Positions 1 to 64,000 of a DNA stretch of 64,000 bases are shown piece after piece. Under the pieces are notes generated by a model, which was not told the DNA's origin, did no database searches, and saw only the letters and a program-made list of their open reading frames with translations. A program made the position numbers and the translations under genes. Source of the DNA: Alitta virens (lineage: Eukaryota; Annelida; Polychaeta; Phyllodocida; Nereididae). The stretch is from the NCBI GenBank assembly GCA_932294295.1, contig OW028576.1, positions 27,783,227-27,847,226 of the forward strand, read 5' to 3'. The stretch's first letter is position 1. Every line of letters begins with the position of its first letter.

Positions 1-119
1 AGTTGTGACATTCGAATGTGCCGTTCTATATACAGTTTTAGAAATCAGCAGCCAATGTTTGTTTTTGTTAACTGGAATTTTTATTGTTTTAAATTAAAAA
101 TCTACTTTTTTTTTGTACT

Positions 120-2043
120 TTACATAAATAACGCACCCATGGCAATTGGTATTTGAAGAAGCAAGAACATTACAATAAGTACAACAAACAGAAAATCAGC
201 ATTTTCTGTCTTTGTGTCATCATATTTCTTATAATTTCTTTTTCCCCATATGGTATTTGGTATCTTCCTTTCCGCTTCGTATATGACACCTATAAGTTCA
301 CTCGTTTTTGTAGAATAATTCGAACCAACAACGATACTGCACTTTTCTTCCTCGATATCCTTTTCTTCCAATAGCATACCATCGTAACGATTGGGTAATG
401 AACATGGTATTGGAAATCGGAAATTCACTAAAGTAGCAATATCGCAATTGCATATAATGCAGTTTCCTTCTAAATACAAGAACTTAAGTTCAGGCGAGTT
501 ATTCAAAAAGTTCTCTGGTAAATATTTTAGACAATTATTGGAAAGATTCAGCCGAGAAAGTTTTCTTTGATCAAGGAAGAGTCTCTTCGGAACAACAGTC
601 AGATGGTTGCTGCTCAGGTCTATTTCCTTTAAGTTGGTACTCCCGGTAAATGCTCCAATTGGTACATCACTCAGATTGTTGTATTGAAGTTCAATTCTTT
701 CTAAGGCTAACAAACCGCCTACAAAATTGTCTTGTAGCGCTTGTAAATTCATATGCGACAACCGTAAATCTCTCAGTGAATATTTAAACGCTTTCCCAAA
801 TTTGTGTCCAATGTATTCCATATCATTATAACTGATATCCAAAAACTCTAAATACCTTGCAAATCTTGCAAAAACTTCTGATTCTAACTGATATATCTTG
901 TTATGGGACAAATCTAGTACTTCGATCCTCACAGCTTCACCGAAGGTATCTTGTCCTATACTAGTTAATTCATTGTGAGATGCGTTTAAAGAAATGATCT
1001 GGCGTACTTTTGTAAAACTAAAAAAATTCAAATTTTCCAAATTATTCCAGGCAATATTAAGACTATCCAGCGGCATTACATTTCCAAAAATCTCATTTGG
1101 AATTATACTGATGTTTTCTAAATGGATATGTGCTAATTGAAATATATCACTGAACAGCTTGTCAGGTAAACTGTATATATTCTTCAGTGTAATAGTCCCA
1201 CAGTTTAAATCCTCACCGAAAAAACCCTGTCCAATATCATGCACAGATGATAGATCCAGGTAAATATTGTCCATTCTAGGTAACCTTTCCATCATTCTAG
1301 ACGAAATATTTAATAACTTAGGAGCAATTATTCTCAGAGTTTCTAGTTTCCTGTATGAGTTATGCAAGAATGTTTCGGGTAGAAACGAAACTGTGTCCAG
1401 AACAAGCTCAAGGGAAGTCAGTTGACTAAGACCTAATAAGTAATTGTCTGCAATATATGGCTCATGCACCCTCAGGTCAAGTTCCTCTAGTTTTGATAAA
1501 TTTGTAAATGGACTGCCTTCTGCTCGCTCCACCTTTAACCCACTAATCCTTTGAAGCCTTTTCGTGTTTGCAAACTCTACATTTCCCATAAATCCTGTGT
1601 TAGAAACGTCTAAAGTTATTAAACGTGGTAAATCCAAAAATAACTCTGTTATCGAATTGTTCGCTACGCATAATTTTGTTAGATACGGCAGATGCATTAA
1701 CGCAACGCTTCTTAGGTCGTTTCCAGATAAATTTAATTCTCTTAGTCTATTTGGAAGCGGTGGAAGATCACTGAGGTTCCTATTTGAACAGTCAGCTTTT
1801 TTCTCGTCGGGGCTGCAATCGCAAAATGGACAACTGTATACAAAAATAGGAAAAAAGAAAAAAAATCGATATTATTTCTTTAGGATAAATAGTTACATTA
1901 TTCCCAGTCATTTCTGACATAATTATGAAATTTGTCCATTTTTTTTTTTACCTTCGTTTTGCTCTTAGAAGTGGTGTTTTCTGCATAATTCTACTGAAGG
2001 AAGTTAGTATTATGAATAATGCTGATGCGTTTATTACATTCAT
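120..2043 (-). CDS. Leucine-rich-repeat type I membrane protein, two exons
   Basis: Exon 1 runs from the ATG at 2043 to 1952 and encodes a hydrophobic leader (about residues 8-18). The donor is AG|GTAAAA, the intron is 1952-1833 exclusive (about 118 bp) with a long pyrimidine tract and TATACAG acceptor, and exon 2 is 1833-120. Phases match (2 then 1), giving 601 aa. After the junction comes a Cys-rich LRRNT motif (CPFCDC, then DCSNRNL), many LRRs of the LxxLxLSxNxL type, and an LRRCT with CIICNCD. A transmembrane helix forms the last ~24 residues with essentially no cytoplasmic tail. A minus-strand AATAAA lies at 80-85. Such proteins bind ligands at the cell surface (Toll/LRR family in general); the ligand cannot be inferred. 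It sits beside the virus-like island and may be host or captured. No internal break is seen. No TIR domain is present, so it is not a complete Toll receptor. Confidence 0.8.
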
Positions 2044-2220
2044 TTTGCCTATGTCTTTTTGGAATGAAACATACGGTCTTTGATGTACTCCCCCCCCCTC
2101 CTCCTACTTCCCTGGTTAGGGTAATAACAATATTATCAATTGTATCCATTCTCCAATATATATTAAACAACCCATATTTCCGCCCATTTTATTAACTAAT
2201 CCATTACTTTTGCAAAAGAC

Positions 2221-2339
2221 CTCCCACAATGCACTAGTGACGTCATACAGGAGTCATCCTCCCACAATGCACTAGTGACGTCATACAGGAGTCATCCTCC
2301 CACAATGCACTAGTGACGTCATACAGGAGGAGTCATCCT
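2221..2339. repeat. 38-bp tandem repeat, three units, each with TGACGTCA
   Basis: Units start at 2221, 2259 and 2297. Each contains the palindrome TGACGTCA (2238-2245, 2276-2283, 2314-2321), identical to the consensus cyclic-AMP response element. A related fourth copy lies outside the array at 2743-2750, inside a similar CTCCCACAA context. The function is inference; the array lies between the LRR gene and the 3' end of the first viral-type gene. Confidence 0.85.
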
Positions 2340-2601
2340 ACCAAATTTTTATCTCCCACAAAAAAAATTAAAAAGTGCGGGTTAATTGCCGGAATGCTTC
2401 TGGGAGGCCCGACACTGTGGCGGAGAAAGGAGGGTAAAAAAGGGGGCAATGCGGGGTGGTTCATGTTGAGGAGGGGGGGTGGAGAAGGGGGTGGGGGGTT
2501 GTAAAATGCCCCCCCCGTTTTTGTAGAAGTGCAATTTTTTTTGTAATTAGTTAGCGGTAGAGAGGTTCTTGAAATTGGGAGGATTATGGGGGGGGGGAAA
2601 T

Positions 2602-2618
2602 CCAGCAGCAGTAGTAGT

Positions 2619-2667
<49 letters not shown>
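2602..2667. repeat. AGC trinucleotide microsatellite
   Basis: An uninterrupted run of AGC units with a few AGT variants at its left end. It is preceded by a G run (2588-2597). The surrounding 2340-2860 stretch is G/C-homopolymer rich and shows no convincing gene. Confidence 0.95.
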
Positions 2668-2669
<2 letters not shown>

Positions 2670-2870
2670 GTGCGTGGTGACAGTGGTGGTCATCGTTTGC
2701 GAATTATTTAAAGGCCTCTCCCACAAAACCCCAGTTAAGTAGTGACGTCATGAAGGTGTAGTTGACCTCATCCTCAGTAAAGTAGTGCATACATTTTTTT
2801 CATCTCACCCCCCCCCCCCCATATTGTTGCAGGATGGTGGTTTGAGAAGAATCGATGATTGCCTAGCTCA

Positions 2871-5080
2871 TCATCCGGGTATCATGCGATCTGTAAAGTC
2901 ACTGGCGGTAGCTGTCTCCTCCTCCTCCTGCTGTGTGGTGGTGGTGTTGTTGTGAAGCTGTTGCATAATGTCATAAATAAACGAGCGGCGGTTGTCGGAG
3001 GAGTCGAGTTGTTGCTGCTTGAGCTTGTCGGGGGAGACTTGTACGAGATCTACTCTGACTCTATAGTTGACTGGTAACTGAAAGAAATCTCTCATGTTGT
3101 TGCATTTATAGGGAAAGGATGTAAAGTTGATGTAGGTGTCGGGTTCTTGGCATTCGTTCATGATATAGGTGGTAATTTGTTGGGTTAACCACTGGTTGCG
3201 TTGTTTTATATTGGTAAAGAAGCCTATCAAACTAATGTAGGCTGCTTGGGCTTGGAATAAAATGTTGCCGGCGGAAGCTCTGATGGTAGCGAGTTTGTCA
3301 TGAGTGGTCCACCTAATTCCTGCTTGGTCAACGTCCGAGACATTAATGGGGATGGCAGCGGAGTTGATTTTATGCTTACTTATGGTGTCCATCCTGAACA
3401 TATAAATGCCAAAGGTGTTGAAGAAAGCCTTTCTGTCGGGCCTGTTGAGAAAAAAGGTCGGATTGCTCATACCGGGTTTTTCATGGTCCGAGTCGGCTTC
3501 AGCGGGGATATATTGGAAACTTTTTTCGGATTCCGTTACTCCGAGCATGGTGTAGAACAAGAGCCCTGGAAATGCCTCTGCGGTTGATGCGTATCTTACC
3601 GTGTCTTGGACTTTGTCGTGATACATGCACTTGTCTATGATAAAGCTAGGATTGAGTGCGTTTCCCTGCTGCTGCCGAAATGCGCAGATGGTTGCTGCAG
3701 TTGAAACGAGCATGGCGTAAACCCTTTGAACGCACGAGAGGTGTCCTATCTTTTCCGATCATTGAGCATTGACCTTTTCGGGTTGAGAGGGGTTCATTTC
3801 CTTGTAGAAGGAGGAAAACTCTTTGACAGCCAATTCATCAAAATTTAACAAGTGCCCTATAGGTGAGAGCATACATGTGTCTCCTCCTCTCTGTTGCATT
3901 TTGGATAGCCCCCCGAAGACGGCTAAATTGTATTTCCTTTTGTACAGAAGGAGATTGTCTATAACGTCATTTGTGAGACCCAACATAATAGCTCGGGGAA
4001 CAGCCGCTGCTTCTTTTGTCCATTTTTGACCGCTCAACACCTTCCTCTGCAAGACCAAACTCTGCTTATTGCTTGCGTTGAAAAATAAGCCATTTGTAAA
4101 AGAGTTTATTATACTTTTCGCTGCGTTCTCAACCGCCTCCACTGATAACTTATGATGGGATCCTGTCATGAAGTTGGACGGCTTTGTCAGGAATTCGGCG
4201 TAATCAACATTTGGTGATGTGCGCATGGATTAATGAATGAAAATCTCGAAGTCTGTGTAGGTCGTTGGACACATTTGTAAATCTCTGATGGGTTGGAAGG
4301 GGATTGAAGTAAAAAGAGAGGAAAAACAGACCAAATGGTAGCCTATGTCGAATGTGTATGTTTTAATGATTTTGGGTGACACGCTTAGATCTTCCGATAT
4401 CACATTACACATATCCCTTGTGAAGAAGACGTTTTCCACAGTTCGTGGCAGAGGATAATGGGCTATACCGATGTTGTTAGCTCTCTCGTAGACATACAAG
4501 AAATCCCTAACCCACTGACTGGGTTGAGCTTTGACCGAGATATCGATCTTTACTGATGGTTTGGTCAAAGCCACCATACGTCTCCTTTGATCCAATTTTC
4601 TACCCATTTCTATCAGTTCCCTTTTCATATGACTGTGCTGCTGCAGATAAGGCGAGATCAATAAATTTGTGTACTCAGCATCATCCAGCTCTTCATCTCT
4701 GGCTAGAAATTGGGTGGTGAAAAACCCGGATGATATTTTGTCCATGGCTTTGAAATCGGCACCGGCTAACCGGTGGGCTGCAATATTGAGGTCTTCCCAT
4801 GTCATACTTTGTATAAACTCCTCTCTTTGTATGCCTGTAGTGGTCTTTTCGGGCTCATTTCTTTCATCAGAAGGAATACCTCCAAAGGTGTAATGATAGC
4901 CGATTGTAATAAAAGGTCATGGTGTTGTCTTTTTAATTCGGCTAGTGATTCTTCAAGGGCTAATACGTTGCCTATGTTATCTAAGTACTTTTTTGAATAT
5001 TCCCCAGCGGCTTTATTTAATCTTTGTCTTCCAAACACACCGCCGGCTGCTTTGCCAACCTCACTATTTCTTGCAGTCAT
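2871..5080 (-). pseudogene. Virus-like gene of unknown function, broken by one frameshift and two stops
   Basis: The reading starts at ATG 5080. From 4805 down to 2871 a single frame is open except for an in-frame TAA at 4230-4232 and an in-frame TGA at 3759-3761; the three segments look like one protein of about 645 codons. The first 92 codons (5080-4802) are in a different frame, and the downstream frame stays open to about 4915, so a frameshift probably lies between 4805 and 4915. The alternative is two genes overlapping as ATGA at 4805-4802. No membrane segment is visible; the C-terminus is Gln/Thr/Glu rich. I recognise no family; a structural or tegument protein is possible but not shown. 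It is divergent from the membrane-protein gene starting at 5079. Confidence 0.6.
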
Positions 5081-6091
5081 GAATCGGCTTATAAACTCAT
5101 TGTCCCCTCACATTGATGCTGAAATAATAGATTTGTATGATGATGATGAGGTCAATGATTATGACAATTATTATGACAGTGATGTCAAAAGATTATCTTG
5201 GTGTAGTGAAGAAAAAGAACCAAATAATGATGATGTTGTCATCGATGATGATGATGCTGCTGAAGATGGTGTCTCTCTGTCAGGAAGTATTAATTCTGAC
5301 ATAAAAGAAGGCATGTTCTTAGAGTGTCAACAATTATTTATTGCGAAAAAGAAAACCTTACTAAGATATTTAGCATTTTGTGCAATATTGGATGTAACAT
5401 GGCTTATTCTTTTGTGTTTTGCCATTCACATACACAAAGATTTCAGGCAAAATTGTAACATCGACAATAATTTTGGTTTAATGGGTATCAGTTTATTGTC
5501 TCTTTTATTGATACGTTACACCGTATACATTTTGTTCATTCTGTCCGCAATTTGGCAATTTTGGAAGTTTAGGAATTCGCCTCTGCAAAACGTTTCTTAT
5601 AGCTGTGAGATCATGAAGAAATGTACAAGCGATCTCATAGGTGATGACAGCCTGAATCATGAGAGTGACATGGGAGCTATCAGAGCTTCAATCAACATGG
5701 CTAGGGATCTGAAATCATTTAATGATATCAAAATGTTGACATGGGCAAGGACTGATCAAACTGGCTCTACCAACATTGCACAAGCCCAAAATTAAAGGAG
5801 CTTTGCACCTACATCAACAGTGTTGGTCCTTCGGATAATAAGAGAACCAGTGCTCAATCAACCCCGATTAGAAACCTCCTCGGGGTTTGTAATACCGGTT
5901 ATGAAGTCATACCACTGCTGTGTGTCATAATTTTTATTGCATCGGGAGCAGAACAACATTCCATACTAAGCCCAATAGACTGGCAAGCATGCCATAAGTC
6001 ATTATACTTCAATTGGACCATTTTAGCTGTTTTTATTGTACACAATACCATGTGCACTATAGCATTTTTAATAACAGTGGTCAGTGAGTAA
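5079..6091 (+). pseudogene. Four-span membrane protein with acidic N-terminus, frameshifted
   Basis: The first frame runs from ATG 5079 to TAA 5793-5795: an Asp-rich N-terminal region (DDDEV, DDDDAAED), then two hydrophobic segments around 5360-5430 and 5480-5570. Immediately downstream, another frame (open from about 5790 to TAA 6089-6091) encodes two more hydrophobic helices (5910-5945 and 6015-6085) and no start near its beginning. I read this as one ~336-codon gene with a frameshift near 5770-5795. Its start codon overlaps that of the minus-strand neighbour. It converges on the 6095-6892 gene with only 3 bp between stop codons. A viral envelope or membrane protein is likely; the family is not recognised. 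The upstream extension of this frame is a shadow of the opposite gene. Confidence 0.6.
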
Positions 6092-6094
6092 AGC

Positions 6095-6892
6095 TTAAAG
6101 ATTCAAAAACCATTTGTTTTTATTGACACCTTCCAGATAAATTATGATGAAAATCCACCAAAATAGCAGAAACCACGCTATTATCTCAAACAAATTCATC
6201 AAAACACTACATCGAGGTGGCTTCCTTTTTGTTGTGCATTGAATTATCCCGGGAAGCAAGAAAGCAGTATAATCTAGGATGAATAAACCTAGTGCTCCTG
6301 TTAAGGATAATAACATCAAAAGTGTGGGTTGGCATTCTTTTAACGATGGCCATTCTTTTCTGGTATATAACAGGCAATGGATAAATAGAGATGTCAGCAG
6401 TATAAACCCAAGTACCAATAGCAGTCCAATAATCCAGTAGAATCTTTCGTGAAGTGTTTTATTTGGCTTTGGACTCTTCGCGTGGTGGCTTATGAATGTC
6501 AGCACCAAGAACAGTAAGAAATAAAATGATATTCCCACCCATGCAGCAATCGATGTAGACTGATGCGTGTGGTAGAAACCCACAGGTATTTTACTATCAT
6601 TTTTCCGATAAATCGACCCACTATCATCGTTTTTTACTGCCGACCTGCAATTAGCGCAACATCTCTGTTCACCATAGCAATGCAAAACTCGATTTAAAGA
6701 ACAATGTAGCTTCAATTCCTCAATTGTCATCTTCGTGTGGTGTTTGTCAGGAATACATGCAGCAAACTTTTTGCATATTCCATCATGTCGGAAGTGCAAA
6801 ATATTTAATTCCTGCCTCATGGAAAAAAACATGAAATAAATACTTAGTCCAGCAGTAGCCAGGAGATGCATTAAGACAACTAATCGAAACAT
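6095..6892 (-). CDS. Multispan membrane protein with Cys-rich ectodomain
   Basis: 265 aa, apparently intact. An N-terminal signal/TM segment (residues 4-24) is followed by a Cys-rich region (about residues 38-85, including HCYGEQRCCANC) that would be extracytoplasmic, then four long hydrophobic helices (about 112-134, 150-175, 192-218, 232-254). The layout suggests an envelope glycoprotein-like or tetraspan membrane protein of the virus-like island. N-glycosylation sequons are few (for example NDS near residue 97). The start shares two bases with the plus-strand gene at 6891. Family not recognised. Confidence 0.65.
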   Translation of the reverse strand: MFRLVVLMHLLATAGLSIYFMFFSMRQELNILHFRHDGICKKFAACIPDKHHTKMTIEELKLHCSLNRVLHCYGEQRCCANCRSAVKNDDSGSIYRKNDSKIPVGFYHTHQSTSIAAWVGISFYFLLFLVLTFISHHAKSPKPNKTLHERFYWIIGLLLVLGFILLTSLFIHCLLYTRKEWPSLKECQPTLLMLLSLTGALGLFILDYTAFLLPGIIQCTTKRKPPRCSVLMNLFEIIAWFLLFWWIFIIIYLEGVNKNKWFLNL

Positions 6893-8263
6893 GGCTGCAA
6901 TTTCTGATGCTAGTTATATGCCCAAACGAAGTAATAGAACATTTCAATACATCTACATATCCGATAAATTCCTGCGGAACCAAAATGCTCCTAAAGGGAG
7001 AAAAATAGATGAAGGAAATTGTAGTATATTGACCAGCCTTTCTCGATGTAATTTGGCATTCCAATTGTGTGGTTTGAGTGTGGAAACTATACGTAAAAAC
7101 GTATTAACTCGGTCGAGAGAAAGTGGTGTCGGAGTAGACATCACTTTTATCGATTTGGTTCACGTATCAACACTCTGGAAGAACTGAGAAATATCAAAGT
7201 TAATTATGAAGAGATGAGTTTATCACCCATATGTGAATACCTTCATGGTGTGCTGACTGAATATGTTGAGGATTATTTCAGCATTTCGAAAAACTTGTAC
7301 ACTCGTGGACCTGTCAGGATTTTGACTCAATTATTACAACCATACGGTGTGGTGTCCACAAATAAAGACGTTGTGTCTTATATTCCGAAGTTGGAGAGAT
7401 TGAAAACCGCCGTTTTAACGACTGGGAAAATATATGTCACTCAAGCGTTTCCTTTGATTTTACCAGCGGATAAAGTGGGGGGGTTGACTAGTTTTAAATT
7501 TGCCCAGAACTTTGAGGATTCATCTAGTTTGTTTTTAGTTATAGGACCTTGGGATGAAATTCTTTGTGGTAGTTTGGGTGATAAGTTAATAGACAAACCG
7601 TCTGCCTCTAAAAGCAGTTGTAGAGAAAGACAAGTTAAAGACGTGAAAGTTTTAGATCAGGCGTATACAGCAGCATTTTTCTTTGGAGAATCTGGGGATA
7701 GCACGACTAAAATTGTGGAAGATGTCATAAGACGTTGCCGTCTTCACAAAGAATATCCGTATACAGAAACTCAGTATAGAGAAATTGCCGCCATCAAATT
7801 GGGGACTATTCCTTTCGTCAGTAAAAATACCCTGCTCAAACAGGTGAATGACTATGGTGTTTTGAGTACAGTACAAATAGACCACTTTAATTTTCATCCA
7901 GAACAGGAATGGACCTATCAGGTATTCACATACGATTTAGACTATGACGAGGTAGTAGGGGAAGCATTACAGCTTGGTCACGTACCGGATGATCATGAAA
8001 TTTACAGTTTCAAAGAGCTTATGAACTCTCGTCGAAAAAGACCTTCGGATAGTCAATATGAAGACCATGGGAAGCTTTCCAAATCCGAGGAAATCCCCCA
8101 AAAAACACCTCCCATTGCATCAGCTTCACGTTTAAAAAAGACAGAGGTTATCGCACGGCAGATTCCGCCTATTTCTGAAGCGTTATACACCAACATGAGG
8201 AAATCTAGTAGTAGAACATCAAACATTCCTACCGATATTATAACAGGTGACATTCAAAAATGA
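6891..8263 (+). pseudogene. Virus-like protein of about 457 codons, one frameshift
   Basis: The first frame runs from ATG 6891 to TGA 7185-7187 (98 codons). A second frame, open from about 7097 through TGA 8261-8263, continues with protein-like sequence upstream of its first ATG at 7214 (TLEELRNIKVNYEEM), so a single indel between about 7100 and 7187 splits one gene. The C-terminal ~90 residues are Ser/Pro/Lys-rich and look disordered. No membrane segment. The stop overlaps the next start as ATGA. A capsid or tegument role would fit the neighbourhood but no family motif is visible. Confidence 0.6.
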
Positions 8264-9012
8264 ATTTTTTATCGTCAGAAGCAAACATTGGTGGATATAA
8301 GGTAGATCATGGGTCTCACGTTGTAAGGAAGGCGCTTGAAATATTGCAGAATGGAAAACGTAAAAAAAATGACGAAAACACTGACCTCATAAACGCATAT
8401 CCTCTCTTAGACAGGCAACTGGTTGATTTCGTTAAACAACCCCATAAACTGCTTCTGTACTCAAATGTATTTGTAGAAAACACACCGAAATCCGTAAATC
8501 ACGGTTACAGTTTGTTACCTTTATTCAATTACACTGATAAAAATACAGGTGAATTTGTAAAGAATTACATCAATCCCTTTACCATGCGTTTTGAAATGAA
8601 GAACACGGATGATGCATACAAGTTACAGGCCGTATTTGGTCAGTACGAGTGCAGAATTTTTGTTCATCACATGTTATTAACACCTATTGAGAGTGTTGAA
8701 ACTCTGATAAGACTATCTAATGACAGGGTAGAGATTGAAAAGAGAGCTCCTATATCAGTCACAATTTTCTTGGACATAGGAGTGCATTTAAGCAATTTAA
8801 TGTATGCCTTAAAAATGTGTCAAAAAACGTCGTTATTGGATATGAATGTCATTAAAAATGGCAAGATGAGCGTTTCATTAACGGACAAGTATTTTACAGT
8901 CATCTTTGGAACTTCAGTGCCGCCAATAGATAACCATGAGGAGCTTCATGATCATTTTAAAGACAGTGTTTTTAAAGTTATAAATCATAAATTATGGCAG
9001 TGCGCTCAGTGA
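8260..9012 (+). CDS. Intact virus-like soluble protein, unknown function
   Basis: 250 aa, start ATG 8260 overlapping the TGA of the upstream gene (ATGA), an arrangement usual in compact viral genomes. Mixed alpha/beta composition, no signal peptide, no membrane helix, no zinc motif. It is codirectional with the preceding 457-codon gene and the following acidic protein. The size is near that of small herpesvirus capsid triplex subunits, but this is only a size resemblance and I do not assign it. Confidence 0.6.
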   Translation: MNFLSSEANIGGYKVDHGSHVVRKALEILQNGKRKKNDENTDLINAYPLLDRQLVDFVKQPHKLLLYSNVFVENTPKSVNHGYSLLPLFNYTDKNTGEFVKNYINPFTMRFEMKNTDDAYKLQAVFGQYECRIFVHHMLLTPIESVETLIRLSNDRVEIEKRAPISVTIFLDIGVHLSNLMYALKMCQKTSLLDMNVIKNGKMSVSLTDKYFTVIFGTSVPPIDNHEELHDHFKDSVFKVINHKLWQCAQ

Positions 9013-9167
9013 GCATTGAGGGTGGGGCTGACCTCTAATTTATGCTAATCTGCACTCTCCTCCCCCCTAAAGGGCCTCTCCATATGTATAATAGGCTGGT
9101 GAACATCCTAATATGCCCAGTTCCAACAAAAACAGGGCACTGCAAAGGGCATTATTACTTCGTTCAC

Positions 9168-9929
9168 ATGGATCAGTTTGGTGAAGATATAGCATACTTA
9201 TACTTACCCAGTGACGAGGAAGGCTGTTTCTCAGAGGAGGAGGGTGAGGATGTAAAGGAGGAGTGCCCAGAAATTTCTGAGAAAAAGGAAGAACAGCAGG
9301 ATATTGACATGGATGCGGAGGATGAGGAGGAGGAAGGGTGTTTAAAATCTGATCATGAAAAAAACTCTGAGGAAGAACACTACGAGAAACAAATTTCGCT
9401 TAGGAAGCAAGCTAGATATTTGCGACGTCACGTAAAACTCGCTAAGCCCCCAATATTGGTCAACAAATATGTGCATCAGTACGACATTGATATTAGTTCT
9501 AAGGATGGCGACTGGGATAATGTATCTTACTGGGGACTTCCCTTTCACAAATCTATTACCGATGATATCAAAGATACATATACAAGTTACCTGAAACACG
9601 ATTCAGAGAGAATGAAAAATCTTCCAGGATTAAGTGGAAAGAGGCTGGGATGTCGAGTTACATATAAATCACACGGACTGGTGATCCGAAAGTTATTTAA
9701 GGAAAGGGGCATAACAGAACGGCAGTGCAAAACATGGAAAAAAACGTGTGCCATGCCGGAATTTTTGCATCCAGTAGAGGTCTCTGCCATTAAGCGGATG
9801 GAAACCAGAGACAGTAATCGAAGAAAGGAACACTCGTTAAGTCAGAGGCGTGGCTTCCATCACAAATTACAGGATTATGACAAACTGTCTTCCCGAAATC
9901 ATGGACGTGGAAATTATTCCAAATGTTGA
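9168..9929 (+). CDS. Acidic/basic bipartite protein, unknown function
   Basis: 253 aa from the ATG at 9168. The frame is open from 9042, but the first 42 codons look like leader sequence and the ATG at 9168 starts the compositionally distinct protein. Residues about 16-85 are extremely Asp/Glu-rich; residues 95-253 are Lys/Arg-rich with several HRR/KRR clusters and no membrane segment. This suggests a nuclear, nucleic-acid-associated or tegument-like protein; no family is recognised. A poly(A) signal AATAAA follows at 10059-10064. Confidence 0.6.
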   Translation: MDQFGEDIAYLYLPSDEEGCFSEEEGEDVKEECPEISEKKEEQQDIDMDAEDEEEEGCLKSDHEKNSEEEHYEKQISLRKQARYLRRHVKLAKPPILVNKYVHQYDIDISSKDGDWDNVSYWGLPFHKSITDDIKDTYTSYLKHDSERMKNLPGLSGKRLGCRVTYKSHGLVIRKLFKERGITERQCKTWKKTCAMPEFLHPVEVSAIKRMETRDSNRRKEHSLSQRRGFHHKLQDYDKLSSRNHGRGNYSKC

Positions 9930-10058
9930 ACGTTCGAAAGAAATTACACTATTATGAGAAGATATTTCTTGCACACTAGTAGTGGAGATTGTTCAAAATA
10001 TTTAACGCTTTTTTTTAATTGAATGTTTGCTGTATTGATTAATGTATAATGAATCAGA

Positions 10059-10109
10059 AATAAATGATTTACTACAAAAAAGCTTTTTTTGGTTTTTTCA
10101 ACTTTTATT
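10059..10109. terminator. Convergent poly(A) signals
   Basis: A plus-strand AATAAA at 10059-10064 serves the gene ending at 9929. The minus-strand AATAAA (TTTATT at 10104-10109) overlaps the TAA stop (10110-10108) of the opposite gene, so the two transcription units end about 40 bp apart. Confidence 0.65.
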
Positions 10110-11144
10110 AAGCGCATGTAACAATATCTGAGACTTTTATTAGCGGCGGTTCATGAACTGTCTTTTCCACGACCCAAATTGAGCCATGCCATACTATTTT
10201 GTAGTCTTCAAAAGGTGATTCATCACTCAAGTACAAATGTTTATGTCCATGGATGTTGATTATGGGTGCGAAGAAATCAATTTCATTTTTGATTCTACCA
10301 TTCATAGACATTGGTGTTTTAGAAATACCCAAGAATGTCATTGTACTCAAGAGCCCCTCCTTGCCTTCTGCCGCATAAACAGTTTCTGATGAAGCATCCA
10401 CATAGTTTCTTGTTTAATACCTAAGATACAACATATGCACATCTTCGGTGTCATATTCAATATTGAGGTACTTCCGTTATCGAACTGGTGGGCATCAGTT
10501 TTGTCTTTATTCTTGTCAAATGGGTCCAGGTTCATAACTGATATAATCGTATCTATCAATTCTATTAAAGAATCATGATTAGTGGCTTCTAAACATGCTC
10601 CAGCGGTGAATAGATTCAACAAAACTGGACTCAGAGCTATCGGCCCAGCTCTACCCACCTGGGGATACAAATAACGATACACGCAAGACAGCTCTTGGTT
10701 GCATGTTGAGTCTAAGATGTTTCTCACACATTCTATCTTACATGAGTCAAAGTCTCTCCCTATAATATTTAGCAGAGGATTTAACATGGTTTCGCTTCTG
10801 TTCGGGTCCAATAAGGGTGAGAGATCATCTATGCAGTAGAATGCCTCATTATATTTACATTGGCCAAACCAGGGGGGTGCTGTCAACAAGTCTATCATTA
10901 TCTCATCATCCTCCACTTCTGCTTCTCCAACTTGTTTATCCAGAAACAACATAATGTCCTCAAAATATTTCGTCATGGCTTTTACGGATTGATTTGTTAC
11001 ACATGCTGGTGTGTTTTCTCCCTTTGCCGTTTGAAACACGTACATGTCTGTAGCATCTTTACTTGGAATCAATCTGACCGGTTCAGCCAAATCTGCTGTT
11101 GCTTTCACAGCATCTTCTAGAATTGTGGGGACTGCTTCAGCCAT
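10108..11144 (-). pseudogene. Virus-like protein of about 345 codons, one frameshift
   Basis: The first frame runs from ATG 11144 (MAEAVPTILED) to 10347. The second runs from about 10405 to TAA 10108-10110 and has no ATG near its start, so one gene has been split by an indel around 10350-10405. The product has no membrane helix, contains several Cys (CKIECVRNIL, CICCILG) and looks globular. Family not recognised. It lies 46 bp downstream of the stop of the gene fragment at 11191. Confidence 0.55.
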
Positions 11145-11190
11145 GGTAGTTCAAAACTAAATGAGGACTATGGATATAGTTTGTTGTCTT

Positions 11191-11375
11191 TTAACCCAGT
11201 TGATGATTTGCTAGTTGCAGTAATTCGGCCAGTGGCAAGATTAGGTCTTCGCAGGGAACATCGAATTTATAGATTTTAGGCATGACCCTACTGATTAAAT
11301 GCTCAGTTTTCTTGATCATGGTTATTTTAGATTCCGCACTGACTTTGGGTTTCAATTTACTGTAAGTTGATACGA
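11191..11375 (-). pseudogene. 3' fragment of a viral gene cut off by the BEL insertion
   Basis: About 59 codons ending at TGA/TAA near 11191 have no start of their own: the open frame runs upstream straight into the retroelement pol sequence, out of phase with it. The visible peptide (STYSKLKPKVSAES, then KTEHLISRVM) is Lys-rich and ordinary. Its position and orientation make it the likely continuation of the 617-codon gene at 17500-19353 on the other side of the retroelement. The join is inference. Confidence 0.5.
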
Positions 11376-14300
11376 GGAAGATTGTCATCTTTAATAAGCA
11401 CCACATCTCCAATGCACATATTTCTTGTGGGCTTGTTCCATTTTTGTCGTTTTTGTTGCATCAACAGATACTCCTTTTTCCAGCGTGACCAAAAAAGATT
11501 TGCAAGATATTGGACTCTTCGCCAACGATGCCGTACATACAAGTCATGCTGTTCAAAATTTCCAGGAGGAGGCATGGTAACTTGAGTTCTTCCAGTCAGA
11601 ATGTGATTCGGGGTTAAAGGTTCCAAGTCATCTGGATCCCCTGAGACAGATGTCAGTGGTCGCGAGTTCACAATCGCCTCAATTTCACAAATTAGTGTCT
11701 GGAAGGATTCTTCATCTAACTGATGACCATGTTCTTGAAGGAGACCATCTAACACTTTGCGGACAGTTCTAATTGACCGTTCCCAGGTCCCACCCATGTG
11801 ACTTCCTGTGGGGGGGTTGAACTTCCATTTGATTCCAAGATTTCTGAATTCAGTTTTCATGGCAGTCTGATCCATCTCAGCAACAGCTTCCTTCAATTCT
11901 TTATTCGCTCCAGTGAAGTTAGTGCCGTTGTCACTATAGAGCTCCTTAACATTTCCCCTCCTTGCGATGAAACGTCTCAATGCATGGATACAGGAATGCA
12001 CATCAAGGGAATTGGCGACCTCCAAATGTATGGCTCTACTTGCCATGCATGTCAGCATCACACCATAGCGTTTGACATCTTTTCTTCCTTGGCGTACAAC
12101 AAAAGGTCCAAAATAGTCCACACCAGTAAATGTAAATGGAGGTGCTGTATCATCTGTTCGACAAACAGGTAAGTGAGACATTTTTTGTTCTTGAACATGA
12201 CCTCGAAGTTTGCGACAATTGACGCAATGATGGATGACATTACGTACTGCTGAATTGGCTCCAATTATCCAATATTTCTGTCGAAGATTGCTTAGTACGT
12301 GATTTCGTCCTGCATGACCAAGCCGACAATGTTCGTGATTAATGAGAAGGCAAGTAATGTTGGATTTCCTAGGAAGAATTACTGGATGTTTTGCCGATTC
12401 ATTCAATCTTGCATGTTTCAGGCGGCCGCCAACATGTAATATGCCATCTTGCAAATAAGGATCTAAGGAGTACAGCGTACTTGACTTTGGCAAATATCTA
12501 CCATCACGGGAAGTATCATCATTCGAAAATGATAAGAGCAATCTCATCTCATCAGGAAATGTCCTCCGATGAAGCCAGCGAAAGATTTCCAATTCAGCTT
12601 GTTCGATATCCGCAACTTGCAAGCAATACATCTTCGGTGATTCTTGAACATTTGCAGACTGTTTTCTAGACTTCACCTTGTCCAAAAGGATCACCTTAAG
12701 CTTCAGAAAAACTGCAACAGCTCGCTTGAGGACATTCCATTTAGAGAAGTGAGTCATCAAACTCTCCATGGCACATGATGACATTTGAGCTTGAGTAACA
12801 TTAACTGTCGTTTCCACCTCACCATTTTGACCAACCATGTCTTCTGGTATTGGAGGTGGATCAAGGTTCAAGCATTTTCCATCCCAGAGAAATGTAGGTC
12901 CTTTAAGCCATACAGACTCTTCCAGCAACTTTTCAACTGAGAGTCCTCTAGATGCCTCGTCTGCCGGGTTGAGATCAGAACTCACATAACGCCACTCTGC
13001 AGGAGTTGAGAAATTTCTTATCAGTTGGACTCTGTTTGCTATGAAGACTGGCCATCTCTTCTTGTCATTCTGTATGTAATGCAATACAGTTGTGGAGTCT
13101 GTATAATAAGTAATGCTGTCAACATTGTCTAATTCATACTTCATCATTCTCGCCAACTTGATTCCCGTGACTGCGGCCATCAATTCCAACCTGGGGATTG
13201 TTACAGTCTTCAAGGGTGTTAAACGTGCTTTGCCAATCAAAAAAGCTACATTGTGATTACCTTGATCATCAGTTGTGCGTAAGTAAATCACCGTTCCATA
13301 TCCAGAAGTACTGGCATCATTGAAAACATGCATTTCTTTTGCAGTTATGTTTCTTGCATCTATGAGAAAGTTTCTTTGAAGTTTCACTTGCGTTAAATTG
13401 GGCAATGAAGACAACCAGCTCTGCCAATCATTCAGGTGCGCTGATGGTATTTCATCATCCCATCCCAAATGATTGTCGCAACATAGATCTTGCAAAGTCT
13501 TCTTGGCTGGAAGGATTACAGGTGCCAGGAATCCTAACGGATCATACAAGGATGAAATTACCGATAAAATTCCTCTTCTTGACAAAGCTTTGTTCTTCTC
13601 CACAAAATTGAACCCAAATTGGTCTAACTTGATATCCCATTGAATACCAAGGGCTCTTTCAAATGTCATCTCATCAAGATGCAGATCTTGTTTCAAGAGA
13701 ACACAGGATTGTTCTTCTGCAGGTAAACTCTGAAGTATTTCTGGGCGGTTACTCGTGAATTTAGTCAAATGAAAACTTGCGGCTGCACACACATCCCAGA
13801 GTTTTTTCACCAGTTCTTTGCCTTCAGTAACGCAGTTCAAAGCCTTCAAGCAGTCATCTACATAAAAGTTTCTTTCAATCACTTTGATTACCTCAGCATC
13901 CTGAGATAACTTTGCTGTACTATGCAGAGCAAAGTTGGCAATACTAGGTGACGAAACTGCTCCGAACAGGTGCACAGTCATCTGATATTCCCTCATTGGA
14001 CCTTCAAGATTTCCATCGGGCCACCACAGAAACCGTAAGTAGCTGCGTTGACTATCTGGAACCTGGACTTGATAAAACATGCTCTCGACATCCGCCATGA
14101 AAGCAATTGGTCCTTCTCTGAAACGGGTAAGTACACCAATCAAGCTATTTGTGAGATCAGGGCCCTGTAGCAGACAGTCATTTAAAGACACCCCCATGTA
14201 CTTCGCGCTGCAGTCGAATACAACCCGTATCTTGTTTGGCTTGTGAGGGTGGTATACTCCGTGGTGAGGAAGGAACCAGGTTTGTCCATGTGGAGAAAAC

Positions 14301-15385
14301 TCCATCTCATTTGTTACAATCTCAGCATAACCCCGTTCAACTATCTTGTCCATAAACTTCTTATAGTCATCATAATACTGCTGGTCCTTCAACATCTTCC
14401 GTTTTTGATGCATAACCCTCTTCATCACATAAGCTCTGTTGTCTGGCAAAATTATATTCTGATCGCGGAATGGCAAAGGTAATGTGAAGTGACCATTTTG
14501 CATAACTATCCCATCCTCACATATCTTGAGAAAACGTTGATCTTCCTGAGACATTCCCTTGTCCCCAGGATAAGCCTCAGCGTAATGTTCGTTAAAATCC
14601 ATTTCAAACATATGGAGGATAGAAGATGGTGATAAAATCTCTTTGTGAGCTTCGACTTCCTGTACCATTATTCGGTTAACTACCAACTTGCCTTGACAAT
14701 CACTGTCTACTTGTAATGGTCCATGGATTGTCCAACCATGACGTAAGCGGACTGCATAAGGACTTTGTCCATCAGAAGGTACAACTTGAAGTGGCTCCAG
14801 AGCAATTGGACAATTACTACCAATTAGTATGCCAATTTCCAAGTCGTCTCTATAATCTGTCATTTCATTGACGATCTCCTGAAGATTCTTCCACCTGCTT
14901 ATCGTCTCTATTCTAGGAATCTGTTTCTTTGTAACAGGAATCTCTTCCCTCGTAAACGTAGATGGCAAGTGGACTAAATTACCTCCGTCCATGTCTGAAA
15001 CAACCAGATCATTGATGACTTTGCTTCCAGAACGAGTACAGCCATGCATTGTCTTAAGCTGAAGAACTGTCTGTCTACCAGAAGCATGCAAATGTCTCAT
15101 TAAATCCTCAGTGATAAAACAGCCGCTGCTTCCATTGTCGTAAAAGGCATAAGTAGACACACACTCTGTACGTCCCTTTTGATATATCTTCACTGGAAGA
15201 ATGGCATGAAGTATCAATGAATCTTCAATGTCAGTGGCAGTACATGAGCTCTTATCAATCTTCTGCTTGTTACCACTTGAAGGCACGGATGTCTCCTCTT
15301 CTTTGCCACCAGGGAAATTTGAAGTCACTTTGTGCTCATAACCATCAATATGAAGGGATGTTGGATGTCTCTTCCCACATTTCAA
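11357..15385 (-). pseudogene. pol: BEL/Pao Pol: protease, RT, RNase H, integrase
   Basis: 1342 codons. In order: aspartic-protease-like region with YDNGSSG near residue 85; reverse transcriptase with VVFDCSAKY, the FMADVESMFYQV block and catalytic YVDD; RNase H with FNDAST, IPRLELMA and YTDSTTV; integrase zinc region (HHCVNCRKL) and DDE core with GVDYFGP, SDNGTNF and TWERS. The C-terminus is lost at the final chromatin-binding-like motif. Catalytic motifs are intact, but the TGA at 15398-15400 separates Pol from Gag in the same frame. Confidence 0.9.
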
Positions 15386-15397
15386 ACACTTCCTCCT

Positions 15398-17377
15398 TCA
15401 TTTGCAATCCTTAGAGAAGTGGTTCCGACCAAAACAACCAAAATACAAACCCTTTGTCCTAAGAAATTCTCTTTTGTCATCCACATGTTTCTTCATATAA
15501 TCATTACAGACTTCTAAATCATGCTGACCACTGCATAAAACACAAGTTACACTGGCATCTTTAACATTTGAGGCAGTATCGCTTGTACTCACAGTGACAG
15601 TGGCAAAACTTGAACTTTTTTGCTTTGGTTTAGTCTGCCCTTGATTCCTTTTACCATCCACCAGAGACTGAGATGAATTCCGTCCATAAACAGGATCATT
15701 GGCAGTCTCCGCAGCTGATCGCACAAAGTTTACCAGGTCCGAGAAGTTCAGGATCTTCTGTCGTTCCATTCGGGCTTTACTGGCAGATTCCCTCCATTTA
15801 TTTTGAAGATAACCTGGAAGCTTTTGCACAATGTTAACCATATTTGGCGGGTGATTGAGAACATCTAAGTATGTAACACATTTCATTGCTGTTTCACACT
15901 TAACAAGATACAATGATAACTTTTTCAAACCAACACAATCATCAGATTTTACAACAGGCCAATCATGAATTTTCTTCAAATATGTTAAACTCAGCTTGTA
16001 AACATCACCATACTCTCTTTCAAGTAATCTACAAGCCTCTGAATAACCTTGTTCAGCATCATCTATATCGATACAACCTTCAATAATATCTTTCGCATCA
16101 CCTTCCAAATGTTGCAATAGATAGTCAAGTTTTTCAGTAGCATTACTGACTTTAGAAGCGATACGAGATTCAAATGCCCTCATAAATGTTCTATATTCTA
16201 AAAGTTCACCCTTGAATGGAATCAGTTTGTATTGCGGTAGAGTTAATGCAGCTAGCAAGTTACCAGAGTTCATACCTTCAGTGTTCCGTGGATAAAAAGG
16301 TTGGGCATCAAGATTAAGTGGAGATCTTACCACAGGTTCTGCAGCCAATGTTTGAGCAATCTTAACTTGATTTATTGCAGAAGTAGAAACATCCAGCACG
16401 CAAGCATCAGACTTTGCGGCTTCGGGACCACGAGCATCAAACTTCGGGACACCAGGCACATGAGCATCAGACTTCGGGACGTCAGACACACGAGCATCAA
16501 AATTCGGGACATCAGGCACACGAGCATCAGTCTTTGGTACTGAAGCATCGGGAACTTTAGACAGTTGAGCATCACGCAACTTCTGTTGTGCTGTTTCTTC
16601 AAGATAAAGGTTCATACCATCAGCTTTCTCTTCACTAACAAACGCCTCAGCTCTTGCTTTCGCCTTGGCTAATTCTATCTCTAACTTTACCCGTTGTTCT
16701 TCATCTTTAATTGCCTGTCTCTTTCGTGACACCTCTTGTTGTTGTTTTAACATAGCTTTCATGACAGACAATTCTGCAATTTTTGCCTTTTCAATCAATC
16801 GAGCAGAATGTACTGACTTCATTGATCTCTGACTACCAGACTTCTGACTTCTATTCTCCAATCTTTAACGTGACCTCATAGAACTAAAGGCCTCATCTAA
16901 GTCATCAGCTATTTCATCCTCAGCGCTACGAATCCAACCATTAACTTGTCTTCTAAATTCCACAATTGATATCTGCTTACTGGAAAATCGGGACTCTTCA
17001 CTTTCAATGACAGCTTCATCCATCAAGACTGCAATGTGTTCTTCATGAGCTTTCTTATATGCAGCATAACGTTCATTTAATTCTGTCAATGCTGTCTTCA
17101 CAGAGTTTAGATTGTCAGTATTTTGCATCAAATCAACAATTGCATTGCGCTTCTTTGTGATGTTGCCCAATGCAGCAGTTTGCCTATTTTTATTTTCACG
17201 CTGAATTTCCATTAATTTTATTTTGTCTTCATCATTTGAAGTATTGTCTGAAGATCCTTCATTACTATTTCCTGGTGGTTTTGGTAAAACATCTTTTGTG
17301 GTTGTTAAATTATCTTCTGGCTTTGCATTAGCGTCTTCTATTTTCCCATTTTCTTCATCAACTTTCACTTCTGACAT
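15398..17377 (-). pseudogene. gag: BEL/Pao Gag with in-frame stop
   Basis: Start ATG 17377. An N-terminal coiled-coil-rich region (170 codons) ends at TAA 16865-16867; the same frame continues to 15400. It holds a Lys/Arg-rich helix, a Pro/Asp/Ala repeat with period about 12 residues (nt 16380-16550), the capsid-like part (about 15700-16250), and CCHC knuckles (CVLCSGQHDLEVC and a second ending HFSKDC). The knuckle series continues past the TGA into the Pol frame (CLKCGKRHPTSLH), which shows that the stop is an interruption of one Gag-Pol ORF. Confidence 0.85.
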
Positions 17378-17499
17378 GTTGAATACAGATTTTGAAACTT
17401 GCTGCTATTATGAACATGCTACAAATGTCAAGTATGCTATGCTACTTTGTAAATTCACGAAGCAAGGATTAAAGGCAGAGTTATTTCAAGCTGTGTGGT

Positions 17500-19353
17500 T
17501 TATGTTTTCAACGCTATTGCAGCAACACATGACATCCAGCTGATGGAGTCTTCGGAGTCAAGATCTTTAGACGCACTCGATATCATTAGTTTAATGGTTT
17601 GTAATGTGGAAGCTGAGCTACACGATACTAGTTTTTTTACTGCCTCGTAATGTTTGTCATGCAAATTAAGGAGCACACTGTATCTTAGTGCCAGCCCAAA
17701 ATATTCATCTACATTGTATTGATAATATAGTTCATATAGTTTAAAAGTTATTTCCTCTAAGTCATGTCCACTAGGTATATCAATTTCATGAGAAGTCAAA
17801 AATGACAGCATAGTTCTGAGACCCTCTAAAGAACCAGTGTCATCTTTGCTTTCATTAAATAAAGACAGTAAAGTATTTGAAGCCACATCTTTTGTAAAAA
17901 AGCCACAATTTTTACTGGAGTATAGTGCTCCAACACTACAGAAAATGTCCTCTAAATAGTTTGCAGTTTCACCCTGTAAGAGGCCCATGCAGACGGCAAA
18001 GCTTTTCTTGTTTTCAGCAGAATCCTCAGATGGTTCAAATATAATCAGGGGGATTTTTATAGGGTAATTTACTTCTGTGGAATGCCAACATAACAATTTT
18101 GTTTTTTCTTCATTTATTTCAACACATTGTGCGTGCAGTTCTTGATCACGCACTTTCCACAAGAGATTTTCTGTGTGTTTGGTTGTATTCATCATCAGAG
18201 AAGCCCATTTTGCATCGCCAAACCACAGTTTCACATCTTCTTTCCCATCCATCCATATCAATGATTGCATATCGCACAAATCTTTGTCATTAAGGTATAA
18301 TTTAGGGATCTCCTTCCATGAAGCATGCAGTTTGTGTGCAATACCCCACGACACTCCATACCATCTGTTTTCTGCATTACTTTGGTTCATACAACGCTCA
18401 GAAGGATGCACTGAGAAACCGCATATCAAGTCAATAAGGAACAGGGCCCTATCTTTACCAGTAATTCCTAACAATTGACCAACATCAATGAGTGCTGTTG
18501 TCACATGGGAGAATGTAATCTCTTGGTCCAGTAACTGCTTATTTACCACAAAATGAAAGTGATTTTTGCTAATAGTTCTTAATATCCTGTCAAAATCTGA
18601 ATATGTTACTTTCAGGTTTGTGTATCCCTCGTGTTGGAAAAGATCAAATTCCTTGTTCAGATTCGATTTGATATGTTCGCAAAGTGGTGTTATGAAACTC
18701 AAATGAAATTTTTGGGGAAAACTGTTGATTTCTTTAATATGCGTAAGGATCCCCATTGCTCTCAATGCTCTTAAGGTTTGGTCATAGTTATACATTAAGC
18801 CATCCAGACCACAAGCGTTGTAGGCAATTGATGGTAATATAACTGTAAAGAAATCGTAGGCATGACGAGCTGAATCGAAAGGGATGAAAAGAAACTTTTC
18901 TTCATAGTGTTTATCCCTGGCAAAACTTGTCTTCGTGTCTAATAGAAATCTCACTATCATATCGATAAAGACGTCATTCTTGTTTTCTTTACATTTTGTC
19001 AAAATTTTAATAAAATTCTTCCGACACTGACCTTTAGTTAATAGATGATAAATGTCAGAAAAAAATGGCCATATAAGAGATGATGGTAGGCCTAATTTTC
19101 TCACCTTGTCAATTTCTGGCCATAAAGTGAAAAGTTCGTTCAGTAAATTCTCCAAGCAATCTAGGTTTTTCGGTGATGATTGCAATGTTAAAGAAAATTT
19201 GACCATAGAAATATAATCGTCTGTATTATATGCCAAATAGTCTGCCCTGTAGCTAACGTAGACGTCTTGGGCTTTAGTGCTGATTAACGACAACAATTGT
19301 TGAATAGTTGTTAGTTTCTGGGGAGGTAAAATGTCTGGGCTTTTCGGGTACAT
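17500..19353 (-). pseudogene. Virus-like 617-codon protein, 3' end displaced by BEL insertion
   Basis: Open frame from ATG 19353 to a TGA at about 17500. Large, mostly helical-looking, Leu-rich soluble protein with no membrane segment, signal peptide or recognised motif. The last few codons before the stop probably belong to the retroelement flank; the true C-terminus is likely the fragment at 11191-11375. Size and solubility would suit a helicase-primase accessory, packaging or tegument protein of a large DNA virus, but nothing visible decides between these. It is divergent from the small gene at 19471, with 117 bp between starts. Confidence 0.6.
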
Positions 19354-19470
19354 TATTCAGCTAACTTAATAAACGTTTCTTCCTTCATTTTTTAGTATCT
19401 GTTGCTCAACATTTTCAGTGGGTTTGGTGAAGCACATTCGTGAGGCTCTCAGTAAGTAATAAGGAAAAAA

Positions 19471-19575
19471 TATGTCGTCTGCACCAATGATGGATGTTGA
19501 CTTACAAACTATTTATGACAAAATAAACATGGTTGAAGCTATCGTGTTGGTCGCACTGGCAGTTATAGTTATCAG
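19471..19575 (+). pseudogene. 5' part of a small membrane protein gene, split by the LINE
   Basis: The ATG at 19471 opens a short frame with a hydrophilic N-terminus (MSSAPMMDVDLQ) followed by a hydrophobic run (AIVLVALAVIVI) that begins to look like a transmembrane helix and is cut by the LINE at about 19570-19580. The frame then reads 12 or so codons of LINE sequence to a TGA at about 19612-19614. A matching hydrophobic continuation occurs just beyond the LINE tail at 24973. Confidence 0.5.
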
Positions 19576-19637
19576 GCACTCCGTCCCTGTTCGCACTGGG
19601 CACCGGACACTCTGAGGCTGATGAGTCATCTCTCCTT

Positions 19638-20900
19638 GTGACATCAGCTATGTTTCCACCTGAAAGCCCCAGTGCAGAACATGCTCGAACTGTCAGTGCC
19701 CTGATTTTGGCGAACCAGCGGATCAACGACTTGCTTAAGCGAATCGAGGAGCTGAAAGCAAGCAATATTGCCTCTGCAGCACTACAGTCAATCCATACGC
19801 CTGCAGTGCATGACAGTGCAAAGCGACAGATGCCTGTAATGCAAGATGGTACACATCGAGAGATGCTCCTCTTCAGAGCCAGTGGTCGCTTCACTGTGCT
19901 GTCAAATTTTTTTGAAGACAAACTGTCAATCGGTAGTGTGCTGTTTGCGAGCGCGGAACATGCTTATCAGCACAAGAAGGCACGGTTCCATGGACGAAGT
20001 GACACTGCATCCCGTGTTCTGCGCTCCAGAACACCACACCAAGCCAAGCTGGCTGCAAAAAACATCTCTCAGTGTCAGGCATGGCATGATTGTAAGGCTG
20101 ATGTTATGGCTGCTATTTTGGAAGAGAAAGCCAAACAGTGCAGTGTCTTCCACAAGGCACTGGTAAACACCGGCAACAAACGGCTGGTGCACAACACTGA
20201 AACCGACAGCTTCTGGGGCTGTGGCGAAGATTTCCGGGGTCTCAACACTCTCGGCAGCCTCCTGGAAGACCTACGCCAAAGACTGCACTGTGCTCTGCCA
20301 AAGCCTTTTCAGAGCCGTCCAGCGCTCACAACAGTTCGGAGCCGCCCAGCACCAACACCCACGGCCTTTAACCGCCCCCAGCCAAATCACCCTCGTGCAC
20401 CTGCTGTCAGTCGCCCAAAGGTCCTTGTGCTTGGGAACTCCAATGCCCGCGGAGTAGCACAGGGCCTAAATGACAGAGGTCTAGACGCCTGCGGTTCCAC
20501 TCTGCCAGGTGGAACCATCTCTCATGTCACGTCCCGTCTCCGACATGTGAGGTCCCCTACAGACTACCTCCTTCTCATGGCTGGGGATATTGAAGCTTCG
20601 GACGGCCTTCCCGCAGAATCAATCTGCGCTTGCTATGAGCATATGCTCAAGGAAGCTCGCCAACTCTTTCCTTGGACTCGAGTCATGCTCTCCGGCCTCC
20701 CACAGACTGGTAGCAACCACCGTCAAGACACCACACGGAAAGTGAACAGTTACCTTGAGGCAGTTGCTCGTGACGAAAGGCTGGTAGAGTATGTCTCCAA
20801 CGCTCGAGCAAAGCTACGAGATCACATCCACCTCAGTCGCACAGCCAGAGAGAGACTCTGCTTTAATGTGTCTTGTGCTGTCAAGAAGGTTTTTACGTAA
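19638..20900 (+). CDS. LINE ORF1: NADAR domain fused to SGNH hydrolase
   Basis: The frame is open from about 19573; the first ATG is at 19650. A short Leu-rich helix (ILANQRINDLLKRIEEL) comes first. A NADAR (YbiA-like) domain spans nt 19866-20285: VLSNFFED, FASAEHAYQHKKA (Glu codon 19956), FWGCGEDFRGLNTLGSLL. A Pro-rich linker follows. An SGNH/GDSL-like domain spans nt 20418-20890, with LGNSNARG (Ser codon 20439) and the closing DHIHLS box (Asp 20820, His 20829). NADAR proteins are N-glycosidases acting on ADP-ribose- or riboflavin-pathway metabolites; SGNH domains are esterases. What they do in retrotransposition is unknown. The middle Gly/Asn blocks of SGNH are not clear, so activity is uncertain. 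Confidence 0.85.
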   Translation: MTSAMFPPESPSAEHARTVSALILANQRINDLLKRIEELKASNIASAALQSIHTPAVHDSAKRQMPVMQDGTHREMLLFRASGRFTVLSNFFEDKLSIGSVLFASAEHAYQHKKARFHGRSDTASRVLRSRTPHQAKLAAKNISQCQAWHDCKADVMAAILEEKAKQCSVFHKALVNTGNKRLVHNTETDSFWGCGEDFRGLNTLGSLLEDLRQRLHCALPKPFQSRPALTTVRSRPAPTPTAFNRPQPNHPRAPAVSRPKVLVLGNSNARGVAQGLNDRGLDACGSTLPGGTISHVTSRLRHVRSPTDYLLLMAGDIEASDGLPAESICACYEHMLKEARQLFPWTRVMLSGLPQTGSNHRQDTTRKVNSYLEAVARDERLVEYVSNARAKLRDHIHLSRTARERLCFNVSCAVKKVFT

Positions 20901-20932
20901 ATAGGTTCCAGCTGCAATTGCCTCCTGTAAAT

Positions 20933-23900
20933 ATGACTATTTCAAACTCAATGGCAATGTATGACTGTAATATTTTTATGCCATCTGATTTTAGTAATGT
21001 TGAACCTGTGATAGATCTTTTCGTTGATGACTGTGTGGATGTGGGGGATGGTTCTGACATTAATACTAAGATTGTTGTAGATACAATTACACACTCAGAC
21101 ATAAACTTAATTCATGATATGACTCAAATGTTCAATGAAAAATCTAGATTTTGGAACAGTAACAAAGGCTCAAATGATAATTTTCTCAAAATAATTTCAT
21201 GGAACATTCAGGGCATTGGTCAAAAATTAGAGTTAGAGGAGATTAGAAATATGTTTACCTGTTATGATGTCATCTTCCTGTATGAAACCATGAAATCAGA
21301 TACCTTTGACCCACAAATGGAAGGGTACCACTACTTCCATTATGAAAGAAAGTACAGACACCCTAGAGCTAGGAGGCCATCTGGCGGCATAGCCGTATTG
21401 ATTAAGTCAGATATTTTTGAGTCAAAAGCTGTAGCTATCGAAAAAGCAAGTGAACATGCTATATGGCTGAAAATTAGGGGATCAACTCATGAAATTATTA
21501 TTGGTGGTGCCTATATTCCCCCTGAGGGTAGCATGATCTATTTGAATAGTAGATATGGAAAGGATGTGCTGAATGAATTGAGGGAGGATCTTGCATGTTT
21601 TCTAGATAGAACACCCTTTGTTTCTATTTGTGGTGATTTTAATAGCCGGACAGGTGATATGAATGATTTTGAAGAACCTGTAAATGGAAAAAATTCTTCT
21701 CTCATCTCTGACTTAGGCACTGTATCTCGTGTTGCAACTACAATGCAACACAAATGGTCCCTTAAGCACAGACTGTGTAGAGATAAGAAGGTAAACGCCT
21801 TTGGAAAGGATCTCATTAACTTATGTAGGGCAAGCAGTATTAGAATAATGAATGGATTCTTTGATGAAAGTATAACCGATCGATTTACCTGTCATACTCC
21901 TATGGGACAAAGTGTTGTTGACTATTTGCTTTGTAGTGAACCAGCGTATAATTGCCTTCATGAGTTTGTTGTAAATGATAAGCTTACTGAGTCTGACCAT
22001 ACACCACTTAGCTTTTCTTTTAACTTTCCCAAAGTACCAAAAATAAATAAACAGACTAAAAATAGTCGGCAGACCAGAACATTCAAGTATGTATTTGACA
22101 AGAGTAAAACTGAAGAATACCTCTCTAATTTTGACAATGAAAATGCCAAGAACACACTGTATAAGCTATGCTGTGATATTGAGTCAGACTATGATACAGA
22201 TGTGGTCATAGATACTGTATACCAATACTTAACTGATAGAATACGGCCAACGTTTGAGAAAAAGAAATCTAAATCTGCAAAAAGCACTTTTCCTACTAAT
22301 AAATGGTTTGATAGTGAGTGTAAAAATCTCAGAAAATCTTTGAATGACTTTGCTAAACAGAATGATTTAGCCCTGGATCAAAATAAAATGCAATATGGTA
22401 TTATGCACAGATATTACAAACGAGTAACTCAAAAGAAAAAAAGAAAATTTCAAGGAAATAATAGAAAGGAAATGCAAACTCTCATGGGTAAAAATCAAGC
22501 AGATTGCTGGAAGTATTGGAATAAATTAAAATCTGTTGGAAAAATCCAAGTTAACTGCCCAGACTTAGATACCTTTCATAACTACTTTAAACAACAATCG
22601 CTTCCACCAGAGCGTGACTATTTTGACACTGAAAATATGGCACACATAGTTAATGCTGTGCAAAATTCCGGTTATAGCTGCAGTAGTGAACTATCTACTC
22701 ATATTTGTGATAATGTAATAACTGAAGAAGAGGTCGCCCTGCATTTCAGGAGACTCAAAAATAATAAAGCGGCTGGCATTGATGGGATACCCGCAGAATT
22801 CTATAAATATGCTGGTGAAAATCTTATAACACCATTTTGTGCTGTATTCAACCACATTTTTGATAAAGGTGAATACCCATCTCAGTGGTCAGAAGGGCTT
22901 ATTAATGCTTTACATAAAAAAGGTAACCGCACAGATCCTGATAACTATAGAAAAATAACTGTAAATGTAGTAATGGGTAAGATTTTTGACTCAATCCTAA
23001 ATAGCAGATTATACTTTAAAAATGAGGCTCTAAATCTTGATGATCCTTGTCAGTTTGGGTTCACCCCTGGGTCAAGCACTACTGACTGTGTCTTTGTTCT
23101 TGACACAGTTATAAGTTACCAACAAGCAATGCGAAAACCTGTATACTTGTGCTTTGTTGATTTTACTAAAGCATTCGATTACATTAATAGAAATGCTTTG
23201 TACTACAAATTGATGCAGCAGAATATTGGTGACAAAATGCTCAAGGTTATCATTAGTATGTATGATAAGGCAAAAGCAAGAGTAAACCAAGGTGGTAATA
23301 CCGGTGGTTCTATTGACAGCAAATGTGGGGTATTACAAGGTGGAATCCTCAGCCCAAAATTATTCAATGAATTTATGTCAGATCTACCCGATCATCTTGA
23401 AAAATCAGATGGAATAACATTAGGTGATTTTACTCTTACACATATATTGTATGCCGATGACATCGCACTTGTAGCTGATTCTCCTAATTGCATGCAAAAT
23501 AGTATAAATTCACTTCATAATTACTGTAAAAAATGGCACCTTATTGTAAATGTTAGTAAAACCAAAGTGATGCAGATTGGTAACAAAGCAATAAGCACCT
23601 TCTTCTGTAATGGGGAAAAACTAGTAAATGTTGACAGCTTCAAATATCTTGGCCATATGCTTACTAATAAGCGTAGAATACATAGCAAGATGACGGAATA
23701 CCTCTCAACACAAGCTCATAAAGCGCTCTTTGCACTGCAAGGTGATTCAAAACAAGCATTAGGAAAAATCGATCCCATGCTATCTCTTCGAATGTTTGAT
23801 ACCTATATTTTACCTATCCTGGAGTACAATAGTGAAATATGGACAAGTGAAAAATCTATGCCTGAATTAGAAAATTTGCAACTTGCATATCTTAAAAACA

Positions 23901-24658
23901 TATTAGGAGTTAGAAAACAAACACCATCTTTAGCAGTCTATGGTGAAACAGGTAGATTCCCATTGCATGTCAGACAGAAAATTAGAATGGTGAATTACTG
24001 GATAAGATTGGAAAGAGCACCTGATGACAGTTTACTTAAGAAATGTTTAAATTTTCAGAAGGAAATTTATGTGAATGCAGTAAATGGAAATAACTGGTTC
24101 AGTAAAGTGTGTCATGTATTAAATAACTGCAACATTGAATATGATATTAGTAACCTCAGAAACTTTGACATTGATAATATCTCTAACACAGTGAAACTAA
24201 GACTCTATGAAGCCATACATGAGCGACTTATAAATGCAATAAATGACAGTTCACAACAACCAAAACTTAGGACATATAATCTATTTAAAACTGATTGTAG
24301 AATAGAACCTTATCTTGAATTGCAACAAATTCGCAAAGTGTTAACTAAAATAGCTAGATTTAGGACAAGTTCACATAGCCTGAAGATTGAAACAGGTCGA
24401 CACCATAAACCAATAATTCCTGCTCCAAATAGAATATGTGAAAAGTGTACGTTAAACTTTGTAGAAGACGAAATTCACTGTTTGATTGTCTGTCCTGGTA
24501 ATGAGCAACACCGTGTTAACCTTTTTTTGAATGCAACTAAATTTATTAACAACTTCTTGTCTCTAGATGATATAACTAAGTTTACAGCAATAATGACAAA
24601 CAAGGAACCTGAGTTATTAATTAGTTTAGGAAAGTTTCTCCTTCAAGCTGATGTGTAG
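20933..24658 (+). CDS. LINE ORF2: AP endonuclease and reverse transcriptase
   Basis: The first ATG is 20933, 32 bp after the ORF1 stop; the frame itself is open from inside ORF1 (20873). About 1241 aa. The endonuclease begins at SWNIQGIG (Trp codon 21200) and includes GDFNSRTGD and SDHTPL. The reverse transcriptase covers NNKAAGIDGIPAEFY, the FGFTPGSST block, the catalytic FVDFTKAFD, LQGGILSP and YADD (codons 23450-23461). A C-terminal Cys-His motif (CEKC ... EIHCLIVC) lies at about 24438-24495. All catalytic motifs appear intact. It would nick target DNA and copy its own RNA. Confidence 0.92.
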   Translation: MTISNSMAMYDCNIFMPSDFSNVEPVIDLFVDDCVDVGDGSDINTKIVVDTITHSDINLIHDMTQMFNEKSRFWNSNKGSNDNFLKIISWNIQGIGQKLELEEIRNMFTCYDVIFLYETMKSDTFDPQMEGYHYFHYERKYRHPRARRPSGGIAVLIKSDIFESKAVAIEKASEHAIWLKIRGSTHEIIIGGAYIPPEGSMIYLNSRYGKDVLNELREDLACFLDRTPFVSICGDFNSRTGDMNDFEEPVNGKNSSLISDLGTVSRVATTMQHKWSLKHRLCRDKKVNAFGKDLINLCRASSIRIMNGFFDESITDRFTCHTPMGQSVVDYLLCSEPAYNCLHEFVVNDKLTESDHTPLSFSFNFPKVPKINKQTKNSRQTRTFKYVFDKSKTEEYLSNFDNENAKNTLYKLCCDIESDYDTDVVIDTVYQYLTDRIRPTFEKKKSKSAKSTFPTNKWFDSECKNLRKSLNDFAKQNDLALDQNKMQYGIMHRYYKRVTQKKKRKFQGNNRKEMQTLMGKNQADCWKYWNKLKSVGKIQVNCPDLDTFHNYFKQQSLPPERDYFDTENMAHIVNAVQNSGYSCSSELSTHICDNVITEEEVALHFRRLKNNKAAGIDGIPAEFYKYAGENLITPFCAVFNHIFDKGEYPSQWSEGLINALHKKGNRTDPDNYRKITVNVVMGKIFDSILNSRLYFKNEALNLDDPCQFGFTPGSSTTDCVFVLDTVISYQQAMRKPVYLCFVDFTKAFDYINRNALYYKLMQQNIGDKMLKVIISMYDKAKARVNQGGNTGGSIDSKCGVLQGGILSPKLFNEFMSDLPDHLEKSDGITLGDFTLTHILYADDIALVADSPNCMQNSINSLHNYCKKWHLIVNVSKTKVMQIGNKAISTFFCNGEKLVNVDSFKYLGHMLTNKRRIHSKMTEYLSTQAHKALFALQGDSKQALGKIDPMLSLRMFDTYILPILEYNSEIWTSEKSMPELENLQLAYLKNILGVRKQTPSLAVYGETGRFPLHVRQKIRMVNYWIRLERAPDDSLLKKCLNFQKEIYVNAVNGNNWFSKVCHVLNNCNIEYDISNLRNFDIDNISNTVKLRLYEAIHERLINAINDSSQQPKLRTYNLFKTDCRIEPYLELQQIRKVLTKIARFRTSSHSLKIETGRHHKPIIPAPNRICEKCTLNFVEDEIHCLIVCPGNEQHRVNLFLNATKFINNFLSLDDITKFTAIMTNKEPELLISLGKFLLQADV

Positions 24659-24972
24659 AGAAAACCATCTCCTGTATCCACACAGTTATTAATTTAGTTT
24701 ATTAGTTTATTAGTTATGATGTGCTTGTCATGTTTTGGACTTTGAGAGTGAAATGTTTTTATTAGCGGCTTGTATTTTTTTCTATTGTGTATGTGGATTT
24801 TAAACACGTATTATAAGTTAACTTGGTGGCTGGAACCTTGATTATTGAAATTTTATTGCTTTCTGTACTTACATTAATGTCTCTTTCATGTTATCTTTTA
24901 ACTGAATGACATATGTATCATTTATGATATTTTACATGTCAATAAAATCTATATATATATATATATATATTA

Positions 24973-25071
24973 ATTTTAGTGCTTTCCATTTTCTTATTAA
25001 TGTGGTGCAATTTCTTGTGGCCCATTTTTCTAAGAACCAGCTCTTCACAAAGTAGCAATCGACCTATATGA
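24973..25071 (+). pseudogene. 3' part of the small membrane protein gene beyond the LINE
   Basis: Directly after the LINE TA tail an open stretch reads a strongly hydrophobic run (ILVLSIFLLMW) and a short Ser-rich tail, then TGA at 25069-25071. It has no start codon upstream. Together with the cut-off hydrophobic run at 19540-19575 it suggests that the LINE landed in the transmembrane segment of one small gene. Confidence 0.45.
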
Positions 25072-25470
25072 AAACTTTACAAGACATTCCCTGGTCATTC
25101 AGATCTATGCAAAGAAGGGGCGGAAACACCATTATATATTCTTTCACCTGATTCCTCTTGCGTACATGAATGTTAAATCAGCAATTTTTCCAGTATGAGG
25201 ACTACATTCGGTCATAACAGGATGAAAAGAGACAATCCATATAGATATAGCATTGGGACAGAGGAGTATGGAAGGACATTGTCTATGCAATTTCTTGGCA
25301 TTTCTTTCCATGTGATACAGTATGACAAAAAAAAAACAAATATATAAAAAACTTAAACGCGACAAAATTGTTTGTGTTTCTTAACTTTATTAGTGTTGCA
25401 TGTCTACAACCATATCACACAATATAACATTAGAATGAAATACAGTATTTGTATAATTTTGGTTATATAT
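25072..25470. other. No convincing gene; possible decayed coding traces
   Basis: A minus-strand frame of about 55-73 codons (25144-25365) has no good start (TTG), and other frames just downstream look as protein-like, so I cannot choose one. A minus-strand AATAAA (TTTATT, 25386-25391) probably ends the gene at 25471. Confidence 0.4.
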
Positions 25471-25962
25471 TTAGATATTAAATATGATTAGATATGAAAT
25501 AATACAAGCAAAGAAACATATGAAAAGGTAACAACATATCTCTAATACATCCATCCTTGACTGATTCTCATCAATTTCGACTAAAATTGGTGGACAAAGC
25601 TTGTTGTTTGAAAATATAAGGTAAATCTCCTTTCCATTATTTTCAAAAGTCCTTAGGTCAATATTGGTATGAGAAAACGGTAGTTCCTCCTGACCATGGA
25701 AGATTTCGTTTACGGTGCCTTTGCATAGCACAGTCATTATAACTCTCAGTTGATTTCTATATATGCATACTATAGGGAATTTCTTTAGAAACACTTTTTT
25801 TAGAGGAATAGAAAACATGGTCAATTCATCATCTGAATAATACTCCGATATTGCGAAATCGTATACAGCGCATTCAGTTCTGTCTATAAACTTATGAGTC
25901 GCTATTTGGCTTATTTTTTTGATGCTGTTGAGATTAACGTAGGATTCTGGAATATAATCCAT
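25471..25962 (-). CDS. Small tail-anchored membrane protein
   Basis: 163 aa from ATG 25962 (MDYIPESYVN). Mostly soluble, beta-rich looking, with a single hydrophobic helix at the extreme C-terminus (ICCYLFICFFACIISYLIIF), the layout of a tail-anchored protein. Its 5' end overlaps the 3' end of the upstream gene by about 52 bp in another frame. The alternative is that both are one gene with a frameshift in 25911-25986. A tail anchor is also the layout of herpesvirus nuclear egress membrane proteins, but there is no motif to support that identity and this protein is shorter. Confidence 0.55.
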   Translation of the reverse strand: MDYIPESYVNLNSIKKISQIATHKFIDRTECAVYDFAISEYYSDDELTMFSIPLKKVFLKKFPIVCIYRNQLRVIMTVLCKGTVNEIFHGQEELPFSHTNIDLRTFENNGKEIYLIFSNNKLCPPILVEIDENQSRMDVLEICCYLFICFFACIISYLIIFNI

Positions 25963-27116
25963 AGCAAGAAGTCTTTTGCATAACAATTAATTAGGTTTAT
26001 ATTACTTTCGTACTGGTCATCTGAGGAAGGCTGAAGCAAGTTTTGTTTAGCACAACTTTCCATGTCGTCTTGTCCTTTTGGCTTTGTACGTAAGATGGGT
26101 CGCCTTGTCTTCGTGGGGAGATCCTGGAGTCTCATGACAACGTATTCAGTGGAAAAGTTAGTTTTCTGGTCGATGGGTAGAAAAAGTGGTGCATCGAACA
26201 ATAAGTCTTCATCGTTAGTCACCAAATGATGGTCTAGTCTAGTGTCTAAATATACCGTGTCACTGTCTGTACAGCTTATCATTTCCAGGGCATTTCTGTA
26301 ATAATGTAGCGGAAATGATTTCTGTAAGGCTCCGTACAAAACCAAGTCTGGCATGTTATTCATAGCACTAATAACAAAACTTTTCCGTCCTCTCACTTTA
26401 TGTTCCGACTTTAAATAAAAAAAATTGGAATTTTGATACGCGTTGTGAGAAGTTGTCAGAGCTTTCAATGGGGCATATTTACTACTCATGTCATCTAAAT
26501 GGTGTTTAGCAAAGTTTATATGTTCATAAGCTCTTCGCAAATGCCACATCACAGCATGGTCCTTGTGTACAGAATTTAAGTCCATAAACACCTTATTCTT
26601 TGCCTTGTACATTTTGTATACGTATAAAAGCGATCGTTTATAATTAGCGCCCATCTTTGGTAGAATACAACCACTCATAATCCGGTACATCATTTGATTA
26701 AAGATACGAATGTCTAACAAAACAGCTGTTTTTAACCACCTGCATGTTCTGTCCGTCATTGGATTGTGAAAAAATGCTAGACCTTTCCTTAGCAATTGAG
26801 CATTTTTTGGGGTTAAGCAATGAAATATATCTATGACATTTTGGAAAAATATGGAAGAAAACTCAATGATAGCTTGCGCACATCTGTATTTGCCATGTTG
26901 GTGTAATTTAACTGGTATACGATCAAACATTTCATTCCAAACGAAAGGTTTGATATTGGCATTAGGATAGTAAGTATTTAAATATCGTGCAAAAGAATAT
27001 GGCAGAAGGTTTTCATAAATCCACACTGCTCCCAATCTACAACCTACTTGTTCACAAAGTATATTTTTACACACCACATTGACGAAATAAAGTATTTCCA
27101 GTCTTTCCTTGTCCAT
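25911..27116 (-). CDS. Virus-like soluble protein of 401 aa, unknown function
   Basis: The first ATG of the frame is at 27116 (MDKERLEILYF); the frame extends slightly upstream but has only a TTG. Basic, Tyr/His-rich, helical-looking protein without membrane segments or clear zinc motif (scattered Cys and His only). It starts 46 bp after the probable stop (27162-27164) of the preceding minus-strand gene, suggesting cotranscription of the series 27996 to 25471. Family not recognised. The last ~25 codons overlap the next gene. Confidence 0.55.
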   Translation of the reverse strand: MDKERLEILYFVNVVCKNILCEQVGCRLGAVWIYENLLPYSFARYLNTYYPNANIKPFVWNEMFDRIPVKLHQHGKYRCAQAIIEFSSIFFQNVIDIFHCLTPKNAQLLRKGLAFFHNPMTDRTCRWLKTAVLLDIRIFNQMMYRIMSGCILPKMGANYKRSLLYVYKMYKAKNKVFMDLNSVHKDHAVMWHLRRAYEHINFAKHHLDDMSSKYAPLKALTTSHNAYQNSNFFYLKSEHKVRGRKSFVISAMNNMPDLVLYGALQKSFPLHYYRNALEMISCTDSDTVYLDTRLDHHLVTNDEDLLFDAPLFLPIDQKTNFSTEYVVMRLQDLPTKTRRPILRTKPKGQDDMESCAKQNLLQPSSDDQYESNINLINCYAKDFLLWIIFQNPTLISTASKK

Positions 27117-27161
27117 TATTCTTTGCAAACCATTCAATTTCTTTCTATATAATTCGTTGAA

Positions 27162-27996
27162 CTATATTTCGTTTGATTCCGTCTCCGAATCTTCTTCCTC
27201 AGTTTCACCATGTCTTTCTGGGGCTGTTATTGGTTTTTTCATCAACAGCCTTCTCTTTATAGTAACGGTACCAGCCAAACTCCTTACAGTGTTCAATCTT
27301 GTACTCGCCATTTCTTTTCTTAATTTTCAGTAGACAGGTTTCCGACTCTTCTACCCTTGTCTTTGGAGGCAGTGTTCTGGAAAACACCACGGTGAGTCGT
27401 GCTTCATTGAATACATGTGGTCCAAGACTGAATAATGTGCGGGAAGTATCAAGGTTACTCATAGCATAGACGATGCGAACATCTAGTGGCCCTACTCTTG
27501 GTAAACCAAAGATGTCATTCGAACGTGTCACATCATTCCTTGTAAATCTGTTAATACATTCCACATTGCGATAACCATTAAATACAGCAGCATGAGAGTA
27601 AAGGAATTTTGTGAAATGGATTAAGGTTTGTCGTATTGTGTCGTGTTGGTCTGAGAAACTTTTGCTAAAACGCACTTGTCCCGATTTCTTCACGTGTTGT
27701 CTGACAGGTAAATAAGTTGGTCGATCCGCCTGAAGAGAAATTACTACAAGTTTGGGAACATTTTCGTTTTCTTTAATATCCTCCATAATTTGTAGTAAAA
27801 TAGTCTTCAGTCTTCCACATATCCCGATGCATCTACTCTCTTGTTCTTTCAAATAATCTTTAAAATATTCCTCCACATTGCGGTCTATGTTATATCTCTT
27901 TTCTGCTGTAAGTTGTTTCCATTTGTGTTGAAAGCTTTTAACATCCAAGCCATTCACAAGTTGTTTGGCCAGGGCTCGGCTTTCCACAAGCTCCAT
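27162..27996 (-). pseudogene. Virus-like protein of about 278 codons with acidic tail, frameshift at an A run
   Basis: ATG 27996 opens a frame to 27205. The alternative frame from the A-run at about 27234-27239 runs on to TAG 27162-27164 and encodes a typical acidic tail (ETEEEDSETESNE), whereas the first frame ends in an unremarkable basic tail. A one-base length change in the A-run is the simplest explanation; it could be real, or an assembly error. No membrane helix; no family recognised. It is divergent from the cyclin gene and shares its TATA region. Confidence 0.55.
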
Positions 27997-28040
27997 TCTT
28001 GGTAGTCAGAAGCCAAATGGCCTGCAATTCAAGTCTTGTG

Positions 28041-28048
28041 TATATAAA
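28041..28048. promoter_or_regulatory. TATATAAA element between divergent genes
   Basis: TATATAAA on the plus strand also reads TTTATATA on the minus strand. It lies 53 bp upstream of the cyclin ATG (28102) and about 45 bp upstream of the minus-strand ATG (27996), so either strand could use it. It argues that the in-frame ATG at 28051, only a few bases past the box, is upstream of the RNA start and not used. Confidence 0.6.
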
Positions 28049-28101
28049 GCATGATGTCACAGGCCAGTTTGGCCTTTATTTCAAGCTTACCACCGAGCAG
28101 T

Positions 28102-28842
28102 ATGGAAGGGCAAATTATTATAAACGACTGTTTCATGGCTTCACGCAACGATCAGTTTTTTGACATGCCAGTTGACGAAGTGAATAGTGTTGTGGAAGTA
28201 TGGTTTGACCGTGAAAAAACTTGGGAAAAGTTTTCAGTGCCTGACAGCTGTGCACGAACACGAATGTCCAAATGGCTTCTATTACTGATGGACTATTTAA
28301 AATATCCTACTGCAATTTATTCTTTGGCAATGACATATTATGACAGGATTATGAGAAATTTAACAACCAACAACCAAGATAACATTAATTTACTCGGCAT
28401 TACATGCCTTACTCTGGCAGCAAAAATGAGGGTCAGTTCGGATCAATACATCTTGAAGGAGAAAAATGCAGCACAGTTGACAAAGGACCACTTCACAAAA
28501 CGAGATGTTCAAAACTGCGAAATTCTTATATGCCACCTATTGGACTGGAAAATGATTGTACCAATACCCCAGGATTTTGTCTTGTTTTATGCTCAAAAGA
28601 TAGCCAGAGGAGAATCATTGCAGCGAATAATTCTGATAGCTACGACACTTGCTTGTGGGATGATGCATTTCAGCCTGATGATCAATGACTACAAGCCATC
28701 GGTGTTAGCAGCAGTTTGTGTTATTAAGACTGCTGAATTCTATTACATTGATTGCAACTGTTTTTTTCAAACGGAAGATGCACTCGAAATATCAGAAGCT
28801 CTCAATGTTTTTTCAACAGTTAGCTACATTCATGATCTATAA
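28102..28842 (+). CDS. Cyclin-box protein (virus-encoded-type cyclin)
   Basis: 246 aa from ATG 28102, chosen because of the TATA box at 28041. The cyclin N-terminal box spans about residues 35-155: ARTRMSKWLLLLMDY (helix 1), LAMTYYDRIM (helix 2), LLGITCLTLAAKMR with the conserved Lys108, and NCEILICHLLDWKM with the conserved Glu140; this Lys-Glu pair contacts the CDK in known cyclins. A shorter second fold follows (160-246). It looks most like D-type/viral cyclins. It would bind and activate a host cyclin-dependent kinase, pushing cells towards S phase. No introns, no frameshift, in contrast to the usual split structure of animal cyclin genes. AATAAA follows at about 29007-29012. Confidence 0.8.
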   Translation: MEGQIIINDCFMASRNDQFFDMPVDEVNSVVEVWFDREKTWEKFSVPDSCARTRMSKWLLLLMDYLKYPTAIYSLAMTYYDRIMRNLTTNNQDNINLLGITCLTLAAKMRVSSDQYILKEKNAAQLTKDHFTKRDVQNCEILICHLLDWKMIVPIPQDFVLFYAQKIARGESLQRIILIATTLACGMMHFSLMINDYKPSVLAAVCVIKTAEFYYIDCNCFFQTEDALEISEALNVFSTVSYIHDL

Positions 28843-29128
28843 GATTGCATTGTTTCATTGATTGATATTAAAACTGTTGTCCTCTTAGAAGTCAAAAAAA
28901 ATATATTGTGGTTGTTTGTTGTTTGTGATGGGGCATGGGGGATTTGGGGGGAAGGGAGTTGGTTGGATATGACAAATTCAAAGCAACTTACATCTTACTG
29001 TTTTCGTATGTAATAAAACAGATTCAGATAATGTTTTTGAAAATTTTATTCGACATACATTATGATACATGCACATACAACACCTGAAATCGAAACGTAA
29101 TGAATTGTGAAAAAACATGCCATACAAA

Positions 29129-30641
29129 TTAGTCAAAGTAATCAGGGCTAACTTCTATTTTAGGTAGATGGGCAACGGGTCTGTACAAAACCTTTTGTCT
29201 CTCTTCAAATGAGAAATTTTGGTATACCTCAAGAAGAACTTGAGAGTCACCATCAAGTCCTTGCGATGCTAGAGCCATTTCTCTGAATAGAGTCTCACTG
29301 AACCTGTCAACAGCTTTGCTCTGTATTCCAACATCATAAGCAAATATCATAGTTGGTTGAAAAGAGTTATGAACTTTTAATCTTAGGGCTACAGCGAAAA
29401 GAGATTTGACATCTTCGTTGTATTGTCTGGCAACTAAATGCTCTTCCATAACTTGGTTAAAGTGATTACAGTTAAGACACAGCATGAGTGGCGACTTGTC
29501 CCAGTAGAAACGAAGGCATTCTCGTTCCCAATTCGAGCCAGAAACATTATAAACCAGTAAAAGTGCTTTACCAGGGCTAACTAAGCTACTAATTTCGTCC
29601 ATCTCTTCCTGCACTTTCATTTTTTTCTTCGGGGGATGATTTTCATTTGCTTTACACTGGTGTATTGTGGGTAGAGGGGCCATACTTGGGCACATGTTCC
29701 CATCAAATTTCATTCCGTTTGTCATAGTAGTGAATTCTTCGGTAGGATAAAACACTGTGCTGCGTAGCAAAAAGGGATGCTTGCTCCGTCTTTTTGTATC
29801 ATCTGAGTCCCGAGGTATCCATTTCGCATCTTTCAACTTTGCTATGAATAATTCCAATGACTTTCGTTTGGAAAGATCAGCAAGGCCATCGTTATACATA
29901 TTGGTCAAGTTTATAATTTCTTGCTGTTCGAGAAGTGCAGCGTTGTGTATTGTCTTTAATTCTAGAGTAAGCCAAGGTGCTCCCATAGTGCGAGTGGAGA
30001 AGGAGGAATCTGAGCCTTCTTCTAGTAAATCGCAGAAGCTTTCTTTATTCAGTACGCTAATGGCATCTGGGGTCACTCCTATCCATGGAATTCCTTGGTG
30101 AACCATACGGCCCGGTATAAAGTGTTGAAGATGTTGCCAACCGAATATTTTGGCACATTCTTCCATTATATCTTGCCCATACAATTCATGCATATAACTT
30201 CCGATTTGTAAAGGCGATTTCATCATCTTTGATATATCAACTGGAACATTAGTGCATTCTCCCTTTCTGAAAACTGCCACTAAGTCATTGTAATTATTCA
30301 TACAATTCTGGAAACCATTATCTGCTGACCACCATGGGACGAGGCCAATCAATAATTTGTACCACATCCAGCTTCGTTTTGTTATTTTTTCCTTCTAACT
30401 TCAAACACTCTTTAATATTTTGCTTGCTCGCGACATGTTTAATGATATCCAGAAAAAATAACTTTTTAGTTTCCCTGGCGATTGCTATAGAACTCTGCGT
30501 TACCATGTGATAGGCATCAAATATCCTGTCTGCACCTAATAGTACCTTAATTTCTGATTCTAGTGGTCCTTCATATTTTTCCAATATTATTTTCAAACTC
30601 TTTCGGAGGGCATGTAAGGTGTTCTTTTGCCAGACTTCCAT
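29129..30641 (-). pseudogene. Herpesvirus alkaline nuclease/YqaJ-type exonuclease, frameshifted
   Basis: The first frame runs from ATG 30641 to about 30318; the second, open from about 30367 to 29129, carries the nuclease core. Together they make about 500 codons, the usual size for this family. Core motifs: SYMHELYGQD (Glu near 30188), GVTPDAI with the metal-binding Asp (codon near 30065), and LELK with the Glu and Lys (codons near 29960 and 29954), the D...ExK signature of the PD-(D/E)XK exonucleases that process viral DNA and act with single-strand annealing proteins. The frameshift lies between 30318 and 30367, upstream of all catalytic motifs. A minus-strand AATAAA lies near 29045. I assign family, not orthology. 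Confidence 0.7.
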
Positions 30642-30809
30642 GTTGTGTAATCTCCTGAAGTGTTTTAATCTAGTTCTTGGTGAGCAAAATTCTTATGTAA
30701 CTATCTTAGTGGCCACTAGGTGGTTTCACACGAAACTGACACTGCCACTGGTGCACAGAGCCTAGAATCCACTGTTTAGTTAGATTTGGGACTTGACTTC
30801 ACTCAAACC

Positions 30810-31334
30810 ATGGAGAACATCTGTTCACCAGAGATTACTTCTTTTGTTGAAATGGAATCTGTACCTCTTACATTCATTGGTCAGCAGTTTTTGTGTGATG
30901 ACCATAACTTCATGCATTATTATGTTTGCTGTATTTGCTTCAACAATATACCAGATGTGAAGTTGCTACCATGTCAGCATTATATTTGTCAACAGTGCGC
31001 TTTTAATTTTTGGTGGGGATGTCTGTCATGGAAATCTGCTCCTCTAAGCATTGTGAGATGTCACTGTTGCAATGCAACTGTATTGGAATTGTACCACCAC
31101 AAAGAAGAATTGTTATTGAGGAAAACATTAGTTGACCTGGACGATTACGTGAGAATTGACTATGATGCAAGAACAGTTGTTTTCAATAATTTACCAGGGA
31201 TTAAAATTGATTTGGAAATAGTTCGTGAGAAAAAGGATAAACTTTTCCCATTCTCTTGGTCAGACTCTTTAAGGTGTGATGTGAGATTGTTTTTATTTGG
31301 TGAATTCAAAAACCGGATTAACAATGGATGGTGA
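30810..31334 (+). CDS. RING-type zinc-finger protein
   Basis: 174 aa from ATG 30810. The RING spans about residues 43-95: CCICF, CQHYICQQC, and a last pair CHCC, the C3HC4 spacing except that the middle loop (FNFWWGCLSWKSAPLS) is long. The remainder (residues 100-174) has no recognised domain. Such small RING proteins of large DNA viruses are often E3 ubiquitin ligases that target host restriction factors; this is family knowledge, not shown here. Divergent from the nuclease gene with 168 bp between starts and no TATA visible. Confidence 0.7.
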   Translation: MENICSPEITSFVEMESVPLTFIGQQFLCDDHNFMHYYVCCICFNNIPDVKLLPCQHYICQQCAFNFWWGCLSWKSAPLSIVRCHCCNATVLELYHHKEELLLRKTLVDLDDYVRIDYDARTVVFNNLPGIKIDLEIVREKKDKLFPFSWSDSLRCDVRLFLFGEFKNRINNGW

Positions 31335-31444
31335 CGGAGGCGTTTATGGTTTGTGAGATAACAAGGCCAAGGTCAATCAAATAGTATATTAGTGAATAGC
31401 AATAGAAAGCAGACTATTGAATATTGCACATTTGGCGGAGCATC

Positions 31445-31795
31445 ATGAATAAGGATCATTCACAGCATCATTGCTCAAACCCTAGGAGGCCTGACACACC
31501 AGACCCTAGGAGGCGATTGTCAACTTATGTCAAACAAGAAAATAAGAAAATCAAAAGGAAGGAAAAGAAGGCACGGAGAAAAATGATGCAGTTTATGAAC
31601 GAACTGTTTAAACAAGAGGATACGGATGATGAGGAAAAACAAAACAGTTTGTGTGACGAGTGTTTGCAATTTTACTTTCATCTACGCTGCAAGGGCTGTG
31701 AGCTCAAATTAAAGGACATATATAGACATGCTTGTGAAAACCATGGAGATACAGCATGTCCTGAATGTGACACAGATCTCTCTTCAATTTGTTGA
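31445..31795 (+). CDS. Small basic protein with C-terminal Cys-rich zinc-finger-like domain
   Basis: 116 aa from ATG 31445. Residues 15-55 are strongly basic (RRPDTPDPRRR, KKIKRKEKKARRK), a possible nuclear localisation or RNA-binding segment. The C-terminal half holds CDEC, CKGC, H/C (YRHACENH) and CPEC, eight Cys/His in RING-like order but with atypical spacing. It lies in tandem after the RING gene. Function unknown. Confidence 0.55.
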   Translation: MNKDHSQHHCSNPRRPDTPDPRRRLSTYVKQENKKIKRKEKKARRKMMQFMNELFKQEDTDDEEKQNSLCDECLQFYFHLRCKGCELKLKDIYRHACENHGDTACPECDTDLSSIC

Positions 31796-32062
31796 TATAT
31801 TACTAATTCTTTCTTCACAAATGTTGTTACTTTGTATTGCAGTACTGCGTGATTGCAATTATTTATTTGTACTACACGACTGCGATTATTTATATCGCGT
31901 AAGAAATAAATGGCTATCACGAAAGTCTAGTCTCCTTGAATTTTTCAAATATGATTGAAATGATTGATTATATGAACTCTTGGTGATGTGCTTTCTTAAC
32001 AAGGAAAAAAAGCTATTAAAGGGCAACCTTAAACAAAACGTGTTTTGAGTGAAGTTTTTCGC

Positions 32063-32070
32063 TTATAAAA
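32063..32070 (+). promoter_or_regulatory. TATA box TATAAAAT upstream of the large structural-type gene
   Basis: TATAAAAT lies about 20 bp upstream of the ATG at 32085. The spacing is tight: a transcript start 25-30 bp downstream would fall at or just past this ATG, so the leader must be very short or the first used ATG may be 32145. Confidence 0.5.
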
Positions 32071-32084
32071 TATACACAGTCATA

Positions 32085-35000
32085 ATGACATCTGCACCTT
32101 TAGGGGATTCAGTTTTTGGGATTCAAAATGGGTTGAACTTACAAATGTTGCCAGCAACGGGCAATGCGGCTAGCCAGTCGTTGCAAAAGGCATTAATGAA
32201 AGAAATTGGACTAAATATTTCTTCCACCGATGTGACCGGTAACTACAAAAGCATTTTAGCCGCCAAAGAAGTCTGTAATGACATTATCATGGTGTTCATT
32301 GGTGATGATAAATCGATTGTGTATTCACCCATTGGACAGGCGTTCCATATAAGTTATGCTCATTACATACATGTGAAAAGATTGTTTGATCAAATAGGTG
32401 TAACAGTTACCACACCAGCACCTGTTGCGATAAAAAACAGACGTCCAGTTAAATCTGCCACTTTCCTCATTGAGCGCAACTTTAGAAAAGTGAAAAGAGT
32501 TTCGCTTATGCACATCCCGAGAGATGTTAGTGTAATTGAAAAATTGAAGATGAACATAGCATACTTCAACCCCTTAGATCCGGACAGTACAGGAATGGAA
32601 ACAAAATTGTCCGCTAAAGAACAGTTAGAGCAAATGAAAACAAATATTATCAATGCATTGGGTCAGTGTTTTGTGACCCCGGCCTATACCTTGAAAGATT
32701 CCATACAGAAGGGTGTTGTGGATGAAGCTGTGATGTCCTTGGTTCAATCGGCTATACCTTTTGCATTGGCCAATGTAAGCAATAGATTCGCAACATCGAT
32801 AGCGGAGGGTTCTACCCCTGGTGATTGGGAGAATAATGCTCAATTACAAAAAAAACTTGGCAAAAGAGTATGCCAAGAAAGTGTGTGACACCGCCTTCTT
32901 ATTGAGTAAAAATCCAGAAGCTTTCTTGCAAGAAGTCATTCAAATTGGCTTATCATCCGTTAAAAATGTAGTTGGCCTCACCAATGATGCCTACGTTGTA
33001 GATGGTCAAAATGTTTATGAAATGGACGGCATAGTTTTATTAAGTCATCAAGCCCATAGATTCCTCACAACTCATTCTTCAATAAAACTATCTCAGCTTA
33101 GAAACGGTGTTTTGGTTAATGTCAAACCAGCGTTTTACAAACCGACCACGGTTTTCAGTGAAAATGACCCAACCAAAACTATTCACATGATGTATGAGGT
33201 TAATAAAGAAACTAGCAACATAAATAGTCAGGACATAATTGAAATTATCAAAACTATTATGGAACAGAATGGATTCCCCTCTGCCAGGGAAAATGGTCGT
33301 GGAGCAGTGATGTTATCTGAACAGGGTAGAAAGATTTTGGCAGGTGCAAAGTTGGAAGAAACCAATGCACGGATTTCCACAAGGGAAAGATTTGAATTGG
33401 GTTGTTATTTGGTTAAAGAGCCATGTACCTTCATGGTTTATGATAATAAAGCCTACATCATAGATCACACTAGGGAATACATGGTTCTCAAGGAAAGTCC
33501 TGATTTTTATGGGCGGTCACCATCATTAGTTGCTTTGAAACATAACTTTTTCAGAATATCTCTGGGAGATATAGATGATAAAAATGAATACCTAACGAAA
33601 TGGATTTCAATGGTCTGTGTTTCGGGTGACAAAACTAGTTCTTCAAATGTAGAACCGCACACATATTTTAGTGTAAAACCAGTAACAATGAATACACCTG
33701 CCCTGTCACCCCAAGTGTTAACGTTTGGTTTAAATGAACTAAGGACAGTATTCATGGATCCAGCGTTATATAATGCCAAATTGCAGGAGGAAGCCTTGAA
33801 TGCCAACCTAGTACGTTTGGGAGCAACATCAGAAACAAAATTGTTACCTATGAAAGAATTAATTACTTTACAGTTATCAATTGCTAACCAGGTGACTAAT
33901 CTCTTCAAAATATATTATAACGAAAGCACAAGCACTGGTACGGTTTATGCGAAGGGCGATCAGGCTTTAACCGCACTACAGCGTATAGAATTACACCCTT
34001 TTTTCAGCGTGAGAACTCAAAAAGACGATCAAAGCAATAAATTCACATTCAAGTTTGTACCGAGATCAGTATATCTGGAAATTCCCATGTATCAGCACCC
34101 ACCAGAGAGTGTTCTAAACAGGGGTTTGTTTCTTTTAGCCAAAGGTCTCCCTGAATCCAAGATTTTGGCATTAGAAATGAAAATAAAAAGTCTTAAAAAA
34201 AAGCTTGCTCCAGAAAAGAAAGTTGTCACAAAATATTCTGAAATTGAACCTGAAATGACAAATGAGGTAAATGAATTAATGCTAACCTTTAAACAAGTGT
34301 TCAACAAGAGTTCATATGACGTGAGTAGAATAAATTTCCTCTTTAAAGATTTTTCAACAAAGGATACACCACAGGATTAGATCGATTCTCGTTGGCTGTT
34401 CATTAAATATGTTATCTTGCCGGTATTGGCACAAGGAAAAATCACATATAAAAATGACGATAGACAGACATCAATGGAGGCAGGAATATTGCACAAGGAC
34501 GAAATCATAGTAAACGATGACACAGCTAATCATTTTAACATTTTTAGCAAAGATCATTTATTCTCGAAAGATAATGACTTAATCATGAGTGCAAATGTTC
34601 ACTGGATCACCAGCAAAAGTAATATGCCCATGATTTTACAAATAGCAGCTTTAACAATGCAATATTGTCTTCTGACACCTACAGCACTAAGCGCAACCCT
34701 TTTAGAAGAATGCCATCCAGGGTTTGCTGTTGATTTCCTTCGGTATGAACCTATTTATTCTGAACAGGCTTTATTCACAACCAGAGGTTCACACGAAATG
34801 ATACTGTCACCTGGCGGAGTGGAAGAAAAATCACAAGCGGATGATGCTATCGACATAGAAGTTATTACTGATATCCACACGACAAGAAACACTCTCGCTG
34901 CAGGGGCACTTATAGTGCCTTGCATTCATCCTAATGAGAAAGGGATGACTACGGGTCAAAATGCTACTGGTAAACCTATTATAACAAGAGATGGGATTAT

Positions 35001-35766
35001 TAGAACACCATTGGGTAGCTTAGAAAATGCATTAGATCACCACAGTAAAACTTTGGATGAAAAGGAATTCAAATCAATAACGGATCAGCTACGAATTAAA
35101 ACTCGCCCTAAAAATACCTACAGTAGTCACTTTAGCGGAACAGAAAACAAATACCCCAATGAGTTTGTACCTTTTATCAGACCTGTGAAGGAACCTTGTG
35201 ATGGAATTCTTCCCATAATGGGCATTGAGAAAAGCGCTTGTGTGCCTTTAGCTGGATCAAACAGTACAGGTTGGGAGAGTTTCTACTTATCTGATGAACC
35301 CACGACAAACACATATGCCAGTGCTTTCGGAAGTTTATACGCTCTTAGATATACTAAAAACAACACACCTCTCATGGATTATAACCGTGGGTTTTTGTTG
35401 AAGACTACGTGTGAACCTGGACATGAACAACCTTGTCTTACAACTGTGGCTTTAGAAGAATTATATGATTTATCCTTTGGTCTCCCGGTGCTGTCTAGCG
35501 ATGAACGCTCATTTATAACGTTAAATTCAGTTCATCAATTTGAAAATGTTTGTGACAGAAAATACAAAATGCCTCACTCTACTAGCGATGCCATTGGAAA
35601 ACCAATTTTGGGAAAAATGGATGTGCCAGCCGCTATGGGTTTTAGTGTGCCATACACTTTTACAACAAACAAGCGCCTATTGACAAAATTCCCTCCCTTT
35701 CAAAATTTCAATTTGAAAGGTCCTAATGACTGTTTAATAATTTCACCATTTACATTACTTTGCTAA
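32085..35766 (+). pseudogene. Large soluble protein, candidate major capsid protein, frameshift plus TAG stop
   Basis: Three open segments form one gene of about 1230 codons. Segment 1 (ATG 32085 to TGA at 32886-32888) and segment 2 (frame from about 32850 to TAG 34378-34380) are separated by a one-base shift at an A8 run (32849-32856). Segments 2 and 3 share a frame and are separated only by the TAG; the sequence after it continues as protein without an ATG for 12 codons. There is no signal peptide, membrane helix or enzymatic motif; the composition is that of a structural protein. It is the longest gene of the island, and its size is in the range of Herpesvirales major capsid proteins. The identity is inference from size and neighbours only. 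AATAAA follows at 35818-35823. Confidence 0.5.
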
Positions 35767-35997
35767 TAACACATTTGTTACATTTCCTTGGAATGAGTGA
35801 ATTGATTAAAAATTTGAAATAAATCAACTCGATGGAAAACAAACTTTGGTTCAGTGGTCATTTTTTTATTTCGATTAATCAAACAGTAACAATAAATACA
35901 TTTACACTGAGAACGTACAGATGTATATAATATCAGGTCAAGTTATATAAACTAGTCCGTTTTTTTTTTTCTTCTCTGTCCAACTTTAGGGTCCCAT

Positions 35998-36844
35998 TTA
36001 CATATAGCTTTTAACGCTGTAAGCAATAGGTTCGCGGCAAACGGGGCACTTTCGAAGAGCAGCTGCGCACCTTTCGCAACATACCAAATGCCCACATGGT
36101 TGAAAAAGTGAGCAGATATTCCCGGTAAGACAAACTTTACACTCAAATGCTTCCTCTAAATCCTTAATTTTTTCCTTCAAACGTTTCGTCCTGCTTTTAC
36201 AACCGAGTTTTTTTGTATTGTCTTTTTTAATGTTGTAACTCTATATGTCTTCAGGAGATGTACCAAGTTCCATCTTGTTTGTTTGTGTTCCTTTGTCAAT
36301 GTAAGTAATGTCCATAAGTTCCATCTTGTTTTTTAGTGTTCCTTTGTCAATGTAAGTAATGTCCATATCAGTTCCAAAGTTTATTTTATCAACTTTATTC
36401 GTGATCATTTCGACATCAGCGAATATGGTACTTTTTTTGGTGGTTAACCAGTTTTCAGCAAAATGAACGCACGCTAACCATAAATGCTTGCAATATCTGT
36501 TATATTTTATATGACACAATAATGGGTTGTCTTCAGGCTTCCATTGCACCAAGGTTAAGCCGCATTCATAACATGTAGTCTGATCTTCCTTGCCTATAAA
36601 CAGAGAATAAGTTAATTCATCTTTCGTTAACATAATTGAAATTATATTTATGGTGGGGTTGTCAACAGAAGAAAACAAAACTATTACCTGTGGAGAAAAA
36701 ACCACATTGTGCCATCATTTCTGGTTTTTGTATTGCAATGTTTGTCCATTTATCATCAAAGGTCATCAATCTTTTGTCATAGTCTGCATAAGATGGATGT
36801 TTTGATGCAGATTTAACTCCTTTGAAAAAAATTGTATCATCCAT
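35998..36844 (-). pseudogene. IAP-like BIR + RING protein with one intron and a premature TAG
   Basis: Exon 1 is 36844-36688, donor CAG|GTAATA; intron 36687-36594 (94 bp), acceptor TTTATAG|GC; exon 2 from 36593. The phases match (1/2). The junction falls inside the BIR: GFFSTG before it, then CYEC, W, H and C at the exact CX2C-X16-H-X6-C zinc spacing. A linker with two copies of a 17-residue unit (nt 36270-36375) ends at TAG 36241-36243. The same frame goes on to a short helix and a C-terminal RING (CKVC, CGH, CCERC, CPVC), the standard end of IAPs. IAPs block caspases and ubiquitinate targets. BIR and RING proteins are common in malacoherpesviruses. The TAG separates the two domains. Confidence 0.8.
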
Positions 36845-36976
36845 GGTAAAAGATCAGTAGCAGCAGCTGAGGAAAAGAAACAATGCTGAATTCAAGGGAA
36901 GTGAATAAATGATTGGGTGTAGGAGGGGGGGGGGAGGTTGTTGGTGTGGCCTAGGTAGGTGGGGCATACCATCTCA

Positions 36977-36984
36977 TATAAAAG
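36977..36984 (+). promoter_or_regulatory. Orphan TATA box TATAAAAG at the island edge
   Basis: TATAAAAG on the plus strand is followed by about 75 bp of leader-like sequence, then an ATG at 37063 that belongs to the repeat block and is followed by a stop after three codons. No gene follows. It looks like the promoter of a viral gene whose body has been lost at the junction. Confidence 0.5.
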
Positions 36985-37061
36985 CGGGCAGATGAAGTGA
37001 AAACTATTTTACTAAAGAACGTGGCAGTGTACAGTCTACTGCAGTCTAGTACTGTCACATT

Positions 37062-39509
37062 ATTATGAACTTTCCGTAGGAAAGTTCATATTGTTATTGT
37101 AAGTCTTATTTTTCTTTTTTTTTATTATTATTATTATAAACTTTCCGAAGGAAAGTTTATCTTATTATTGTAAGTCTTATTTTTCTTTTTTTTTTTTTTT
37201 TTATTATTCTTTATTATAAACTTTCAGAAGGAAAGTTTATCTTATTATTGTAAGTCTTATTTCTCTTTTTTTTTCTTTTTTTTATTATTATTATAAACTT
37301 TCCGAAGGAAAGTTTATCTTATTATTGTAAGTCTTATTTTTCTTTTTTTTTATTCTTTATTATTATTATAAACTTTCCGAAGGAAAGTTTATCTTATTAT
37401 TGTAAGTCTTATTTTTCTTTTTTTTTTTTTTTTTTATTATTCTTTATTATAATTATTATAAACTTTCCGAAGGCAAGTTTATCTTATTATTGTAAGTCTT
37501 ATTTTTCTTTCTTTTTTTTTTTTTTTTTTTTTTTTATTATTATAAACTTTCCGAAGGAAAGTTTATCTTATTATTGTACGTCTTATTTTTCTTTTTTTTT
37601 TTTTTTTTTTTTTTTATTATTATTTTTTTTTTTATTATAAACTTTCCGAAGGAAAGTTTATCTTATTATTGTACGTCTTATTTTTCTTTTTTTTTTTTTT
37701 TTTTTTTATTATTATTTTTTTTTTTATTATTATTATTATTCTTCTGAAGAAGTAAAGGCTTATTACTCAGAAACTAATAAAGAGAGGGCTTTGGCACTTC
37801 AAGAGTGCACAGACAGCAAGAGCGCGCTTTGAACAGCACAAATTTCATGACCAAATTTTATGACACTTCTGCGTAATTCACAAAAGAAAAAACAAATTTA
37901 AGAGCACGGTTTCAGGAAACTGGGCAGAGATAATTCCATGGGAATTTTTCTCAAGATACCTTAGACAAATACGCAGTGCAGAAAGGAGTTTGAGCCAAAT
38001 GCTGAGCCTGCTGACTGAACTATGAATTCTTTAAAAAAAGTAGTTCGAAATTTTCATGAAATTTTTTTTGAAAACCATAGAAGGAATAATCATATTGACT
38101 TGCCATTTCATACTTTTATAGTCCTACCCTAGTACAACTACCACACAAAAAATGAGCCCATTTGGTAAAGTGGTCTAGGTGGTACAGGGGTCCAAAGTTG
38201 CGATTTTTGACTGCTTATATCTCGGCTCCAAATTGAGATACAGGGATGTCAAAGACATATTTAGAATCCTTGAAATGTTCTCTTTTTAGATATGTATAGC
38301 AATATGTTCTATGTCTTTCCGTTTGGAAAAGCGTCAGAGAGTGAAAATATTTTGTCACTTTTTGAAATTCAAAAAATGAAAAAATACCAAAAACACTAGA
38401 AGAACTGCTTGGATTCTCACCATTTTTTTTACAGATATGTCCTCTAAGGAGTACTATGTAAATGTAAAAGGGCAAGGGCTTTGATCAAAAGGCTTAGGCC
38501 CTAGAATTTTTTTTCAGTACAAATTTCAATAATTTTTAACTTGAGTTCTTTTCAACCAAATTTCATGCAACTGGTGTCATTATGTAGAGAAAAATCAGGA
38601 CTTTACAAAGAATACCATGTCTATTCACCAACCTTTACCAGTTTCGAACTTGGAGCCAAAATTCTCTTTCCCATGTTATCCAATGGGAAGACCTACCAAC
38701 CCTGAACCGCTGAGTCAGCAATTTTTACAATGAATGTTAGGAAGTTTACGTGCATCACCCCAAAAAAGCAGGAAGAAAGTCTTCAATTGCATTCATATTT
38801 TGCACATATATGTACTCTGGGTAGTGCTACATTACTGTAAAAGGGCAATTACCTTCATCAAACAGCTTAGGTCCTAGAATTTTTTTTATCACTCATAAAG
38901 CCTGAATTGCTGACCTACCTACCTCCCAGTACCCTGGACCGCTGAGTCAGCAATTTTTACAATGAATGTTAGTAAATTTATGTTTCTCGCCCCAAAAAAG
39001 CAGGAAGAAAGTCTTCAATTTCATTCATATTTTGCACATATATGTCCTCTGGGTAGTACTACATTACTGTAATAGGGCAATTACCTTCATCAAACAGCTT
39101 AGGTCCTAAATTTTTTTTATCACTCTTAAAGCCTGAATTACTTACTCAGACCAAATTGTTGTTGATAGATTGAACCAAAAAAAATTCACAGGAGTGTATA
39201 TACATGTGCTTCACAAATGTGAGTTATTTCAGAATTTTGGGTTACAGGGTCAAGGTCACAGAGTGTCCTATATATGCAATTTTCAGGCGTTTTGAACCTG
39301 GGTCCTATACAAGGTACAGCAACCAAAAAAATATTTTCTTAAACCTTTTTTCATTATCTTTCTATTCCTGCATAGCTTAAGAGGTTAGGGCAACTATTTT
39401 CGAGGTTTTCAGGTACTTTATTAATTGCAGAAATTCATGGTACTGGACAAAAAAGATAAAAAGAAAGGAAAGTTTATCGTAATTGTCAGGGACAATTGCA
39501 AGTCTAGTT
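37062..39509 (+). mobile_element. Family A Helentron-like element, copy 1, with eight 5'-end units
   Basis: Eight short units, each beginning ATAAACTTTCC and forming the palindrome with GGAAAGTTTAT, start near 37062 (variant), 37136, 37216, 37293, 37368, 37458, 37542 and 37637, separated by T-rich and TTA-rich spacers. A 1.77-kb body follows (37741 on). The 3' end holds GGAAAGTTTATC again (the inverse of the 5' tip), a hairpin AATTGTC-AGG-GACAATT, then CTAG at 39504-39507 and TT. No protein is encoded: the short ORFs are not conserved between copies. Non-autonomous. Confidence 0.75.
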
Positions 39510-39657
39510 AGGCTTCACCTAATACCTTAGGTGAAGACTATTGTTTTTGGTATTATTATTATTATTAGGCTTCACCTAATACCTTAGGTGAAGACTATTG
39601 TTTTTGGTATTATTATTAGGCTTCACCTAATACCTTAGGTGAAGACTATTGTTTTTG

Positions 39658-39690
<33 letters not shown>

Positions 39691-41532
39691 TTATTATTAT
39701 TATTATTTACAGGCAAAATTTTAGAGTTGGAGGACCAAACTTTACCACAAGGTACCCTAGGATGACCTTATTACTTTGACCTAGTTTGAGTGACCTTGAC
39801 CTATTTTTCAAGGTCACAGGTCACCTTTAGTACAAAATTTTAAGAACTTAAAATTGGCATATCCTCTAAACCAGTGCAGTTAAATACTAATGGTCTTGGA
39901 TCTTGTGATTAAATATGTTTTAAAGTGTTTTGACATTACATAATTGTGAATCACTCATGCGGAACATACCGCAATGCAACATGGAGCAGTTTTCAGTGTA
40001 GATTCGACTTGGCCAAAACCGGAAGTTGTAAGAAGCCAATGATGGTGCTAAAAGTTGCCCCTTACTCGGGGCCAGTGCAGTGTGAAAGATGAAGATGATG
40101 TCTTTAATGGTTTTTGAAATATTGAGTTTTTCACATTTTTGAATTATGAAAAATAGGTACCCATGTCCATTTCACCATGAAATATTGGTTTTAGGTTATA
40201 ACATGCTATAGTAAACTACCCCAAACATGTACCCAAAACCCCCAAATCAAGTGTCAAATTTGACCTTGAAGGTCATTTTCAAGGTCATTTTGACCTTCGA
40301 AATGTGAAAAACAAGCAATTTTGACACTGCCACAAAAATACCTTAGAAGTAAGTGTTTGAGCTGAAAGTTTTTTCTTTGGAAGACATTGACCAGTATTAT
40401 AAGAATATGTACTCGGTTTTGACAGAAATTAATATGTTGATTTTTAAAAAATTCATAAACTCGGACAACTGTTTTTTGAGTAAAAAAAATAGTGAAAATG
40501 GTCATTTTCACTGAGAAATATTCACTTTAGCCAAATGCCAAGCATGGGTGACCCCCTACAATTCACATATGGGCTTTCAGAATCTGCTGTCAATTTTGAC
40601 ATTTGACCTAAATGTCAAGGTCAAATTTAAGGTCAAACAATCTATGAAAGTTGATATTTTGAATTCTTGATTTTTTTTAAGGTAGTAGAAATGTTTGGAT
40701 TTGGCTGATCTTTGGATATGATGTTGCCCTAATACCCTGCAAACAATCTGAGCAACATGAGTTCTCCAGGTCAAACGGTCAAGGTCACAGATCAGAATTA
40801 GTGTCACTACTTTGGCATGATCATCTGGCTGGGCGGAACCAGTGTCCGCACTTCCATCGGCTCTAGCTCCGGTTCTAATTGAGCTACAGAACTGGCATAG
40901 AGATATTTGGAAAGCTCATTTCCTCCTCTTTAAAATGAGATGTAGTATGTGACTGTAGCCCGGTCGGTTAAAAAGATCGCCCGACCCTGAATATTTCAAG
41001 ATCGAAAAAATCCTAAAAAATTTAGCTGAAAGTTTAAGTTTGGATTTTTTTTCCCTAGACAGAATGCTTGGATTGAACCGAAACTCATAGGAGTGTCAAC
41101 CCATCAGTGTAACAAAATTCATGCAAAAATTTGGGTCAAAAGGTCAAACGCTCAAGGTCACAGACCTTGAAATGTACTTTTAACAAAAAAATTCATAACT
41201 CCAGTCCTAATTAACCTTTTTTAACTTGGAAAACATTTTTTGATAGTCCATTCCAAGCCCTTTTACTAGGTCATGGCATGATATTGTGGACCTTATGGTT
41301 GAGGCATAAATTGACCGAGAATTATATGTGTATGACATGATATAAGTTTTCTTATGCTGATTCATAGTTGGCATCTCGACCTGCCTAATTAAGTTGTGGA
41401 ATTGAGATGAAGATAACCTTAAAGCTTAAACTTGATGTTTCGGAATATGCTGTCAATTTTCTATGACCTACAATATAACTCTGGCAATAGGTGAAGCCTC
41501 GTTGCTGGTCCACCAGTAACAGAAATCTAGTT
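39510..41532 (+). mobile_element. Family B Helentron-like element
   Basis: It begins with three units AGGCTTCACCT...AGGTGAAG at 39510, 39567 and 39618, separated by TTA repeats, directly against the CTAG-TT end of the family A copy. The 2-kb body is rich in AGGTCA-type motifs (AAGGTCAAGGTCAC). The 3' end has AGGTGAAGCCT (41489-41499), the inverse of the 5' tip, then a hairpin with a 9-bp stem (41501-41520, one mismatch), then CTAG at 41527-41530 and TT. No coding capacity seen. Same architecture as family A with unrelated sequence. Confidence 0.75.
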
Positions 41533-43495
41533 ATAAACTTTCCGAAGGAAAGTTTATCTTATTATTGTAAGTCTTATTTTTCTTTTTTTTTTTTATTATT
41601 ATAAACTTTCCGAAGGAAAGTTTATCTTATTATTATAAACTTTCCGAAGGAAAGTTTATCTTATTATTGTAAGTCTTATTTTTCTTTTTTTTTATTATTT
41701 TTTTTTTTTTTATTATTATTATTATTCTTCTGAAGAAGTAAAGGCTTATTACTCAGAAACTAATAAAGAGAGGGCTTTGGCACTTCAAGAGTGCACAGAC
41801 AGCCAGAGCGCGCTTTGAACAGCACAAATTTCATGACCAAATTTTATGACACTTCTGCGTAATTCACAAAAGAAAAAACAAATTTAAGAGCACGGTTTCA
41901 GGAAACTGGGCAGAGATAATTCCATGGGAATTTTTCTCAAGATACCTTAGACAAATACGCAGTGCAGAAAGGAGTTTGAGCCAAATGCTGAGCCTGCTGA
42001 CTGAACTATGAATTCTTTAAAAAAAGTAGTTCGAAATTTTCATGAAATTTTTTTTGAAAACCATAGAAGGAATAATCATATTGACTTGCCATTTCATACT
42101 TTTATAGTCCTACCCTAGTACAACTACCACACAAAAAATGAGCCCATTTGGTAAAGTGGTCTAGGTGGTACAGGGGTCCAAAGTTGCGATTTTTGACTGC
42201 TTATATCTCGGCTCCAAATTGAGATACAGGGATGTCAAAGACATATTTAGAATCCTTGAAATGTTCTCTTTTTAGATATGTATAGCAATATGTTCTATGT
42301 CTTTCCGTTTGGAAAAGCGTCAGAGAGTGAAAATATTTTGTCACTTTTTGAAATTCAAAAAATGAAAAAATACCAAAAACACTAGAAGAACTGCTTGGAT
42401 TCTCACCATTTTTTTTACAGATATGTCCTCTAAGGAGTACTATGTAAATGTAAAAGGGCAAGGGCTTTGATCAAAAGGCTTAGGCCCTAGAATTTTTTTT
42501 CAGTACAAATTTCAATAATTTTTAACTTGAGTTCTTTTCAACCAAATTTCATGCAACTGGTGTCATTATGTAGAGAAAAATCAGGACTTTACAAAGAATA
42601 CCATGTCTATTCACCAACCTTTACCAGTTTCGAACTTGGAGCCAAAATTCTCTTTCCCATGTTATCCAATGGGAAGACCTACCAACCCTGAACCGCTGAG
42701 TCAGCAATTTTTACAATGAATGTTAGGAAGTTTACGTGCATCACCCCAAAAAAGCAGGAAGAAAGTCTTCAATTGCATTCATATTTTGCACATATATGTA
42801 CTCTGGGTAGTGCTACATTACTGTAAAAGGGCAATTACCTTCATCAAACAGCTTAGGTCCTAGAATTTTTTTTATCACTCATAAAGCCTGAATTGCTGAC
42901 CTACCTACCTCCCAGTACCCTGGACCGCTGAGTCAGCAATTTTTACAATGAATGTTAGTAAATTTATGTTTCTCGCCCCAAAAAAGCAGGAAGAAAGTCT
43001 TCAATTTCATTCATATTTTGCACATATATGTCCTCTGGGTAGTACTACATTACTGTAATAGGGCAATTACCTTCATCAAACAGCTTAGGTCCTAAATTTT
43101 TTTTATCACTCTTAAAGCCTGAATTGCTTACTCAGACCAAATTGTTGTTGATAGATTGAACCAAAAAAAATTCACAGGAGTGTATATACATGTGCTTCAC
43201 AAATGTGAGTTATTTCAGAATTTTGGGTTACAGGGTCAAGGTCACAGAGTGTCCTATATATGCAATTTTCAGGCGTTTTGAACCTGGGTCCTATACAAGG
43301 TACAGCAACCAAAAAAATATTTTCTTAAACCTTTTTTCATTATCTTTCTATTCCTGCATAGCTTAAGAGGTTAGGGCAACTATTTTCGAGGTTTTCAGGT
43401 ACTTTATTAATTGCAGAAATTCATGGTACTGGACAAAAAAGATAAAAAGAAAGGAAAGTTTATCGTAATTGTCAGGGACAATTGCAAGTCTAGTT
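41533..43495 (+). mobile_element. Family A element, copy 2
   Basis: Three 5' units (41533, 41601, 41635), then a body from about 41722 that matches 37741-39509 almost base for base with only scattered differences, and the same 3' hairpin with CTAG at 43490-43493. The high identity suggests recent duplication, either by transposition or as a segmental copy. Confidence 0.8.
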
Positions 43496-45620
43496 ATTAT
43501 TATTATTCTTCTGAAGAAGTAAAGGCTTATTACTCAGAAACTAATAAAGAGAGGGCTTTGGCACTTCAGGAGTGCACAGACAGCCAGAGCGCGCTTTGAA
43601 CAGCACAAATTTCATGACCAAATTTCATGACACTTCTGCGTAATTCACAAAAGAAAAAACAAATTTAAGAGCACGGTTTCAGGAAACTGGGCAGAGATAA
43701 TTCCATGGGAATTTTTCTCAAGATACCTTAGACAAATACGCAGTGCAGAAAGGAGTTTGAGCCAAATTGTGAGCCTGCTGACTGAACTATGAATTCTTTA
43801 AAAAAAGTAGTTCGAAATTTTCATGAAATTTTTTTTGAAAACCATAGAAGGAATAATGATATTGACTTGCAATTTCACACTTTTATAGTCCTACCCTAGG
43901 ACAACTACCATGCAAAAAATGAGCCCATTTGGTAAAGTGGTCTAGGTGGTACAGGGGTCCAAAGTTGCATTTTTTGACTGCTTATATCTCGGCTCCAAAT
44001 TGAGATACAGGAATCTCAAAGACATATTTAGAATCCTTGAAATGTTGTCTTTTCAGAAATGTATAGTAATATGCTCTAGGTAGTTCCGTTTGGAAAAGCG
44101 TCAGACATTGAAATTTTTTGTCACTTTTTGATTTTCTCAAAATGAAAAGGTCTAAAAAACACTAGAAGAACTGCTTGAATTCTCACCATTTTTTTTACAG
44201 ATATGTCCTCTAATGAGTACTATGTAAATGTGTAAGGGCAAGGGCTTTGCTTAAAAGGCTTAGGCTATAGAATTTTTTTTCAATCCAAATTTCAATAATT
44301 TTTAACTCCATTTCTATTCAACCAAATTTCATCCAACTGGTGTCATCATGCAGAGAAAAATCAGGACTTTACACAGGATACCTTGTTTATTCACCAACCT
44401 TAACCAGTTTTGAACCTTGAGGCAAAATTCTCTTTCCTATGTTATCCAATGGGGAGACCTACCTCCTACAACCCTGGACCGCTGAGTCAGCAATTTTTAC
44501 AATGAATGTTAGGAAGTTTACGTGTTTTGCCCAAAAAATGTATGAAAGACTTCTTCAATTTTCTTCATACTTTTCACATATATGTCCTGTTGGTAGTACT
44601 ACATGACTGTAAAAGGGCAATTCCCTTCATCAAACAGCTTAGGCACTAAAATGTTTTATCACTCATAAAGCCTGAATCACTTACTCAGAACCAAAATTTT
44701 GTTGATAGATTGAACAAAACAATTCACAGGAGTGCATATACATGTGCTTCAGAAATGTGAATTATTTCAGAATTCTAGGTCACAGAGTGTCCTATATATG
44801 CAATTTTCAGGCGTTTTGAACCTGGGTCCTATACAAGGTACAGTAACCAAAAAAAATATGTTCTTAAACCTTTTTTCATTATCTTTCTATACCTGTTTAG
44901 CTTGAGAGGTTAGGGCAATTATTTATGAGGTTTTCAGGTACTTTATTAATTGCTCTATTGGAAATTGAATAAAAAACCTTTAAAAAGCCAAAACCCAAAT
45001 TTTTTCATTGGATCAGTCCCAAAAAATGTATAAGTGTGTATATACATATGACTGAAAACAAAAACAAAAAATTTCAGAAATGTAGATCAAAGGGTCAAGG
45101 TTACAGTGTTTCCTACATATGTAGTTTTCATGCATTTTGAACTCAGGCCCAATGCAGAGAACAGAAAAACCCAATAGATATTTTTTGAAAGTCAGTGCTG
45201 GTGTGTGTTCATCTTATGAATAGTTTAAGACAATAAGGCAAAGATTTCTGAATTTATGAGAACAATTTGGAGTGAGGACACCTATTTTGCACCCCCATGA
45301 TATTGAGCAAGTGTGGACACCTAGTGGGCACCCCATGGTATGGCCCAATCGCACTCTGAACGGCACAAATTTCATGACCTTATTTCATGACACCTCTGCG
45401 CATTTCAGGGAATAAAAAAAAGCTTTTCTTCACAGTTCCAGGAAACTGGCCAGAGACAATGGCATGAAATTTTTTTTCAAGAGACCTTGGAGACTTCTCC
45501 AGTGCAGAAATTCATCGTACTGGACAAGAAAGATAAAAGGAAAGGAAAGTTTATCGTAATTGTCAGGGACAATTGCAAGTCTAGTTATAAACTTTCCGAA
45601 GGAAAGTTTATCTTATTATC
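43496..45620 (+). mobile_element. Family A element, copy 3 (diverged) and a 5' stub
   Basis: It starts inside the TTA spacer without a 5' palindrome unit, directly after copy 2. The body is clearly related but diverged throughout and holds an extra segment around 44940-45530 absent from copies 1 and 2. It ends with the hairpin and CTAG at 45591-45594, TT, then one more 5' unit (45597-45620) followed by unrelated DNA. Confidence 0.7.
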
Positions 45621-47650
45621 AGTCCAGTGAATTATCATGAAATGGTAGCCCTCTATCGCTACCAGCTAATTGGTAATGATAGAGAGGTCAACTGGGACAG
45701 CTCCACTTGTTTGGTAATGCTTGGAGGTTCATTTTTGCCTTAAAGTTATTTTTTAAATATGTTCCAATGCTCCTATTGACTTCAAACCTTCACTAAAAGT
45801 TGACCCAGGTTTTCTATTTTGCTCATAATTTTTTTTAACAAAAGTGATCGTAAGGAAAAAAAAGTGCTCGTAAGAGTTTGTTTTTATAAAATCTAGCGTT
45901 CCCGATGAAGCGGTAGCGCTAGACCTACGCCCTAAGTGGCAGTTAATCTTAGTTCACTGCAAAAGCACGAGAGGGCAGGCAGAGACACGCCCGAGTAACT
46001 TGACACCACAGCCAATTAAGATGCCCCCCCCCCCCTTGTGATCTCGTCACCCCATCAACATCCCGTGCCCTTGCCCAGCCCACTTAATCTTGAATCACTT
46101 AATGTCGCATATAATATGGAACAATAAGTGGACTAACAAAACAAAGGAACTATGTTTACATGCTACATATGGTTTAACAGTATGGGGTGCTGGGTTTACT
46201 TATGTTTTAATAGTAAACAGGTAATACCCTCAAATTATCAATGACATATTTAAAAGCTATGACAAACATAGTCATGAAATAAGGCCTCTTCAAATTCTTA
46301 GGATTCCATTCTTTCATTCCGCAAATTTACAGAGATTATTTGTTTTAAGATATACGTAAAGAAAAGACTGAAACATCATACATATGTTAACAATATTCCA
46401 GGTATTTTCGAAATACATTTTCCATTATCAATTAATGGTGATAGTAGGGGCTACGAGACAGAGGGACATGTTTCCCCTGCCCCGACCTTAAATTGAGGAC
46501 TGTTCTCCCTCCCCCCCCCCAACCACTTTTTTTGCGGCAAACAAGGCCGAGGGGTTGTGTTATGCGTACTAGGTATGTTTAAATCAATTTTTTATTGTGT
46601 TAAACTATTCTTAAACTATTACAATGACATTTTAAGCACCGTGTGATGTATTTTTCCGAGATGCCTAGAAAACACTGGTAAATAAACACTTGTGAATAAA
46701 CACAGATCAATAAACACAGATCAATAAACACAAGTGAATAAACACTGGTGAATAAAAACTGGTGAATTGAGCACTACTTATTCTTTTTTCTGCTTTTTGT
46801 ATCGACTCCAAATTGCATTGTATTTATTTTTCTATTTATTTAATTTAACATATACAGTTACATGACTAAATTCCAGTTAGGCCAGCTTCACTTCATTTAC
46901 CAAAATTCTAGAATTGGGGGTGGGGGCAGTGCATAAACATCTCATTAACCAAAATTGTGTTTATAGCAACCCACTTTAGTCAATACATATATGCATGTGC
47001 AATATATGCTGTCAATTTTGTGAATTGCATGAACAAACATATATGGATGAGTCTGTATAAGGTGTACATTAGCTGTAAAACTTCAAAGAAGTGGTTTCCT
47101 GAGGCTCTAACCATTCAATAAGTTAAGTTTATCACTGTCACACACAAGGTGTGTTATAAAGACTCTCACATTTCAGAAATTATAGTATGTCCACAGCTAC
47201 TTCCATCATAATTATTTTGTTACTATATAGGAAGTTAGTAAGCCGCATTCATGTACAGTGGAAACCCGCAATGGCGACGACCCTTGGGACCCCCCCCCCC
47301 CTAAATGGTCATAATATGGGGGTGGTCGTAATTCTGAAATGAACTGATAATGCAGTGTACCTGCCACGCCCCCTAATGGCCAAGTGAGGTGTGCTCGCTC
47401 AAGCGGAACTCGATTTTCACTTATAGACGGCAATTACAGATACAGTAAATGTTTCAGTTTAAGCAGTAGGTGCAGTACATCAACTAGAATTAACTTGGGC
47501 TTTGCTAATTGCACTTCAGTGCTGACATTTATGGACAGGTCAGTTTTGAATACAGTTCAATTACAGTTCAATGAATGTGTTACAACTGCAGTGACACTGA
47601 ATATCTTCAAAGTACAGTGTTACATGCAATTGAGTGAATTGTCAATTGGT
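45621..47650. other. Intergenic, no gene seen
   Basis: Unassigned DNA with short C runs (46025, 46510, 47290), a cluster of AATAAACAC-type short repeats at 46680-46770, and no ORF or exon that I can support. Confidence 0.6.
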
Positions 47651-47651
47651 A

Positions 47652-50555
47652 ATAGTTGATTAGAATTGAAGCATTCCCGTAAAGAGAGTGATGCTATGCA
47701 ACATAGATTAGCATTCCCATCTATATGGTAATGGTTGATTAGAATGAAGCATTTCCTGAAAAACAGTAATGCCATGCAACATAGATGAGCATTCCCATCT
47801 ATATGGTAATGCTGGACTAGAACTGAAGCATTCCCTGAAAAACAGTAATGCCATGCAACATAGATGAGCATTCCCATCTATATGGTAATGGTTGATTAGA
47901 CATGAAGCATTCCCTGATAAACAGTAATGCAATGCAACATAGATGAGCATTCCCATCTATATGGTAATGGTTGATTAGACATGAAGCATTCCCTGATAAA
48001 CAGTAATGCCATGCAACATAGATGAGCATTCCCATCTATATGGTAATGGTTGATTAGACATGAAGCATTCCCTGATAAACAGTAATGCCATGCAACATAG
48101 ATGAGCATTCCCATCTATATGGTAATGGTTGATTAGACATGAAGCATTCCCTGAAAAACAGTAATGCCATGCAACATAGATGAGCATTCCCATCTATATG
48201 GTAATGGTTGATTAGACATGAAGCATTCCCTGATAAACAGTAATGCCATGCAACATAGATGAGCATTCCCATCTATATGGTAATGGTTGATTAGACATGA
48301 AGCATTCCCTGAAAAACACTAATGCCATGCAACATAGATGAGCATTCCCATCTATATGGTAATGGTTGATTAGACATGAAGCATTCCCTGATAAACAGTA
48401 ATGCCATGCAACATAGATGAGCATTCCCATCTATATGGTAATGGTTGATTAGACATGAAGCATTCCCTGATAAACAGTAATGCCATGCAACATAGATGAG
48501 CATTCCCATCTATATGGTAATGGTTGATTAGACATGAAGCATTCCCTGATAAACAGTAATGCCATGCAACATAGATGAGCATTCCCATCTATATGGTAAT
48601 GGTTGATTAGACATGAAGCATTCCCTGAAAAACAGTAATGCCATGCAACATAGATGAGCATTCCCATCTATATGGTAATGGTTGATTAGACATGAAGCAT
48701 TCCCTGATAAACAGTAATGCCATGCAACATAGATGAGCATTCCCATCTATATGGTAATGGTTGATTAGACATGAAGCATTCCCTGAAAAACAGTAATGCC
48801 ATGCAACATAGATGAGCATTCCCATCTATATGGTAATGGTTGATTAGACATGAAGCATTCCCTGATAAACAGTAATGCCATGCAACATAGATGAGCATTC
48901 CCATCTATATGGTAATGGTTGATTAGACATGAAGCATTCCCTGATAAACAGTAATGCCATGCAACATAGATGAGCATTCCCATCTATATGGTAATGGTTG
49001 ATTAGACATGAAGCATTCCCTGATAAACAGTTATGCCATGCAACATAGATGAGCATTCCCATCTATATGGTAATGGTTGATTAGACATGAAGCATTCCCT
49101 GATAAACAGTAATGCCATGCAACATAGATGAGCATTCCCATCTATATGGTAATGGTTGATTAGACATGAAGCATTCCCTGATAAGATAAACAGTAATGCC
49201 ATGCAACATAGATGAGCATTCCCATCTATATGGTAATGGTTGATTAGACATGAAGCATTCCCTGATAAACAGTAATGCCATGCAACATAGATGAGCATTC
49301 CCATCTATATGGTAATGGTTAATTAGACATGAAGCATTCCCTGAAAAACAGTAATGCCATGCAACATAGATGAGCATTCCCATCTATATGGTAATGGTTG
49401 ATTAGACATGAAGCATTCCCTGAAAAACAGTAATGCCATGCAACATAGATGAGCATTCCCATCTATATGGTAATGGTTGATTAGACATGAAGCATTCCCT
49501 GAAAAACAGTAATGCCATGCAACATAGATGAGCATTCCCATCTATATGGTAATGCTGGACTAGAACTGAAGCATTCCCTGAAAAACAGTAATGCCATGCA
49601 ACATAGATGAGCATTCCCATCTATATGGTAATGGTTGATTATACTTGAAGCACTTCCTGAAAAACAGTAATGCTATGCAACATAGATGAGCATTCCCATC
49701 TATATGGTAATGGTTGATTAGACATGAAGCATTCCCTGAAAAACAGTAATGCCATGCAACATAGATGAGCACTCCCATCTATATGGTAATGCTGGACTAG
49801 AACTGAAGCATTCCCTGAAAAACAGTAATGCCATGCAACATAGATGAGCATTCCCATCTATATGGTAATGGTTGATTAGACATGAAGCATTCCCTGAAAA
49901 ACAGTAATGCTATGCAAGATAGATGAGCATTCCCATCTATATGGTAATGGCTGATTAGACATGAAGCATTCCCTGAAAAACAGTAATGCCATGCAACATA
50001 GATGAGCATTCCCATCTATATGGTAATGCTGGACTAGAACTGAAGCATTCCCTGAAAAACAGTAATGCCATGCAACATAGATGAGCATTCCCATCTATAT
50101 GGTAATGGCTGATTAGACATGAAGCATTCCCTGAAAAACAGTAATGCCATGCAACATAGATGAGCATTCCCATCTATATGGTAATGCTGGACTAGAACTG
50201 AAGCATTCCCTGAAAAACAGTAATGCCATGCAACATAGATGAGCATTCCCACCTATATGGTAATGGTTGATGTAACATAAATGAGCACTCCCATCTATAT
50301 GGTAATGCTGAACTAGAACTGAAGCATTCCCTGGAAAACAGTAATGCTATGCAACATAGATGATCATTCCCATCTATATGGTAATGCTGGACTAGAACTG
50401 AAGCATTCCCTGAAAAACAGTAATGCCATGCAACATAGATGAGCATTCCCATCTATATGGTAATGCTGGACTAGAACTGAAGCATTCCCTGAAAAACAGT
50501 AATGCCATGCAACATAGATGATCATTCCCATCTATATGGTAATGCTGGGTTAGAA
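47652..50555. repeat. Satellite array, 79-bp unit, about 37 copies
   Basis: The unit includes GAAGCATTCCCTGA, AACAGTAATGCCATGCAAC and ATAGATGAGCATTCCCATC, with a short internal inverted repeat (ATAGATG/CATCTAT). Two variants alternate: one with GGTTGATTAGACATGAAG, one with GCTGGACTAGAACTGAAG. The centre (about 47870-49540) is nearly homogeneous, the edges are diverged; the right third mixes both variants. Irregularities: a 5-bp duplication near 49180 and a shortened unit at 50262-50290. The many 72-codon frames through it are only the repeat read in three phases (79 is not a multiple of 3). Confidence 0.95.
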
Positions 50556-50841
50556 CAGAATCATTGCCGCCATAGTTATCGATATTTCTAATTTTGTATT
50601 TCATCATATATTGAAAACATTTTCAAGTAAAACCTTCCCTATGAACTATATCTGGATACGCCACTGGAATTGCTGCTAACCCCTCCCCCTCTCCTCACCC
50701 CTCTTCAGCCAATCACTGAAAGGGGTGTTGTTTATCTGTTAGCTGTCCCCACCAGCACATAAGAAGGACCTCCTCCATAAATATTTATCATTTTACCCTC
50801 AGTTGAGATAGGATACACTTGGACCACAGAATATTGTTGCA

Positions 50842-53800
50842 ATGGAGGTGAGTAAATAAAATTTGACATCCTCATTTTAATCCAGACAAGTTGAGCTTAA
50901 AAATATTTACACCAAAGCATGATTGAATATCATCTTAATTAAATTCAATGCAAATTTAAGCTAACGTCATATTTTATTCCAGATGTAGAAACCATATTAT
51001 TCAAAATAAATTTATGTTTCACTACTCTTTATGTAGGCCTAAGACAGTGATATTGTTTATATTATTAAAGCTTTAGTATTTTCAAAATTAACCAATTTCA
51101 TCCAATAAAGTTAGTTCAATACAGGAAAAAAACATGAGAGTGTAATCTCAACAAGGTGGTATATTTGTATCACTTTGTTTTTCAGGATGGTATGGGTGGC
51201 TCAAGTCCCCAAGCTGCAGCAGCCAACTCACCCAAGTAAGTTATTTCTTCATATATATTGCTCAAAATGTCTGGACTTAGCAACTAGAACTACATTTTGT
51301 TGTACATAAGTATAAGTATACAGCCAACTTTTGACAAATGTTTTACGAATTTTGACATGGACTTGCCCTATAGATTTTTAAGAGATTACTCCTGTTAAAC
51401 TGTCGTTGATTGTAGAGAATCTTTAAAACTTGACAGGAGTCCATTTAATCGAGACTGGAGGCCACCTCTTGATAACGGAATGAAGAGGGCACGACAGCAA
51501 AGCCTTGTTCGCAAGAAAAAGTGTATGCGAATACAGCAGGCACTGAAGGCCTGCAGGAAGATGGCAAGTTTTCGTGACGGTGGACACAGAATTGAGTATG
51601 CAACTATTGTGGTGACATACAGTCCTGCACCCACAGGCCAATCCGGGGAACGGTTGACAGCCATAAAACTTGAAGGATGCGGTGAGGTATGTAATCAGTG
51701 ATGGCCCTCCCTTGAAAAAAAGACTGCCCAGCTAAAATGTCACATTGTTTGGCATTGCTAACAGTCATTTTTAACAATGTTGGGCCAACATAACATGCTA
51801 TCTGAGATATATACTACACTAGTTTCTAAACAATTCTATATTATGTAGTTTACATGGCAGACTCTTTTCTCCGTGTTTATAAAATTGATTTGTACAATTT
51901 GGTAGCATTTGGTATGTTTCACCAGTGATTGTCTGCATATTTGGAAGCCATCAGACCATGCAATTGACTGACAAACTTGTTATCGCATTATAGGACATCC
52001 CCTTCTTTGACATATTTTTGATGTTAACATATAAAGCTAAGATTACAGTAACTTCTTATCCAAGCATCTTTCTGAAGTGTTATCTTTAGATCCATTTAGA
52101 AGTGGGTGGGGCAGGTCATCAAGCACTGGGCGACAAAGAAGAGAGAGGAGTGTATACTGCTGCAGAAAAATGCATTATCAGCTGTGTCATTATCATCAGA
52201 TACCATAAAATTTATGAGATTCCATAGCGCATTTTAAGCAGAGTTGGTCAAAAGCCCTTAATTGGTTAATGATCCATCATATCTTTTGAAGTCCTGTGTA
52301 CCCAGTAGCCTAGCCGTGAAGTTCCTTCTCTGAGTTGAGATTTTTAAGGTGAATTAAAACGTTAAACTGTGATCTCTTGGTCATATTATATTTAAGATTT
52401 GTAAAACTGATATGAAAAATACTGGTCCCAGTACATACATTTTCAATTCCAAATTCCATTCGTGATTAATCATGGTCATTTTTCATAGTCGTAAAAGCAC
52501 TGTAAAAAAAGTGACTTGCATTTACCAAATACATACATGAATCTAGATGGTCTGAGAGACTGGAAGGGGTATACAATGATTTATTCGAAATATTATACAA
52601 TCAAATAGGAGCAGATTAGATGAATAAATTACATATTTTTAGAAAAGACAACAAAACAGCAGACTGAAAATGTAGACAAATTGACTGTTTCTAGAATGAC
52701 TTAATCTATGGATGTTATACTTAGTCAATATCATGTAAAGTGTGTTTCTGTGTCAGATGTTAGTCATTATGAACTAAAGAAGGTTTGGACACTTTAAAAG
52801 TAATGTATACACTCCGCTTCAGTGAGCACACCCCATCAACACCAAACCGTTTTGCATCAGCAGCAATTAAATACCCAAATCCAAGTTTTTTTCTTTTTTG
52901 TTGTTTCTTGTTGTAGAACATTCGTACGTGTACCATCATCAGTGAATTCTCCTTGATTTTAACATTCTGGAAGTTTTAGGCTTAACATGCTGATACAAGT
53001 TTGTGATTCAGTATAAAATAACTCAAGATGCCGTGAAGATCCCATAAGTTGGACCATATTCATCTGAAAGCTGTATACCCTGCCTTAAGGGTCGAAACAA
53101 CCATTATAATTGATTGCATTGCCACGCCCCCTGCTAGTATTGGGGCCTAAAAGCTATGTGATGTCACAATACTGCAAGCCAGATGACTCGCCTTTTATGC
53201 TCCTGCTGGTTATAGGCCTATCTTATAAAACAACACCAGAGTAACTCTGGGTTTGGCATCGCTTAAGAGGGGGCAGTAGCCACTGATATATCTGTAATCA
53301 GCCTATTTCTGCTGTGTAAATATGGAAAATTCAGTTTTTTCCTTTTGATAATTGCAGGAAATTTTGTTTCATGTCCTAGTTTCGAATGCACGAGTTGATT
53401 TCGGATCATGGTGAAAATAAGTAAAGTGCACTTTGCAAAGCAGCATTTTTTGCCAATTTTCCAATTCATAATTCGTTTTCTCCCTAACAAAAACACATTT
53501 AAAAATTTCATATTATCAAGTTGTATAGAATTTGAAATAATAACATATATAATAAGTAGCTAAATATTGTATGTATTCTCAAATTTGCAGTCTACTATAG
53601 ATGTCTAGATTTAGAAAAAAGTGGATTTTTTGGCAAATTGTAGGTAAAATTTAGATCATACCTTTTTTTTATAGGCCTACTCCACATTTAATAAAATATT
53701 GAACTGCTTATCAATTTTCATTAAATGTTTTGGTAATATTATTTTAAAGATAGGCGAGTCAGGTTTCTATCACAACAAAAAATGTTCCAGATTTGTACAG

Positions 53801-56800
53801 TGGTGGAGCTGCAATGCAACCGTTGGTTATGTCCTATTTTTCCACTCATGCCACAGAGACACCTATGATATTCAAGATATTGAACTCATAGATGTCAATA
53901 TTGTATGTATTACATTAGCTGGACAAATTATATTCTATGGATTCATGCAATAGGCAGCTCCATAACTTATTGATAAATACTTGTAGTTCTTACGATTTCA
54001 AAATTTCTGAAAAATCAGACACATTAAAACATAATCGATAGGTATGGTCAAGAATATGTGAAGGAAAAACCATGATTATCAAAAAGTAAGATCCTTAGAT
54101 AGTTTGACACAAAAAATGAAGTATAATGCAATCATACAATAAGTATATTTGCAAAGTGATATATAGAATGTAAAATTTACCTACTGGTTTTGTTTGTCAT
54201 TTCATATGAGAGGGTGTCTAGAATATTATATTGCACTGAAAACTTGTTGTGGATTTGATATATACGAGACAATTAAAAGCCTTAGATTAATCAAACATCA
54301 CAGTAATTAGACCTAGTCAAAATATCAAAAACCAATGTAAGATATAGCATGCCCTAGCATTTCAGTTTTATGCCCTTGTTCCATGAGTGCATTTTGCATC
54401 TTCATGAGCTTATGTTATAACGCTATGGGTTGGAGAGGGGGGTGGTGGAAAGGGTGTGACTATCTGAGGTCCAGCTGTTGCTATGCGTTGCTAGGGAGGG
54501 AGATATTCTAAATTACAGGCTGTACAAGATTTCAGACAAATGGTCAGTCACATTAAAACTACAATTTATAATTTGAAACAGCCTTCTTAAATCAATAAAG
54601 TTCTATGCCTGCAATCAGTATTTATATTAGGTTCATGTATAGTTTATCAAAGGTGGTATAATGTTAAGTGATTAAGCATTGTTAATAACTATTGTTGAAA
54701 AGAAATTAGCCCTCTTACTTTTTTTTGACTATGCTATAGTTAAACAAAGCATAAATAATCTTTTGAATGTCTTAAAGATGTTGTCAATACAGTGGTCAAT
54801 TGGGTATTAAGGTAAAATTCAAAGAAGCGTGCATATGGAGGGTGGGATATTATGTCCTATATTCACCCCCATCAAAATCCGATAGTCTGTGACCCCTAGT
54901 CTAAGACTTAAAAATCTCATGCATGCCCTATAAGAGTTTTAATATATATTAACTATTGTTTACAATGAATTGACTAGAATAACCTTTTAAAAATAGGTGA
55001 TCTGAATTGCCCTTTCTCATAACCAATGGTGTTATATTGCCATGTCAATACATTTTATGCGCAGATTTTGATGAACTACGTCTGTGAGAAATGATTGTAA
55101 CACCGTGATATGAATAAATTACATGCAATAAACAACAAATATTCTGCAGTAAGTGACCTAATTATTTTGATTTCATATATTTTTAAGGTATATGAAAGAG
55201 TGAAATTGGGTGGTTTGGATCCCCTTAATGAAGTACAAAGGACCCGTCTAAACAGGAAATCTGACATCCTCCATGAAGTTGTACCAGAGGTGCTTCCAAC
55301 TGTAATAGCCCAGGAAGAGATGCCTGCAGCAAAACGTGCTGCTTCAGCAGCACTCCAACTGGAACAGCTGCGCCAGATGAATCTGAATGTAAATGCCATT
55401 GCATCACAGGAAGGTAATCTTTATTACTTCCTCATGCTACATATACCATTTTTTGCAGATGTCAATTTCAAAAGTCACCATGGCAATACACCAGCATAAT
55501 AAAAGGTGTTTGATGCACACAACAGTTCACTTCTATCCTGTTTATAACACTTGCAAGGTACCCGGGGGCCATTATTAGGCTGGACATAAATATGTGTAAC
55601 CATGACTTACAAGAAGTTAAATTGAATAACAAATGTTTAAACATCAGGAGTGAGTAGATTTTTGTTTATGCATTTTAAATTTTATTTCAGTTTTGTCAGC
55701 TGGGATAGGGAACAAAACCACCAAAAAGGTATGTTTCTGATTCATATATAGTGTGCCTTATTTTCATCTATTTGTATTCACTGACACAATGTTACATATT
55801 AAAGATATAATGTTATGAATTATATTTCAGACACCGAAACCTCGACGTGGAGCTCAACAGGTAGCCAAAACACAGTCAAGCAGTGAGAAGTCACTTAACC
55901 AGCAGGTGATCTTCTCTCTTAAATTTTGCAAATATCCCGAGTAGGAAGAAGTTGAATAATTATTTTTATTGGCTAGATCCCTCAGAATAATAGGAAAGCT
56001 ATTATGGTGGGTTATATATAGCTAAAGCTGAAGTACATATAACTAAGGCTAAACTTTCACAGTGAATAACTAAGTTTGAGGCATACAGTAACAAATATTT
56101 GTACTTTTTTTTCAGTTACATGTGGTCATCACACCAATCAAGGATAGAAACCAAGACAAGGAAAACAATGTCACTCCAGGACGGAGAACTGCACGAAAGA
56201 ATGTTAGTATGTTACATTAACATTGACTTTACCAAATAAAGCTATTAATGCTGCACAGGAAATGCATGCACTGTATAAGAATGTATGAAATATATGTCAA
56301 TGTATTTCCAGGCGATAACACCAGTGAAAATCTCAAGAGTAGAAGTGCCTTGCCATGATTCATCAGATGACGAACCTTTGGCAGGTAAATGTTCCTTTAA
56401 GTTAATACCTCTTCCCATGTGAATGAGTAGTTCAGTGTTCAAATTCAAATGCAAATACAAATGCATTTAAAGAAATTGAAGTGCACTGCTTGCCCAGAGG
56501 TAGTTAACTAGCAAATGGAGAAATGGATTGCAAATAAATATGATTTTGAAAAAAAAGTTCTTTGTCTACATGCAACCTATAGTGTTGCATCGGATGGGGG
56601 AGGGGGGGGGGGGTGGGTGAGAAGGGCTGAGGCTGTACCAAGGGTATCATGGCCATGGAGAGGAGGACCAGAAGACGGTGAGCTGATAACATGACCCCTC
56701 CCCCCGCCATCAGCGATGCTAAAAATCATTTCAAAAGTTCCTATATGTGCATTGCACTTGGGCAATTGATACCTTTCAACCCAGTGTATGCACATTACTT

Positions 56801-57358
56801 GATTGCTTCTACTCGGAATAAAATACATATAATAAAAATATATATGTAAGACATGAGTGTTATATGCTTGAAAGTTGTCATTCAGTCATGTAGTTCCATT
56901 GCATTCTCTATTCTGTCATTTCTTCAAGAGCATATATTAATTTTTTTTATTATTTCTCAAGAGCCTCTTCCTGCCACCAACAGTTTGGAAGACACATGTC
57001 TTTTTAAGGAGGGAGACTGGGTTGATGCCCTATTCAAAAGAAAACAAGGGAAACTCTCCATCTTTAAGGGCAAGGTGCGTGTAATAAAAACATTTGCATA
57101 TACAAATGTATGTCAAACAATCACATCTGCTTTGAACATTAGTTGATGGTTCATGTGCCCATTATCTTTTCTGACATTTTTTAGGTTGTGGAAGTGGATT
57201 CAAATCTCAAGGAGGCGCGTGTAAATTTCCTAACTGCTGGCATTGGAGGTTGTTACGTCTTTCCCGAAGTGCAAGATGATGCTTGGATGGGATTTGCTGA
57301 TCTCTTCAGAATTGCAAGCCCTAAAATGGCATCACGACAACGGCACTTCTTTCATTAA
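50842..57358 (+). CDS. Ten-exon gene, 363-aa protein with C-terminal SH3/Tudor-like segment
   Basis: Exons: 50842-50847, 51186-51235, 51437-51686, 55188-55413, 55691-55728, 55831-55905, 56116-56202, 56312-56384, 56962-57074, 57185-57358. All introns are GT...AG, every phase matches, and the sum is 1092 bp with TAA at 57356-57358. The first exon encodes only Met-Glu. The N-terminus is Arg/Lys-rich (RKKKCMRIQQALKACRK); the middle is low-complexity with KTPKPRRG, NVTPGRRTARKN and SSDDEPLA, resembling nuclear regulatory or chromatin proteins; the C-terminal 90 residues (GDWVDALF, FKGKVVEVD, YVFPEV) have the look of a small SH3/Tudor-like barrel of the kind also found beside invertebrate transposases. 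Function unknown. AATAAA follows near 57385. Confidence 0.8.
51687..55187 (+). other. Large intron 3, no internal gene seen
   Basis: A 3.5-kb intron of the ten-exon gene. It contains one copy of a dispersed repeat (53231-53285) and a segment near 52240-52370 resembling 60060-60180, but no ORF with support. Confidence 0.55.
53231..53285. repeat. Dispersed repeat, related to 63931-63985
   Basis: Both stretches share CCAG(A/T)GTAACTCTG, TTGGCATC and CTTAAGA with GGGGCAGTA in the same order and spacing, about 85% alike by eye. Probably an end of a SINE or MITE-like family. Confidence 0.55.
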
Positions 57359-59676
57359 CTCTGATCCTAATGTATCGTGAAGTAATAAAATTTTGATTTT
57401 ATTATTCATGTATGTATGGCACTGCTCTACACTGAAGAATAAAACTTTATAATAATGTTAATACATCGGTGTTTGTATTGATATCCACATTTTATTTGAC
57501 AAGAAACTAATCGACTGTTGAAAGTATTGTATTAATAGCACTACCTTTATCTACCTACACATTAATATATATAGAGATGTTACCCAATGATTGAGGGCAT
57601 ATAATAGATGAAAGGGATTCAATGAAAAGGAGCTTATACTTACTAAAATTATAAATGCCTGAAACATAAAGAAAACTAACCGGATATTATTTTTTGCCTG
57701 AAACGTGAAAAATAGCAGTCTCAAAAGTTCAAGATATGTATTTTACAGTACATGTTTTTGTTGATGGGCTGTAGGACTGTTACGTTTACGTCAGATAGGT
57801 TTTTAGGACGTTGGTCTAAACCCACCTCGGGACATTAATCAGCCTTGTGTTCCAAGTTCTTTTTTTTAGGTCATTACTATCCAGTCATCTTGGATGTTCA
57901 AAGCTACAGTAACTAATGTCAATTGAGTTCAAAACTTCGTAGTTCGCAATTTAAGACAGCTTAACTTATTAGAAAAGCATCCTTATTATCATAACACAAA
58001 CAGATTTAGTTGATTTACTTCTAGACCTTAATTACATAATGTTAACTTGGCTCAATGATCCTGCTGCAGCACCGCGATCATACAGGCTAGTGTGCACTAC
58101 ACAGATCATCAGTTAATATGTCATGGCATTAATATGAAAATATATATTATACATCTGGCCAGTATCCAGGATATTTTCGGGGGGGGGGTGGTGTATAGGG
58201 GTGCTTGCTGTTGCATTTTCAGTAATTTTTGTGCATTTCCGGGGGAGGTCTGTCCATGGGGGTGGGGGAAGGGGGGTTGCGGACACACCCTTGTACCCCC
58301 CCCCCGGCTACGGGCCTATAAAACGCGGACTAGCCCGGACTCACGGACCTGGTCTCGCGGACCCAGACTCACAAACCCCCCCTCCCCCCATATTGCTTCC
58401 CTCTCCTTGCACCCAAAGTAAAATATCTTGCAATCAATGCCAATGGTCTTTTAAAATTGCTTAATTGCAGTTAACAGCTTCATTCACAATTATGATAGCA
58501 CTTAAGACTTCAGACAATATTCCAAAGATAATACTGATTTTATGATGAAGCTCTATGCTCTGTGCTCTGTGTGTGAATTAGTAATTATCGTTTGATAAAT
58601 ATTCAAGCACTAGTTTTTTTTTGTTTTGTTTTTTGTTACTTGTAATTTTTATTTTATTTGATACTCTGCCACATCACTGGCGGATCCAGGGGGGGGGGGG
58701 TGGCAAATTGTTTGCTGGCCCGTTGCGTCTACGCTTAGGCAGGTCCCAGCCAAGGGGACATTGGGGTCATGCCCTACCCCCTAGCAACCTTTATTTCTAT
58801 CATAGACCATAAAATGACCGAGAGGGAGATCTAACTGTCATGCTTTTGCCCCATACAGTCGAGCTGAATCCATCAGTGTGCCACACAAGGCATATGCCTT
58901 TTGCAAAATAAATTGAAGTAATTAAGGTTTAAATAATATATTATACATCAGGCCAGTAGCCAGGATATTTTGAAGGTTCAAAACAAACCGATGTAGTGGG
59001 GTTTCAGGTCATTTGGGACTACATGAAAGAAGTACAGTAATCCAGAATTCCTAAAAAAAAAAAACCTTTCTATGTTTTTTACACATACTTGATTATTCGC
59101 TTAGGTATCTCGTGATATTTTGATAAATATTAGGGTTTAAAAAGTCAGAAGTTAACAGTTTATGAGTGCCTATTGTTTGCTACAGAAGCCTGGCTCAGGT
59201 GGGTCAACTCCAAGGTCAACCTTACATCTGCAATTATACATGGCGGAGTCTATGCTGAGTCCGTAACCAAGCCCGTGAGACCGGGACCGAGTCCCTTCCC
59301 AGAGGGGAGGGGTGGGGGGGGGGGCTCTAAGTCAGGGTGCCCCATTGCACTGCAGCCCTAACACAGCTCTTTGGTAGCTCGTATACCACTATCATTCATC
59401 TGAACTTGTTGAAATTAGAATTCTAATTTCACCAAGATCATATATGAAAGCATTTTCCCAGTCAAACATTTATCACAACATATCCCCTCTTCGTTAAAAT
59501 TTTTTCTCATCTCCCAAAACTACGTTCTGCATGTTACATATGTTACTAGTGAGTTTTTGATAATCCACTTTGAAATGTGTTTACCCAAAACGCAAAAGTG
59601 ACCGCATCATTTGACTTTATTAGATTGAAATATGCATACCATTCAATATACAGTGTAAATTACCTAACAATATCAC

Positions 59677-59724
<48 letters not shown>

Positions 59725-62660
59725 ATATATATATGTACTTTTGCAATACTTTGTCTTTGTAAAATAAATAGAAACTTGTAGACACCTATATCATAAATCC
59801 AAATTAATAACTAATAAATAAAATACGTAGGCACAATGAGTATATTTGAAACCAGAAATCAATCTCAGTTAGGCGTTTTCTTTTTTTTTTTTTTTTTTTG
59901 TGTGTGTAGTTTGAAGCTCTAGGTATATGTGTAGAGAAAATACACTCAATTTTATCAAGGTATATGTGGCAAAGGGGTGGGGGGCATATGGCAGGTCAGT
60001 TGAATCCCTCGAAGGGCTGGAAACTCTGTTAACAGTGCATGGTGTCATCAGACTCATGCTGAGACTGCCTGAAAAACCCTAATTGGTCAAAGGTTCATCA
60101 CTTCTTTTGATCTTCAATGTGTGTAGTGACCCAATCATGTATACCCCTGTCTCAGATGTTGATTATTAAAATGAATTAATATTTAAATTGTATTTCCTGT
60201 TATCTTATGTATTTCTGACTGGATTAGTGTATGAATACTATGACTGAAAAACAGATGGACATTTATTTTTTAATCTTACTTTGATACATCATAATCTAAT
60301 ACACACTTAATTGTATAATGAATGAGTACATAGATAATAGTTAGTTAAAATTTGTTTTAAGTGCTAAAATTATAAGTCATATTAATTTTTTAGGAAAGTA
60401 ACTGCTCTTTGTCAAGTCATTAGGGAAGTGGTAAATGATATTGCAAGGTCATTATATCTCCACGCGCAATGCACATAGGAACTTTGAGTGTCTAATCCTT
60501 CTGGCACTGGCCACCCCATGATACCTCACAGGGTTGATGGCCATTTCAGGCTGATAATATTATCTCTATATGGCACCACTCCATTATCTGTATTTGTAAC
60601 ATAGGTTAACTGTAAGCAGGACTAAAGTCAAATAAGGTGACAACAGCAGACGAATACAACTAAAATAATAATGGATAATGCTGCTAGTCTTGTAACACAA
60701 CATTCATGAGCTTTGCAGTGATCCTGAAAAACTGATAGGGTAAAAAACAAAGACTGCACCTGCAGCATATTGGAAAAAATCTAAATAAGATACCAACTAA
60801 AAGTATGTAGCGTATGTAGACTGCTGGAACTCTTTTACTGGAATAATCATGTATATAGGTCACTGTGCCATATGACAGACAGCAGCAGCAGCAGCAGTGC
60901 AAAGACCACCAGAATACCCTGAATGTACAAAAAAAAGCTAAAGAAGTTAACTGTTATTAGGACATTTTCTTTGTAGTGCCCTTGAGTCCAAGTCACCTAT
61001 TTCACATCTTGGATAAGTCTTTTCTGGATTGTTAATAGTAGTTATTCCAGACACTGCAATATCACATCTTAGTGAAAATATTTAAGACATGATGTCCAAT
61101 AAGGTAGTTAAGACTATAATGTGTTATTATTCATTGTGACTTACCATAAGTATATCAATTTGATTAACAACAAGTTAAAATTCCAAGATATAATTCAAGG
61201 TTGAATAATAATTGAAACCCATTCACTGCCATTTATCTATTACCAATTTCTAACATGGCCTGGCATATTGGATAAATTTAAACCTTGCAATGAATATTTG
61301 CCCAAGTGTAAATGTTGACCTTAGATATGTGAACTTATTCATCGCGATATAACTTCTTCTTTGATATTTTCCAATGCACCAATGCAGAGATAGCAATTAG
61401 AGAAGTGTGTTAGGGTTAGGATTAGGTTTCATGGGTAGGGGTCAGATTAAGTTTTGAAAGTACTGTAATTTTGGCATTTCAGGGAAAATTTTCGTGTATA
61501 CATGTAGGTATGATAGTAGTTAATATGTGGAGGGAAAATATGACTTTCTCAGGTTTTTTTCGTTTTGCCCATTCCGTAAAACATAGCTGGTATAATAACA
61601 TGATCCAAAGACACAACTAGGCCATAAAGACTAATTATATACCAAATTATATTCATGCATATGCAATATAACATTGGTGTTCTGCTCCGGAATTTAGCGA
61701 AATGTGTTGCCACCTGCCCAGCACAGGGACAACATTTCACAGCAGTTACTACAATACCTTCTGCAAAATGTTTTGGTCGAGGGTTAAAAACTCGCGCCGT
61801 TTATTAACCACCATAACATCAAATTTTGTAACAAAGTCAAGCAGCTAAGAAGAGAAGAAAGGCATTGTCAAGGTAATGTTAATTGTTGCCAACATTCACA
61901 TGGAACCACCATTCTCTCCTTTTTATCTGTATAAATCATTTTGGAACTAGTGTATCCAAAGTTTTGTGATAACTTCATACATTCCTGGAATTAAAAAATC
62001 ATAAAATGATTTTGTGTAACCATGATAGCATTCCAAATCGTTTTGATGTAGAAGGATATAGAAACAATGCTGGCCCAATTTGGAATGCTATCTGGGAATT
62101 AATGGCTTTCAGATTGCTCGCTCACTCCCTATAACATATATTTTTTACAAGCAATTTTCAGAGGAATCTTACATATATTTTTGTTACGAAATGCATAGAT
62201 TGAATCATGTGCTTTAAAATCAATGAAAAGCATTACATTGTTAATTATTGTTTACTCATAAAAATATGTTGCACAATGTCTTGACACAATGTTATGTGAT
62301 ATATATTTAGATACAGCAATAGACATCTGGAGAAGATTGGTACTCCTGCAACAGGTCAGCATCACCAAGGTGAGCATCTGCTTCATTATTATTATTTTTG
62401 CATTGTCGAAGTGCTTAGAAATTATTGAGTTTTCAATATCTATAAATTATTGAACAGGGACATTAATGACCTAAACACTGTATATATATCGGTTATTGAA
62501 CCCGCACTATTAAGCAGCAAGTCTTTACCCCTCTTCAGGATTAGCAGCTGTCAAGTGAGTTGAAATTAAGCCCCGCCCATCTCATGGCTAGTGCATCATG
62601 ATTGGGTGTCCTTATTGTCACCCACAATTAAAATTTACCCACAATCCCCCTGCTATATCT
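57359..62660. other. Intergenic DNA with short repeats, no gene seen
   Basis: It holds two related stretches with GGCCAGTA(T/G)CCAGGATATTTT (58155 and 58951), several poly-G runs (58174, 58690, 59312), a TA microsatellite at 59683-59734 and a T run at 59881-59899. Short G-rich frames around 58092-58460 and 58621-58812 are compositional. No splice-supported exon was found. Confidence 0.6.
59683..59734. repeat. TA dinucleotide microsatellite
   Basis: Nearly perfect AT/TA repeat with a single interruption at 59711. Confidence 0.95.
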
Positions 62661-62667
62661 TCCTGGT

Positions 62668-62935
62668 ATAACTTATGGTTAGATGATGTGGATCACAATG
62701 AGTGCAGTCACTTAGAATACATTTATGGACTATTGAATTCCTGGAATTAGATGTTGTGGATCACAATGACAGTTTTGACAGTTTGAGGACTGTTGAATTC
62801 CTGGAATTAGATGTTGTGAATCACAATGACTGTATTGACAGTTTGAGGACTGTTGAATTCCTGGAATTAGATGTTGTGGATCACAATGACTGTATTGACA
62901 GTTTGAGGACTATTGAATTCCTGGAATTAGGTCTT
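62668..62935. repeat. 60-bp minisatellite, about four units
   Basis: Units begin with GACTATTGAATTCCTGG or GACTGTTGAATTCC at 62728, 62788, 62848 and 62908; a diverged partial copy precedes at 62668. Because 60 is divisible by three, a plus-strand frame stays open across all units (FLELDVV(D/N)HND repeated), but there is no flanking coding evidence. Confidence 0.85.
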
Positions 62936-64000
62936 TACTGCAAATGCATGGACCAGTATTCTGCCTTTGGCCTTCAAAGTATATAAAACATGTACATTCA
63001 TGAAGTAAGTCACATTTACTTTGATATTTCAATGTACATGCTAGCATTGTTTAACTGCATGATAAGTCTATTGTATGTATATCTATGCCTAGATGTTGCT
63101 GAGCCATCTAATATATGACCAGCCGCCACAGACAGATGTAATGATGAGATTTAACAGCTTAATAGTCCATTCCATGTTGCACATTTACCTGATTAGTGGG
63201 GTCTTTCACTAACCTCAGTTTAGACACCGATTGCAAGGCACATTCAATTAATATCTCTTGTGAAATGCCTGTTTTGGTAAATGTACACATTTACGTGAAT
63301 TTATATATCATCATTGTCCACATAAAATTGATGGGCACGATAAAAGGCATATAAAGTTATAAAGCCATGAGATCAGAGCATTTATATACCTGAGTATAGA
63401 GAAAAGTATTGATTTGTCAGAGTTTATAGGTTAAATAATCTCAAACTTGCTGGAATTTTTCTCCCCAGGTGTAACATGTTTCAGACAGATATCAGTTTGC
63501 ATAAAAATTAAAGAGCTCCTTATCACTCATTGTGTCATGGGTCCACAGCTCATTAAGTAAGAAGTGAACTATGAAAGATAATGAATATCAGTAATGTCCA
63601 GGGGGTGGAACTATATGCTTGTCTCATTTCATGTGTTATCTTCACCCCTTTTTATGTAATCAATTTGATAACAACATCTTTCGTCTACTCTTGCATAGAT
63701 TTGTCCACCCTATTTCATTAACATTCTTAAAATTCCTAGCTTCAATACATGTGTTCATAATAGCAAATGGATACACAAGTGAAACACAGTATAAAAGCAA
63801 CATTTATTTAAGTCTACTATCACAACTAAATAGTTATTCGTGTTTGTATAAATTAAACTGCTGCTGCTTATATCTAATAAATAATTTTGCTAAAATTGAG
63901 ATACATTGAAAATGTGACTGAAAAAAAGTCAAACCAATGCCAGTGTAACTCTGAGTTGGCATCTCTTAAGATGGGGCAGTAATGATGACGCCTGAATCTG
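62936..64000. other. Intergenic, no gene seen
   Basis: AT-rich DNA without a supported gene; ends with a copy of the dispersed repeat (63931-63985) also present at 53231. Confidence 0.55.

What the first reader, a model, noticed from the sequence alone, without database searches (positions are those of the whole stretch)
2860..37060. Endogenous malacoherpesvirus-like island of ~34 kb in an animal genome
Seen: compact, almost intronless genes on both strands, touching or overlapping starts and stops, paired poly(A) signals, and a gene set (alkaline-nuclease-type exonuclease, BIR/RING IAP, RING proteins, cyclin, multispan membrane proteins, a ~1230-codon structural-type protein) flanked by ordinary spliced and repetitive animal DNA. 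Known: malacoherpesviruses carry several BIR and RING genes and a viral recombinase nuclease. Inference: a fragment of such a virus or a sister lineage became integrated and is decaying.
Basis: partly seen in the sequence, partly recalled or inferred. Interest (0 to 1): 0.9.

Follow-up and report, generated by a model that had tools for sequence, protein, structure and literature searches.

The report
Decaying herpesvirus fragment in animal DNA
This DNA, likely from an animal, holds a broken herpesvirus major-capsid gene inside a 34-kb block of compact genes that is likely a piece of a herpesvirus integrated into a chromosome, adding a possibly undescribed lineage to the herpesvirus fossil record.

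Summary
A full-length herpesvirus major capsid protein (MCP) gene lies at 32,085-35,766 (+) in three ORF pieces: the frame changes near 32.85 kb and a stop interrupts it near 34.38 kb. Pfam Herpes_MCP hits the last piece at 1.5e-8. Eight full-length relatives, 41-51% identical, from unnamed contigs, all match that profile at E <= 1. A partly confident model aligns with herpesvirus MCPs (VP5 upper domain: 234 residues, 3.9 A). The '1230-codon structural-type' protein is a retroelement ORF: the island contains a BEL/Pao gag-pol without LTRs and a LINE, about 11 kb together. The remaining ~23 kb holds a D-type-like cyclin, a BIR-RING gene, a RING protein, probable membrane proteins, a nuclease by motif only, and unknowns. 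No second gene is herpesviral by homology, so 'one virus' rests on density and arrangement. The right flank is repeat-rich without ORFs of 150 aa. Malacoherpesviral identity was untestable: no malacoherpesvirus sequence was in reach. Best reading: a retroelement-invaded endogenous fragment of an unplaced Herpesvirales lineage. Host species and junction reads remain unchecked.

The parts
2871..4805 (-). Broken viral-type gene of unknown function (three ORF pieces of 191, 155 and 280 aa in one frame, parted by stops near 4.23 and 3.76 kb)
   Evidence: that the three pieces are one gene is inferred from the shared frame. No Pfam match above cut-off; PDB: one unrelated row at E 1.2 for the 280-aa piece; one weak PHROG hit (0.0014, RNA polymerase) for that piece, taken as chance. 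Higher GC (0.43-0.47) than the other ORFs
4893..5795 (+). ORF 300 aa, two hydrophobic stretches; probable membrane protein
   Evidence: no family above cut-off
6095..6892 (-). ORF 265 aa, five hydrophobic stretches; probable multispan membrane protein
   Evidence: no family above cut-off
7214..9012 (+). Two overlapping ORFs (349 and 250 aa), unknown
   Evidence: no Pfam family at E <= 1; PHROGs only at E 0.25 and 0.31
9042..9929 (+). ORF 295 aa with acidic stretch, unknown
   Evidence: no family above cut-off; PHROG only at E 0.42
10347..11144 (-). ORF 265 aa, unknown
   Evidence: no family above cut-off
11357..17377 (-). BEL/Pao retroelement gag-pol inside the array (A17 peptidase, integrase, DUF1759 gag); no LTRs found, pol ends inside DUF5641 (54 of 94 positions)
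   Evidence: Pao peptidase 3.9e-44; DUF1759 1.5e-10; no repeat pair flanks it. That the 170-aa ORF at 16,865-17,377 is its gag start is inferred from position
17500..19353 (-). ORF 617 aa, unknown
   Evidence: no Pfam above cut-off, no PDB match at E <= 10, no PHROG, no relative at E <= 1 among 4,201 candidates
19650..24658 (+). LINE: ORF1 with NADAR and a weak GDSL-like match (416 aa), ORF2 with endonuclease and reverse transcriptase (1241 aa), both open
   Evidence: NADAR 1.6e-25; GDSL-like 0.0031, below cut-off; RVT_1 8.3e-33; Exo_endo_phos 4.9e-8
25471..27996 (-). Three ORFs (163, 401 and 263 aa), unknown; the first two overlap
   Evidence: no family above cut-off; no relative of the 401-aa ORF in viral contigs
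28051..28842 (+). Single-ORF cyclin, nearest to D-type cyclins; likely captured from a host
   Evidence: Cyclin_N 1.5e-13; cyclin D1 3.3e-10 in PDB
29129..30367 (-). ORF 412 aa, probable PD-(D/E)XK (alkaline-nuclease-type) nuclease by motif only
   Evidence: PDA at residue 100 and LELK about 35 residues on; no Pfam or PHROG match, one unrelated PDB row at E 1.9, no relative in viral contigs
30810..31334 (+). RING-type protein, 174 aa
   Evidence: zf-C3HC4_3 3.9e-4, below Pfam's cut-off
32085..35766 (+). Herpesvirus major capsid protein gene, complete in length but broken (frame change near 32.85 kb, stop near 34.38 kb)
   Evidence: Herpes_MCP 1.5e-8 in the last piece; relatives 41-51% identical; fold match
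35998..36844 (-). BIR-RING inhibitor-of-apoptosis gene, interrupted by a stop between BIR and RING; probable GT-AG intron of 94 nt at 36,594-36,687; viral or host
   Evidence: BIR 1.5e-7 to 2e-7, RING 4.2e-13, reading; no RNA evidence
37059..45619 (.). Right flank: palindromic A/T-rich array and repeat units at about 4 kb spacing (two copies 98% identical); probable host DNA, marks the right edge
120..1697 (-). LRR transmembrane-type protein, left flank; probably host, boundary uncertain
   Evidence: LRR_8 1.1e-31; CpG o/e like the island's

Best explanation
The island carries a broken herpesvirus major capsid gene and is likely a fragment of a herpesvirus, of a lineage not yet placed in a family, that probably integrated into an animal chromosome and has been decaying since. 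Shown: the MCP gene is present over its full length and interrupted in two places; a BEL/Pao element and a LINE sit within the gene array; the array joins repeat-rich DNA without long ORFs in this sequence. Inferred: infection of the germ line placed a piece of a larger viral genome in the chromosome, probably by host break repair or recombination, since no viral transposase, terminal repeat or convincing target-site duplication was seen; retroelements then inserted; the virus had taken a cyclin, and perhaps the IAP, from an animal, likely to push the cell cycle and block apoptosis. As it stands the locus is likely unable to build a capsid from its own MCP.
Against: Only the MCP is herpesviral by homology; the other non-retroelement ORFs are host-type or gave no family above cut-off, and of these only the 617-aa ORF was put to the large protein search, without result. 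No terminase, DNA polymerase, portal, triplex or protease was recognised. The N-terminal and middle MCP pieces alone do not match Herpes_MCP, nor the middle piece any PDB MCP; two partial relatives score below the Pfam cut-off, and PDB searches with the wider alignments were weaker (0.0068; 0.048). The left LRR gene has island-like CpG (0.77-0.81), and so has the bin across the right edge (36,001-38,000: 0.75), so edges are not set by composition. The IAP's probable intron would also fit a host gene. Junction reads, host species and other copies could not be checked.
Confidence: 0.8

Rival explanations
1. It is a member of Malacoherpesviridae proper, like the proviruses of amphioxus and Capitella (a refinement of the best explanation, not its opposite).
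For: Integrated invertebrate herpesviruses in the papers seen are of this kind (passages of PMC12373286, PMC5552708, PMC2994540); a BIR gene and RING genes are present.
Against: No malacoherpesvirus protein was matched or available; the viral fold library was uninformative. The MCP is detectable by sequence against orthoherpesviruses. BIR and RING genes occur widely.
Confidence: 0.25
2. Only the right-hand part (about 25.4-36.9 kb) is herpesviral; the left genes (2.9-19.4 kb) come from another DNA virus, mobile element or host.
For: No homology links left and right. The 617-aa ORF has no relative. The one left-right ORF match (E 0.001) runs through an acidic stretch and was not accepted. The leftmost gene has a higher GC (0.43-0.47) than the rest.
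Against: Same density and strand mixing on both sides; a LINE and a BEL/Pao element lie between as later insertions.
Confidence: 0.2
3. Assembly chimera: viral DNA of an infected animal joined wrongly to host contigs.
For: Reads were not available.
Against: The MCP carries a frame change and a stop, and two retroelements lie inside; a replicating virus would not be expected to look so.
Confidence: 0.06
4. An ordinary cluster of host single-exon genes.
For: Cyclin, IAP, RING and LRR proteins are host-type.
Against: A herpesvirus MCP gene by sequence and fold; the neighbouring 27 kb has no ORF of 150 aa.
Confidence: 0.01

Closest known systems
Endogenous malacoherpesvirus-like elements of amphioxus (AaHV-1, BelcheriHV-1) and Capitella
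   Same: Herpesvirus genes in an invertebrate chromosome, in amphioxus mostly without introns
   Different: The amphioxus ones span about 150 kb; all have polymerase and terminase matched to malacoherpesviruses (passages of PMC2994540, PMC12373286, PMC5552708). Here about 23 kb, with a broken MCP, no such genes in the window and no tested link to malacoherpesviruses
Sandworm and Peanut worm herpesvirus contigs (PMC6950620, passages)
   Same: Invertebrate-associated herpes-like sequences placed between Malacoherpesviridae and the vertebrate alpha/beta/gamma group by terminase
   Different: Placed by terminase from RNA data; no MCP comparison was possible, and the host of the present window is not known
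Orthoherpesviridae major capsid proteins (EBV, KSHV, HCMV, HSV-1)
   Same: Herpes_MCP profile and upper-domain fold
   Different: 8-14% identity over the fold alignments; shorter protein (1,214-1,280 aa in the full-length relatives, against 1,330-1,381 aa for the MCPs)
Teratorn (alloherpesvirus fused with piggyBac, medaka; listing and abstract start only)
   Same: Endogenous herpesvirus with mobile-element genes
   Different: No piggyBac match among the ORFs scanned here; the BEL/Pao and LINE look like later insertions

Membership tests
Order Herpesvirales | Herpesvirus-type major capsid protein | tested here: met
   Profile 1.5e-8, 8 of 8 full-length relatives at E <= 1, fold with VP5 upper domain 3.9 A over 234 residues
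Order Herpesvirales | HK97-type floor domain of the MCP | tested here: inconclusive
   The N-terminal piece was not modelled, and much of residues 96-313 is low confidence
Order Herpesvirales | Terminase ATPase, portal, protease, triplex | tested here: inconclusive
   No Pfam hit at E <= 1 in 27 window ORFs, but the island is a fragment and sequence search is insensitive between families (abstract of PMC13030845)
Order Herpesvirales | Family B DNA polymerase | tested here: inconclusive
   Not among the ORFs of the window; rest of the genome not searched (genome search did not complete)
Malacoherpesviridae | Core proteins closest to OsHV-1/HaHV-1 | not testable with these tools
   No malacoherpesvirus sequence in reach; BFVD search uninformative
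   One BIR-RING gene and one further RING protein; a fragment only
Orthoherpesviridae | Core proteins nested within alpha/beta/gamma | tested here: inconclusive
   MCP detectable against EBV and KSHV, but no tree with all families could be built
Endogenous viral element | Contiguous with host DNA | tested here: inconclusive
   Repeat arrays adjoin at 37.06 kb in the given sequence, but the left edge is uncertain and read support could not be tested
Endogenous viral element | Inactivating changes and later insertions | tested here: met
   MCP broken twice; BIR-RING gene interrupted; BEL/Pao and LINE inside

The most novel reading that the evidence does not exclude
The island is the first chromosomal relic of an undescribed family of Herpesvirales of invertebrates, defined by an MCP clade known otherwise only from unnamed contigs, standing nearer to the vertebrate Orthoherpesviridae than the mollusc viruses do and armed with its own D-type cyclin and IAP; orthoherpesvirus-like capsids would then predate vertebrates.
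Probability: 0.25. Interest if true: 0.85.

Novelty: new variant of a known kind. Interest (0 to 1): 0.6.

Why it matters
Integrated herpesviruses of invertebrates are few and, in the papers seen here, malacoherpesvirus-like. A relic with a full-length MCP gene, together with the MCP relatives found here in unnamed contigs (ten records, of which P0001 equals P0006 over their shared columns), gives material to ask when the capsid of vertebrate herpesviruses arose and how wide the order's host range is. It also gives a capsid profile with which further herpesviruses can be sought. If the host proves to be a vertebrate, the find would matter less for the age of the order and more for its fossil record.

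Tried and rejected
Reading the ~1,240-codon ORFs as structural proteins was rejected: they are retroelement polyproteins. Relatives in viral contigs were sought with the C-terminal MCP piece, three MCP alignments, the nuclease and the 401-aa ORF (6 of 8 scans) and in one scan of genome contigs: none confirmed. Phage records: three hits at E 1-3, taken as chance. The 617-aa ORF: no relatives. The protein search scored only the 7,993 candidates sharing most words, so its nine hits are a lower bound. The first AlphaFold job failed and was not used for a fold search. The BFVD search gave nothing at E <= 0.001; a phocid gammaherpesvirus MCP fragment stood at rank 4 with E 0.33. The tree of 9 MCPs left 4 of 6 inner branches unresolved, with the window's MCP on the second longest branch (0.97; P0011 1.23). 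No LTR pair, convincing target-site duplication or telomere-like repeat was found (short exact words shared by flanks were 8-12 bases and not at the element ends). Two weak ORF-to-ORF matches were dropped after inspection. Right-flank ORFs: 10 scanned, no family above cut-off. No RNA families or tRNAs. Papers: the 2023 survey of invertebrate herpesviruses and the 2018 malacoherpesvirus protein analysis are not held, so I do not claim that this lineage is absent from print; nine searches were made.
Full report
OBSERVATION. Of 27 ATG ORFs of 120 aa or more in the window, 25 lie between 2,871 and 36,633. ORFs of at least 150 aa cover 0.82 of 2,860-37,060 and 0.00 of 37,061-64,000. In 200 first-order Markov resamples of each stretch the highest coverage was 0.07 (left, observed 0.85), 0.00 (middle, observed 0.86) and 0.04 (right, observed 0.75); in the flank 37,750-64,000 the observed coverage was 0.00. 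CpG o/e is 0.37-0.77 in 2-kb bins of 2,001-36,000 and 0.00-0.49 from 38,001 on; but the leftmost 2 kb, with the LRR gene, has 0.81, and the bin across the right edge 0.75. The right flank begins at about 37.06 kb with an A/T-rich palindromic array, followed by long repeat units (two copies 98% identical over about 2 kb) and a 79-bp satellite.

WHAT THE ORFS ARE. Pfam scans of all 27 ORFs show that four island ORFs are retroelement genes by profile and a fifth by position: a BEL/Pao gag-pol on the minus strand (Pao peptidase 3.9e-44, integrase domains, DUF1759 gag, and a 170-aa ORF before it) and a LINE on the plus strand (NADAR in ORF1; endonuclease plus reverse transcriptase in ORF2). The BEL element has no LTR pair and its pol ends within DUF5641 at position 54 of 94, so it is an incomplete copy. 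Without the two retroelements the island holds roughly 23 kb.

THE CAPSID GENE. ORF 34,474-35,766 matches Herpes_MCP (PF03122) at 1.5e-8, 33.1 bits against a cut-off of 25, and solved MCPs of EBV (3.1e-5) and KSHV (1.2e-3). A first search with this piece gave two relatives, which score below the Pfam cut-off. A second search, with 32,836-35,766 read across its stop as X, gave nine hits, eight of them full-length proteins of 1,214-1,280 aa at 41-51% identity over 99-100% of the query (a capped candidate list). Their sources are unnamed contigs of up to 34.6 kb. All eight match Herpes_MCP at E <= 1, best 1.9e-11. The ORF before it, 32,085-32,888, is the N-terminus of the same protein: 58% identical to residues 1-266 of P0004; the middle piece is 48% identical to it. 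tblastn of six of the eight full-length relatives gives two stretches in two frames that meet near 32.85 kb, with one stop in the second stretch, in all six; in three of the six the first stretch runs on past the frame change and then holds two stops. The gene is therefore complete in length and broken in two places. The N-terminal and middle pieces alone do not match Herpes_MCP, and profile searches of the PDB with the wider alignments were weaker (0.0068 and 0.048).

OTHER GENES. A 263-aa single-ORF cyclin is nearest to D-type cyclins (cyclin D1 3.3e-10); no gammaherpesviral cyclin is among the 25 matches at E <= 0.001 listed there, so it may be a separate capture (inferred). A BIR-RING gene at 36.0-36.84 kb reads as exon, GT-AG gap of 94 nt, exon, with a stop between BIR and RING; it may be viral or host. 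A 174-aa RING protein scores below Pfam's cut-off. The 412-aa ORF has a PDA...LELK motif that fits a PD-(D/E)XK nuclease but no family match. The 617-aa ORF had no relative among 4,201 candidates. The rest are unknown.

INTERPRETATION. The best reading is an integrated fragment of a herpesvirus, decayed and invaded by retroelements. That the left-hand genes belong to the same virus is inferred from density and arrangement, not from homology; composition is broadly similar, though the leftmost gene has a higher GC. An animal host is inferred from BEL/Pao (recalled to be confined to animals), the LINE, the LRR gene and CpG depletion; its species is unknown, and that it is an invertebrate is a guess. 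How the piece integrated is unknown: no terminal repeats, convincing target-site duplications or viral transposase were seen.

PLACE AMONG KNOWN VIRUSES. Integrated malacoherpesvirus-like genomes are known from amphioxus and Capitella (passages of PMC2994540, PMC5552708, PMC12373286). Herpes-like contigs of a peanut worm and a sandworm fall between Malacoherpesviridae and the alpha/beta/gamma group (passages of PMC6950620). The island's MCP family cannot be placed among these here. Its detectability against orthoherpesvirus MCPs hints at a lineage other than the mollusc viruses, but an alloherpesvirus MCP is also detectable by BLAST against orthoherpesviruses (abstract of PMC13030845), so the hint is weak. 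It is filed under Herpesvirales, family open.

Noticed in passing
2,220-2,750: All four TGACGTCA sites of the window lie here, three of them in a 38-bp tandem repeat, at the left edge of the island; could be a viral or host regulatory stretch.
   Followed up: partly
11,357-17,377: BEL/Pao gag-pol without LTRs and cut short in DUF5641, packed tightly among viral-type ORFs; the ORF piece at 11,194-11,355 may be the far side of an interrupted gene.
   Followed up: partly
19,650-24,658: LINE whose ORF1 joins a NADAR domain to a weak GDSL-like match; both ORFs are open, which suggests a young insertion.
   Followed up: no
28,051-28,842: Single-ORF D-type-like cyclin, a parallel to the cyclins of gammaherpesviruses (recalled) but nearest to cellular cyclin D1 in the PDB.
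   Followed up: partly
37,540-39,510 and 41,531-43,496: Two 98% identical copies of a repeat unit at about 4 kb spacing, containing 232-bp tandem repeats.
   Followed up: no
47,647-50,557: 79-bp satellite; CpG o/e of 48,001-50,000 is 0.00.
   Followed up: no
120-1,697: LRR transmembrane-type protein in one ORF with island-like CpG; it may belong to the host or to the element.
   Followed up: partly
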